From Muricea muricata (Eukaryota; Cnidaria; Anthozoa; Malacalcyonacea; Plexauridae), in contig OY979716.1 in the NCBI GenBank assembly GCA_963855995.1, positions 38,424,624-38,488,623 on the forward strand: 64,000 nucleotides of DNA. Reading direction: 5' to 3'. Of this stretch, positions 1 to 64,000 are shown one piece after another (the stretch's first letter is position 1; the number at the start of each line of letters is the position of its first letter). The notes beneath the pieces were generated by a model. The model was not told where the DNA came from. It did no database searches and worked only from the letters and a program-made list of their open reading frames with translations. The position numbers and the translations under genes are program-made.

Positions 1-1395
1 CAGATTTGTCAGTGAAAGGTAATTTGAGCTCATGAATCACTGAGGTGCAAACGAATTTGTCACCCAAAACGGCAAGGACATTTCTGTAGCGGTCTCCACA
101 GCCACGCCATTCATCTTCCCATGACCAAACAGCTGGTGATATAGGGCAGTTCTCGGAAGCAATCGGCTGACAAAAGGCGAATCTTTAAAGTGGCTAAATA
201 TTTTATCAGCCCAGTGTCCAGGATGCCACTGCGTTGGCCACCAAAAAAATCAAAGACAATTTCGTTCTCGTTGGTGCTGAGAGATTGCTTTAGTGCGTCC
301 ATTAGGGGACTATTCATTGCAGAAATAAACTTCTGGTTGACGTACTGACCATCTACCACCTTGCCCTGCATTTGCATCAGCCTTCCCTCCTTGATGTCGA
401 CATGGTCTTCTACATCGCGAAATAATGTCTCGGCAAGAGCATCTCCAGTTCCACCAGTGCCTTCAGCGTTGGTATAGACTTCGCTCATATTGAGTGGTAT
501 ACCTTGTCATTTACCAGCAATAACAGGGCAGACCATAGTGATTTGGTTTGTAACTCGATGGTTGGTTGACTTGTCAGCTGTGACATAAAAATGAGGTGGC
601 ATCCCAAGTATTTGGTAGAGGCGAAGAAAGGAATTCAGTTGACTTCTTGTTGATGTACGTGCCTGCTACTGACAGCATCTCAGGAAATAATTTCCTTGAA
701 TGGCCAAAATCCCCAACGTCAGCACCTGCTGCATGAAGCTCGGCAATGCGATCTTCATATTGAAGCGCTGCTGCTTTAGATTTCACTATCCCAAGGGCTG
801 TTTGAAGTTGGTTCTTGATGACGGTGACTGCTCTATCAAATCTCTTCTTGATCGACTGGGCGTGAGTCTCTGATGACATGTGGTTGAGCAATTTATCTTT
901 CTGATGGTACCATTTGTCACAATGGCCTGCTATTAGTTGATGGTACACACTATTTTCAACACGAAGACCTGTTGCAAGAGATCCAAAGGTACTTCCAGAT
1001 GGCCTCCTGGAGCCGGTAACTGCTAGCGGATTTGATAAATATGTATGACAAGTGATGCATCTTAACACATATGAATTCTCTTCGCCAAGAATGGAAAATT
1101 CCGGAACTTCGCTGACAAATTCCAGAAGATTGGTTGCTTGAATATCACGCCTTGGCAACTTGCTTACTGATGCGACTGTGCTTGCTAAATCCTTCTCACA
1201 CCTCGAAGGTTTTATTCCTTCCAGAACTAATTTTGCTATCTTGTTAGCTAGCGAATCAGTGTTAACTGTAAAGGCTGCAGAACTTTGCTCTTCAGATAAG
1301 GTATTTGGCATGAATTTATCCAGAGTCTCTTGAAATGCTTTTGGTAAAGTAGATTTACTGGAGCTTATTGTTTCAGAAGAGGAGGCAATATCCAT
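1..1395 (-). pseudogene. hAT-type transposase remnant with C2H2 finger (ZNF862-like family), truncated by window edge
   Basis: Reading leftwards from an ATG at 1395, about 270 residues are open. They include a C2H2-type finger (CITCH about residue 113, then a long loop to HCDKWYH and HMSSETH) followed by GDFGHSRKLFPEM. After a frameshift near 600 the next frame gives YVTADKST, the motif that opens the RNase H-like catalytic core of hAT transposases and the related ZNF862-like proteins. A stop follows near 507, a further open stretch runs from 488 to about 215, and another frameshift leads into a WHPGHWADK segment typical of the second catalytic region. The C-terminal dimerisation region is beyond the left edge or lost. 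With two frameshifts and a stop it cannot make transposase. It belongs to the same broad family as the intact protein at 8753-11851 but is too diverged to be a recent copy. Confidence 0.6.
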
Positions 1396-2283
1396 AGTAC
1401 TACAAATTAAAATTTTACGAAACTATCGGTCATAAAGTTATTATATCCAAATGAAGATCAAAACTCACAGCCACGAAATCTCAAATTCTGTAAGCGCATA
1501 AAGCGCAACGTGTTAATACATGGCTATAATTATACTAACTCTGATGTTTCTTTCTATTAGTACTAAAAGTTTGCTTAACTTCATAGCTTATACCCTGATC
1601 TACATACATATGCATGTCCAAAGTGCTTTTCCATCGCTAATAGAATGTCCAGGTTTAAAATAGAGCCACTAACCTGTCTAAAGATGTTTTTTCTTGTAGC
1701 ATGCAGTTTTTTTCTGCTTTTTCAGACACTGGCCTTAAATAACAAATTTTTTTAAAAAATTAAACATTTGGATTTTACCTACGTATGTAAACTTCAGAAT
1801 TTGTTTCTTACTTTACACTGGCAGAAGTTGCTGCATTTTCATTTGCTTGGACTTGCTCTCCTTTCTCTTCCTGTCTGTTGATTGAGAAAGTTGTAATGGT
1901 TGTTATGGCCTGATTGGTTCTTTTCACCTCAGAAAGCCAGTTAGTAGCTGTTACTGAAACTAGAGCGTAGGCCGTAGGGAAACACTTCCTTTACACCAAC
2001 AGTGTCTGATCGACTAATCTACTCTTGCAGACTCAGAGCATTTTGTCTGATTTGCATGTTACTTTACATTAATTCAACCATGTAACTTGGCGTCGTTTGC
2101 GACATGATATTTTATCAATTTAGTTTCTTGTTGAGCTCCCATGTAATAGAATAGCATCTGTTGTGTTATTGATCTCATATATCTGCTAATTTGGTATAGC
2201 TCGTAAGCATTTTTTAACAATATATTGGACAGAATTTGTATTGAGATATACTGTAAAATTATTATTTTACTAATATGTTGAAA
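1396..2283. other. AT-rich stretch without a recognisable gene
   Basis: No open frame here resembles a known family. A 72-residue minus-strand frame at 2074-2292 is low-complexity and has no supporting context. Confidence 0.5.
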
Positions 2284-2293
2284 CATTCCCACT

Positions 2294-2583
2294 TTTTAAT
2301 ACCTTGATTTAGTCTGACGTTCATATTCATTCATAGCATCTTTTGTGCCAATGGCATCTTCAGGCTCTATCATGGCTGCAGAAATGCTGCCTTTATGGGT
2401 GGTTCTTATGTGATCTTTCACGGTGGATTAGTTATATCGGGACAGCCAAAACTTGGCCTTTTTTGCTTCAAAGCATTCCAAACAAATCGCTATCTTGGTG
2501 TTTTTTTGCCCCTCCCCCTCAACTCTAGGCCCTTTGCTTTGCCAGAACCAGAGCATGCTTTGGGCTACTACCAAGTCTTTTAA
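2294..2583 (-). pseudogene. BED-type zinc finger fragment
   Basis: On the minus strand one frame reads ...TKIAICLECFEAKKAKFW..., then, after an in-frame TAA near 2430, STVKDHIRTTHKG. The C-x2-C and H-x4-H spacing and the aromatic residues match a BED finger, the DNA-binding domain found at the N-terminus of many hAT transposases and their domesticated relatives. The frame runs on to a plausible donor near 2298 (TCAAG/GTATTA). No catalytic domain follows, so this is an isolated, broken exon. It may belong to the hAT remnant further left, which reads in the same direction. Confidence 0.45.
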
Positions 2584-2861
2584 AGTGTTTCATAAACGCT
2601 GAAATTGGACATTGAAATAAACGCGCATTATTAATTACAAAGTAAGGAGAACAGACGGCAAGACTAATGTACTCTGTACTCATAGCTCGTTTGGGCATCG
2701 CTGTTTTTGTATTTGAAATATATTTTCACTATCATTTAAAACATTGTTTATGTTAAACATAACTATGCTGTAAGTCTTACATGGCAATTAACTGTGGACA
2801 CTTTCAATAATAAGTTACCAACCTCGTTGCCTCCATACTGCATTTATCATGATGTATATAT

Positions 2862-3254
2862 CTATTTTAGAGTTTCAAAAACACCTTCGTCTTTACTTGC
2901 ACTAGGTGCTTTCACTGCTTTGGATGTTTTTTCCATCTTCTCGCTTTGTGAAGCCGAGCAGCCATTGCAAATGACGGCTTTGTCAAATCCTTCCTCTCCA
3001 TGAGTTTCGCTGCATATCACGGCATGGCATGGTTTTTTGCACATGCGACACCAGTGACTACCACATTCCTTCGAGCAAGTCACGCATATTCGAGTTTCAT
3101 TAACTAGGAGTATATATAGTTTGAGTACAGGGCAACCCATTTATTTATTCATTCACCATTCAAACTTTAGAGTTATTAAAAATTATTAAATACCTTCTCC
3201 AACTTCACTATCAATCGCCCTTTTGTCGACTTCGTTTGGCAGAGCTGCCATTAT
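2862..3254 (-). CDS. Small two-exon protein with Cys/His zinc-ribbon, possibly domesticated from a mobile element
   Basis: Exon 1 begins at the ATG at 3254 (MAALPNEVDKRAIDSEVGE) and ends at a GTATTT donor near 3195. Exon 2 starts after a CTAG acceptor near 3108 and runs to a stop at 2862. The spliced product is about 100 residues. Exon 2 carries RICVTCSKECGSHWC, CRMCKKPCH, then HGEEGFDKAVICNGC: four Cys/His pairs spaced like the zinc-binding tail of integrase-derived KRBA2/SCAND3-like proteins. The tail beyond it is Lys/Ser-rich (SEKMEKTSKAVKAPSASKDE). Both exons are uninterrupted. The 5' flank near 3480 contains a TATA-like stretch. There is no transposase domain nearby on this strand, so it is either an accessory gene of an unrecognised element or a small host gene. 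Function unknown. Confidence 0.5.
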
Positions 3255-4400
3255 TTATGATGTACCAAAAACCACACAATTTAAGACAAAATTACAAAAT
3301 GCGCAATTACTCAAAAAATGCTGTTTGAAAATTATCTATATATTGTATCTCATGGCTTGTTAGGGATTGCCTCCCTTTTTGTTCGTCCAACAAATCACAA
3401 AATCACTCGCAATAAGTTTTAAAAATTGTACTAAAATAAAAGTTCACAAACACGTCACCGTTCACTCGCTTATGAATAATGTATAAGAGTGCACTGGCTT
3501 TTATACTAACCGTTGCACCAACTTATGACCTAATTTTCTATAACTAAGTTACAAGGTAATGCTGATGCAATGCTGTGTGACCAAGCAAATTGCATTAAGA
3601 ACCAATCGCTAGGAACAGCGTGTTGGATTACATCATCACATAGACGCAAGGTACTGCATTCTCATGCAAGTCTCAAGTGATATAGTTTCTCGTTACATGA
3701 TTTAGTCAATTCGACTATATTTCTCAACTGTGTTCATGCAAACATAATAATATTAAGAAAATTGTCTCTTCATAAAGGATGAGTTAATTTTATAGTATAT
3801 ATATATATATATATATATATTGTTTATCATACCTACAGCAGTATTTCGTTGTCCCTATAATGAACCTATACTATATAATAAGCAATATGATATATGACCA
3901 AGACAGTCTCCGACACGCTTCTAAATGTAAAATGTCATTTATCTTGCATTTTGAAACTTTTCAAAAGATATTTATCACGCAAATCATCTCGCGATGACAG
4001 ATTTTTTACGAAACTATTTTCGCAATGTAAAATATAGTTTAGACTGGCTGACTGATTGCCTTAGGGCTAGTACTATACAACAAAAACATGTTGTAATTGT
4101 TACTGTTTCATGTAGACAAAACTGAGTTTGTTCACCTAAGAAATGATTTTTTACAAGTTTCATTGCTTTTGTATGGTTTGAAAGCCTATGCAAGCTTCTA
4201 CTCCACAAAAGTCACAAATTTGGTATGTTTTATAATACAATTGACAAAACGTGCATCAAAACATGTCATAACATGTAAGTTGCAGTTATGGAATCGTCAG
4301 GTTTTGCATCTAAATGGCTTCTGTTTCAAACGGCCAATGACCCAACGTCACATTACAAAGTTAAAAAACCCGAGGAAATGTTTGTGCTTATTGATTCTTG
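3255..4400. other. Non-coding, AT-rich; includes a TA microsatellite
   Basis: Nothing protein-like is supported. The stretch holds the likely 5' flank of the zinc-ribbon gene and the dinucleotide repeat at 3796-3820. Confidence 0.5.
3796..3820. repeat. (TA)n microsatellite
   Basis: About twelve uninterrupted TA dinucleotides. Confidence 0.9.
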
Positions 4401-4408
4401 GACGAAAA

Positions 4409-5090
4409 TTACTGCATGCTTAAATTTTCCTTATCACATTGCTTACATGTAATTAATTTGCGTCTTTTCAGTGTAATTTCTTTGCATGCGTTTGCACGGG
4501 AATTATTGTCAGGTGTGTGTGGGCAAGCATCATAAGTCGAAAGTGTGCGTGCGCGGTGGAAGCTGACCAAAAAGCGCGGGGGATTTCTTGCCTGCGCGCG
4601 ACAAACTTTCCAATCTGGGACTGGTGCACAGGAAATCTGCACCATTTTAGGACTTTTTCCATCTTGAAGCAGCAATAACTCAAAAACTGCTTGAAAACCA
4701 GGGTAACAGTAGTAATGTCTTATATGTAGTTTTTATAAACTTTTTGACGATACAAGTTGTTTTTCAAGTAAGACCCTGAAAATTCATAATTTTTGACAAT
4801 GTAATAGTTTTATATGAAACTAAATAAAAACGTGTTGGTCAAAACGCACAAGAAAAATTTGGCCGGCCGACATTCAGAATTGTTATATTGGACATCCAAC
4901 GAACAATTTAAGAGCAAAATGGATTTGCCCTTTGAGAAGGTAAGCAAAATTACCTGTGGCACCCTGACTATTTTTGTTTAAAGGCACAGTCCAATCTTGC
5001 ACTGTGCCTTTAGCAGCCTCTGACACTTGGCTCATTGTTTTTAACAATTTTGAAACAGGGCCATTTATACAAGAAAAGATAAGATGCAAC
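4409..5090. other. Stretch with short open frames of no known family
   Basis: Minus-strand frames at 4409-4683 (88 and 71 residues) lie in a locally GC-richer patch. They have no domain, no clear splice sites and overlap in different frames. I do not support a gene here. Confidence 0.3.
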
Positions 5091-5099
5091 TGGTAAGAG

Positions 5100-6125
5100 A
5101 TGTTTTCTTCTAAATTTGGAAAGATCTTTTAAAACTTTATAACAACTTCTTTTCCACTTTTTCAACATGATGTGACGTCACGACGCATAAAGATTTTTCA
5201 AAAACTCACATTATAGCAGCTGTTAGGAAGTTAAAACAACCCAAAGTGAGTTATGTTGAGCGTGAAGCATAATCAGTTGCGCATGCATTTTTATTTTAGT
5301 ACGGCCTTCTGCATAAATAACAATATGATAAGGTTAATTCTGATTTTATTCTGTTCCTCACTCTTGGGTGAGCGGATTTACCCACAGGCTATTGCCCAAT
5401 TGATAGGAGATCCGAGGTACTTACGGTTTACCATCCTTATCCCAAAAGACGTGAAAGGCTTACCATTTACTCGCGTTGATGCAAAGGCAGCCCTTTCTTC
5501 TCAATTATTTTAAGACCTTGAGTAGTGGTCCGACCAGGGCTTGAACCCTGGTCTCCCAGCCAGTGCTGCAAGTCCGGGATTTTTTTAAGAACTCAATCTC
5601 GAATTTTTTTTTGGATTTTTCAGAACTTCAAGTTCTAAATTTAGTGATCAAATTTTTGGGTGAAATTAGCTACTTAACAAACGATTTTGTTAAAATAGGC
5701 AGTTTGTCCACTCGTATTTTATTTATATTTAACAAAATTTCGTTTTGGAAGGCTCTCAAAAGCAAAAGCGGGAGGCAAAGAACACACAATAAGAGGCCTG
5801 AGGCCTAAATTGTGCAGAGACTGGGAACATGAGAACGAAAGTAAGAATTTCGGGATTTTCAAGGAAATCTCGGGATTTTTAGAGAGCTTACTTGGGATTT
5901 GTACAGAATAACAGTTGGCAACGCTACTCCCAGCTTGGAAGACAAGAGTGGTGACCACAACACCACACATGCTGATTATAAACAAGAGCTTGTTATGCAT
6001 CGTGACGTCAAATTGTTTGCAAAGAAATTTTCAACAAACTAAAATATCTCAATTTAGAAAAAAGGAAATGGTTAAAAACTGCAAAAGAAGTTGTTATACT
6101 GTTAAAAGATTTTTTCCAACTTAAG
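5100..6125. repeat. Composite repeat with inverted ends around a tRNA-like box
   Basis: The segment around 5100-5190 recurs, inverted and diverged, at about 5990-6125. Both contain a run like AAAAGAAGTTGTTATA and the palindromic TGACGTCACG(A/C)GCAT-type motif that reads TGACGTCACGATGCATAA in one arm. Between them lies the tRNA-like sequence at 5520-5571. This could be an old non-autonomous DNA element into which a SINE inserted, or an inverted duplication. Boundaries are approximate. Confidence 0.4.
5520..5571 (-). repeat. tRNA-like 3' half with B box (SINE head or tRNA fossil)
   Basis: On the minus strand the sequence reads GCACTGGCTGGGAGACC, then AGGGTTCAAGCCCTGG, a T-arm with a B box (GGTTCAAGCCC) and paired stem, then TCGGACCA. 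I could not find a matching A box upstream, so it is not a complete tRNA. The tRNA-derived part of a SINE is the likeliest origin, with about 250 bp of unrelated sequence following to about 5270. Confidence 0.45.
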
Positions 6126-6129
6126 AATA

Positions 6130-6580
6130 AAAAATTTTGTGTCATATACACTTTTCAAGTGCCTATGACCCTAAATTTTGTCGTATTTTCTTGATTGCAT
6201 TGGAAAATCACTTAAATCACAACATAACTTTTTTGATAGAATTCCTGAAACTGTATTTTTTGTCGAAAAATTCAACTTTATTGGGTATGCAAATAATACA
6301 ACGTGTGACACCAAACTGTGTAATAACTTTTGAAAAGCTTCATTTGTTTAAAAGTAGTCAAACTATTGCAAATAAATGAGCAGGCCTAGTCATTAATAAT
6401 GGCTTATGCACACAAGTTCAGTTTTGGTTATTTTCCATTGTTATATGCCTCTGGTTATATGCTATAAAATAAGCAATCTCATGGTCACTCATGCAGTGTG
6501 ATGTCACATGTGTTATTTGCATATCGAATAATGTTGAATATCTCAATAAGAAAGAGTTATATTGTGATTTTGAGTGATCT
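6130..6580. other. AT-rich, no gene seen
   Basis: Only short random open frames are visible. Confidence 0.4.
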
Positions 6581-6582
6581 TT

Positions 6583-6765
6583 GCACATTGTTGTTGTTGT
6601 TTCTGCTGTTGTTCCTGCAGCTGTTTTTGTTGTTGTTGCTGTTGTTGTGGTTTTTGTTGCTGTTGTGACTGCTGTTGTGGTTTTTGTTGATGTTCCTGCA
6701 GCTGTTTTTGGTTTTCTTGTGACTTCTGTTGTTGCTGCAGTTGCTGCTCTTGTTGGGTGCTGCCT
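6583..6765. repeat. Imperfect (TTG/CAA) triplet repeat, glutamine-rich if read on minus
   Basis: About 180 bp of TTG/CTG/TTC triplets. In one minus-strand frame it would encode a Gln-rich tract with Lys and Glu. A stop lies just upstream and no conserved domain flanks it, so I treat it as simple sequence. Confidence 0.6.
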
Positions 6766-6908
6766 AATGGTCATTTCATCTATAAAATTGAAGTTACAAG
6801 ACAGTTTTAAATGCTCAAACTGTTAAATATATTTAAAAAACCTCTTAGAAATAAGCAAACACTTCCTTGCTAAAAAAATGTTGTTCCAAGTCTCTAATAA
6901 ATGTTTAA

Positions 6909-6986
6909 AGGGGGGTGACAGTCGAGTACGCATACTTTCTGCGCATAACAATTGGTGCGCCATTCCGGAAGTGAGCTTGCCGTTGC
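6909..6986 (+). repeat. Left terminal inverted repeat of element A
   Basis: Begins AGGGGGGTGACAGTCGAGTA directly after TTAA and contains TTTCTGCGCATAACAAT, a motif shared with the termini of element B. Confidence 0.9.
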
Positions 6987-7269
6987 CATATCAACGCAGT
7001 GTAATTAATATTCTGCTTTGTTTTTGAGACAAGGAGTGAAAATAGTGTATTTCAAAGTAAATACACATTGAAAGTAGCTGAAATGCGTAAAATTCTATAT
7101 TGAAAGATACAAAAAAGTACTGAAGCAATATGCAATTAATAAGTACTGCTTGTTCAACTCGGCAATATAGTATAACAAAGGAACCGCAATCAAACGGATA
7201 GCCTGTTCAAGTGGGTATCATATTTCAATTGTGAAACTGAAACATGTGTTTGGTATATTTGATTTGAAC

Positions 7270-10200
7270 ATGGCCGAAGCTTTGGATCGGAGTTTTTCTC
7301 TGGAAGAATTAGAAATAAACGAAATAGAAGAACGCGCATCCGTGCCAAATTTTGAAAACTTAACCACTTGTTCATGTCGCAGCAATTGCATTCGGGAAAG
7401 AGGCAGAAACTTTTGCCCGTGCAAGGCCAATACTGTTCAAGTGTCTGCCATGATGGAAATTCGCTATACCTGAATAACCGAAGAGCTTTGGAGAGTAACA
7501 GTGATGATTCATCGGTGAGCTTTTTTCTATTTTTCTGTTGGTCTGCAAATAAAATGTTCACGATATTAATTGATTTAATTCCACTATAGTCAAAGTATTG
7601 TATAATTTTATTGATTGAATTAATTGGATTATAAGATATATTTGCTCATATGTAAATTTAATACTGTAAACTGAAAGTAACTTAATTATCAGTCATTTTC
7701 AGTTTACTGATTTAATACAGTATCTGCTACAGCTACATGTATGATTTAATTGTGCTATCAATTCATGTGTTAATCTGAAGAATTGTGCAATTTGTGCTAT
7801 TCTGTGCTTTGCACTAATCAATACACATCTTGTAGGATTATGAGCTAATATCAGAGTATGAGGAGGAACAGCAGCTTGGTGGTGATGCAACGTCTGAAAT
7901 GGAAAGCCAAAGTGGGCATAGTCCTGATAGACATGAAAGCGAAGAATTCCAAATGAGTGTTGAAAGCAGTGGTGAAAATGGAGTGCAAGATAGTGATAAA
8001 ACAACATTTTTCAACTAAAATAACTAATCAAAGTATAATTTATATTATTCAGAATTTAGTTGACGGCCTTGGTATTGAGGCACTCAGAAGACTTGCTCGG
8101 GAGCTTCTTCGGAGACAGCCTGCAGTCTTTGCTGATATTGTCAATGGTAAAATTGTAGTTGGAGCCGAACAACCACCTCCAAATCCAGATCCACCACCAG
8201 AGTTGCAAAACCTGTTCAAATTTCCTCCGGGTAAAGTTTAAAGTTTTCAAACCTTCCTCAAAATATGGGTTTTTTAAATAGCAATATATATAAATTTAAA
8301 TTCTTAAAGCGTCCTTTTATTGACTTATTCCTATTTCCTACTGACCGGTATTTGGCATTAATTGATTAATCAACTGGTTGATTTCATTGTACGTTTAACA
8401 TTTGCACATGAGCCAAACAGAGGGAATAATAGAGATTGTCAACTGCAGACTGACAGCACATGTAATGATGTATGGCGATAAGATGATTGCTACAGAAACG
8501 CCTGCAATTATCTAAAAGCTGCAGAGCTGCTGTTGCCCGTATAAGGAAATGCTGTAAATACTAAAATGCATATCTATCTAACGAGCGTAAATAGTTTAAA
8601 TAATAGCTTTAATATTTAAGTGCTGTTATTTTTCATTTTTTGTTCAACCAAACGAATTAACACTGTTAAATTAAAAAACTGTTGTACATGTTAAACAACT
8701 AATTAAATGAATGTTCACTAGTTAAATCCACCAAAAGCCAAAATGGCAAAATCTAGTAAAATGGCAGTCTAGGCTTCTCTTTCTTCAGTCGTTTGGTTAC
8801 GAGTGATTCCAATCTGTTATTTTTGGTAACAAAATGCCACCAACGTCTTCCTCCAAAGTGTCGATCCAAAGCCGACTCTCCAAGTCTGGTGGCGTGGTGA
8901 ATAGGAGGACCATTCCAGTGAATTCTGGCCTCCAACCCGACATCGCCAATGTCCAGTCCCCTCCTCTTGTCACTGTGCATTTCTACATAGTTGCCCATGC
9001 TTTCAGCCACTCCTTCAGCATGGGTCTTCGTGGCACACCGAAGAAAGAAATGCAGAAAATCTTCGATTCCCATGTAGAGATCTTCCTCTCTTAAGAAAAG
9101 ATGATAGAATTTTAGCGAAATAACGACTCTTGGTTCCTTTACTTTTTGGAACTGTTTGCAGTCTTTGTAGTGCTTCACATTACATTCTGAAGAACACTGA
9201 TGAGTTTCGTAGCAAAGATGCTCCACATTTTTAAGGAGGGGATTTTCTTGATCATCAAACAGTGCCATCAGTCTTAATTTGAAGATTTCGTACTGTGCAA
9301 GGATGTCAGTTGTTATTTCTTGCGAGTAGCATGCTTGTTTCAGAAGCTCTTTCAGTTCGAGAACTCCGTAGTTCTCTACTGAGTCTACTTTCCTCTGCAA
9401 AAGGTCTTGTACCTCGAAACAGCTTGCCATTAGCTGAAAGATATGTGGATATTTTTCATTCTTAATTGTTCTATTCTCAATTCTTTCAGCAAGCATTTTG
9501 CAGAGACTCGTTAATCTATTTTGTACTGTTAGTAAACTGTCATTGCTTCCCACGTTAGCAGCAGATCGGCCCCTTCTTTTCTCTTCAGCCAATCCTGTGC
9601 TCAGTCCATGATACTGTTCACTAAGGACTGAGTTAACATACTGAGAGAGTGTAGGCCATCTTTTCGCGTCAATATCGGCACTCACATCAGTAACCTCGTC
9701 ATCTTCCTCAGCTGACTTGAGCAAAATCGCCGACATATCTCTTAAGCACTTAATTAATTCTCGTAACCTTTGTTCAACAGTCCAGGGAAACTGTTCAACC
9801 GTTTGTAGGAGACAGGAAAAGGTTCCCAAAAGACGGTGAATGTCAATTAGACCAAGATTTACCATAATAAAGGTCTTCGTCAAAATTTTCTTCAACCAAT
9901 TAGAGGCGTGCTCCCTTTGATCTTTCTCTCCACACTCCATAGATCTGGTTTGCAGTGCTTGAACTATTATTGGAAAGTCCTTTTCAAAGTTAGACAATGA
10001 TCGCTCGAAATAGGCAGAAAATCTAGTTGTGCTTAAATTTGTCAGTCTATACAGCCTCCTGTTCTGTTCTTCAGCTGCTGTAAGACACTGCTCCAGTCCC
10101 TTACCAATGTTAAGTGTTTGAATTATGCCATTGACTATTGAAATGTGTTCCACAAACCAGTCAAAAACTGTGGTCATCTCTCTGATATCTTTGGTTGCTA

Positions 10201-13200
10201 GTTCAATATTGTGGGCTGGTTCCCACATCTGTGTGATCCACATCCGCTTCTTATCTGTGTCCATACCTGGTATGTCTAACAGCTCTATAAGTTTCTCCAT
10301 TACTCCCAGACGAACATATTGTCCATCCCAACTAACGCCTTCCAACTGAGTGTCCTTGACACCAGCCCCGTTTAAAACTTTCTTGGCCATTGCAGCTAGA
10401 CCATCAGCATCATGATGTGTGACGGGTGGAACTTCAAGCATGACTGGAGCCAACATCACGTCAGATAGAGGGTTGGACGAGACAGGAATAATGATTGCAT
10501 GGATTTGTCCAGTTCTTTTATTTGGTGTCATCTTATCCATCACCATACCAACAGGTGGGCGTTGATTTGTGCAATCAAGTTTTCTTGATAAAGCTTGTTT
10601 TAGATCAACATCCATAGTGGCAGCAATATCTTTCGTTAATGCCCTTGCAAAGATTCTACTGTGGTTCACATCTCCTACTTCGCATTTGTTTAGTTTAGCT
10701 ACCAGTACGTCACTCTCAAAGCTGTTGTAGCTGTTTCCTTGCATTATTTCATTGTATCGGATTCTGAATAGATTCATTCCAGCTGTGTAAGATCTGGCTT
10801 GTCTTTTGGATTCTGCCAGCTGCTCTGCCTCGATTCTCTCCAACTGCTTCTGATGAAACACACTCTTATCCCTTCCCTGAGCTCCAAATAAATGCTCTGC
10901 AATATGACTTTTCAAATGACACAGGGTTTTTGGTTGTTGGCTGGGATTTGTAAACTTCTCGATATTATATTTGTTTACATTAACTTTAAAATATCCCGTA
11001 TTTTTTTCGTTAACATTTCTTCGAAGTTCTTCCTGAGACGTGCAGATTGTGCACGAAATTATTCCTGATTCTTCGTCGTAGGTGAATTTATTTTGTTCTA
11101 AATATCTTACCAGGCTGTCTAAATCTTTGCAATCAGCCAGGTCTCCACGAGATATTTTGTCACTTGTTTTAGTCTGATTAACTTTACTCTGGCATGTGTT
11201 GACAGGAATATTCCTACAAGAATTGTTAATAGTTTCTATGATATTTTGTTCCGACGCCTGGATTTTTTTCCCAATACTATCATTTGATTCTTTGATTAAT
11301 TTCACAATGATGGTCTCATCTGCTGTATTCTTACCAGATTGGGAAGAAAACATTTTTTTCACCGCTTTCTCTGGAATTGACTCTGTCTCCGCATATCTGC
11401 TTCTTTTCATTGAAACAAAATCTTCAGAAACTAGACATTCTCTATTCTCCAGTGTTTCTGAGCCTGTGATTTTATCAATCTCATTCTTTCCATCATCTTC
11501 AGTGTCGTCCATTTCAGTTACTTCGTCAAGGTCTTTGACTGTGTTCTTTTCCTGACTCTGACTCTCACTCTCAGCTTCCTTTTCACCATCAGAGATTTGC
11601 TTGTCAAGAACTTGGAATAAAGTGTGCTGATTTGATGGTATGATAATTCTGTGTTTAGCTGGCCTTCCCGGATGCTGAACATTATTATGTCTTTCTAGAT
11701 TGTCCAATCTTGTTTCTGTTTTACAATAGAAACACTGCACAGTCTCCTTACTCCCGGTTTGTCCCCATTTGCTAGAATTAGCCATTGAATTTTTAAAAAA
11801 TATGTCTTCTGTAAGCAAATTCTGTAAGCACTGATAAAATTCGAAAGTCACGTGTCGTTAACATGCATATTATATAGAGGTCAGCGGCAGAACCATGGCA
11901 ACAACATTCCGAACGGAAATTTATTCTTTTAATTATAGTGCATTTGCTTCCATATATAAACAGGGAAGGCATGTGAGAGTGTTAATGAGTGTGACCCAAA
12001 TATATCAAGCGACTGCTTTCACAGGCTTCCAAAGCAAAGTGCTAAATTGGAACCAAACAGCATCGTGCCCTATCTTCGGCTCCTTCGGGCTCCGTGGCGG
12101 TCGATAATTTAAAAAATGAAAATCAATGGGCAATAGATGCTGGCAATTCTGCCATATACAGCTTATGGTTTATCTTACAGTTTGTGGGATTTCAGTGGGA
12201 ATAGACTGTTAATGTATCCGGTATGTAAACAATGATTTGACCCCAATACATTTTGTCGAACTGTAAATTAACATGTATGCATGATAGTAATCAAGCTGTA
12301 TTATTTTCGTCAGACTTACATCGCACATGCTAAAATTTCTTGCTCAGTTTGTCTATAATTTCTGTGGCACTGCAGTGGCAGATTACAGCATTTCACCTTG
12401 GATAATGATAACAATGTTACAGCTTGATTAATGATTCCTTCCATTTATATTTTATAACCAATTCATTACTCAAGTAATGTGATTTTCTTATTGTAACCAT
12501 GAATAGTTCATGATAGCTTTTAGAAATAGCCTCCTGTTATTGGCATTGCAAAGCTTTAAATAAATGTAGCTCTGATGCTCAACACCTTTTAATTTTGCAG
12601 AATATTTTTAGTAACTGTCTTCTCAGTATCGTCCAGTGGCATTGCCATCTGGTATAGACACTGTCAAACTGACACAAATTATAGTGCCACTACTAACTTG
12701 TCAGCCACTCAGCCTTAATTAACTGCCTATTCAACTATCATTTTTTTAAGCTTTTTTGTGTTACTGTTGAGTCAAAGGGTAAAGACTACAAAGAGGGGCA
12801 GCCACTTCATTCAAAAAAGTGTAAGGTGCTGTTGTCATGATACGTCATGGGCGCCATGTTCCTAGCCAGTGCCCTAAACAGAAGCATTTCCCTCCGGTAT
12901 TAGTAGGCATTTTTAATATTTCTGGGGGGAACAAGCATGCAATATTCCTCATGGGTGCCATGTTCCTAGCCAGTGCCCTAAACAGAGGAAGTCATCCCCC
13001 GGAAATATTAAAAATGGCTACTAATACAGGGGGGAAATGCTTCTGTTTAGGGCACTGGCTAGGAACATGGCACCCATGACGTATCATGGCGACAGCACCT
13101 TATGCTTTTTTGAATGAAGTGGCCCCTCTTTGTAGTCTCTACGTACTCTTTGGTTGAGTGGAATGTTCGACCACTAAACCTTCCTCACTGACCTCACACA

Positions 13201-13629
13201 TAGTAAACCTTCCTCACGGGTGACACCCGCATACCCGCAGCTTTTTTGCAACTCTGTCCACCACAAAATGTTCCAGATTGGTGTAAGTGTGGACACTGTG
13301 TAGCCATGCCAACACAAGAAGAAAATAAGTGTTGCACAAGAACAGAACGGCCATGTATATCAACAACACCACTGTTGCAACAACTGGTTATCGATCCAAA
13401 TGTTTTGGATATTGCCATGCGTTATAGGGAAGATATGATGGTACTGGGCAATGGTAGAAATAATGAAAACTTTAGGCATGCTGCTTACAGGCAGTATGTT
13501 TTGTGGCAGCATGGCCGTCTAGGACGCGGAAATAGAAGAGTTGTACCCAGTTGTTGTGTTGTAGCGATCCGCAATCGTTATCCTTCACCAAATGGTGTGT
13601 ACACTGGGTACAGACCAGCAAGACTGTAA
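7270..13629 (+). CDS. Transposon-borne protein: Cys-rich module plus P2X7-receptor-type C-terminal (ballast) domain, element A copy
   Basis: Four exons: 7270-7514, 7836-7971, 8060-8230 and 13241-13629. All have GT..AG borders and compatible phases. Exon 1 encodes MAEALDRSF, an acidic stretch, then CSCRSNC...FCPCK, a Cys-rich module. A one-base slip just after FCPCK shifts the frame to YCSSVCHDG...NNRRALES, so this copy is frameshifted. Exon 2 is acidic and Ser-rich. Exon 3 holds a helix (VDGLGIEALRRLARELLRR) and a Pro-rich linker. Exon 4 is the conserved domain: WCKCGHCVAMP, ENKCC, a Cys in RPCIS, then AAYRQY-like AAYRQYVLWQHGRLGRGN, VVPSCCVVAIRNRYPS and GVYTGYRP. These match the order of the cytosolic zinc-binding ballast domain of vertebrate P2X7 (P2RX7_C family). 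No P2X channel transmembrane region is present. The large third intron holds later insertions. The same gene occurs intact in element B. Confidence 0.8.
8231..8752. other. Intron sequence of the ballast-domain gene
   Basis: AT-rich, no coding features. It lies between exon 3 and the nested hAT transposase, whose left terminus I could not place. Confidence 0.5.
8753..11851 (-). CDS. Intact hAT-superfamily transposase, 1032 codons, nested in element A
   Basis: A single uninterrupted frame of 1032 codons, by far the longest in the window. Near the N-terminus VQCFYCKTE...NLERHNNVQH is a zinc finger, followed by an acidic region (residues about 85-140). A second Cys/His unit (ISCTICTS ... HLKSHIAEH) lies around residues 265-320. 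The RNase H-like core shows MVMDKMTP (first Asp region), VSWDGQYVRLGV and MWEPAHNIELATKD. The C-terminus holds the dimerisation segment LGESALDRHFGGRRWWHFV. An internal ATG 22 codons in (MANSSKW) is an alternative start. The length and order fit the ZNF862-like branch of hAT. It lies antisense inside the last intron of the ballast gene. I could not identify its terminal repeats or 8-bp target duplication. The intact frame implies recent insertion or purifying selection. Confidence 0.8.
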   Translation of the reverse strand: MTFEFYQCLQNLLTEDIFFKNSMANSSKWGQTGSKETVQCFYCKTETRLDNLERHNNVQHPGRPAKHRIIIPSNQHTLFQVLDKQISDGEKEAESESQSQEKNTVKDLDEVTEMDDTEDDGKNEIDKITGSETLENRECLVSEDFVSMKRSRYAETESIPEKAVKKMFSSQSGKNTADETIIVKLIKESNDSIGKKIQASEQNIIETINNSCRNIPVNTCQSKVNQTKTSDKISRGDLADCKDLDSLVRYLEQNKFTYDEESGIISCTICTSQEELRRNVNEKNTGYFKVNVNKYNIEKFTNPSQQPKTLCHLKSHIAEHLFGAQGRDKSVFHQKQLERIEAEQLAESKRQARSYTAGMNLFRIRYNEIMQGNSYNSFESDVLVAKLNKCEVGDVNHSRIFARALTKDIAATMDVDLKQALSRKLDCTNQRPPVGMVMDKMTPNKRTGQIHAIIIPVSSNPLSDVMLAPVMLEVPPVTHHDADGLAAMAKKVLNGAGVKDTQLEGVSWDGQYVRLGVMEKLIELLDIPGMDTDKKRMWITQMWEPAHNIELATKDIREMTTVFDWFVEHISIVNGIIQTLNIGKGLEQCLTAAEEQNRRLYRLTNLSTTRFSAYFERSLSNFEKDFPIIVQALQTRSMECGEKDQREHASNWLKKILTKTFIMVNLGLIDIHRLLGTFSCLLQTVEQFPWTVEQRLRELIKCLRDMSAILLKSAEEDDEVTDVSADIDAKRWPTLSQYVNSVLSEQYHGLSTGLAEEKRRGRSAANVGSNDSLLTVQNRLTSLCKMLAERIENRTIKNEKYPHIFQLMASCFEVQDLLQRKVDSVENYGVLELKELLKQACYSQEITTDILAQYEIFKLRLMALFDDQENPLLKNVEHLCYETHQCSSECNVKHYKDCKQFQKVKEPRVVISLKFYHLFLREEDLYMGIEDFLHFFLRCATKTHAEGVAESMGNYVEMHSDKRRGLDIGDVGLEARIHWNGPPIHHATRLGESALDRHFGGRRWWHFVTKNNRLESLVTKRLKKEKPRLPFY
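11852..12782. other. Intron sequence right of the nested hAT protein
   Basis: No gene recognised. It presumably contains the hAT element's 5' untranslated region and right terminus. Confidence 0.4.
12783..13142. repeat. Foldback (MITE-like) element of about 360 bp
   Basis: Ends are inverted: AGACTACAAAGAGGGG at left and its complement CCCCTCTTTGTAGTCT at right, continuing through TTCATTCAAAAAAG and the CATGATACGTCATGG region. A 37-bp unit (CATGGGYGCCATGTTCC...) occurs twice direct (about 12846 and 12949) and once inverted (about 13042), so the arms contain a smaller palindrome. No clear target duplication was found. It lies in the last intron of the ballast gene, 100 bp before exon 4. Confidence 0.7.
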
Positions 13630-14181
13630 AAATCACGTTGAACTGAACATCACATTTTCATTGTGTCACATTTATTTATTTTAGTATTCTAAATCTTAAC
13701 AACTATAAATATTAGCCATTGTTTTTTCTATCTATACTACTTACTTCCATTTAGTTTTAATATGAAATAAATGTCTTCAAAGATTGCTAATTCTACTTCA
13801 GACAACATTATACCACAATTTGACTGTTTCGCTCAATATCAGAGCTCATCAGCATGCCTAGGAATCACTGGATATACAACTTAGTAGAACCTTAGCATGA
13901 ATAATATTTTCCAACTTTTCACATATATCCTTCTGTCAAATAAATAAAGAAAGGAATCAAAACATTACTATCCTAAAAATGTTTGTATGATATAATGATG
14001 TATCAAAACTAGCAAATAGCATGGCTTATTGTATGCATATCAGTGATTCCGACATGGACAGCCTGGCCCAAAACTGGACCTGGGGGTTTGAATTCAGAGT
14101 TTTCCTTCTCCTAGATGGATTGCCAACCACGGCTAATGAGCTCCATCTGCCCAATTTAGAAGATTGTCTTACAGTAGATCT
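13630..14181. other. Short spacer between two convergent 3' ends in element A
   Basis: This holds the 3' untranslated regions of both genes. AATAAA-like signals occur (for example ATGAAATAAATG near 13761 on plus). No other gene is visible. Confidence 0.5.
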
Positions 14182-17100
14182 TCACTCAAACCTAGATTGG
14201 TGAGCTTCAACCAGAGACTGCACGGGAGGAGGTGGAATTGCAGAGATGTTAGGCATGATTCTTTGTGGGTCATCATGCAAAACACCAATTCTATCACTGA
14301 CATGTGCTTCTGAGACTTCCTTCTTCTCAAATATTCTCTTCATAAGATTTGGTATGTAATCATAGGTTCTAGGTTTTAGCACCTTCAGTGCACGCCACTG
14401 CTGTGTCCTTTTACTAAACTTCCGCTCAAATCTAGATTTGCATTGAATTACATTGATTATAAGGTTTTCCTGGCATACAAAGACTAGTTAATCCATAATT
14501 TTAAAAAGTGAGAAAATTATTAGATCTAAAATGGAAAAATGTATCAGATGTACATTATGAAATTAATACCTTGGTTGACCATCAGCTGTAGTAGCAACAT
14601 CTCTACCCCTGTGATGGTTAAAGTCGATTGCAGCTAATTGGTTGCGCATTCGATAAGCAACAAATCTACAGTAGTAGAATTAAAAAACATGTTGAAAGAT
14701 GTCATATGATAGCAACACTGGGAAATGACAATTTTTTAAATACTCAGTTGTTACTTAATTAAAAAGCCTCCAGTCTGAGCAGCCATTTTAATCACCCATT
14801 ACCTCATTCATAAGATTTGCACATGTTGTTCAGTTTAATTGATTTACACAACTATTAATATCTCATCAAGTTTTCTGTACTATACCAATATTACCTGGGA
14901 CCACAGAAGATGAAAAAAATATTGGTAATCGAGGGAGCCCATATTCATATATTCACATTCTGCCTCTGTGATTAATTTCATTTGAAATTGAAATTTGCTT
15001 TTACAGTTTGTAAACCCAAATATATGAATATGGGCTCTCTCAATCAACAATCTTCCGCAATCCCTGATTATTAATAGCAACTTAGCATATGTCTGTAAAT
15101 ACTAACGTGTAAGACTGGCGCTTCGCAGCATACATCAGAATGTGGTTGTGGAAAGATTCCAAAAACCCTGTGTGTCTGAATAGAAAAAAGGAACATTCAA
15201 TCAATATGTATTGTATGCAATTGTATAGTTTATAAGGTTGTGCAGCTGAATACCTGAAGTTTATGAAATAAGGGATAGTGTTCAGGAATCTTTTGTCAAG
15301 CACAATCTTAGCCAGTGCACTATGAGCTGCTGAATTCTTCTTCAACCAAGGTTTGTTTCTTTCTGCTTCAGTCAGTGGAGCATGAGCACATTGTCCCCCA
15401 TTGACTCCTTCTTCTAATACCCACTCATGTTCATTGGCAACATGGTGTAGTATGCCAATCCACATATCCTTTAAAATAAAAATTATATAGTTGATATTTG
15501 AATAATCTAATATTATTTTCATATGCACATAACTTACTACAATATCTTACTTTAAAGTTTTTGACACTGCTTTTGCAATTCTTTGCACAGAACCAAAAAT
15601 GGTTCCTGACTGAAGGTGCCCAGAGTTGGAGGTCTTCATTGCCTTTAGATTTTGCAGCCTGGATTCATAAAAACAAATGCTCTTTTTTACCTTTCTGATG
15701 TTTTAAAGTAGGGTCACTATAATATAGTTATCAGCTACATATATCAACCTATTGCATAGTGTATACTTATAAAAAACTTACAGCATTAATTTTTTTAGCA
15801 ATTGATTTTCCACCATGCCAAACATCATTCTGGTGAACAATGGCCTTGTACTTGTCTTTATTTTCTAAAGGTTTGAATTACACAAATGCAATTGAGCAGA
15901 AAATTTTTGTAGGTGAGTGATTGGTAGGAACTTCTACTAAAATAGTTTGCTAAATCTTTTGCATTAATTTTTATTTTAATCACACATACATTTTATAGCC
16001 ATAAGATATTTAATTGACATTCAATTACCATAAACTGTTCTAATGAGACTTTCTACATAGATAAACTTACTCATCAATGCTCCAATCTCAAGATGACCAT
16101 CTGTAACCACCTCCTTTATGCACATTGCTGATGTAAGTAGCTTGTCTAACCCCCTTTCAAATCCAATCCTTTCCATATTGTTGCTTTTCCCTGCCGCTTC
16201 CCTCACATCAACAATGTTCATTTGAAGAATGGCATTATCAGCCATATCTGCCAAGCTATATGTGGAATACTGAGCTGAATGACCAGGTGAGCCATTCCTC
16301 CCATCACCACTCAGTATGATATCTTTACCAGCACGTACATCCCAAAGTTCCTTCTTTTGTTGCTCCCAGAAGTCATTCACTGTAGGGGCAATGTACAAAC
16401 TCTGGTACTGATAAAACAGTGATTTTGAAAAATACTGTAAATTGTAGAATTTGAACATCAACCCGATTTTTGTAAAAGAGTTCCCAGATAATAACAGAGA
16501 CGAAGCCAAAGCCAGATTGCCTGCCTTGACATTGCAGCATGTTGGTTGGGCTGACCATCTTCCACCAAAATGACCAGAATTACATTTCCACACTACCACC
16601 AGACAAGTACCAACATATCTTTTGGTATACATGAGTGCATGACCACACCCTTGCCTTTTACAAATACTACCATGTAGATCGGTCAATAGGGACATGATAG
16701 CATCTGTAAAGACAATGCACTTATCACTCTTGACGGCTTCATCTGGTGATACTTCAAGGACCATTGAAATAGCAATCACTGCTGATTCCATGAGATGTGG
16801 ACCCATATTCATCTTGATCTATATCTTCAGATTCATCATGACCCTCAATAGTAGTGTCAAAGACTTCATCTTCAACTGATGCAAAGGTTTCAGATAAACT
16901 ATTAACAAAGTATATACAGATTTGTGTAACATATTAGACAGGTTCAGATTTGACTTCCACTACCACTACTGCTACCACTACTGCTACCTTATCCCGATTT
17001 TTAAGCAATCTGATTGGTCAGTTAGGCAGACCAAGCTCATCTGATTGGCTGAAAGATTGATTAAGGTAGTGGTAGTGGTAGTGGTAGTGGTAGTGGTAGT

Positions 17101-18617
17101 GGTAGTGGTAGTGGTAGTGGTAGTGGTAGTGGTAGTGGTAGTGGTAGTGGTAGTGGTAGTGGAAGTCAAATCTGAACCTCTCTAATCTTAACACAACTTA
17201 ACACAATAATATCATTTTCTGTGAGCACGCACAATACAATCCGACAAACATCACAGTGCTCATATGAGGATAAACCACAATGATAAAAATTCATTTCTTT
17301 CCACCCAAAATGGAAGATGAATTGTACAGGATGTAGAAAACAGGTTGACCCTTTGAACTATAGCCACATTTCAATCTGTTGTATGGTATTGCCAATTTGA
17401 CAGCTGTGGTTGTTTCTTTCGCATGCTGCGCAAAAAAGGTCTTATTCATATGGAAATCATTTAGAGTTTTGAAATTAACGCAACAGGTTGCGGCTAATTT
17501 GAATTGTGGTTACTTCAAAGGGTCTACCTTTTCATACACTTTGTAGAGTTAAAAAGACAAATGATCTTTTACAGTAAAATTAATAAAATATAGCTAGCAT
17601 ACTTCTGGTTCCCGTCAATATGGTGTGGAACAGCTGTTTCTGGCATGATAATGGTATTATCGTCATCATCAGATTCACTTTCGCTGGCGGTCAAAGTGGC
17701 AGACATGGTTTCATCTAACATATCCGGTCTGTGTTTAGATACAAGCAAAAAATAATACCCATTAAAGAATCAGTTGTCCTTAGCAAATAAAGTCTTGTCA
17801 TCAATACAATATTTTAATATACGCTTGCGATAAATCACACAAACCTATGTCGCTTTGGCGATGGAGAGCTGTATTGGTCCGGCATCAGTCTTCTTCGACT
17901 TATTATTGTTGTTGTGAGCGTTGGGGGTATCACTACATCCGAACGAATAGGAAGAAAATTAAAATAAGACATTTGTCAACGTTTTCCTGTCTATGTCTTA
18001 CCTGGCGATGGCAAATCATATCTTAAACCACTGGTCTTAGGAATCACATCAACTGGTGTTGAATGTAATGTCGCTAGCACTAAAAAATAACAAGCAAATT
18101 TGACATGAGATCATGAATAGTTCAGTTTAGAAATCAGATACACCGCATTTATAATAGAAAGTAAAAAAAATTAATAAAGGCTCCGATATTCTAAAGAATA
18201 TTAGTACCTGGTGAACTGGGTGAAGATGGCTGTGTACAGTGTGGAGACATTTGACTCTGTTCTTCAAACAATAACCCCATTGTGCTTTCAGTTTGAGTTT
18301 CCACGTCACTAAAAAATCAGGTGCAAAACGTTATAGAAGAAAGGTATACAAAACAGAAAAGTTGAGAGGTGTATTTGAATCGTTTGATTACGCTTTTACC
18401 TCAAAGTGTTTCTTATATTGTAGCTGTTCAGAAGAAACTCGGCTACATCCTTGTCTGATTTTAAGTTGTGTTCATCTTTGAACACTCTCCACCTTTCGAA
18501 TGCTTCATACAAACATACTCTAGACGCATTCCTTTTCTTTTGTAATTTCTTGAGCGAACCCTTGTCAAAACGACTTGAAGGATTCCCTTGAGAACTTGAC
18601 GCACCTGAATCGGCCAT
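14182..18617 (-). CDS. Kolobok-like transposase, 12 exons, element A (damaged)
   Basis: Exons (minus): 18617-18400, 18308-18208, 18079-18002, 17932-17845, 17728-17603, 16898-16081, 15864-15782, 15658-15551, 15468-15254, 15175-15107, 14665-14570 and 14469-14182. The first five encode a short basic/Myb-like start (KLQKKRN, YEAFERWRVF) and a Ser/acid-rich linker. Exon 6 holds a zinc-binding pair (CKRQGCGHA, CNSGHF), SGDGRNGSPGHSAQY and VVTDGHLEIG. Exon 7 has NDVWHGGKSIAKK, exon 9 MWIGILHHVANEHEW, exon 10 RHTGFLESFHNHIL with the presumed catalytic Glu. The order matches element B exon for exon. Oddities: the 5' part of exon 6 appears frameshifted relative to its catalytic part (near 16760-16800), and the usual DSPG Asp is Gly here, so activity is doubtful. 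An intron holds the MITE at 16940-17179. Confidence 0.8.
16940..17179. mobile_element. 240-bp hairpin MITE whose arm has expanded into a (GGTAGT)n array
   Basis: Terminal inverted repeats begin AGGTTCAGATTTGACTTCCA (left) and are matched exactly at the right end (reading inwards). Both run into CTACCAC/GTGGTAG triplets. The left arm keeps a short, varied version and the right arm is a pure hexamer array. The centre is a short unique sequence. It lies in intron 5 of the element A transposase. I saw no convincing target duplication. Confidence 0.75.
17065..17162 (+). repeat. (GGTAGT)n microsatellite, about 16 copies
   Basis: Near-perfect hexamer array of about 98 bp forming the inner part of the right arm of the surrounding MITE. 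Confidence 0.95.
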
Positions 18618-18658
18618 CACTCCTCAAATACAAGATGCGTGTCGCGAATTTTAATGAG

Positions 18659-18736
18659 GCAAAGGAAAGCTCACTTCCGGAGTGGCTCACCAATTGTTAT
18701 GCGCAGAAAATATGCGTACTCGACTGTCACCCCCCT
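18659..18736 (-). repeat. Right terminal inverted repeat of element A
   Basis: Reverse complement of the left end, about 73 of 78 positions identical, followed directly by TTAA. Confidence 0.9.
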
Positions 18737-18740
18737 TTAA

Positions 18741-19009
18741 GCGAAATAAATATTGAAAATTATATTGTATAAATTAAAATAGTCTGATAAATATTTTGTA
18801 GATTACTAAAAGTCAAATCAGCAGGCTATGTATGCAACCTGTATTAAACTGAAACAACTCAAACAAAAGTGGAATAGTTTACACGTTTCCTAACAAGACA
18901 GTCCAGATTTATCAGTATCAATTTGAAACAAATATGAATTCCTCTGCTTTGTAATACCGATTAAAAACTCATTAAATTTCATACGGTTGTATAAGAACAA
19001 AAGAGAGTA
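18741..19009. other. Flank right of element A, no feature
   Basis: AT-rich, no gene or repeat recognised. Confidence 0.4.
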
Positions 19010-22000
19010 CTATCCCATAACACTTGCCACAGCAACATCTTTTTCACATGAAACAATTCTTCTCAATTGATTCGTCCCATAGTCATATAGCTTTCTTAAA
19101 TTAAGGCCATCAGGCAGGCCGTGCATGTAATAGGAAGATATGTCTTTCATGATCCATTCATGCGGCATTGTTTGTCCCTCTTTGCCACTTCCAGAGCCTA
19201 CAAAAAATGAAATACTGATGCTAGGTTCAGATTAGGAGTTTGGCATATTTGTCTGTAAATAATGAAACTCACCGAATGCTTGATTAAATATTTTTCTTAC
19301 TTTCCTAATCAAACCATCACAACTTAGGAGCGTCAACTTGAAAAACACCATGCAAGAGTTACAGGTATACATGAAAAGAGATGGGAATATAGATGGATAT
19401 AAAAAAAAAACAGCTGTTGTCACCAACCCATATTAACAGGGTTTGTAAGTGATTGGTTACAACAATGAAAGTCAGTAAAGTATGTAAGTTGATTTAAATG
19501 ACGAGTTACAAACAATGAAAACACTGACCAATTTAAGTCATCACAAGTAGCCCAAAACACTATATATTTTCAAATGGTTTACTGTGAAAATCTAGAGGAA
19601 AGGGTGACGTCTATTGTTGCACTTTTAACTGTAGGTTGAGATTAAAGCTTCATTTACAAAATCAGTGGGAATCTAAGTTCAAACCTCAACAGACCAGATA
19701 CCAGGGGTAGATCTACAAGATTTTGTGACTAGTTTCCCATCATACACGACCCCCTCCCACCAACCGATGACATACTGAGCTAGATGTATTAACATTGGAA
19801 TACCAATTGCCGCAATGAACATGGATTTATGTCATAAAATCTACCATAAGTCAGAATGCATTTTTGACAAAAAGTAACAGAGGACTCATCTAGCTAGCAC
19901 ATAATTACATTCCCTAGTAAATAAAACATCAGAGAAAGTGACCTCACTTGCTTATCTTAATTATAATCAGATGTAAATTAAGATCTCCACTTATGTAATC
20001 ATATTCAGTGGTTGTAAGGGAGAGTACGAGTATCAAATGACATTGGATAACATTTATATCTTAATTCTTAAAAGCATTCAAAGTAATATTATTTCATTGG
20101 CTTGCTGGCATATATCAATATTGTATTTATAGTTATGTGGTTGAATAAATAGTTGTTGCTCAATGTTACTGCCAAGAAGATCTCATCACAATGTTTATAG
20201 TGTAATCAGGTCTATACTCATTATGCAGTGCGGGTATATCATACGAGTTTATCGTCATTTATCGTCATATACATAATACATTTAAAGTTATAAAGATCCT
20301 TGAACACTTACCCATGGCATACAGAAAGCGCGATTGAGAAGCGTTGAGTACACTAACCATGGGAATCGAAGTAGCTATTTACGTTAAGCCATCTATGTAA
20401 GGTATATGAAGTATAGAACTGCGGTCTTGTGTTTACAATTTCGTAGCTTTCCAGCGGCTGCGACAAAAGAAGGCCATCATTCAAAGAAAGCTTCCTAGTT
20501 CCAAGCATTGTTGACCTGCGAAGTACAAAGATACCATGGTATTAGCATTCACGCAAACATTACAAATCTCCACAAAACATTCGGTTGTATTTATAACATT
20601 TGACTAGTGCCTGACTAGTTTCTGTGGATTTAATTAACGGCCTTCAGCCAATGACAACGGGTTTTGACTAGTGCACAAATATTTTCGTTTGGTCTTAGCC
20701 AATTATATGCGACTTTGACTAGTTTCTGTGGAAAGTTCCACGCAAAGTGAACTAGTGCACTCACGCGAGAGCAGCAGTTTCCACGCATTTGATTTGCACC
20801 ACTGATCTAAATAAATCAGTGAATTGCATGTGACATTTTAAGGTCAATTCACAATGCCAACGTTGAAAGTACCTTATATAAACAAAAAATGTTTATTGAT
20901 AATTACACTGAATCATCATATACAAATATAGCAAAAATGACTGAGAATTTTATCACTAGTTTGGTCATTAGGAAATTACTGAAAGAAAAAAGACAGAGAA
21001 TATCAAGTTTGGCAAAATTTGACTAGCTTCCGGGAACTAGCGGAACTAGTGTGAATCCACCCCTGCTGGATACATTGAGAATAGGGCAAATTTTTATTGA
21101 AATGAGAATCCATTCATTAATACTTGCTAATATTGCACTTCAAATATTGAAACATTGACATGATAGAGCCATTCACATACCACAATATGCATTCTTTCAC
21201 ATTTCAGCATATATATGGTTTAGAATAGATGGATTGCTGATGATTTGTTTGCCTTTCTCGGAACCAACACGCTTTAATTCGTTTTTGTGGAACAGCAAGA
21301 CACAACTATCAACCTCCAATGATTCATTAAATGTTTTACACACATGTTCTTGTAGCTTGACCAGTGCATTGTTTATCAGCTCCTTTCTTGTTTGTGGCAC
21401 CAAAGGTTTCTCAGCCTTTATACTGCTCTTTTGTCCCTTCATCAAGATTTTCCATGCTTCTGAGTATGCCTTGTTCTTTTCCAAAAGGAACAGAAGCTTT
21501 TTTTACTCTATTAATACAAAGATGGTATGCATTATGTATTGTGCATGATTCATTGTAACTACTGTACAGTATTATACACGAAGCTTACTTGCCACACAAA
21601 GCAAGTGAGTACATGTAAATATAAAATAACCCAGTTACCGTAGTACCACACTTAGAAAAAATCATCTCTCTGTGCTTAATAATTTTTAAACAATGCCTAT
21701 TCCAGACTGCGGAGTATGACAGCTTTCAGTGACGTCTTAAGAATCAAATTTAAGTGTGGGTGCCATAAATAGTCACCAATTGCACATCTTGAGTCATTCA
21801 AGGCACTGAAGTAACAAATGTATGTTTTAAAAGAATAAAAATTAGAGCTTTCTGGAGCAAATTAAAATGCAACAATTATGAAAAGGAAGAACGTAGCTGT
21901 GCTAAGCTCTTTGTCTTCAACAACTTTTGACATATTGTTTGCACTCTGATGCCTTTTAGGACCATATCAATTGGTGAGGTTGTTTTTCTTAACAAACTGC

Positions 22001-22574
22001 ACAAACATTTTATTCTAATTTTATTAAACTTTGCCACAACAGCAGTGTCACCACAACAGCATGTGGAAATTATTGTGGTATGGTACACTGGCACTTACAA
22101 ATTCAGGCAGTGATTACATATAGCATTTTAAGCCTGATTTGCGCTTTAATTTGAACATAGCCTAGGCTAAAAGTTATCATGTAATCAAAAAACAATTTCA
22201 GCTCAGTTAAGTGGGGTAAAACTTTCTATAATCACCCCCATTATAGACTATTTCCATCAATTTTACGGGCAATTTTGTTAGTACCTGAATACTGGTAGAT
22301 ATATGTATGGTACATAATGAATTTTTGATGTCACCACATTTTCGTCAACACACAAGCTTGCAGGGATCTTTACCAAATTGTAGTGTGTACAACATGGAGT
22401 GCATAATTTTTTTTATAACCACAAACCTTCAGTTCTCATAAATTCTTGATAAAACACATTAGTTCCAGACAATTTTCTGTGTTTTCTTGGTGGTCCATTG
22501 ATTCTTAGAGTTTGAAGCTCATTATTTTTTTGTTTGTCCCAGAGCCTCATCACGATAAATCTTGACTTTCCCAT
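19010..22574 (-). CDS. Putative multi-exon gene of unknown function (exon model incomplete)
   Basis: Three minus-strand segments look like exons. The first (22574-22437) starts MGKSRFIVMRLWDKQ, includes RKLSGTNVFYQEFMRTEG and ends at a GTTTGT donor. The second (about 21520-21197) carries SEAWKIL..., and the adjacent frame reads NLDEGTKEQYKG. With NVFYQEF upstream this recalls the helices of an HMG box, but two compensating shifts would be needed. It then continues PQTRKELINNALVKLQEHV to a stop. The last (19197-19010) follows a GTAG acceptor and reads MPHEWIMKDISSYYMHGLPD then LRKLYDYGTNQLRRIV to a stop. Whether these belong to one transcript is not shown by phase. It could be a host gene, a decayed element, or two loci. 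The function is not known. Confidence 0.3.
19198..21190. other. AT-rich interval with repeated GACTAGT motifs
   Basis: GACTAGTTTCTGTGGA occurs at about 20618 and again at about 20713, with further GACTAGTGC and AACTAGTG copies to 21050. This may be a degraded DNA element end. A possible minus-strand coding stretch near 20515-20345 (LLLSQPLESYEIVNTRPQFY) lacks support. Confidence 0.3.
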
Positions 22575-22869
22575 TATGGTTGCTGATATAATTCTATGGA
22601 AAATATATACCTACAGCTGTATAACATTTTACACTATAAATTATCCCAATATCCTAAATCCTGGTTTGTGAACTATATACAGTATTATATGCAGCGTTCT
22701 GTTACCACAACTCATCAACATTACCATATTGATGATAAAACAATGTATATCACAAATTTTAATATATGGTAAAAATTCAAATATAAAATACCAAATAGTA
22801 TAAAATACCAAGATTCTATTATATTTTATAACAAAATACAAGAACACACACAGAACTCTAAATATTGTC

Positions 22870-23306
22870 AGAGGATGATGAGAATCAAGAGATATATTTT
22901 ATATGGCCTAAAAACAGTAAAGTGAATTTGAGACTCTAAAGAATATCTTGTAAAAATAGGATTTGGGCTAACTAGACAAGAACAATTACCTGAATTTTTT
23001 TGTTTTTGTTTCTCACCAGGTTTTGACGTATTGTAACTTTGATTACACCAACTTTGCAGACAGTATTTGGAGTTTGCAACATAGATACAAATATACAAAA
23101 GTATCGGCATTGCCCAGGTATTCAAAACCATGGCATGATATAAATTGGCATGATAGCTGTAATGATCTTTGTACTTTATTAAAGAACCTGAATTAACTAA
23201 CAATATGAAAGCATGCACAAAGTGTACAGCTGACCGTCCATGTGTTTCTACACGTGTTTGTGGGCGCATATGCACTGTCCTGCGGCCCTAAACTACAGTC
23301 ACTACA
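22870..23306 (-). repeat. Candidate 3' LTR and polypurine tract of the Gypsy at 23.3-27 kb
   Basis: On the minus strand the pol frame ends, then AAGTTGGGGAGGA is followed by TGTAGTGACTG. A purine-rich primer followed by TG is the standard layout at the start of a 3' LTR. The LTR end could not be fixed because no second copy is visible, so the left boundary is a guess. Confidence 0.35.
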
Positions 23307-26300
23307 TTCCTCCCCAACTTAGATATAATAGTCCGGTTTTCTCCAAACAGGACGGAGAGCATCCTTGCGTGAATACTCAGCGTCCGCGTGTTCTTGTCCG
23401 TCTCTTTGGTCTGGTACATCCCGAGGGGGAGCCCTACTTTCTTGTAGCTTCTTCACGGCTGTTGAGTGGCGCATTAGGCATTGATTCTTCCCTTCTACGA
23501 TTACTGAATCTCCTTTAACTGCAGTAACTTTGAATGGAGTCTGGAGTCAAGGGAGACTCAATTTGCTCTTGTTCTCATTGCGAATTGCGAAAGTATCGCC
23601 GACCTTTAGGGTGGGTAAAGCTACCTTGTTCTTGTTGTCGTGATATTGTTTCGATTTTGCTTTTGTTCCCATGTCTTGTTCTCTGATCGCAGTGGGGTTC
23701 GTCACTTTGGGAGATGTTGTATGTAACGCAGGTAGTTTGTCATCGAGGTTACGCCAAACAGCACTGCTGGTGCCTGCCCTGTGACGGAGTGTGGTGTGTT
23801 TCGGTATACCAATAACCAGTCGTTGAGTGCGAAATGCCAATTTCGTCCTTCTGCGATAGCTGTTTTCACCATCTTGTTGATGTTCCCGTTGAGTCGTTCC
23901 ACTTTGCCATTTGCTTGGGGGTAAAGAGGGGTGATCTTTCAATGTTTGATGCTGTATTCCGCCATTAGGTTGGCAAAATGGATTGAACAGAATGTCTGCG
24001 CGTTGTCGGTGGCGATTTGTAATGGAACTTCGTACCACGAGAAAATGTGGCGTAAACGAGGTTCTAAGGCTTTGGCAGTGACTTTTGTCATGATTTCGAC
24101 TTTGAGGAAGCGTCTGTGGTATTCGAGGACGAGCAGATTCTCCCGGTAGGAAGACTGACAAAATCCATTCCCACATAGAGCCATGCAGCTTCTGGGAAGC
24201 AGAGTGGGCTTTAGCTACGGTACTGGTTGTGTCGGAGCTGCATTGGCAAGAGTGCAAGGCTGGCACTGCCGGACAAATTCATCAGAGTCAACAAATATGC
24301 CAGGCTACCATACTTTCGAGTGGAGACGTGATTTAGTTTTTAGCTATTCCTTGGTGTCATTGATGGGCCAGTCCCAGAACTCGCTTGAGGAGGGATGCTG
24401 GTATTAAGATATGATCGCCATGCAAGACGACACACCATCACTTGTGGACAACTCTAATAGGTGGGCATAGAAAGGGGCAAGCTGAGGGTGATACCAACTA
24501 TCGGATGCAAGGCTTTTGATAATAGTTTGCAGGATTGGATCACTGGTTGTAGCTGAGCTGACCTCTTCCACAGTACAAGTATGAGGTAGTGAAGCAGATA
24601 TGACGGCATTGATAACCCAAGTATCCACCAACTCGCTTGGGTTGATGGCTCTACTTGGAGGTACTGGCTGTTGCGATAACACGTCTGCTGCATTTTGAGC
24701 TCGAGCTTGTAGCGCATGTGGAAGTTGAGATGCTGGATGTGGAGAGCCCAACGTTCAATTCGTGGAGGTGGGCGGGCTCCAGGGCAGTAAAGACCAAGGA
24801 GCAGGTTGTGGTCTGTAATCACTGCAAACCCGAGATTGCCACTCAGGTAATGGTCAAATTTAAGACAGCCAACTTTCAAGCTGAGAGCTTTGCGTTCTAG
24901 CTGGCTGTTTCTGCATTCGACGTTACTGACAACCTGATTGTCAGGGTCTTCACCTCTGCTACCTACGGTATGGCGAAGACCCTGACACAGGCTGGTCACG
25001 TGGCACCCACATTTTGGGTGCTTGACAATTCGTACTTAGCAGAGGTAGGTAAAAACGCGTTATCACAAATTGTTGTCAAACAACAAGGGAGACTGACGAA
25101 GTGGGAAGTTAGCTGACTTTAAAACCGTATCTTTGCTTTCTTTTGTGTTTGCATCACGCTGTTGTAATCTTAAAACCTCTTAATTCTTAAAATCTAAAAT
25201 TAAAAGGCGTATCATTAATTTATCTGATCAGAGCATTTTACAAGCAAACATTGGTGCATGATAATATAGCTTAAGATGATATTCATGGTTAACAAAACAA
25301 AAAATATTTCACTAATAACTATTTATACAGTACGAAATTGTGGGGGACTTGGGATATAATACGGTCGTAAATCAAAGTAAATGTTGTACAGACAAGCCGA
25401 CTACACTTTTCGGATTAACAGGTTTTAAAATTACAACAGCGTGATGCAAACACAAAAGAAAGCAAAGATACGGTTTTAGAGTCAGATGGAGTATTTTTGC
25501 TCACGAGGCGTAAGAGCTTTTGATGCTTTTCCCTAACTTTCTCATGTCCTGAATCATCAAGTTGCAACAATACCGCACCGACGCCATAATCAGATGTGTC
25601 GGTTTGCAAAACAAAGTCTTTGCCAAAATCAAGGTACGCCAAAATGGGAGCTGAGCATAATAATTGTTTTAATCGCTGAAACGCTAGTTCACATGCGTCT
25701 GTCCACATAAAGCTTGCTGCTTTTTGCATCAAATGTAATAATGGTGCTGCGATTGAGGAAAAACTAGGAATGAATTTGCAGTAGTAACCAGCAAGACATA
25801 GAAAACTTCGTACATCTTTGATATTGCGTGGGCTAGGAATGTTATTGACAGCTTCAATTTTCGCTGGATCTGGCATGATACCAGAGTCAGAGACCACATG
25901 TCCTAAAAATGAAACTTGACATGCTGCAATTGTGCATTTCTCAGGTTTTACGCGAAGACCATGCAAGCGCAATCTCTCTAGGACTGTCTTAAGTCTAGCG
26001 CAATGTTCCTCAAAATCAGAACCAAAAACAACATCATCTAAATGGCATTATGTAACAAAGGCCACTTAATACAAGATCCATGGCTCTTTGAAAAGTGGTT
26101 GGTGCGTTAACAAGGCCAAATGGCATCCGATTAAATTCAAACAAGCCTCGCTGGGTGACAAAAGCAGTTTTATGACGGTCTTTTTCGTCAACAAAAATTT
26201 GCCAGTAGGCGCTTTTCAAGTCTAGTTTCGATATTGCACATTTCGTAATGAATCTAAGATATCATCAACGCGAGGCAAAGGGTGCGCATGGCCAACAGTT

Positions 26301-27050
26301 ACAGAATCAATTCTGTAGCTTTCCATAGTCAATACAAAAGTGCATTTTGCCATCATTTTTCTTAACTAAAATGATGGGACTAAACCAAGGACTTGTTGAC
26401 TCATGGATTATGCCTTTCTCTAGCATGTCAGTAATCTTTCGCTCAGATTCCTCACGGTGGGCAAAAGGAATGTGGCGAGGATGTTGCTTAATTGCCGCAC
26501 TATTTCCTGTGTTAATTTCTTGTGTTAAAACGGTGGTATGTCCTAAGTGTTCATCAAAAACATCCGAAAACTCAAGCAGCAAATTCTTTAACTTGCCCCT
26601 ATCCTTCCCCTGTAGCGACGGGTCAATTATTGACTCGATTTTATCCAAAATTACTTGCAGTGTTGCTGTATTCCCAACCGCCCCACAAATATGGGGTTGA
26701 GGCAGGCATGATTCAATCAAAGGACAAAAATCTGCTGAATTCTCGCCAGCAACCAATTCGATCTGGCTAATAGACGCATTGAGAATGCACAAAGGCACGG
26801 TTCTGTTGTCAGGTTTTACAACAACACGAGCTATGCTAAACCCCTGTCTAGCAGCGTTGCTGCTACTAGAGCGTGGCTCTATCAAACCTATCCGACTGTT
26901 GGCACGTTTTGCCAATTTCCCCTCTAAAATCATTTCGGTTTGGGTGGAACATTACACTCTCCCCCAAGGAAACACTGGTGTTTTGTTGAAAACGGGATTG
27001 ACGCAACAAAAAGTCCGACTGGCGATTCCACCTGAAAACTTTGTGGTATG
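23307..27050 (-). mobile_element. Decayed Ty3/Gypsy pol (reverse transcriptase, RNase H, integrase)
   Basis: Reading leftwards: the pre-RT linker and start of reverse transcriptase (26933-26307, ending FCIDYGKLQN), RT core pieces (LDLKSAYWQI and FNRMPFGLVNAP, 26219-26034), the RT-RNase H region (VSFLGHVVSDSG, FVLQTDTSDYGVGAVL, 25972-25500), the rest of RNase H (ITDHNLL, PPPRIERWALHIQ, about 24900-24700), the integrase core (IATDNAQTF, then QANGKVERLNG, 24184-23702) and a GPY/F-like tail. At least four frameshifts and several stops separate these blocks, and an insertion of about 580 bp splits RNase H (see 25113-25485). No gag or protease remains at the 5' side, where a minisatellite begins. 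Dead copy. Confidence 0.8.
25113..25485. repeat. 66-bp inverted repeat inside the Gypsy RNase H region
   Basis: 25113-25178 and 25420-25485 are inverted copies with about two mismatches (CTGACT..TAAAACCGTATCTTTG outwards). The retroelement frame stops making sense at the right arm and resumes near 24900. The intervening 240 bp is AT-rich with no coding sequence. Either a non-autonomous element or a fold-back rearrangement. Confidence 0.6.
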
Positions 27051-27082
27051 AGGGGTGATCAGGGCCAAAATTGATTACCTCG

Positions 27083-27245
27083 GTTATGCAGTTCATATGT
27101 GACATTATGCAGTTCATATATGCTATTATGCAGTTCATATGTGACATTATGCAGTTCATATATGATGTTATTCGGTTCATATGTAACATTATGCAGTTCA
27201 TATATGATGTTATGCAGTTCATATGTGACATTATGCAGTTTACTT
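27083..27245 (+). repeat. 21-bp minisatellite (about 7-8 units)
   Basis: Units such as ATTATGCAGTTCATATGTGAC recur with changes (ATATGATGTT, TTCGG). Immediately right are CTGTTACGCACTTGTG and ATTGGGCACTTTG, which look like further diverged units. The period and ATTATGC...GAC pattern resemble the end arrays of element D. Confidence 0.8.
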
Positions 27246-27329
27246 GTTCTGTTACGCACTTGTGTTGCTCTATTGGGCACTTTGAATGCGCCATGAGCCC
27301 GCATTACACTACAATACATTCATTCTAAT

Positions 27330-28435
27330 CACTATATTATTATATATATTATATTACCCAATATAACACACTATATAATTATATACACTATATTACCCAA
27401 CGCCAAAGCTTTCCTTCCTTCGCTTATGATTATCGCTGATTTTAGTTTATGATTATGTAAACGTGAGTGATGCTAGGTAAGTTTGAACAGGTTTTTCAAA
27501 AATTTGGAAGGTTTTATTTAGCCTTTACCTGTATTTGCGGCGCATTAGATATTGTTTGTTTTGGGAACCTGTTTGTTCAATAGTTTTGTTGAAAGTTAAA
27601 ACAATAATAAAAACTACCAAATACCTGTGTATTTACCCGTACTGCTAGCTAAAGTTTTCTGCTATCAACTATCACTGTAAAGTGTTAGCATAATTATGCG
27701 GCCACCGAGCCAAGTCCAATTTGGCAAAATTTTCAAACATCACGAGTACTATTAATCCCTAATTGTACGAACAACATCGCATGATTACTTGTTTATTATT
27801 AGCATGACAAAATCGCATGTGCAAACCTCACCATTACTATTAAAGCGCTTTATCCAGTTCTTGTAGACAATAATTCTCAATATGTGAAAACAATTATTAC
27901 ATTCCAGTCCTGCCAGACTTTAAGCGAAAATTTTGTGCTTTGTTTGTATTTTCTACAGGAATTCCACTTCCTCAACAATTTTATTTGTGTTTAAACTCAC
28001 CGATTTGACTTGCCCACCATTTCGTTGTTTTGGAAAAATCAGTAATTGAACTGCAGTGAAATGCAGTGCAATTAATGAAGTAATTGTATTCAACCAATCA
28101 GTAATTTTGTCATGCTAATAATAAACACCGAACTCAAAACTCTCTTCATTTCCTCAATTGTGAGCACAGAGAGTTATAAAAAATGATAACTCTCTAACAT
28201 CTTCATAATGTTGATGAGAGAGGGTTACGTAAAAACATAACTCTCTCATAATAATTCAGGTAAACATCAGGAGAGTTGAGAAATAGGGTGTGGCTGCTTT
28301 TAAAAAGTGGGCGTGGTTCGGACATAACTCTCCAAAATCATAACTCTCCGAGATAACCCTCCACTTCATAACTCTCCGTTTAGCTGGTCCCACTTTGACA
28401 TATTGACGACGTTCATGACTAAATGGAAACTAGGC
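27330..28435. other. AT-rich spacer; no gene seen
   Basis: Includes short TA-rich duplicated runs (TATATTACCCAA near 27350 and 27390) and several copies of ATAACTCTC between 28140 and 28380, which may be a degraded repeat. Confidence 0.4.
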
Positions 28436-28439
28436 TTAA

Positions 28440-29148
28440 GATGGCTAATTATAAGAATTAAAACTTACTAGGTGTCAGTAAAGTCTCTCAGTGAGATATT
28501 TACGCTTCTCAATGTATTTTTAACTTTGAAGCTGCTTTCAGCGATATATTCTGCGGCCACATGTGTTGTTGTTATCCTACACAAGTATAGGGAAGGCTGG
28601 AGACCCGCACGGAACATGCCTACGTTCAAACGGTCTTATTTCGTCTTGATTCCGTTATTTTTCGAAATAAACTGCATCAAAACAAAGCAGAGGAATTTTT
28701 CTACATAACCAATCTGGTTTTTTTTGCCCAACCGAACTTGTCCTGTGTTTTTCGAAGCGATTTGAAAAAATTTCAACGATGTCTATTTGGCAGGGAGGAA
28801 ATGTACAGAATTCATATTTGCACAGAAGGATGTTTCAAAATGTTCGTAAAATGCGGGACAAGTTCAGTTGGAGCAAAAAACACATTGATTATGTAGCTAG
28901 AAAAATCCTTCTACTGTGTTTTAATGCAATTTATTCCTATTTAAGACGAGATATGACCGCTTAAACGGGCGTGTTTCGTGCGAGTCTCCAGCCTTCCCTA
29001 TATTTACTTGTGTAGGATGATAACAACACAAATCATGTGGCCGCCGAATATCACTCAAAACTGCTTCAAAATACCTTGAAAAGCATAAATATCACACTGG
29101 GAGACTGTACTGGTGCCCAGTAAGTTTTACTTCTTATAATTAGCCATG
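28440..29148. mobile_element. 709-bp foldback element flanked by TTAA
   Basis: TTAA precedes (28436-28439) and follows (29149-29152). The ends read ATGGCTAATTATAAGAA inwards from both sides. The inverted similarity runs almost to the centre: the outer 160 bp include GGAAGGCTGGAGAC in both arms and the inner part repeats CAGAGGAATTTTTCTA / CAGTAGAAGGATTTTTCTA-type sequence. So the whole element folds into one long, imperfect hairpin with arms of about 350 bp. TTAA suggests mobilisation by a Kolobok or piggyBac transposase. The short open frames inside are by-products of the palindrome. Confidence 0.8.
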
Positions 29149-29366
29149 TTAAAGACAAATATGTTCATTTATAGTAAAAATAATCGGATGACAAATGTCT
29201 AAAACTTTACCGCTGCGACCAAATTGTAACAAGTTGAGCTAACACAATACACAATGCAATCTAGATCCAACTTAGCTTTATTACATTTTACATTCCATAT
29301 TTATAATTTCTGTCACAAGGGCGTTATCCTTCCTTTAATTATTTAGTGAGCTATCTTTGACATCCG

Positions 29367-30620
29367 CAGGTGCAGCTGCATCCACGGCTAGTTATCTATT
29401 CACACATTTACCCTTTGAATTCCGTCCATTTTCACTTTAGATTTAGTTCAGTTATTATTAAATATCCGTTACATGTGTGTTAATTACATTGCGTATCTCT
29501 TGGTAGCTAAAGATGACTTTTTCAATTTTCTGGCATCCGAAATACACTTCAATGAGTTCGCCTTGTAAGGCACAGACAATTGGTCGCATAGATTCTAGAA
29601 GTTCCTTGGCACAAACGAAGTTGACAATACGTCCAAAATTACTCAAAGTGTGCCGCAGTCCATTTGCCATGGTTTTGGTTTGGGAATCCCACTCCCATGT
29701 TTCGCTATTCTGATAAAAACGGTCATCTTTTGTGGGCTCACACATTTCATTTAGTGCAAAAACAGTGTACTCGTACAAGTCGAAGATGGTTTGAAACGTG
29801 GAATGCCTTTCGATCCGCCTGGTTTTACACAAACTCTTCAGCTTTTTTTTCTTACTCTCTGGCAAGAGGGCGTGGCAGAACTTCCAGGAATTTCTGGTAT
29901 TTGGAGGAATTGTCAAAAAAACTATAAAGTTCTCGACTAGAATCAATCATATTTTGAATTCACAGTATTTCGCTAGCGTGGCAGATCACCAGATTAGGCA
30001 AATGAAGGCAGCAACCTTGATATTGGGCATCAAGTGCAAATTTGCCAATTTCAGCTTGAACTCCTTTCTTATCTGAGCTCATTGACACAGTAGTGTTGTA
30101 AGCCTGGCCCCGACAATTTGCAAGATGGAATCCGTGCTTCTGCATGCTTTTGTGAATTGCGATGGCTATAGCCTTTCCAGTCATTCTTTAAGTCACACAT
30201 GTCAATCAAAACTTAACGCTTTGTTGGTTTGGAAGGGCTCACAATGAAGTCAAGTAGGCGAAGAGAAACTGACAGAACTTTCTGTCCTTGAGATGTTGTC
30301 TCTGCCAATTAAAGTGAAATGGGGACTTTTTTTGAGGCACTTGTGGAGGTAGTCATAAATAAAATCTGCAATCACTCCAATAATTTTTTATGCTGCCTTT
30401 GCTGCCATGCATTCTTGCAGGCTTCAATAAATGCATGACAGCGGAGCCCACAGTTGAAAAGAACTTTATGTAAGTTACAATTTTGTTTGTAAATATTACA
30501 CTGCCACATTGTAGATGTATATGTAAATTGCCAAAAATTGCATAAGTTTTAGTAGGGGCTAGCACAATCATGGGGGGGGGGGGGCTAGCCACCCTATCCA
30601 CCCCCCTAGATCTGCCCCTG
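29367..30620 (-). pseudogene. hAT transposase remnants (p52rIPK/ZMYM-like branch)
   Basis: Minus-strand frames at 30184-29960 (CRGQAYNTTVSMSS, then GVQAEIGKFA and CCLHLPNLVICHA) and 29946-29458 (CKTRRIERHSTFQTIFDLYE, then NEMCEPTK) match consecutive parts of the hAT catalytic domain in the branch that includes human THAP12/p52rIPK-like proteins. They are out of frame with each other, and the N-terminal zinc finger and C-terminal dimerisation region are missing. The right limit is set at CAGGGGCAGATCTAG (minus, ending 30620), which looks like a hAT terminal repeat. CAGGTGCAGCTGCAT at 29367 could be the other end, but I found no 8-bp duplication. Confidence 0.6.
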
Positions 30621-31024
30621 TATACCACAATAAGTGAGGGTTGGTAAGATCATAGAGGTGTATATATAGCTTTAGCAGACTTGATATTAAAGCATTCTCT
30701 AAGTCTACCAGGTAGTTTCAGCCTTCCAAGAGCAGGTTTATGAGATTTTTCAAAATGGGAATTCAAATTGAGACTACCATTAATCTTCATCCCCAGGTAT
30801 TTATAATTTTTGGGTTCTGATATAATCTGACCTCGATAAGACACTGTGAAAGGTTGATTAAACTTTGCCAGTCTTTTGGCCGTTCTAAAGAGGAGAGGCT
30901 TGGTCTTTCCCTTCTTTAAGTTAATGATCAATTCGTTCTCAAGCAACCAATCAGCAACATCATCAACAACCTTATTAAGTTCAGTTTGAATTGTCCAAAT
31001 TCCATCAGCGACATAAATCACTGT

Positions 31025-31320
31025 TTCAGAACCATCCTCAGAGATATGAAAAACTAGATTCATATTAATCTGACACTGACGCACATTAATCTCAATAGAA
31101 TGAAACGCTACACGTCCTCAATGACAAGCCGTTAAGTCATCACGAAAATCTTTCGTGCACTTAAATTGATAAGATTAATAAGATTCGCTACCAATCCCAG
31201 TTGACTTGATAGCTCAATTGGTAGAGCGACGGTCTAAAAACCCGAAGATGCGAGTTCGAATCCCGCTCAAGACAAATTTTTTGTTGTTCTCTGCAGTGTC
31301 AGATTAATATGAATCACTGT
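31025..31320 (+). mobile_element. 296-bp insertion with 9-bp target duplication and an internal tRNA-like gene
   Basis: AATCACTGT occurs at 31016-31024 and again at 31312-31320, and cutting out the interval restores the LINE frame across the YADD-TVIYVAD block. Within it, GATTCATATTAATCTGACACTG at about 31056 is repeated inverted near the other end (about 31294-31315), so part of the insert is palindromic. It also has a hairpin CACGAAA...TTTCGTG near 31141 and the tRNA-like sequence at 31203-31274, followed by a T-run. Confidence 0.75.
31203..31274 (+). tRNA. tRNA-like sequence (pseudogene or SINE module)
   Basis: A 72-nt block with an A box (TAGCTCAATTGG), D-arm GCTC/GAGC, an anticodon arm, a T-arm with B box (GAGTTCGAATCCC) and a 7-bp acceptor with one mismatch (GACTTGA/TCAAGAC). 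The anticodon stem is weak at both ends. The anticodon position reads AAA, not used by a normal eukaryotic tRNA-Phe. A TTTTTT terminator follows within ten bases. It keeps pol III promoter elements but is unlikely to be a working tRNA. Confidence 0.5.
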
Positions 31321-32454
31321 ATCATCTGCATACTTGATGTCTGCACTTCTAATCACATCAGTGATATCGTTGAAAAATATCAGAAATAACAATGGACCGA
31401 GTGACCTTGAACGACTCTAGTTAGAATATCTTGCTTCTGGGTGAAACAATTGCCACACTTTACACTAGTGGAACGATTAAACAGATAACCCTTAAACCAT
31501 TCCAGTTCAATTCCATCAATACCGTGTCTAGGGAGTTTCTCTACAAGTTTTGGATGACTAATAATATCAAACACCTTGGTGAGGTCAACAAAGATTGCAC
31601 CCACTATTTTATCATTGTCAACGTAAATACTGGTACAATCGAAATAGCCCTATAATTGTCCAAGCTCAAACGCGATCCATAGTAATGAATAGGGATAATT
31701 TTAGCTGACTTCTAATCAGTTGGGAATAAACCGGTTTCTAGTGAGAGGTTGATTAAAAAGGTTAGGGGTGCAGTTAGAACTGGAGCAGTGTATCTTTCAG
31801 CATACTGGGAGCGAGATCGTCTAATCCAGTGCTTTTTGACCATTCAACAGATCTCAATTCCTTCATCACTTCTTGTTCTTGTTGCAGAAGGTAAACTTGA
31901 CATGGGTTTTATTTGGTACAGGCACAGGTTTTCTCCATATGAAGTCCCGAAGAGGTATATGTTTCTTTTTTATTGAGCCAATTATTTCATTAAAAAATGA
32001 GCAAAAACCATTTGAAATAAACAAAGGATCATTTGATTTCTCTGCGTCAATATCAAAGGACATTGATGAAGCTCTCTTTTTTGTCAGGTAGATTGATTTC
32101 ACGGTCTTCCAGAATTTATGGGAATCATTTGCACTTTCGTTCAGTAAGTTCTTACACAATATGTGGACTTCGTTTTTCTCACTGTTGAGTTAACTTTATT
32201 ACGTTTTAATTTATATTGAGATAAATCCAAATCGGTCTTTGTTTTTCTATTATTTTGAAGTAGTTTGTCTTGTTCATTCATTAATTCTTTGACGTTGCAA
32301 TTTAGCCACGGGCAGGTTTACCCCGAACCTTTTTCGTAATAGTTGGTGCACGCCAATCGAAGATATTTGTTAGTATACTTTTCATATTTCACCAGGCATC
32401 ATTATGGAATGCCATAGCTGTCTTAGGTGGTAACTTTTCGTTACGTTATACGCT

Positions 32455-32735
32455 TTTGCATTATATGCGATGCTTTCAACGTTATATGCGGTGCTTTCAA
32501 CATATGCGGTGCTTTTGACAGTATATGCGGTGCTTTTGACATTATATGCGGTGCTTTTGACATTATATGCTGTGCTTTTTTCTTTTTATGCGGTGCTTTT
32601 CACATTACATGCGGTGCTTTTGACATTATATGCTGTGCTTTTTACATTATATGGTGCTTTTTACAATATATGCTGTGCGTTTAACATTATATGCGGTGCT
32701 TCATTACATGCAATGTTACATTATGTGCAAACTTT
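32455..32735 (+). repeat. Left terminal array of element D: 21-bp units
   Basis: About twelve units of the type ATTATATGCGGTGCTTTTGAC, with variants. Because 21 is divisible by three, all frames stay open and produce meaningless repetitive peptides. Confidence 0.9.
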
Positions 32736-32839
32736 GTGATGTGCAATGTACGTTGTTGCCACCAAAATACAAAATGGCACCAAATATGTGAGTGGAAAGT
32801 GAATTTTACGTCTGTGAAGTTTGGTGGGGGGTGTTGCCA

Positions 32840-34193
32840 ATGGCATCTGTAACGGATATGTCAAATATTTTGGAAAAGATGAGTTTAGGTTACGTCAGCC
32901 AACGATTTATAGATGAAAATATAACCCCAGATATTGTATGCATGCTCTCCTTGTTCGAACTGAATTGGTTGGGCTTACGTAATCACAGCGAAATCATGGC
33001 ACTGCGAATCGAGTGTATAAAGTATTCAGGTGGGCAGCCGTTAAAAAGCCAAGACCTAAACGCACATGTCAAGTATGAAATACCACGGGAAATATTGGAA
33101 GGTTTTCTGGATGAAGGTTTTCTTATTAGCGAAATCGCTACGATGATGTCCGTGTCTGAAAGTACAATATATCGACAAATGAGATGTTATGGTCTGAGCA
33201 AACTTACCTTTTCTGACGTTACTGAAGAACAGTTAGATGCCCACGTGGCTAAAATTGCGAAAGATTTTCCGTTTTGTGGTGAAAAAATGTTCAAGCAAAT
33301 TCTGGAGCAGAAAGGCATAAGAGTGCAAAGAATGAGACTACGGGACTCCATACACCGGGTAGATGCTGAAGGTGTTGAAAACAGAAGGAAGGGAAGATTA
33401 CATCGACGAGTCTACAATGTTAAAGGGCCTAATCATCTATGGCACGTAGACACCAATCACAAGCTGGTAAGGTGGAATTTCATAATTGTGGGAGGAATCG
33501 ACGATTTTAGCCGGTTACCAGTTATGTTAGTCTGTACTAACAACAACAAATCTGAGACATTGCTGTCATGCTTTTTGGGCGCCATTTCTGAATATGGTTT
33601 ACCTAGCAGGGTTAGGACAGACAAAGGCTTGGAAAATGTCCTCATTGCAGATTTAATGATTGAGAAAAGGGGAAGTGGTCGTGGAAGCATCATTACTGGT
33701 CCAAGTACACACAACCAAAGAATCGAAAGACTTTGGCGGGACGTTTTTCAAGGTGTTTTGAGTTACTACTACCACTTGTTCTATTTCTTAGAAGACCAAC
33801 TAGTTTTGGATCCATTCGATGACAAACATATTGCTGCGTTACACTACACATACATGGACGGAATAAGCAGTAAACTTCGAATTTGGCAAAAGGCATGGTC
33901 AAATCACCGAATGCGTACCACCCGGTAGTCCGTATAGGTTATGGATTGCTGGTCAAGCTCAGAATCCTACTGGCCTGGATCAGTCAATAGCGGATTGGCA
34001 AAATTTTGGAGTTGAAGGTAATGTTGACCTTGAAGATGATCTCGAAGAAGAAGGCCGACCAATATTTTCTCCACCAGTGCTGAAACTTAGTGAAAACTGC
34101 AGATCTGAACTTGCATCTATTGTTTCACAAGAAAATAATTACAGAGTAGAGCACTATATGTTGGCGCTAGAAATCATACAAAGGAACACATAA
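32840..34193 (+). CDS. SAM-like domain plus integrase-core DDE transposase, C-terminally frameshifted
   Basis: The start is the ATG at 32840 (MASVTDMSNILEKM). Residues about 7-60 (LGYVSQRFIDENITPDIVCM, LNWLGLRNHSEIMALR) have the pattern of a SAM domain. A helix-turn-helix follows (FLISEIATMMSVSESTIYRQ). The catalytic core reads WHVDTNHKL (first Asp), GGIDDFSRLPV, RTDKGLEN (second Asp), THNQRIERLWRDV (Glu), typical of the integrase/IS3-like fold. At about 33912 a shift of one base (or loss of two) sends the frame to a stop at 33928. The next frame continues sensibly as PPGSPYRLWIAGQ, then LEDDLEEEGRPIF to a stop at 34193, which is the expected C-terminus. So the core is whole but the tail is out of frame. 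It is unspliced. Confidence 0.8.
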
Positions 34194-34194
34194 A

Positions 34195-35150
34195 TTTAAC
34201 ATGAAGAACTTCGTTCTAAATAACGGGTATAAAAACTTTAATATGAACAAGAATAACTACGTTATATTCTATACGTAAATCTATTTTGCGACTACCAAGA
34301 ACACACCTCCTTGCAAACTTTCTATTCTAATGTTATCATTTAACTCATTATATCATTCACTATGATTGGTAATGAAAGAAATAATGAAAAGAAAATTCTT
34401 GTCTTGGTAGTCACTAACAGATTCCTGCAGTATAATGAATAGGGTTGATACCTGGCCTAAAGATAACAAATTGCGAGCGTAGCGTCTGCTCTATACAACA
34501 TGTACTCAAACGTGACTAAAATGTACACTACAGAATATCTCGTCATAAAGTCTGAATAATTGATCATCAGATGGTAAAAAGGAAAAGATAAATTTAACAT
34601 GTGGAACTTCATTTTAAATAACGAATATAAAAACTTTAATATGAACAATATAAATCACTACGTTATATTCTACAGGTAAATCTATTTTGCGACTACCAAG
34701 AAAACACCACTTTGCAAACTTTCCATTTTAAGACCATTTTCCACTTCAGGCATGTTGTAGCGATATGTACCATATTTCATTCTTCCGCCCTTGAGCAGTC
34801 AAGCAGAACTAATGATATGGACACAACAGAATGCGCTACAGTATGTTTCGCTACGATACGGTTGAAGTAGAAAACTGGCTTTAATGTTAGTATTTACCTC
34901 AATATATCATTCACTATGACTGGTAATGAAAGAAATAATGAAAAGAAAATTCATGTATTGGTAGTCACTAACAGATTCCTGCCTCAATGAATAAGGTTGA
35001 TACCTGGCTTAAAGATAACAAATTGCGAGCAAAGTGTGTGTGCTCTATACAACATATACTGTACTCAAACGTGACCAAAATGTGCACTAGAGAATGCCTC
35101 GTCATAAAGACTGAATAATTGATCATCTGATGGTAAAGGCATGGTAGTAT
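34195..35150. repeat. Tandem duplication covering the 3' end of the HECT gene, one copy carrying a 152-bp hairpin
   Basis: 34195-34590 is repeated at 34589-35150 with roughly 85-90% identity (for example CTACGTTATATTCTA and TGCGACTACCAAGAA in both). The second copy has an extra 152 bp at about 34737-34890 whose ends are inverted (CCATTTTCCACTTCA / TGAAGTAGAAAACTGG-type), that is, a small MITE. The duplicated unit includes the last codons of the HECT gene, read on minus. Confidence 0.7.
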
Positions 35151-37246
35151 GCAACGCATACGGTAACATCATCACATTCGTACATGTGTTTGCCATTGGA
35201 AGGAACGACGTTGTCACCTCGAAGAATGTTATAGAAGGTTGAAGTTTGAAACCCAATAATGGTTCTTCGTCACAGCAAGTAGCAAATGTAATATGGAACC
35301 CAACGTGATATCACCCCTTCTTTCAGCGAGAATAAACAGCAAATTTCATTTTTGGTAATTAACAATGCACACATATTGTTATTAACATTATTACTTATAC
35401 TGGGTTTTGAAAAAAAATGTTGCATAAATAAGGAGTCCGTAATTATTGTACATTTTACGCCAATCTGGAAGGTGAAACTATTAATATCAATGTACTCCCA
35501 AAAGTATGTTACTTTAAATTCATTACTGATTCCAAGGTCACTAATTATATTTCAAAACATGATGCTCTACTATTATTATTGTGTGACACATGACAATATA
35601 TATTTTGTACATAATAGTACATATTTTGTGTTTCTTGCCATTGGCAACTACAACACTAGCATTACAACAATTTGGGGGCAGAACTCAACAGCTTAAAAAC
35701 AACACAATTCCTATACATTTTGAGCAAATGATATTTTTTTGTGCGTGCAGACTACACTTTTATACAAATCAGACATAACATATAAATCCTTCTTATTGAC
35801 GAAAATTGTTAAATTTCGGTCCATGACACTCAATGTATATTGTTCTTAAGCAGTAAAGGATACAATTATACCACTATATGATATGGACACTTTATGGTTA
35901 TTTCTTGTACTAAATATTTAATCTCACCAGCAACTTGTCGCATATACTGGCACAGCAACATATACACAGTTGTTTCATAAATCCTTCTATTCGAACCAAC
36001 TGGACTGAAGTGTGGTGTCAACAAAGCGTTTCGTTTTCTGATCGTAAGGAAAGATGTCAGATTGGCCCTGAAAATTTCCCTTAGAAATGGCATTTCATCA
36101 CAAATCTAAAAAAGTGCTTCACATTGGACATATTGACCCACATGTACGTACCCTACAGTGCATCTGCATAATATAAAACAATCGACTTGGCAGTCAAATA
36201 TCAAAATATGATTGAAAATCTTAGAAAATGTCAAACCATTGGTACATTGATACTTAATTATTCCACATGCTGCTAAAGTTTGAATTATCCCACATGCTTG
36301 AATTATCCCACATATTGCTACTATTTGGAATAACCTTTGCTATAACCCAGCCCATACGCAAAGTCAGCTGTAAGCTGTAATTGGGGGGGGGTTATATATA
36401 TTCACATATATAACACTGCAAAATATAAAATTCATTACCTGGAATATACCAACTTTTTCCAAGCCTTTTCTTAAGTTGGTAAGTGATTGCAACATGTTAT
36501 CAGGGTCAAAGACTGCACCAATTACATTTTCAGGCAAAAATTGTGGGAGTTTGCCATTTTGCAATACACTCAAGCCTACAAAAGAAGTAAAAAGGAGAGA
36601 AATGAATAACTGGCTTCTATAATCAATTGTTTGGTTTCTTTACATAAACAGAAAGAACTTGTAAATTTAATTAGAAGAAAATTAACATGGTTGGGAATGT
36701 TGCTACTGCTAAGGAACCACAGGTAGCCAAGCAGTTAGTGCATTGCAGCTTTCAGCCTTAAGAAAGCCAAACTGAGTCTGCTCTCCACTTTAATCATTTT
36801 AAGTGTGCTGGGTTTCTCATAGTTGATCAACCTGTGCTTTCAGGGTTTTTATCCAGTTGCTCCAATTTTCTTCCCTCTCTAAAATCAGCAAATATATGAC
36901 ACATAGTTGTGCACTTCCTGTGTCAATGACTTTAAATAAATCATACTTTTTCCACAATCAAACATGTTGTTCAGAAATTTGTTTTTCCTCAAATTTCATC
37001 AGCAATACTTACTATAATGTGCTCTAACTTATTTTTTTAGTATAGCACTATATGGTTTTACTCATCGGTGTAAATATCTTTCTTCTTCCTGCAAATACTA
37101 CGAAGACGAACACGATCTCCTATAGTTGTTACACCTAGTCGAGTAAGCTCCGCATCAGTCATGGCAACTATTAACTCTGGTTCGATTTGTTCGTCGTTAA
37201 AACGTGGCAGTAATGTCGAAAGACCAGCTTCGAGTATTTTATCCAT
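35065..37246 (-). CDS. SAM-domain / HECT ubiquitin-ligase-like gene carried by element D (partial exon model)
   Basis: Exon 37246-37062 encodes MDKILEAGLSTLLPRF...PELIVAMTDAELTRLGVTTIG, a SAM-like domain, ending at a GTAAAA donor. Further exons: 36575-36439 (NVIGAVFDPDNM, LRKGLEKVGIFQ), 36105-35928 (FSPVGSNRRIYETTVYMLL, matching the helix before the HECT C-lobe) and about 35306-35065 (LLGFKLQPSITFFEVTTSF, LPMANTCTNVMMLPY). The last contains the catalytic-cysteine signature of HECT E3 ligases (LP-A-TC-N-L-LP). The intron between the first two visible exons does not fit in phase, so at least one exon is missing from my model. An in-frame TGA precedes the last exon's conserved part. Proteins annotated as G2/M-phase-specific E3 ligase-like in invertebrates and fish have this layout. 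A role in controlling host or transposase stability is inference. Confidence 0.65.
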
Positions 37247-37426
37247 TTCGACCAAATATATATACTTCTTGCAAGTGTACAAAAATCTGTTTACCGCGCG
37301 TTTGCTCAATACCGTTGATTGCAACTACAGGTGAACAGTTACAGACAACAAAAGGACAAATTGTATTTCTAGGGAGAGGGGGGAGGTGTTGCACAATATA
37401 TGGTTGCACAGGATATAATGAAAAAG

Positions 37427-37880
37427 CACTGTATACAATGTAAAAAGCACATCATATGATGTCAAAAGCACCGCAAATGATGTCAAAAGCACCGCATATA
37501 ATGTCGAAAGCACCGCATATAATGTGAAAGCACCGCATATAAAGAAAAAAGCACCGCATAAAAAGAAAAAAGCACAGCATATAATGTTAAAAGCACCACA
37601 TATGATGTTAAAAGCACCGCATATAATGTTGAAAGCACCGCATATAATGTGAATAGCACAGCATATAATGTCAAAAGCACCGCATGTAATGTGAAAAGCA
37701 CCGCATATAAAGAAAAAAGCACAGCATATAATGTAAAAAGCACCGCATATAATGTCAAAAGCACCGCATATAATGTCAAAAGCACCGCATATAATGTCAA
37801 AAGCACCGCATATAATGTTAAAAGCACCGCATATAATGTAAAAAGCACAGCATATAATGTTGAAAGCACCGCATATAATG
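37427..37880 (-). repeat. Right terminal array of element D: 21-bp units, inverted relative to the left array
   Basis: About twenty units of GTCAAAAGCACCGCATATAAT type, the reverse complement of the left array. It is longer than the left array, so unit number has changed since the arrays formed. Confidence 0.9.
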
Positions 37881-37942
37881 CAAAAGCGTATAACGTAACG
37901 AAAAGTTACCACCTAAGACAGCTATGGCATTCCATACATTAT

Positions 37943-38750
37943 TGACATTTACATTGCGATATCATGATCACCATGATTATTAGATGATTTGACATACACT
38001 TAGTGGATTATTAGATGCTATAATGTCCATAAGAGTTTCAGATGACTCTTGTAATTCGGGTTGGCTTTTGTATCTACTGGTCTAGGCCAAATAAATTTAG
38101 GATAGATTTAAATTCCTTGTTGTCATCAGAGACTAGATAATTTACATTAACTTCTCCCAGGAGGATAACTTCTTTAGAATTTTCGGTCACATTTTCCAGC
38201 AATACTTTTAAATGCTCATTAAAATTTCTGTCACGATATTCAGAGCTGTCTGGTGGTCAATAGATTATTCCAAGCACCACACCTTTAGACTTTTTAATCT
38301 TTATTTCAATCCAGGTCGACTTGATATCGCCAGTTTCCAGGTTCACTCTGCTCCCAATTTATACCGTCTGCAATATATGCACCAACCCCCCCTCCTTTAC
38401 CTGCTCTCCTGCAATTACTTATAAACGAGTAACCTGCAACATCAAATAATCCCAGTTTAGATTCAGCAGTAATATGCATTTCAGTTAAAGTTAACACATC
38501 AATGGCCAGGGAACTCTCAAGCAATTCAGCTACTTAAACTCCATTTGAAACCAGTCCTCATACATTTCGATGGAAGATTTTAATTCCCTCGTTCAACAAG
38601 AACGAGTTCAATTCAGCTATAAATCTCTCTGGGCCCAGACAAGATTCAATGTCACCACACATTGAAAGCAATATAGTGACAATGCCTTGAGTTGAGCTTT
38701 GAGTGCAAAAGGACAACTTTCAACTTCTCACTTGACACAAACTTTATAAA
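37943..38750 (-). pseudogene. LINE endonuclease part (5' portion of the split LINE)
   Basis: Minus strand: ILLSMCGDIESCLGPERF (about 38660), then LAIDVLTLTEMHITAESKLG and GYSFISNCRRAGKGGGVGAY (38524-38370) and VILLGEVNVNYLVSDD (about 38170), the apurinic/apyrimidinic-type endonuclease of a non-LTR element. It ends at element D, and the RT half continues at 32396. Stops and shifts break the frame. Upstream, 38880-39000 holds two to three imperfect copies of AGAGCCACTTTCAACATAGT. Confidence 0.7.
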
Positions 38751-39059
38751 ATATAAGATTCCTTTTCATGATTGAGCTCAAATCTCTTCACAGTTAATGC
38801 AATCGTATCAGAGCTAATGAAAGACGTTTTTCTCACTTGAATACTTGCTAATATAATTGCCACAAGCAGAGCCGCTTTCAACATAGTCTTTATTGAATAA
38901 TTGGCATTTGAATCATTCTAACGTAGTCTTTACTGAATAATTGCCACAAGCAGAGCCACTTTCAACATAGTCTTTATTGAATAAATAGCCACAAGAGACA
39001 TGTGGCTTTACAAGATATAAACTACCTATATACATGGATACAATAAAATATATATGAAT

Positions 39060-40690
39060 TAATTACTCAATTTAGCTAGGACTGTTAAAAAGGAACCATT
39101 TTACCCACATATCCAGTGATATACGATGTTATTGCTTCTTTATACTCAGGCAGTTCAATGGCATTTGAAACATCACAGTAATCGTGATCATCTCATGTAT
39201 TTGATCAATCTTTTCTCGATAGCCCACGCCAGAGATTCTAGTGGGTTGAGAGTTGATTACAGACTGATTTTTCGCGCTGCTCAAAATTTGTGTGTCATCT
39301 TGAGGAGTGCAGTTTCTATTCCCCCTTCAATATTGTGCCTCATTAACAGTTGTTTGTAAACAGTTATAAATTGGCAGGTAGTTGGATTGTTATTCCAGCC
39401 TCCTGATGCTTTTACCAACGAGAAAAATAACTCCAAATGATCCTGGCTCATCTTGTACCTGAAAAGATAGTTGAGCACCAGATTCTCGACATTAATCGGA
39501 TCGTCTGCTAATCCCAAGACAGATTTGACGCACAAAAAGAAACCAAGAAATCCTGTTTTCCTCCTTAACATCAGGATCTTCACACCATCAAGACATTTCA
39601 AGCTTTGAATATATTCACTTGCCTCATCTAGAAACCTCTTTGGTTACTCATAGTTAGATGATCAAAAGTACAGATAAATTTTACTGTTGCTTTACAACCT
39701 TTAAATTGTGGTAGTTTCTGCTTACCTTCATAATACTCCAAAGCATCCGCAACACTCAAACTGAGTGCCTTGACTGCAAGGTTTACCTTCATCTTTTGTG
39801 GCTTCTAGTTCACATGAGCAGGCCTGAGTTTGTCAGCTAAATGTAAACCTTCAGATTCCTGTAATTCTTGCAATCATGTTACGAACTCCCACTTGATTTG
39901 ATTGCCATTTTCATCTTGTAAGACCTTCCAATCTGATAAAACATTTCTCACTAACTTTATCATGTGACATCTGTCTAAAAAATGTATATATTCGTGTGTG
40001 GATCACAAGAATGTTGGAAATACGCTTGCAAATTATCGGGTGATAATTTGACACCAAGCAACTTTGGTATTGACTGGTGAGGAGTAGGGCCATCACAAGA
40101 CATTACTTTTGCTCCTGCTTCATGCATTTTTCTGATGCATTTTTTGGTCAAGTTAGCTTTCTCTGCTCCAGTAAGACCATGTATGAGAAAGTAACCACAT
40201 GACACTTTCCAACTAGAATTCACTCACACTGCCATAGAAAAGAGAGCTTGCCTCTGTAGCGAGTCGTCATCTGTGCCTGTACCACGGTCATTAAACTCGT
40301 GGAAATGCTTGCTGTGTCCCACTTGACATGCTTACGCATGGACATCTCATCAAGCATTAAGACACAGATAATTTCTTGATTGTCCCTCTGCTGTTAACAC
40401 TTTGGCTTTTAATGCTGTCAAGGCATCCTTCATGAAACCCGGTTTGCCATCTATAGAACTATACCATGACTGAATCATGGACACATGCAGCAATCCCAAG
40501 TCGAAACTTTCCACGCATAATTATGCACTTTCGTCAAATAAAATCTTAGCGTCAAGGCAAATGATCTAAGGTCGAGAGGGTACTCCCCAAGTTTTTGTTC
40601 TTTTTCTGTGATACTAACCTTTTCATTGGCTCTATAGGAACTCCAGAGAAAGTTGTTTCTAACATACATGTGCATTCATTATGTATGAGA
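39060..40690 (-). pseudogene. P-element (THAP9-like) transposase remnants
   Basis: Minus strand, in order: YPLDLRSFALTLRFYLTKVH (about 40590), VSMIQSWYSSIDGKPGFMK (about 40470), SCGYFLIHGLTGAEKANLTK and MSCDGPTPHQSIPKLLGVKL (40223-40030), MKVNLAVKALSLSVADALEY (about 39790), MSQDHLELFFSLVKASGGWN and NNNPTTCQFITVYKQLL (39450-39330) and AITSYITGYVGKMV (about 39100). These follow the central and C-terminal regions of P-element/THAP9 transposases. The THAP zinc finger that should begin the protein is missing, as the upstream side abuts the Gypsy at about 40700. Many frameshifts; inactive. Confidence 0.75.
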
Positions 40691-40702
40691 TTTTTAATTC
40701 AC

Positions 40703-43700
40703 TTACCTTTTTGCTTCATTTATCTATTTTTTTTGGTAACTCGGATACTGTGCTCTTTAATTGCTTCTAGAGTCTTCACGGTGAATCAGATGTCTTGCGT
40801 TGCATTGATAGATTCCACCTCTTTAGCTACTTTGCGATCGCCTTCATTGGGCAGGTATGCTCTACTTAGTGTATCCGCGAGGTACATGGTGGATCCCTTT
40901 CAATACGATAGGTTGATCTGGTACAGTTGGGCTTGCATCAGCATACGTTGAAACCGTTTTGGTGCTTTGTAAACTGGTTTCTTAAGGATCACTTCCAAAG
41001 GCTTGTGGTCAGATTCTACGTTGACTTTTCTCCCATAAGTAAACATGTGAAATTTCTCTAGTCTGAATATAACCGCCAGAAGTTCCTTCTCAATTTGTCT
41101 CTACATCCGTCAATGCTTGACTAGCATAAGCTATTGGATGTCCATCTTGAGTTAGAACAGCTCCAAGTCCTCTCTCAGAAGCATCACACTGCAAAGTGCT
41201 CTCCTTTGAGGCATCAAAGTACTTTAGGGCAGGAACACTTGTCACCAGCCGTTTTACGTGATCGACCGCTCTGTCGTGAATATCCGTCCAAAGACCACTC
41301 AACATTTTGCAAGGTAAGGTCTCATAGTGGTTTACATACTTCACTCAGACGGGAGAGGAAGTTGCTAAGATAGTTTGTGAACCCAATAAATCTTCGAACA
41401 CTTACCACATCAGTTGAAGTAGGCATATCTAGAATGGCTTTCACTTTCTCAGGGTCTGGCTTCAGCCCCTTCTCTGTTATCACGTGACCCATAAACGCTA
41501 CTTCTTTGTGTCGCAATTTCACCTTCTGCTCATTAAGCTTTACATTTTGTTCCTGGCATCTGAGCATCAAGGCATGCAAATTCTGGTCATGATCTTTGGT
41601 GGCTTCATCGTCAGTTGCACCTTCAACAAAGATCAGGATGTCATCATGTATTACTCGTATCCCCTTGAGACCTTAAAGGGCATGATTTAATCTTTGTTGA
41701 AATTCCTCAGGTGCCGTACTCACCCTGAATGGTAGTCGACACCATCAATATCGTCTAAACAGTGAGTTAAACGTCGTTAACTGTGAACTTTCTTTATCAA
41801 GTTCGACATGCCAGAATCCATTCTTTACATCAGTGGTAGAAAACACTTTCGCTCTGGCTAACTCAGGGAGGATTTCATCAATTGTTGGCGTTGGATAATG
41901 ACTTCTTCGTAACACATAGTTAAGATCTTTCGGATCAATGCAGACACGAATCTGTCCATTTGGTTTATGTACAATTACCAAACTCGACACCCAGGACGTC
42001 GACTCTGTGACTCCCGTAATGATTCCCAGATCTTGTAGCCTCTCCAACTCTTGTTTTAATTTATCTTTCAAAGCTATTGGAACTCGTCTGGGCGGGTGGA
42101 CAACTGGTTCAGCATTCTCTTCTACTTCGAGTTTATATTGCCCCCTTAGTTTTCCCATCCCTTGAAACACGTCTGGATACTTTTTTACAACTTCGTCTTT
42201 TGTAAGGTGTCTACTGTGTACTGATTGTCTTGTCTGGTTCCCCCTTGCTCATCTTTAAAAGACATTATATTGTTATGTTCCACCCTTACAAGATCCATTT
42301 TTTGAATTGACAAGTTTCCAAGTATCAGTGTGCATCCGTTGACTACGACAAACTCAACATCATATATCTTCTCGTTGGTTGGATTCTGCAATCTCAGGCT
42401 ACATTGTCCAAATGGTTTTACAATGTCATTGTTATACATTTTCAGAACCTTTCTTGTAGCTTTTAGAGTTCTTTTAACAATGGGCAGTAAATCAACGGGA
42501 ATAATGTTCCAGGTCGCACCACTATCCGGCTGAAACTTGACAGGCTTCCCCTGGAACTCAAATGTTGCAAATAACTTTTTTTCATTCTTTGTCTTCCTAT
42601 TGGTGTTTATTGCATAATTGTTTATTGTTTCGTATTCAGTGTCAGAGTTTATAGTTAGGCAGTAATCATCATCATTAATGTCGTCACTGCTTGAACTTTC
42701 CACTGTTACATTGTTGACTTTGCTGGACTTCGAGAAACATTTCTTTGCAAAATGATTCATCTTGCCGCACTTTAGTCATTTCTTTCCAAAAGCCGGACAC
42801 TACTGTTGCTTGTGACTTCGTCCACATGATTTACATTCTTTTTTAACACTCATTTGAGAGTTCTTCGGCTTAAACTTTGTTGTTGTATCATCAGGCTTTC
42901 TAGCCGCCTCAGCTGACCGATTCCACTTTCCTTTGTCAAGCTCATGTCACAACCAGTTAATGACTTAACTTTCTTCAAGTGCCTTTCTTTGCTCTTTTGA
43001 CAATTCAGCTGCTCTGCAAGCATTTAGACAACGTTTCAAGTATAAGTCCTGACGTTTTAATAACCCTTCGCGAAGTTGCTTATCTTTAATACAACAGATT
43101 ATGCAGTCTGGCATCAGCGAGTCTTTGAGAGTAACAAAATTACAGCTTGCTGCTAAAACTTTTAAACCGGTAACAAATTGGTCTAATGGCTCATTTGTCT
43201 CTTGAATTTACGAGAAAAACTTATATCATTCAACAGTTTCGTTTCTCTTCGGGTTACAGAAGCTATCAAAAGCTTCTACGACTTGCTGTAGAGTTCTGTC
43301 ATGTGGTGGCGTTTCGAATTGTATTGTCTTGTAAATTTCATGGCCTTTGCTTCCAACTAAGTACAGGAACAACTTTGTCTTTGTTTTTCACTCTTGCCGT
43401 CCATTGCAAGATCCATATAGAGTTCGATTTCTGCTTTCCATCGCTTTCATTTGCTTGATAGCCCTATTGCATCGAAATCTAGCTGCATCGGTGTAGGCCG
43501 TGGGTTGCACAGTGGAAAGTAAAATAGAAAAACAGTTTCGTGACCCCCATCTGAGAAACAGATTTTCTTTCTCTTAATGCAAACTTGAAACAAGTATTCA
43601 ATTACCAAAAAAAGTTCTCAAGCAAAATACCTGCCCATTCGAGAGAAATCCTTATCCAAAACATCCAGCTTCGAAGCTTGCTATTTTGGCCGCCATCATG
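40703..43700 (-). mobile_element. Second Ty3/Gypsy: gag, protease, RT, RNase H; integrase missing
   Basis: Minus strand: gag-like region from about 43560 (FETPPHDRTLQQVVEAFDSF; LPDxIICCI-type helix; zinc knuckle LKCGKMNHFAKKC near 42760). Retropepsin with PDSGATWNIIP (about 42530). Reverse transcriptase from 42170 (PRRVPIALKDKLKQELERL, IRVCIDPKDLNYVL, VFSTTDVKNGFWHVEL). RT-thumb/connection (VAFMGHVITEKGLKPDPEKV, 41500). RNase H (LQCDASERGLGAVLTQDG, 41170; YLADTLSRAYLP, 40890). The sequence stops at the P-element remnant, so integrase and 3' LTR are absent. Multiple shifts and stops. It is a different family from the Gypsy at 23.3-27 kb. Confidence 0.8.
43490..43700 (-). repeat. Segment shared in inverted orientation with 49751-49935
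   Basis: On minus from about 43700: ATGGCGGCCAAAAT...GGATAAGGATTTCTC..CGAATGGGCAGG, GAACTTTTTTT, ATGGGGGTCACGAAAC and CCCACGGCCTA. The plus strand at 49751-49935 has each motif in the same order. It probably is the leader or start of the same retroelement family. Confidence 0.5.
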
Positions 43701-43709
43701 AATATTTGA

Positions 43710-44090
43710 CCGAAATTAGGAAAAATTGGGCTGAATGCTTGCTAGCGAACTTTGGTGCCAGTTTTTGAAATTTATGAAATAAACATCTACAAATTGCGAA
43801 AATGTTGACATCGTGCAAAATAGAAAATAAATGTTTAATTCATTTCGCCGGAACCAAAGAAAGTATATCCTTTCACTGAAAAGAGGTTTAAAACCTTCCT
43901 TTGTCATTGCGAGGAGTGGCTTCAGCTTGATAATATTGTCATAATAATAGTGAAAAGTAAGTTCACTGCATGTTTGCTGTCAGGATGAAAGCTCTGAAAA
44001 TTATGAGCAATGTTTTTTTCATCAAAAATGCTATAATTTGTTCACGGACATTTCCAAATTAAGAAGAGCAAGACAATTAAAAATAACCAA
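43710..44090. other. Spacer between the Gypsy and the next locus
   Basis: No domain or repeat recognised. Confidence 0.4.
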
Positions 44091-44092
44091 TA

Positions 44093-47000
44093 ATGATGTG
44101 GAAAAGGAAAACTGGCAGCCCTGCAAAGAAGTTGAAGAACCTCAATTCCCAAAGCGTAAAAAAAGTAAAACAACAAAGGCATGGTCGATTGTCAGTAGAA
44201 CAAGGTTCAAATTCAAATGTGCTTCCAGATGTCTGTATTATTTGTAAAAGAAAAACATATATCAGGGACAAGGTATATTTTGCAAAAGGTTGTTATTTTT
44301 TTCAGTTTAAAACTACCACGTTGCATAGCGCAGTACTTGATGTTATTATATTTTTTGTGAAACTATTATTTACAGAACTAGGAAAACTTCCCAAGACAAA
44401 ATGCACCAGGCTGAAAGCAAAAATGACAAATCGTTTTTGATTCTCATTCGTGATAAAGATTGCGTGGCAATTGAAGTGAAACATCACAATCGGTAATCAG
44501 GACAAGTTTCTCTCATATATTTCAAAGGTACAGGAAAGCGTGTCAACCTATCCCACATCCAAATTAAAAAAGAAATTGAAACGAGACTACCCACAATTAG
44601 TATTCTTCTGTGTCAGTCAACAAAACAAAAGTGAGCTTGTGTACAGTGAATGTAGTAAAACTGGCGAAGTGTTAGATAAATTGGAATTTGAACTGAATGG
44701 AGAGTGTGGATCAGATACAGAACTTAGTGACGAAGAAATGATGGAAGAGATGTATCAAAAAGATGTGCATAGAAATGATGAATTTGCAAAGCTGTACGAG
44801 GTTGCTTTACCACCGCGATCCTGCATTAAAGAAACTGCACCGTTCCCAAAGCTTGGCCACCCTCATCGGTAGACATTTCGAATCTGTCAGCGAAAGATAT
44901 AATTGCAATTGTGCTATTCAATTTTATCGCTTGGGTTATGAATAAATCAGACCAATCAATTCTTGATAACTTTTTACAGCTACAAAAGAGTGAAGAAATA
45001 AAGGTTCTATCAGTTGCACAAGATTTGTTTTACATCACCCACAACGGACAGAAGCCTATGCCAAAATCTCTTGAGCTTAGCATGGCTGTTTGACAGATAT
45101 CTGGTTGCTCAAACATCATCGATATCCTTAATGGGTTTGGATATTGCGTATCTCATTCTAGTACATCACGACATGACACGGCACTGGCAAAAATTAACAT
45201 AAAGACGGAGAAGTCTGTGCCTAAGGAAATTTTGTCGAATCAGCATACCATTTTAGTTTGGGATAATAATGACTTTGGAGAAGAAGCAAAGGTGTTTACA
45301 CACATCACCAATGGCATAGCAATACAAAGAGAAAAAGAAGATGACGTTATTCTTAACCTGAACGTTCCAAAAAGTCAATCGAAATCGCTTTGCACACTTC
45401 CCTGTGAAATTCTGTCCTACGTTGTTGGCAAGAAACAGTCTCCGGACCTGCATTCTCTGGACCTGTCGAAACAGTCTCTGGACCTGTCGCTCATTAGACC
45501 TAGAAGAAAAAGTCTACATCACTGTTCAAGAGTTTGCAGAAAAATGTGATTTTGCGTACGCTCTGGTCAAAATGCTTTATGGAGGTTGCTTACCTGATTG
45601 GACGGGTTTCAATACCTTCTTAGCCAGGGACAAAATACCACCTGTATCAAAGATTGGTTATTTGCCTGTCATTGATTCTTCGCCAATAGAGTACTCTATC
45701 GTGCATACTTGTTTTATGTAAGAATGTTGATATCCCAAAACAACTGGGGATGAATTACATGGTGCTAGTTTTTGACGAAGCAATCTACTCAAAAGCGCAG
45801 CATATCAGATGGAAAAGTACAGAGTTTATGGAGAAACTTATTATTCATATGGAGGATTTCCATGCCATTATGTCCTTCAGTGGTGCAATTGGAAAGCTTT
45901 TCAGTGATGCAGGTCTTCAGGTATTGATTATATTTTACGATAAGCAATTCGAAACAAAACAGTGATGCAGGTCTTCAGGTATTGATTATATTTTACGATA
46001 AGCAATTCAAAACAAAATTATGAAATATTACTTTTGCTGCGAAAAATTGACAGTATATGTGCTCTGCTTCGTTTTAGGAAATTTTGATCGAATCGAGCAT
46101 TGTTGGCGCAGGGTCTGTAAACGGAGTGATGAGCGGTAAATTTTTCAATGGAAGTACCCGACGTCATAAAATCATGCATGAGGCATTGGAGAGAATAAGA
46201 GATGTTTTTAAATTCTTTATCTCCAGAAGAAACTAATAAAATTAATGGTCAAGTTTCAACCCTGAAAAATTTGTGCCCAAGTCGTGACTTTGAAAATCTG
46301 CTTCAGCATCACGCTTTTCATGATACAATGACACGGTATGGTGTGTGTGTTCATTGAAACGGAAAAAGAAGACATGTCCAACATTTGCATTCTGGAGTTC
46401 TTACATTGATACTTCAGGTAAAAATATCCCCAAATATTGAACACATAAACTGTTAACATCTAAGCTCGTTTCTAGGTTTGATGAAGTTTATTCACATGAC
46501 AAGAGAAGGTAACTGGCTTCTTCATCTGTCATCACTGAGGTCGATGCTTCCCTGGTTTTTTGCTGCTGATCGAGTAAACTACTCAAGATATGCATCAGTA
46601 TACTGGTTCAAATGAATGCTTTGAAAGAAACACATCCAGGTTAGACAAAAACAATAATATATACAAGCCAACCTCGGTGTTGCCCTTCTCAATTGGTAAT
46701 ACAGTATACCGTATCTACAACTTAATAAAATATTTGTGGACATTTGTTGTCGATAACTAGATGCAGCTGAAAACATGAAAAGTCACAGGACAGTTCAACG
46801 ACAAAAACGATATGGTTTCTCTTTGATCTCTTGCGACCAAGCCATTGAACAGACGGTGAACAGAGACTCCAAAACCAAAGGCGGATTGATTGGTTTCACT
46901 TTGAACAAAGGGGCTGTTGAAAGGTGGATACTTTCTCAGTCAGAGAGATCTACGATTACACGGCAATGCCAAATAATGGCTAGTGCTGTTGATGATGAAA

Positions 47001-48960
47001 GGTAAAAGCATTAAATTCATTAGATAAGTTATTGAAAAAAAAAGTTAATTGAATTCTATAAGAGCATATCACCGCATGATACGTTGATACATGAATGTTT
47101 TGGTCAATCCCGCTTAAGATATACAACTCTAATTTTGCATAGACAACGTAAGAACTTGGACAAAACACACAAAGAAAAGCATGAAAAGGATGTCCAAAGC
47201 ATTATTAATACGATTCAAAGCATGGTAAACCCGTTTGACACAACACAGCCAAACCTCGTTCATCTTGCAAGTGGTGTCATAGCGCCAGTGGCCATTCAGC
47301 ATGACCTGCAAAGTGCAAAGTCTCTCGAGGAAAAACGTTTTTGTGTATTTGTTCAAGAAAATCTTCTAAGTGATAAGCCAGATGTATTTGATACAATACA
47401 AAGGACAAAACTTCAGACCTTTTCTTGGGCTCTGAAACCAACCAAGACAACCACTTCGAAAGGAAAAGAAGTTTCTTTGAAAAGCTTGAGAAATTTTTGT
47501 GCACGTCTGTTGCTACTTGCCAAGAGCAGAGATGTGGACATGAAGACTGTTTTAAGTTATCCTCTCAGTCCGTATCCTTTGAGCCTTGCCGCTGTAGATG
47601 GTAATCCAATGAAAACGGTGAAGGCGAATTTGATGCACATGCTCGAGGAAATATCACCAGACTGTGTGACTCATACTTTGCCCCGCGACAATGCCATAAT
47701 GGTGGATGTGATGGCGTTACTATTATGTCTGACAAAAATTCCAAAGACTTTTGGAGAACTGGATGCTCAAGTTTTATCACATTTGTTATCACTGGCGAAG
47801 TTTTACAAGTCTTCGCGGATAGACTTTGTTGCAGATCAGTACCCCAAGCATAGCATTAAGGCTAACGAGAGAAGTAGAAGAGCTGCACAAGGGAGTACTC
47901 TTGTTAAAATATATGGAAAGAATCAGGCAACTCCCGCTCAGTGGAAGAAGTACCTTAGCAGCAGCAAAAACAAAGAAGCTCTCATTTTGTTCCTCATCGA
48001 TTGTTGGAAAGACTCAAAGTCAGAGGATTTGACAAGACTGACTTTGTACACTATGCGTGCGCATGAGTGCTTGAAAATTTCTCCCGCAAGTCAATCCACA
48101 GTTGTTGAGACAACTGAAGTAGTAGAGCTGGAGTGTGACCATGAAGAAGCGGACACCCGTTTGCTGCTTCATGCAAAACATGCATCTGATCATGGTTTTC
48201 CGTTGTGGCTATCAAAAGTCCAGACCCTGATGTGTGTCTTCTTATGGTCGCGATGGAACAGAATTTCAGCACTGATTTATATTTTATGACAGGAAATCAG
48301 AATCATTCGAGAATTATTTCATTGAAAAAAGTGTGCGACAAAGTTGGTAGCGAGATATGTAGCATTGGGTTCCACACGTTTACAGGTTGTGACTGTCAGT
48401 TCCTTTCATGGAAAAAGAAAACGAAAAGCCTGGAAAGTATTGTTGGATAATACTAAAAGCAAAGAAGCATTTGAAATCCTTAGAAACGAAGTTGATCCTA
48501 CTGATGAAACATATGAAATGTTGATGGAATATGTTTGTGCTTTGTATGGTCATAGAGATATCACATCTGTAAATGAAGTACTGTACTCTATGTTTCGGCT
48601 AGGGAACTTCTGTGACAAATGTCTACCACTGTCAGAAGATTGCTTAAAGAAGCACATCCAACAAGCGAATCACCAAGCGTTTATCTGGAAACATTCACTG
48701 GTCGCTTTTATTGTACCACCAAGTCCCGTAGGAAATGGTTGGACACTGAAAGATGATGAATTAACAATTTAATGGATGACCAGCTATGTGGCTCCAGATC
48801 GACTATTGGAATTTGTGAACTGTGGTTGAAAAAGAGGTTGCCGGATACAAAGGTGTTCTTGTCTTAAAGCTGGGCTGCAGTGCACAGAGCTATGTAAATG
48901 TCAAGATTATTGTGTAAATGCAATAGCTGATAGCGATTCTGACGAAAAAAAATGGCGTGT
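44093..48960 (+). pseudogene. Broken copy of a large multi-exon family with FEN1/XPG-like motifs and a Cys-rich tail
   Basis: Exon-like blocks in order: LPDVCIICKRKTYIRDK (to 44270, zinc-binding), SFLILIRDKDCVAIEVKHHN (about 44440-44492), 44520-45090 (acidic linker, FNFIAWVMNKSDQSILDNFL), 45217-45440 (HTILVWDNNDFGEEAK, VFTHITNGIAIQ), 45750-45918 (MVLVFDEAIYSKAQHIRW), 46079-46330, 46480-46615 (REGNWLLHLSSLRSMLPWFF), 46775-47005 (TKGGLIGFTLNKGAVERW), 47140-48250 (about 370 open codons) and 48205-48770. The long exon includes ECDHEEADTRLLLHAKHA. The next frame reads KSPDPDVCLLMV and then GFHTFTGCD. The tail CRIQRCSCLKAGLQCTELC is Cys-rich. Nonsense codons at 48769 and about 48826 (in place of a Cys) and several shifts show it is dead. 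I know this as a repeated uncharacterised family in lower animals. Its mobile nature is inference. Confidence 0.55.
45903..46017 (+). repeat. 58-bp tandem duplication across an exon-intron border
   Basis: CAGTGATGCAGGTCTTCAG/GTATTGATTA... is present twice in direct tandem with one or two differences, so the exon end and its GT donor are doubled. Confidence 0.85.
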
Positions 48961-48964
48961 ATGA

Positions 48965-49750
48965 CAATTTTTCCGAATACTTAGGATCGGACACAGTAAT
49001 GGACGTCGTTTAAATGCATAAAAAACGCATGCACAACATGGCCGCAGGATTCACAAGATAAGGTAAGCCTTGCGTTCTTTGTTATCATCAGAACTGGAGT
49101 TTAAAGTCTACCGAGTACGAGTTGCTGGGAATATATGGCATCATTTACTCTCCGAAACCTTGCTTGTAAAAACAGAGTTTTCATTGAGAATGATAGTTGT
49201 CGATATTGATTTCAAATGGAAGGTGAATGAAAAGGCCTACAAGGTGGGGAACCACTCACCACCCTGACCACTCCCCTCCCCTATATGGAATTAACACGAT
49301 ACGGACAATATGCGACGGTACAGAACAACACAATACCTGGAAATTTTATTTGCAAATTCTTAGCATGATATTTAATGTTTGATATTTTTTATAATTGTTC
49401 AACCCAGTTCAACCATTTTCTGTGCATATATGATCCAAACGATATGTGTGCCACGCACATGGTCCCTGCAGAGACCAGATGTATGGGCGCTTTAATATAA
49501 GCAACACACGTTCAATAAGAAAATTTTGTAGATAAAAACAAAGTTTTATCTATTTTTGAAAATTTAGATCTTTAGATTTAAAGTTAAATGCATATTATAC
49601 ATATTACTAACACTTAATAACGAATTTAGCAAAACAATTAGCCTGCATCTTGCCCGATCGTTCCTTAACTTTAGGCTGAACCAGGTTGAAAAAGGACAGG
49701 GATTGAGTAAATTTCACTAAATACCATCACTCAGAATTTGAAATTCAAGA
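48965..49750. other. AT-rich spacer, no gene seen
   Basis: Only short random frames. Confidence 0.4.
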
Positions 49751-49935
49751 TGGCAGCCAAAATTTCAAGCCTTAATTTTGAAAACTTTGGACAAGGATTT
49801 TTCGAGAATGGGCAAGTATTTTTCTTGGGAACTTTTTTTCAAAACATATACTGAAGTAATGATTGTTATTTTGGAGAAATTTTTTATTTTTCAGATAGGG
49901 GTCACAAAACAAAATAATTTGACAACGTAGCCCAC
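49751..49935 (+). repeat. Segment related to 43490-43700
   Basis: ATGGCAGCCAAAAT, GGACAAGGATTTTTCGAGAA, TGGGCAAGTATTTTTCTTGG, GAACTTTTTTT, then ATAGGGGTCACAAAAC and GCCCACGGCCTA parallel the Gypsy upstream region at 43.5-43.7 kb. Confidence 0.5.
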
Positions 49936-50051
49936 GGCCTAGTGGCTTTAGTTGTGTTATTCTTTCGTGACCAGAATTTGACATGCTTGAAGAATTTGTT
50001 GCACTAGGCGCTGTGTTTTCATCTTTCGACATCGGCTTTTCTTTACAACCT

Positions 50052-50366
50052 TTAGTCTAACTGTTTAGTACCGTTGGCATGAATGGTTATTGCCTCAAGA
50101 GACTTCTCGTGGCATTGCCGCTTGCCTCTCAACCTAAAAGCAGTTGTTTCTGAGTCAGACTCCTCATCAGAGCTGTCATCAAATTCAGCTGACGGTTGTT
50201 TCTGGTTGCCCGTTGGGCGGTCGCCTTGTAAAGGCTTGTCAGCTTTATGCTTGATAAACCATCTAAACAGCTTGGTCATTGTGCCCAATGAGTCCTGTAT
50301 TTTAGTTATAGCTACATGGATATCCAGTTTATCCTTTTCCTGTCCCTCTTCGGGCTGTTTTTGCAA
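50052..50366 (-). CDS. Unidentified acidic fragment, possibly the N-terminal part of a retroelement protein
   Basis: About 100 codons with KIQDSLGTMTKLFRWFIKHK, an acidic Ser stretch (EFDDSSDEESDSETTAF) and KRQCHEKSLEAI. It reads towards the segment related to the Gypsy leader (49751-49935), and an adjacent minus frame 50032-49772 starts MSKDENTAPSATNSSS. No domain is recognised. It may be part of the retroelement whose leader is shared with 43.5 kb. Confidence 0.25.
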   Translation of the reverse strand: MQKQPEEGQEKDKLDIHVAITKIQDSLGTMTKLFRWFIKHKADKPLQGDRPTGNQKQPSAEFDDSSDEESDSETTAFRLRGKRQCHEKSLEAITIHANGTKQLD

Positions 50367-50419
50367 GACAACGATTCAGCTATTTCTGTGTCTGTACGAA
50401 GAAGTGCTTCATTAATTCA

Positions 50420-51450
50420 AGCCTGTTTTCCATCCATTGAATTTCTATCTAAAGTATCCAAATACCACTTCGAAACAAGAAATAGTCTAAAATTAGGATA
50501 CTTATGTTTGTTTTCCCACTTCTCCGGGCTATAATGCCTAAAACCAACAAAGGACAGCAACGATTAAAAGGTATTTTTCTAAAGATTCACTCACTTGTTG
50601 TTTTACCTCTCAGCAGAATGTGTGCACTGACCAGCAATTTGCACATGCGTATCTCATGAGACTCCTTCGTGACAGTTACTAATGACAAGATAGAATTACA
50701 TTCTGCAAGGATATAAAAATATATTGCAAAGCATGATTTGAGTATATAAAGTATAAACATGTCAAGCTGTAAAAAGTAAATAGCACTTGTTATATCAAAA
50801 AACTATTTTGAACATTAAAAAATGGTGATATGAGAGAATTCCTATAGCTAATTAAGACTAATCAAGGACTTTCCTGATTATGAACACAAATTGCATCAAA
50901 TGACAAGCTTAATCACAAACCTCAGAATATAGTCCATGAGCCAAATCCCCAAAAATACCTAATCGGTACCATCTGAGGGGGCAAATTCCACCATGCATTT
51001 TTGAAATCCTGAGTGTGTTTACTTTCAAAAAATGTCTGGTGGCCATGTCTCCAGTGTAGCTAAATTGTTTAAAATGCTGTTTCCATAGCATTTGAAGCCA
51101 TTTGCAAGGCATTTGCATTTGATACATATGCATACATTCCTTTCCACATTAGAGAGTTTTAGATTGGTGTTTTTTCTTGATAACTGCAAACCTCAAACCG
51201 CAAGAAATCACTTGACGAATGTCTAGCCGTCAAGTTACACGTTTGCGGTTCATGTTTTTAGGGTTGGAAGGGCTTCTTGAAGTAAGTGAATTACCGCAAG
51301 GTTTTTGTGCAATTTTTACCTAACCAAGCCACGTTTGTGGCATAATTTGATATTTGTTTATAACCATTGTTTATAAAACTTCACTTTTTGTAATTCAATA
51401 GTGAAGCAGGCACTAGATTTTCAAGAATATATGTGAGCTATTAAAAACAA
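50420..51450. other. Spacer without recognised genes
   Basis: It contains a palindromic pair near 51195-51255 (AACCGCAAG...GTCTAGCCG...CGTTTGCGGTT), perhaps a small hairpin element. No coding evidence. Confidence 0.35.
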
Positions 51451-51613
51451 ACATGGCGGCTGTCACCAAGCCTTTTGTCATGTGCCGTTTTCACAATACT
51501 TTGGTCAGGAAACACGGATTTTAGCTATGCGATACCTTGTCGTGATATCCCTCAGAGATATTTGTACATGTATGTTTTATTGTTTCTTGAAATCATCTTT
51601 CTTTTTGTAAGAA

Positions 51614-52877
51614 ATGCTTCCTTTTCAATGGTCTTGGATCGGCAACGACATCATGCTTGCAACTGAAGTAGCAACACGAAGGCCTAGTAGTTCTTCAGAA
51701 TGGGAGGCCATTGCAGGCATTCTGAGTCAAACCTTCAGTACGGTGGAAAAGCCTGTCGATTTGTCTGGAAGAGCATGCAGAGAACGGCTGGAGCGAATAT
51801 TACTTAAATAGAAAGTTTAAAAATTAATTTGTATTTTTATTGCACTGTGCAACCTTTTGATCATGGTATATAATGCCTTAATCTCTTAATATAAAGACAG
51901 GACATATTATATCATTAATATAAATAAATGAGGGGTGTTGATAAATTCTGTCAGGAAAGGGGGCTTATTTAACCTTTTAAATGAAGTGATTATGTCACTT
52001 ATGTGTATGCTTGGGAGTAGGTTAGCCTGGCACAAGCTGGTAAATTACATGTTTCCTATAGTGAGTGTTTGTATGTTTTATGTGTTCTTGTTTAGATGAG
52101 GTACTGAGGAAAATTTGATGAGTTGCAACAACTTCTTGAAGACATATACACAGTTAGGCAAGATCAAGAAGAGAGAAAAGGAAAATAAAAAGCAAAAAGA
52201 ACAAGAAGAACATCAGAAGGCTTTAGCTATGCGATCAGCAGCATTAAGTGGATTGGCCAGTAAGTTATTCTCCTACATTGTTATGTAGCATAGGTCCCTC
52301 TAATGCTTGATAGTTTTATTTGTCATAGGGGAGAGTGCTGCCGCACAGTGTCGTAAATTAGTGACATTAACCAATTTTCCTTTTTTAATGTTTGCTAATT
52401 TCAATATTTATGTAGAAAGAAAGAGCATGACAACTGTTAGTGACAGCAGCAATTCTGATGTAGATGATGTGAACAATGAAATAGATTATGATACTTCCAT
52501 TGAGGCTTCCAATGAAACAAATGAAAAAAAAAAAGGTAAATAGAAATCCATGCACTAAGTAGCTGGTATATGTTAGAGCAACTGAAGTAATATTTGGTTC
52601 AAATAGTGCCAGTATTTTATCTTAGTAAGCATATGAATAGGAAAGTTGATGAATATGGCTAATGAAATTTTATTTTAAAAGATAGAAAAAGAAAATATAA
52701 GAAAAGAACAAGCCAGCAAGCAGCAGTTAATATTATTGCAGTCAAATATGGAACTAAAGCTAGTTTAAAAGATAAAGAACTTGAGTTACGTAAGATAAAA
52801 CTTGAGTTCCAGCAAAAGAAAGAGAAGGAAAAATGCAGCTTGAGTTGGAAGAACGCGAGCTTATCATATCCCTATAG
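51614..52877 (+). pseudogene. Myb/SANT-like DNA-binding protein of a Harbinger element (frameshifted)
   Basis: The first exon (51614-51811) reads FQWSWIGNDIMLATEVATRR, then SEWEAIAGILSQTF and LSGRACRERLERIL, a Myb/SANT-like trihelix of the kind carried as the second gene of Harbinger transposons. The next exon (about 52095-52260) has FDELQQLLEDIYTVRQDQEE, then, after a shift in an A-rich run, KEQEEHQKALAMRSAALSGL. It then runs through an acidic Ser/Asp exon (52417-52535, SDSSNSDVDDVNNEIDYD) to a Lys/Glu coiled-coil (LKDKELELRKIKLEFQQKKE, 52770-52830). A last shift near 52832 precedes LELEERELIISL and the stop at 52877. Element B begins 50 bp further. Two shifts make it a pseudogene. Confidence 0.6.
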
Positions 52878-52928
52878 AAGGACAAGTTGTAATGTTGTGA
52901 GTAAAAACTTGACACAATGCCAGCTTAA

Positions 52929-52967
52929 AGCAGCAGTGCCACCCGCTGCGCACCCTGTTCTGCGCAT
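52929..52967 (+). repeat. Left terminal inverted repeat of element B
   Basis: 39 bp, exact match to the right end; follows TTAA. Confidence 0.95.
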
Positions 52968-53017
52968 GTATCAACTTGAAAAGGTTGGGTGAACTTTTTC
53001 AAGTTTCGAATTTCAAT

Positions 53018-56000
53018 ATGGCGTCTAACGCCGGAGGAGCGCACGGTGGTGCTAGGCGAAATTCAGGTTGGAAAAAGGCATTTTCAAGCCGAGAAGATTA
53101 TAGGAAATCTTGGGAGAGTCATCACAAGAGGATATATTTGAATGTTAATATATTTAATTCGTGGAAAGAGGCGAAAATTGAAGCAGGATACAGCAATTCA
53201 AGTGACAGCGATTTTGCTGCGCATTTGTTGTCCTTAGAATTTCATCGAAAGTAAGTTCTAATTTGGTTTTCTACTCTGCGGTGGTAAACACAACTGTAGT
53301 TAAACAACATTTGGGTAATTTATAGGGAGTCGTCTACTGCTCGAATCCTCAGACCCAAACGTCAACGAATTGGGCAAAACACAACAGCCTTGCCTCAACA
53401 GGAAATTGTAGATGTCAGCGAAGACGAAAGACACATGGCCGAACAGCAGGAAAGTGTCTCTCAAGGTATGAAAGGAATGGACTCATCCCAAATACTATTT
53501 TTAGATCAATTGAATCTATCGCTTCACACATATACGCAATTTCTCTACCGTGTAAAATGAGAAAGCAAAAAGGTCCAAAATATCAAAAAAATTTTTGGAA
53601 CCTTATTGGTTCCTGATCTTTATTTTTGTTGTTCTTTATAATCGGTATTTTACGGCAATTGCGTGTAAAATCGCGTTAAACTTTTGTCTCGACCGGTTTG
53701 CTCTCATGACATGAATTCATTCACAATACAATGCTTTGACGTTGCTGAATGACATTTCGTGTAACATTGGATGCAACATTGTTCATAATAGCTAATCAAA
53801 CGTTTTAGGACTGTATATTAAAACTGTAGCAATGAATCATTGACGAAATGCGAGATTGTTGTGATCAAAACATGAGACAGAAGCCCGTTAATTTATGTTT
53901 GTCACAATGCTTTGTTTATGTTTGATGTACGGTACAGTAAGATTCTTCTACATATGTTAGAGGGGGCCATATAACAGGTTTAAATGTGAAATTTTATTAT
54001 TTGAAAATATGCCACCCTATGCAAGGGGGGGGGGGAGTTAGTGATAGAGTCAGTTGATCCATCCAAAAATTTAAAATTTGACTATAGTTGCCTTTGGCGT
54101 ATGTTCAGGATAAATGCTCGCTGTTGCACTATTGTCTGTGATGAATTATATTTTACGCTTTTAGAACAAAGAACATCTACACCACTGAAATGTTCTGGTG
54201 CAGAAGCACCCTCCCACATTGAGTCACCAGTGTCCTTCGAAGGCCAAGTGCTTGACCATTTTCACCATGAGGCACATAATGATCAGATAGGCATAGATGA
54301 TGCATCATTTCAGGAAAGGTAAGCAAGAATTGTGTTTATTATTTGTATATAACATATTTTTATTTTACTTTATTTAACATCTTGATTATATAGTCTTGCT
54401 GGTGATTCCATAGTAAATCGAGAAGGAAATACATCAATCTTTGTGGATGATAGGTTGTGATTCTGAAGAAACCGTCTCCGTTGAAAGCATTGGGTGAATA
54501 GTGTGTTTTAATTGTGTAGTAGACTGTTAAATTTGTAATTTATTAGGATATTTGAATACTGGCTTCACAGATATTATAGCCCACAACAAAATTTATCATA
54601 TGCCTGTTTTTTAACAGACTACATGATCATACTACGTCAGCGATTCAATTTTTAAATGAAGAAGAAAATCCTAATGACAACGAGTACCAGTAAGCAATTC
54701 TTTATCCATTTTAAACAGTCAACCATGCTTGATTTTCATGTGTTACAAATTAACAAATTTTATTGATATCTCACTTTTTCGTATTAGAGTAATATGTATT
54801 TTAACTTGTCAAAGGCATTTGAAACTTTTGTATAATGTGTTATTAACTATATTTATAGAGAGGAGGATGATGATGTGGTCTATTATGATGCTTTCGACCC
54901 GTTTGACCCAGATGAACAACAGTTTGAGCAATCTGATTCTGACGATGATTTGGGTGAAACTGATTCAGGAAAGAAAACCAGTTTTGGGTTTGGACCACAT
55001 CCAAAGTTCAGTAGAGGTGATGAGAAATATGCCTTGAATGAAGAGCTCAAGATGGTTGAAGAAAAACGTTTCATTTGCTCTCTGGATCTGTTGCTTGATA
55101 TGCTTTCAAAACGTTGCCAAACTCCCGGTTGCAATAACATTCCAAATGTGACACACCACTTTATTGGTACAACACTGGTTGCAAACATTTCATGCCAGGC
55201 TGGACATGCATTCAGGTTCTGCTCCTCTCATGAAGTTAGCCAAATGTATGTAAATAACATCCAGGTTGCTGCTGCTGTGTTGCTGTCAGGGAACAACTTT
55301 GGCAAAGTAAAACGCTTGGCTGAAAGCATGAATTTGGCATTTGTATCAAAATCTTCATACTTTAGGATCCAAAGAGTATATCTTTTGCCAGCAGTGGATG
55401 AGTGGTGGGGTGGATGAGAGGTCAATTAATGGAAGAATTTCGAGGCCAGGAAGTCGTATGTAGTGGTGATGGCCAGTGTGATTCTCCTGGTTTCAGCGCG
55501 AAGAATCTGTGTTATTTCATTATGGAAGTTACTTCAAAATACATCTTGGAGGTTCAAATCGTTGATAAACGACATGTTGGCTTAGTATCCAGCAACATGG
55601 AAGTGGAAGGCTTGAAGAAGTCCTTGAAAAAACTTCAGGAGGACTTGAATGTTGTCGAATTGGTAACTGATGCATCGTCATCTGTCAAGAAATTACTGGG
55701 TAGGTTGAAGCTTACAAATTGATTAGAGATAATAAAAAAGGTAGTAAAGACATATATTTGTTTTATATGAATAATTTGTGTCAAAGTTTAATTTTAATGT
55801 TTTCTTTAGTTCATTATTGATCATTTTTACTTTGTTATTCATTTTGGCACCTGAAATGATAACAAAGCACATATTTATAGCATGGAAAGGTGAACTATGT
55901 AGAAACTAGACAATCATATGCTTTTGTAGATCCACCACAATTTTTTTTGTGAGCTGTTACAAGTACAATGTAGAGTTAGTACAAGTATGTATTGTCATAT

Positions 56001-57369
56001 AATTTTACTATGTAATATGATTTCAGAAACAGACTTCAAAACTGTGAAACACAGTCTGGATATATGGCACAAGGCAAAATCTATTAAAAAGTGTCTTGAC
56101 AAAGTAAGTTGGATTTCCATTTGGTACTGAAAAAAAGATTACCAGTTGAGGTGATCTTATTGTTATACTAATTTGTCTCAGTGCTGTGAATTTACTTGCA
56201 AAATGTTGTTTTGTTTTATTTCATTTTAGCTCGGCAAACCCAAAGCAATAAAGAAAATAAAGGACTGGTCAAGCCATATAATCCTTCATTTTTGGTATTG
56301 TGCCAGTGAATGCAAAACTGATGAATCTACATCAGATGACGAAGCTTTGAAACTGATGAAGGTATCTTTTGTAACATTGTGCAATACTATATATTGTTTT
56401 ACTATGCTAACCATTTACCATTTAACCTATAGGACATGTGGATAGGGTTGTTACACCATGTGTGCAATGACCATGAGTGGCTTGGTGGCAAATGCACTCA
56501 TCATGAACTCCTTCATGATGAGAACCTTCCTTGGTTTGATAGACGTGACAAAGATTTTGTTGAGCTGCAGAAAGTTATTTTAAATCCAGAACTGCTGGAG
56601 AGTTTCAAATATTATACAAGATTTAGGTATAAACTGCTTGAATTTTAAACTAAGTGTATCCACACATTTCACATGGGCGACAATTTAGGGGTTGTTATTG
56701 TTTGATTTTTTGGGCTGGGATTAGAATTACAATTATGGTAGAATTATGGTTGTAGGCATTCAATTTAGGATTAAGGGTTCTAGTACCAAGTCTAAAACTA
56801 GAAACAACCCCTAATAAATAGAACCAGTAAGATTGTGTATACATTTATCTATTTTTTTGTTGATTTGACAGACACACTGGAGAGATAGAATGCGCCAATA
56901 GCCTCAGCTTAGTGTATACACCAAAACGAGTGCCATTCAGGTAAGATAAAGTTGCTGTAAAATATTGCATGCTCTTGTAGCATACATGCAAATATTCTGT
57001 TGCAATATTTATTAGTATTCTACTATTAGTTATAGAGTGTATAAAGCTCGGAAGCAGTTGGCAGCAATTGATTGGAACTTTCATGCAAATCTTCCCAATG
57101 CCAAAAGTAAATCTGGTGTTGAGATGATAACGCGAAGGTACAACCGAAGGACCAGGCAGTGGGATATAAAGCCAATCAAAGTCAACAAGGGATATGATTA
57201 CCTTCCAATTCTGATGGCTAAGATAATCAATCGAAGACTACATGATACAGAGAATGTAACCCGGAATGTGGCCCTCAATATTAGCGACCCAGGAAACATT
57301 GCACCTACAATTGCTCACATACCAGCACCAGCAACAAAGGACATACCCCAAAGAAAAAGTCGATTTTAA
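53018..57369 (+). CDS. Kolobok-like transposase, 11 exons, element B
   Basis: Exons: 53018-53250, 53326-53465, 54165-54318, 54394-54453, 54618-54689, 54859-55699, 56027-56103, 56230-56361, 56433-56626, 56872-56940, 57036-57369, with GT..AG borders. The start (MASNAGGAHGGARRNSGW) is the first ATG inside the left end. Exons 1-5 give a basic N-terminus (KAFSSREDYRKSWESHHKR) and acidic linker. Exon 6 has a zinc-binding pair (CQTPGCNNIP, CQAGHAFRFC), then VVCSGDGQCDSPGFSAKN and LVTDASSSVKKLL. Exon 7: HSLDIWHKAKSIKK; exon 9: MWIGLLHHVCNDHEW; exon 10: RHTGEIECANSLSLVY with the likely catalytic Glu; exon 11: KGYDYLPILMAKI and the C-terminus. One base is missing in a G-run near 55408, putting the DSPG half out of frame with the zinc-binding half. 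An assembly error there would make the gene whole. Nuclear DNA transposition is its expected role. Confidence 0.85.
53466..54164 (+). other. Intron 2 of the element B transposase
   Basis: AT-rich, with a G-run at about 54026. No other feature. Confidence 0.6.
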
Positions 57370-57419
57370 TAAAACAAACTATATTTTTATTTACATTTAA
57401 TACTTGTGTTTTTTTTTAA

Positions 57420-59097
57420 TTACCGTTCCCTGTATCCCATATAAACTCCTGTTACCGATGGATAATGCTGTCTAATTTTCAGGACTACACATGAAGGACA
57501 AACTCTGCAGTTGCCTTTCCCTAAATATCCATATCTAGTCAAAATAAACTGCCTGTAAGCTGCTTTACGAAAAGCTGTTGTACTGTTGTCTTCACGATCG
57601 TTTCTAATATCACTTGTATTTCTAATGCACAATTGAAGAACATCGGTATCCAGGCATAACTTTATGAACTGTGATGACAAAGTTATGCAATTTTTCAGTT
57701 TGCAACACTTATTCTCCACTTCTTGGGGCATGGGTCTACAGTTTGAACACACACACCATGGTGGAATGGCTTCACCTTGAGTTGTTGCCATGGTACCTTC
57801 CTGCTGATTTGTTGTTGCCACAGCACTTCCTTCAGCAACATCTTGTGGTTCAATGTCTTCAGCTTCTTGTTGTTCAGTGTCTTCACCATCACCAGAGATA
57901 CCCATATTTTCATCCAGATCATCTTCCAGAATAAGAAGTGATTGGATGTAGTCCATACTCCCTATTCCTCTTCTAAGGCTTCTGATTGCAAGCTTTTTCA
58001 ATGTTGTGTTGTCAAGTGTATTAATAAAAGCCTGTGAATTGAATATTACAGTAACATCTATTAATGCCTTGCCCAAATGAAACAGGGGGGGGGTGAAGGG
58101 GGGGGGGGTGAAGGCATAACCAAAGACTATTGACATTTTGAGAATTTTGAGTCATTAAAATACCTGCAGTACCCACACTTCATCAGTTAGGTTAAAATAT
58201 AGATAGGCAGATAATTTATTTACATATTCATCTACATCACGCCAAATGTTGTAAAATGACTGCCAATGACTGTACAGGGGTAAACCCAAACACTGCTTTA
58301 TTAATCAACAAGTTCACAAACAATGAAACATTTTATTGTTGCTATGACTTTTATATTATTACTACAAAAACGTAACATATCATATTTTAACTGTTTTCAT
58401 ACATGACAATAGGTTGTGTCGCTGTCAGAGTACACATATTTAATAAAAGCTTAGTGCAGTCCAATTGTAGATTGGCAATAAACATATTAAAATCAGAATG
58501 ATTTAATGATATATCAATCAATATAAATGTTATGATGCTTGAACATTCATTCAGTAAATCATATAGTCTGTATCAATTTGTAAACTAACCTTCACATCAC
58601 TGTTTTCTTTTTCTCTCTCTTGATCTTCTGTTACATTTTCCTGCTGTGTCAGACCACGGAAACGGCACGGCAGCTTTGCCCTTTTACCATGTGGCGACCT
58701 GTCACGACTTGCTCCCTCTTCGCTTACGTTTTCCTATTGTAAAGCGCAAACGGGTATTAAATAAAACACGAATGGTGAATTCAAAACATGCACGCTTGTT
58801 ACTGAACCTACCCTATTTTTGCAAGGATTTTTAGGAGTTCCACACTTGCAGTTGGCGGAGCACACCATGTTGCTTGCTTTACACGGACATCCTCGTTTTG
58901 TTTTCTCGTTTCTTTTCGTGGCACAAGTACTCTTACAACTGCAGTTTACCTGTATCAAATTAATAACCAAAATAACCAAATATGGTTATTCAATTTTGAA
59001 AATGTAAATTTATGCACATTCTAATCATATACAGCATATGAATCAGTGATATGAATACACTCACCGCACTTGTGCTTGACGCTCCTGACGCCTCCAT
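57420..59097 (-). CDS. Transposon-borne protein: Cys-rich module plus P2X7-receptor-type C-terminal (ballast) domain, element B copy
   Basis: Five exons on minus: 59097-59065, 58949-58812, 58733-58590, 58259-58164, 58031-57420, all in phase 0 with GT..AG borders. The open product is about 340 residues. Exon 1: MEASGASSTSA. Exon 2 is a Cys-rich module: VNCSCKSTC, GCPCKASNMVCSANCKCG, CKNR. Exon 3 is charged. Exon 4: FYNIWRDVDEYVNKL. Exon 5 starts LKKLAIRSLRRGIGSMD, an acidic linker, then WCVCSNCRPMPQ, ENKCCKLKNC, LCLDTDVLQLCIR, FRKAAYRQFILTRYGYLG and VCPSCVVLKIRQHYPSVTG ending VYMGYRER. The cysteines and order match the P2X7 ballast domain, which binds zinc (and, in rat P2X7, a guanine nucleotide). 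No signal peptide or membrane segment. The frame is intact, unlike the element A copy. Its function for the transposon is unknown; DNA or RNA binding through the Cys-rich module is possible. Confidence 0.85.
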
Positions 59098-59153
59098 GTT
59101 GGCTTAACGAGTACGAAACGACAGTTTCCGATCTATTCCAAACATCCATTGTT

Positions 59154-59192
59154 ATGCGCAGAACAGGGTGCGCAGCGGGTGGCACTGCTGCT
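59154..59192 (-). repeat. Right terminal inverted repeat of element B
   Basis: 39 bp, exact inverted copy of the left end; followed by TTAA. Confidence 0.95.
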
Positions 59193-59196
59193 TTAA

Positions 59197-59505
59197 GCAG
59201 AACTAAACTTTATTGAAGTTTAGAAACATTTGGAACATTACATGATAGTTCATATTATTTTTAATTTATAGATTCATTGAGTCATTCCCGAAAAAAACAT
59301 TTACACATCCCCAGTAAGAAAAATTTAACAGTTACCCCCAGTACTTTTCATTATTTGAAATACTGTACCCCTCCACATTTAAATCGGCAGAAATTTTATG
59401 TGTATGTAAGGGATATTATTATATTTAGTATATAATTTCTGGAATGACACTACAATAAACTGTTCATATTTTTGAATTATATGCAATAAAAGTTTCTTTA
59501 TTGAT
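59197..59505. other. Harbinger 3' flank right of element B
   Basis: AT-rich sequence, probably the 3' untranslated end of the Harbinger transposase. No gene. Confidence 0.4.
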
Positions 59506-60746
59506 TAGAGAGATATACTTCTTGTTGTGGTGGGTTAAGCTCAAAAAACCTGCTAACTAAAGAATCGTAAAAACATGTATGGCAGTTAGTCAAGATGCCT
59601 GCCACTAGATAATATTTTGCTACAGGTTGTAGTAAAACTTTTACGTTTTTCTTGAAATCTTGAAAGGCAAAGTTCTGGAGAGCTTTTCCAAAACCCTACT
59701 CTACACTAGCTCTGACTTTGCTCATAGCACTGTTGAATTGCTTTTCATCAGCTGTCAAGATTGCAGCTCGATAAGGTGCCTGTATATTTCTTAAAAGACC
59801 ATATGCAGGGTCTCCGTATGGCTCTCCATTTGGTTTAGCTATATGCCGCAACTTTGGGAGCAAGTTACTCTCTCCAAGCATAAATGCATCATGGCGCCGT
59901 CCTTCAATTGGCCCAAACAAATGGGCAATCATGCCATTGGGGGCTGGACTGACTGAAAGAAAAATCTCTTTGAATTAGTCTGTTACATCATACATGTGCA
60001 AATTGTATTTTAAAAGTTTACAACAATAGTGGTGACAGCTAGTGGGGTTTCTTTTTTACTATCAACATTAGTGATAATGGTCCTAAAACAGTTTTTTACT
60101 ATAGGTAGGAAAATTTTGTTGAATTTATCTTCTGACACTACAATATAAACAACAGCATTCAAAGCAATTAAGACTTTATCTATCAATGAAGGAGTAATAT
60201 AGTATAGGGTATGAGAAGTACCTGACATTTTAGACAGTGAATTCATTTATGTCCACGATACATAATTTTTTATTGTAAATGAGCCTTGCAATACTTTTAG
60301 CAGTGCCATCAATGAAACCCCAACACTGTGTAAGTGGGCAGTCTTAAGCATGTACAGCTTGGAAAAAACTTCTGGACCCAACCATATCAGATCTAGAGAG
60401 GTCAGCCGTTCTTTGTATCTTTCATAAATGTCATACACCACCTACAGCAAGAGTATTACTTGTGGAATTGCATTAAAATTACTCAAAACAACTATTGAGA
60501 AAATAAAATCTTAAGTATTTACATAATTACAGTAAAGATAAGACTCAGCTCGTATTTGGTCCTTCCAAAGACTGGAACAAGGTCGGTCCATCGGTTTGGA
60601 TAACTCAGCCTTTTTAATATAATCATCAATGATTCCATTGCAGGCGCATTGGTCCCCTGTTCACAAATGTATTGATTTGTAAGATTTAAAGCTTCGACGA
60701 GCTGTTGCATGTCCTTTTTTTTAAACCTTAAACGACAGTTGCACAT
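59506..60746 (-). pseudogene. Harbinger (HARBI1-like) transposase pseudogene
   Basis: Minus strand: CRLRFKKKDMQQLVEALNLT and LSYPNRWTDLVPVFGRTKYE (60746-60540), then DIYERYKERLTSLDLIWLGP (60430). In a shifted frame CWGFIDGTAKSIAR supplies the first catalytic Asp. A poorly matching 300-bp stretch follows, then NGMIAHLFGPIEGRRHDAFM, EPYGDPAYGLLRNI (second Asp) and NSAMSKVRASVE, an amber stop replacing the usual Trp, then GFGKALQNFAFQDF to about 59506. It matches the DDE core of HARBI1-type transposases. The frameshift, the disrupted middle and the stop show it is dead. Confidence 0.75.
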
Positions 60747-60799
60747 AAGTCATATAAAGAGAAATCGATATTTTAAAATACATTTATTTTAAACTCATT

Positions 60800-61118
60800 C
60801 AACGAACATTGGACTAGGCCTACTCTGGGACCTTAAGTCGCCTAAAGTTGCATTAAGTCGCACAAAATCGCTTTAAGTCGCACAAAGCCACGCTAAGTGT
60901 TTAATGATAATGGTCTGTTTGAACTCATTTAATTAGTAGGGATTTAAATACATGACAACAAAAGTTTAAAAATCTATATTTTGAGGCAAATTGTGTAAAG
61001 AAGTCTTGGTAAGTTTGGCTCAAAATCTTAATAAATGGGTTATAGCTAGGTGTCAGTCATGTTACATGTTTATTGTACAGTAATGCTTGGTGGTCAACTC
61101 CAAAAATACACAGTTATT
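60800..61118. other. Non-coding; short AAGTCGC repeats
   Basis: AAGTCGC or close variants occur about four times between 60833 and 60895. Nothing else was identified. Confidence 0.4.
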
Positions 61119-61321
61119 CAGTAGCGGATCTAGCGTAAGTCAAAATAAATTACCACAGCCCATTTTAGGATATATTTACATTTTAAAATACCTTCAAAGC
61201 AACTTCATTGGTTAGATTTTATTCTTTTGAAATTCATAGCCAATGACATTGTTATAAAGTTACTTTGAATTTAAAATTGAGCTGCTATAATTTATTTTGA
61301 CTTACCCTGGATCCGCCACTG
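61119..61321. mobile_element. 203-bp hAT-type MITE with exact 8-bp target duplication
   Basis: CAGTTATT precedes (61111-61118) and follows (61322-61329). The terminal inverted repeats start CAGT(A/G)GCGGATC and extend about 34 bp to CAAAATAAATTA. CAGTGGCGGATC-type ends and an 8-bp duplication are characteristic of hAT MITEs. The interior is also partly palindromic and non-coding. Confidence 0.9.
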
Positions 61322-61329
61322 CAGTTATT

Positions 61330-62398
61330 GGATCGACTTAAGTATTCATTATAGGTATTGGTGTTGTTTGGTAGCATGTACATACAATTTAACAAAATTT
61401 GCTTGCCTTTAGCAGCAATATGTGTAAAGTTCACCACCAACTGTTGTCCTATGTAAACATTTTGAGTGAGCTATGGCTACTAAAAGCTACTCTTTCTAAA
61501 ACCTAAATTTAACCTGGAAATACCTAATATTTAGGGTATTTAGGTGCATGATTAGATGAATATGTACTTGCTGTAATGCACTAGTCAGTGCATGAAACCC
61601 CTTTCCCCCACCCCCAGTTTAAAAAGACGTTTAGGTATTGTTTAGTTTGCAAACAAGAAAATTCACCAATGAAAAGACAAATAAGCAGTTCCCCAGAAGT
61701 CTCAAATAAAACCAAAAATACATTTACTGGTGCATGAAAACCCCATCATGGAAACATGATAGGCTATAAAGCCAATATAAGAAATTTTTGAGTATATTTG
61801 AGATTGCTTCTCTACTCCTGAAGCTCTAATCAATTTATCTCAAATACATCTGAAAATCACATATTCAATAGATTAGACTAGCCATTATTTATATCTGCAA
61901 TATTCTGTATATTTATATACGGACTTATTGTTTAAGTTGTATAAAATGATTCAACATTTCCATACTGTGCGCTAAAACTATCCAGTTTAGGGACACAAAT
62001 CGCCGCAGGCATAACATGCCAAATGCCAATGACTTCAAAGTAGCAAACCCTTTTTTGTCGGGTGACCGGTATAAACATTTTAAAAACACAATTGAAATAA
62101 ATTTAACAAACTCTGTCAGTTTCGGTAGAAACACTGGTCAAAATTGACAAAAAATAGAAATGAGTGCTTCCACTTTATCTTATCGTGATTCTATTTCCTT
62201 AATTAACATATTTCGTTTGTGTTCTGCTTTTGCCCCAGAGCTTTTGCCCTAAACGGCTACAATGCTTAATTAACATAATTTAAAAAATTAATTAACAATT
62301 AATATACATTTTTAAGAGAAAATAGCAAACAAATGTCATTGAGTGTTTTTACAGTGATATTCTTTAAACATACGTGTAATATGAGGAGCTGCATGAGG
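61330..62398. other. AT-rich spacer; no gene seen
   Basis: Short frames only. Several TTAATTAA-rich patches near 62200-62300. Confidence 0.4.
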
Positions 62399-64000
62399 CT
62401 ACCTGTACAACCTAGCTACCATTAAACTTGAAAGTATTCTTTTCAGCTTCAAACTCTTTTGTAGGCGTCGCCGGTTTTGTCTTACTGGGCGGGGATTTGA
62501 TAAGTCTCTATACGAGGACAAAATTTGTCCATCAGAGTTGCAAAGAACTCTTCTTCTCCTATGGTTTAGTTCAGTGAGCTCCACCTCATGAATGTCTGAC
62601 TGATGTTCAAGTCGCTCGTTGCTATCATCAGGCTCTGAACCAGAATCCTCTTCGCTCGAAACAGAATCCGAATTAAGGTTTCTTCGAAATGCGTCTGATC
62701 ATGTATCTAGTTTCGCACAATACTCAGCAGTAAAGGCATAGCTGACATTCTCATTATCCTACCCTGAATTTAATTCCTCAACAGGAGTTACAAGTGGGAT
62801 CGCGTTGTCTTTAATTATGGATCCAAAGTATACTTTGACTGATTGCGATAGAAGTGAAAACTGTCTCCCGGATGCAGAATCGTCAACAACTTCCTTCTCA
62901 TCGAGCCAAAATCCAAATACATGACACCCTGGCCGCGTTCGGCTTGAAAGATGCGATTTGTTGATTTGAAGGAGCCACCACTTGTCGCCGCATGGGATTC
63001 CATCATTTGTTCCAGGGTTTACGGCCACAATATCACCAGCGACAAACAGATAACCAGCAGACTGCACACGACCAACTTGCCATGGCAATGAACCGTTCTC
63101 TCCTCTTTGAACTTGTAAGATTTTCAAATGCAGAAAAATGGAGTTCACATTCATGGCCACTATCTTGCAGAAGGGTATCTTTCTGGATTATGATACAAGG
63201 ACTATAGCCACACTTGTACCTACATAGGTCTCGAATAATTTAAGATGACCTTGGTTTGGTGAGGGAATTCAGCAACCGTGCAACTTTGAGGTCACTTTTA
63301 GCCAGTTCAGAAATGTCTTTTTGTAATTTAGGGTGAAACTTTTCGCTCCACTTTTTGTACTTTTCAATAGTTTGAACAGAAGACAAATTGGACTGGTGTG
63401 TTGGTTGATATGCACTAAATACGTTGGTATGGTATGCATGCGGACATTGACAAATTCTCTTTATCAACTCAATTTCATGGCGGCCTTTGCTACGCACATA
63501 CTGTTGCTGGGTAGGGTGTCGGTACTGTCCTTGTTGTTTATGCTTCGCAAAGCCATGCTCCTTACGGGATTCATTAACAAACGCCTAAAGGCTTAGATTT
63601 TCAATAGTGCCTTGTTCCCCCAAAAGCTGGAAAGATTGAATATGACTTAGCAATGCTGTTACAGTTTCAGAGAAACCTTGAACGCTAGCATGGTAGACAG
63701 TTTCCTCTGGGCCAGCAGTTGGCAATTTAAGGTAATCCTTTCGCAGAGATATTAGGCTATCCAAGTAAGCCAGGGAATCACCAAGCATTGTGGTGCCTTT
63801 AACAAAAGGAGTCTCGGGGTTCTTTCCAACTTGAGCAAGATGGTTCTGCTCCTTTTTACACCGAAAGCCTATCGCATGGTATATTTGTCGAATTTTGGAC
63901 ATAAACATACATGCAAAATCTAATTCGCTATGTAATTTAATGCAGCCATTAGTGTCGCCACCAAAGCAGCAAATAATAGCGGAATCGAAATCAAAGCACA
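62399..64000 (-). pseudogene. Unidentified protein with in-frame stops, continuing past the right edge
   Basis: From the right edge leftwards: CCFGGDTNGCIKLHSELDFA, KIRQIYHAIGFRCKKEQNHL, LGDSLAYLDSLISLRKDYLK and GFSETVTALLSHIQSFQLLG to a stop near 63590. The same frame continues RHPTQQQYVRSKGRHEIELI and WSEKFHPKLQKDISELAKSD to 63240. A frameshift leads to YLFVAGDIVAVNPGTNDGIP, KWWLLQINKSHLS and FGFWLDEKEVVDDS (63100-62880). A last part (SSEEDSGSEPDDSNERLEHQ, arginine-rich tail) ends at 62399. I do not recognise the family. Persistent coding character with two stops and a shift suggests a decayed mobile-element gene with its 5' half outside the window. Confidence 0.4.

Follow-up and report, generated by a model that had tools for sequence, protein, structure and literature searches.

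Two DNA transposons, here termed elements A and B, lie in the window, by which we mean the whole 64,000-nucleotide stretch of DNA analyzed (Table 1). Exact TTAA duplications bound each element at both ends (6905-6908 and 18737-18740 for A; 52925-52928 and 59193-59196 for B), and a third element (locus L049) likewise has exact TTAA on both sides. The inverted arms measure 90 nt with 91% identity in A, TTAA counted in, and 45 nt with 100% identity in B, confirming the duplications and inverted ends reported in the first-pass annotation. Both elements begin and end with AG...CT, and the motif TTCTGCGCAT is common to both ends of A and both ends of B.

Table 1. Positions of elements A and B and their parts within the window.
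Feature	Position	Strand	Basis or remark
Element A, Kolobok (Kol0-type) DNA transposon	6909..18736	.	Inverted arms, end letters, transposase landmarks
A, left terminal inverted repeat, with TTCTGCGCAT	6909..6994	+	
A, KolX first exon, CXC-like Cys-rich module	7270..7513	+	End approximate; aligned with copy L032
A, KolX helical linker, last exon left of the hAT-type insertion	8053..8197	+	Start approximate; matches open protein P0121
A, hAT-type element inside KolX exon	8198..13256	.	Flanks, ends, empty site in copy L032
A, 1034-aa ORF in the hAT-type insertion	8753-11857	-	
A, KolX P2X7 ballast domain	13257..13629	+	Pfam, PDB, model against P2X7
A, transposase HEW zinc-binding part and HTGxxE	15082..15546	-	Last catalytic residue at 15157-15174
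A, transposase DVWH (C/DxxH signature)	15815..15826	-	
A, transposase catalytic exon, SGDGRNGSPG and VTD	16021..16818	-	
A, right terminal inverted repeat, with TTCTGCGCAT	18651..18736	-	
Element B, Kolobok (Kol0-type) DNA transposon	52929..59192	.	Inverted arms, end letters
B, left terminal inverted repeat, with TTCTGCGCAT	52929..52967	+	
B, transposase N-terminal/zinc exon, open frame	54836..55417	+	Weak Pfam Mutator match (0.0018), under cut-off
B, transposase catalytic part, SGDGQCDSPG and VTD	55411..55698	+	Frame differs from preceding exon; homologous to A
B, transposase DIWHK (C/DxxH signature)	56059..56073	+	
B, transposase HEW zinc-binding part	56472..56480	+	
B, transposase HTGEIE, last catalytic residue	56873..56890	+	
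B, KolX exon 4, helical linker and P2X7 ballast domain	57420..58031	-	AG border; Pfam; PDB
B, KolX exon 3, linker	58590..58733	-	AG/GT borders
B, KolX exon 2, CXC-like Cys-rich module	58812..58949	-	AG/GT borders
B, KolX exon 1	59065..59097	-	GT donor
B, right terminal inverted repeat, with TTCTGCGCAT	59154..59192	-	

Element A owes its excess length to a hAT-type element inserted in its KolX exon. This insertion of 5,059 bp lies within the last KolX exon and is absent from copy L032. It has ends of the form CAGAGTTGCAAAA and is surrounded by the 8-bp duplication TCCACCAC (8190-8197 and 13257-13264); an 8-bp target duplication and CAGAG-type ends are what we take to be the marks of the hAT superfamily. 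Its long ORF had no Pfam matches over the cut-off. With the insertion removed, A measures 6,761 bp, close to the 6,264 bp of B. It is important to note that approximately the first 17 residues of the ORF starting at 13207 derive from the insertion and not from KolX.

The transposase landmarks SGDG, VTD, DxWH, HEW, and HTGxxE occur in this order in B (+) and in A (-), on the strand opposite the ballast gene, so that the two genes converge in both elements, as had been described earlier. The A transposase query at 15082..15546 and the next query, counted together, identified homologous exons in 19 of 20 loci examined. In B, the reading frame of the transposase shifts near 55411, and a copy elsewhere that is 99% identical to B has a 295-aa open frame at that site; copy B is therefore broken. 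Both elements combine TTAA duplications, RR/YY ends, and a DDE transposase with the C/DxxH signature (in B with the broken frame), and ends of the form 5'-RR ... YY-3' are described as a feature of Kolobok that distinguishes it from piggyBac (PMC9587614). Both also encode KolX, the second protein characteristic of Kol0, in which P2RX7_C and a fold search point to the ballast fold. By eye, no CCHC finger of the sort that marks KolobokP, E, D, and Kolobok5 was seen between SGDG and VTD in either element. On the evidence of their ends, motif order, and KolX, we assign A and B to the Kol0 kind of Kolobok DNA transposons, as two copies that diverge from each other; the host genome is that of a cnidarian, probably an octocoral. 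The DDE transposase would cut and paste at TTAA.

As judged from its sequence, KolX is a zinc protein of two modules: a CXC-like cluster of Cys residues lies at the N-terminus and a ballast of the P2X7 type at the C-terminus, with a helical linker between them. The Pfam model P2RX7_C matched A (13207-13629, +) with an E value of 3e-36 and 125.6 bits and B (57420-58151, -) with 5.4e-27 and 95.4 bits, both exceeding the curated cut-off of 23.5 bits, and the proposed joining of a Cys-rich module to a P2X7 ballast domain holds for both elements. In PDB searches, matches at E values up to 1 were to P2X7 in four of four distinct sequences for A and for B alike (best matches, 4e-23 and 3e-14, respectively). 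The ballast is the same domain as the cytoplasmic ballast of P2X7 (exon 13), with the zinc cysteines kept. Each of the seven zinc cysteine columns was retained in 28 or 29 of the 29 stop-free copies, in agreement with the earlier observation that the copies differ greatly in sequence but keep their cysteines. Further, dN/dS among copies indicated that the ballast is under purifying selection, based on the pairs left after the 364 of 406 that were saturated or undefined had been left out. A ballast model and fold search also gave a P2X7-like fold; it is no independent proof because the input alignment included 9 P2X7-derived rows. A full-length KolX structure (AlphaFold2, relative P0003, 53 rows) was too poor for comparison (mean pLDDT, 53.7; pTM, 0.27), with confidence only in the helical linker (residues 114-161). 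An NCBIfam search with four proteins yielded nothing of note. Compared with copy L032, the Cys-rich exon of A carries a frameshift near 7421.

The N-terminal Cys-rich module resembles a CXC zinc cluster in divergent form. None of 12 modules fit the published consensus CX[C/H]X2-13CX4-7CXCX5-60CX2-4CX1-2CX2-15CXN, all of them failing at one spacing, and we therefore name the module CXC-like rather than a member of CXC. When the Cys3-Cys4 spacing was relaxed to 4-14, 7 of the 12 modules fit, as did all 12 when a His beside Cys7 was also permitted; the closing CxN was present in every module. A profile comparison of the module with CXC (hhalign) gave a probability of 40% over 20 columns and scored above all 200 of 200 column shuffles. 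Among Pfam matches for the 12 modules, the CXC family was found in none (one zf-NF-X1 match at 0.0046 and one NIR_SIR match at 0.03), a PDB search with the module profile returned five caspase-2 chance matches and no CXC chain, and one with the single B module returned no matches. Compared with the CXC of MSL2 and LIN54 as described in PMC3447885, the KolX module has its nine ligands in the same order and for the most part at the same spacings, and it too closes with CxN. It differs in its Cys3-Cys4 spacing (8 or more, versus 4-7 in CXC), in that the usual eighth Cys is missing from A-type modules, where a His adjoins the seventh, and in having no family-level match.

The genome contains at least 150 ballast copies. 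We scored 150 of 740 candidates from the ballast search and 144 of 730 and 150 of 496 from the transposase searches. A convergent Kolobok transposase lay within 8 kb of 107 of the 150 scored ballast matches, whereas shifted positions gave a mean of 2.6 and a maximum of 9. Both families are abundant, and in a repeat-rich genome a common ballast repeat might come to lie next to a common transposase by chance; given these counts, the orientation of the paired matches (107 convergent, 2 same, and 1 divergent), and the piggyBac control (2 of 150), such an explanation is exceedingly improbable. The remaining 40 ballast matches had no transposase match inside 8 kb, although 2 of them (loci L031 and L037) do contain a transposase exon; stops were found in 18 of these 40, compared with 21 of the 110 paired matches, and some of the unpaired matches could be host genes or solo copies. 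One ballast match, at C1:21231323, falls within an open frame of 2543 aa and has a transposase match some 2.3 kb off. The convergent pairs and the purifying selection bear out the suggestion that the ballast protein has long been part of transposons. Overall, the best explanation, which we consider very probable, is that A and B are Kol0-kind Kolobok elements with a transposase and a tail-to-tail KolX gene whose ballast is homologous to P2X7.

The association between element and ballast, and the idea that P2X7 came from an element, are already known (Kojima & Bao 2022; PMC9587614). These authors describe KolX as the second protein of Kol0-lineage Kolobok, with a ballast fold, and conclude that P2X7 was born by fusion with KolX, the direction being from element to receptor; they see Nanor as a domesticated KolX. 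A and B belong to this published KolX-bearing Kol0 kind: like the lineage described there, they have TTAA, 5'-RR/YY-3' ends, a DDE transposase with C/DxxH, and a ballast second protein. In the text of that paper we found no mention of a Cys-rich KolX module or a subterminal TTCTGCGCAT, and no octocoral element named. Our additions are modest, namely, the CXC-like module, the shared TTCTGCGCAT, the purifying selection on the ballast, and the hAT-type insertion in A. Nanor and the other ZCD proteins described by Rump et al. 2020 (PMC7016195) are, like KolX, short proteins with the ballast at the end; these authors present them as host proteins in which no further domain is known, and we liken them to KolX by description only. 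KolX lacks the P2X channel part, and P2X7 lacks the N-terminal module and linker of KolX.

The first-pass annotation held that the vertebrate P2X7 tail may be derived from an element protein or have a common origin with one, a cautious statement that our results support and that agrees with the conclusion in PMC9587614. Its proposed tree of transposon ballasts against P2X7 tails was built (72 rows, 120 columns) and does not show the direction of descent, being unrooted, with a midpoint used for drawing only. P2X7 (9 rows) and B-type KolX (17 rows) each formed one group, both on long branches. We set the tree aside as evidence for direction either way, given the long branches and the midpoint root. 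A search with a P2X7 fragment returned 21 proteins, which we treated as P2X7 rows on the strength of similarity and of the few names available, and no other vertebrate ballast proteins were recognizable among them. A rather unlikely alternative is that the ballast was first an ancient host gene that was later captured by Kolobok, such that the P2X7 tail came from the host gene and not from the element. In its favor, ballast (ZCD) genes are reported to show linkage to two markers in species ranging from sponge to molluscs, arthropods, and echinoderms, with fewer than 10 such genes per species (PMC7016195), and the long P2X7 branch falls outside all sampled transposon sequences, a placement compatible with either reading. 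However, the survey that reported these genes missed that ballast proteins are Kolobok parts, according to PMC9587614, and most scored copies here lie inside Kolobok elements. Moreover, all 17 P2X receptor matches of the genome are on contig C14, which has none of the 150 ballast matches. With descent from the element, P2X7 would later have acquired just the last exon of a KolX-type gene.

P2X7 is a receptor central to inflammation. To our knowledge, its tail has no known ancestral job, and the guanine-nucleotide pocket is still unexplained. If the source of the tail was an accessory protein of a transposon, what KolX does would be the key to both the zinc sites and this pocket. Many divergent and often open KolX genes lie beside a transposase and element ends here, and the question of KolX function is therefore testable. 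Although the central claim has been published before, a concrete hypothesis of DNA binding can be framed from the CXC-like module together with the motif common to the element ends. Tentatively, we infer that KolX assists transposition as an accessory factor that binds DNA: its CXC-like module would make the DNA contact, with TTCTGCGCAT as the candidate target, and the ballast would form a zinc-built docking or oligomerizing platform for the transposase complex. It is less likely that KolX regulates the element (as a repressor, silencing decoy, or host-interaction protein) without belonging to the transposition machine, in which case the CXC-like module would recruit it to the element promoter. 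Such a role would suit a gene of its own that lies on the strand opposite the transposase and starts near the other element end, and the two genes are retained together in most scored copies; sequence cannot tell a regulator from a machine part. Nevertheless, purifying selection and retention across strongly divergent families suit a needed factor at least equally well.

An extension of the accessory-factor reading, which we regard as improbable, is that KolX is a nucleotide-sensing DNA-binding factor, whose CXC-like cluster would read TTCTGCGCAT and whose ballast would gate assembly of the transposase complex, making the P2X7 pocket a relic of transposition control. Of the five contacts to guanine nucleotides known in rat P2X7, two or three are retained in the KolX ballast, with residue roles as given in PMC7016195. 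Rat R574 and K583 are not kept in A or B, whereas, in the PDB alignments, R546 and R578 are kept in both A and B and H547 is kept in A.

Two TTAA-flanked Kolobok (Kol0-type) DNA transposons, A and B, were delimited in the window, each with a transposase gene and a gene for KolX, the second Kolobok protein, in which a Cys-rich N-terminal module is followed by a helical linker and a C-terminal P2X7 ballast. The duplications and inverted ends proposed in the first-pass annotation were confirmed, with exact TTAA on both sides and inverted arms of 90 nt at 91% (A) and 45 nt at 100% (B), TTAA counted in. Both elements began with AG and ended with CT, which agrees with the purine-purine start and pyrimidine-pyrimidine finish of Kolobok termini in the accessible text of PMC9587614. 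All four ends carried TTCTGCGCAT, 32 or 33 nt from the TTAA start, and apart from this equally placed motif the A and B ends were dissimilar. Upstream of KolX, a TTAA-purine-purine end followed by TGCGCA was found in 11 of 20 loci (shuffled loci, 0.2 per 9.9 kb), a search that required TGCGCA, so the number of ends without it cannot be derived from this count. A third complete element (L049; ~6.4 kb) had end bases matching at 29 of 30.

Features of the window (nt positions)
Feature	Position	Strand	Remarks
Element A	6909-18736		TTAA copies 6905-6908 and 18737-18740
Element B	52929-59192		TTAA copies 52925-52928 and 59193-59196
KolX of B, four exons	59097-59065, 58949-58812, 58733-58590, 58031-57420	-	GT/AG borders at 3/3 introns
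Ballast ORF of A	13207-13629	+	P2RX7_C, 3e-36
Ballast ORF of B	57420-58151	-	P2RX7_C, 5.4e-27
Insertion in A	8198-13256		5,059 bp; 8-bp duplication; ends CAGAGTTGCAAAA
ORF in the insertion	8753-11857	-	1034 aa
Arms in the insertion	12801-13123		128 nt, inverted, 93%
Two ORFs	111-1422	-
Integrase ORF	32792-33928	+
Tandem repeat	37325-37945
Retroelement fragments	41745-42775	-

The ballast domain itself also held up: both ORFs matched Pfam P2RX7_C, and for each, all four PDB sequences matching at E up to 1 were P2X7. The transposase lay opposite the ballast gene as first described, with the ordered landmarks SGDG, VTD, DIWH, HEW, and HTGEIE on the plus strand in B and the corresponding set, with DVWH and HTGxxE, on the minus strand in A. 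The exon layout of the B KolX was also found in a Dendronephthya protein, P0003 (57% identity; 96% of query covered).

The genome containing the window (453 Mb) was searched with P2RX7_C (150 matches scored among 740 candidates) and with the two window transposases (144 and 150 scored matches, merged into 193 loci). A transposase locus within 8 kb was convergent for 107 of the 150 scored ballast matches, on the same strand for 2, and divergent for 1; the other 40 had no such locus. When the ballast positions were shifted together 1000 times, convergent pairs numbered 2.6 on average and at most 9, which upholds the proposed association in this genome. The A transposase alone gave 89 of 150 (shifted mean, 1.9; max, 7). 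As a control, piggyBac, also a TTAA transposase (117 places), lay near 2 of the 150 ballast matches, both additionally convergent with a Kolobok match. Stops occurred in 18 of the 40 unpaired matches versus 21 of the 110 paired ones, and the DNA fetched for two unpaired loci (L031 and L037) did include a transposase exon. Exons akin to those of the A or B transposase were present in 19 of 20 fetched 9.9-kb loci (exception, L035); as judged by reading, they ran tail to tail with the ballast gene, on the opposite strand, in all 19. The 17 P2X-receptor matches were all on one contig (C14), which held none of the 150 scored ballast matches. An open frame of 2543 aa enclosed one ballast match (C1:21231323-21231646); ~2.4 kb downstream of this match lay a convergent transposase match.

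An unbroken Cys-rich module lay upstream of the ballast, on the same strand, in 14 of the 20 loci. Among the B-type proteins (KolX relatives of B) of at least 250 aa returned, 6 of 12 had the module and two more only its second half; it was absent from all 120 listed A-type proteins, none longer than 250 aa, and from 21 of 21 P2X7-type proteins. Twelve aligned modules had eight cysteines in common and a closing CxN. Measured against the CXC superfamily consensus in the accessible text of PMC3447885, seven fit everywhere except the Cys3-Cys4 spacing; the other five, A-type, had the same misfit, were without Cys8, and had His beside Cys7. Compared with the MSL2/LIN54 CXC profile, the module profile gave a P value of 2.9e-4 (probability, 40%; 20 columns), a score reached by 0/200 column shuffles, 0/200 random Cys-column placements, and 1/200 shuffles of non-Cys columns only. 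Against a CXC assignment, Pfam and PDB searches with the module gave no CXC match. We name the module CXC-like; no description of it in KolX was found among the open-access matches listed (main texts).

The observation on A and B is real and well supported, and its explanation is already published. In the accessible text of Kojima & Bao 2022 (PMC9587614), the ballast fold is reported for KolX of the Kol0 lineage, P2X7 is stated to have arisen from a P2X4-like gene fused with KolX, and domestication of a KolX is given as the probable origin of Nanor. Rump et al. 2020 (PMC7016195) described the ballast in many animals, mostly without further domains, with <10 genes per species and ancestral linkage with two markers; the accessible text contains "transpos" 0 times. 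What this analysis adds are details that merit testing.

KolX, retained tail to tail with the transposase and under purifying selection, would most likely be an accessory factor. Kolobok transposases cut and paste at TTAA, and the transposase here would move the element in this way. The CXC-like module suggests a predicted DNA contact, perhaps at the end motif common to A and B, and the zinc-built ballast would form a putative docking surface. Linker and ballast lie together in the final KolX exon of B, which would suit single-exon capture by a P2X gene.

The last KolX exon of A is interrupted by an insertion that, from its 8-bp duplication and end sequence, we take to be hAT-type. The copy L032 is without it, and the two insertion flanks of A align on L032 with an overlap of exactly the 8 duplicated bases; minus the insertion, A measures 6,761 bp. 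KolX of A begins at 7270, and relative to L032 there is a frame shift near 7421 in its Cys-rich exon. The reading frame of the B transposase changes near 55411; at this place another copy, 99% identical, stays open for 295 aa. Both copies are thus damaged, but the families as a whole are not dead: open frames occur in many of the genome's ballast and transposase matches. The 1034-aa ORF inside the insertion had no Pfam match above the cut-off, and the inverted arms there perhaps mark a smaller element nested further. Elsewhere in the window, two ORFs resembled, by eye, pieces of the 1034-aa ORF (GDxxHSR stretch), and another mobile-element gene encoded an integrase core domain (rva_4, 4e-69). 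Retroelement fragments (RVT_1, 6.3e-07; a weak gag-type zinc finger below the cut-off) and a long tandem repeat reading TAYNVKS/LYAVLL across several frames were also present.
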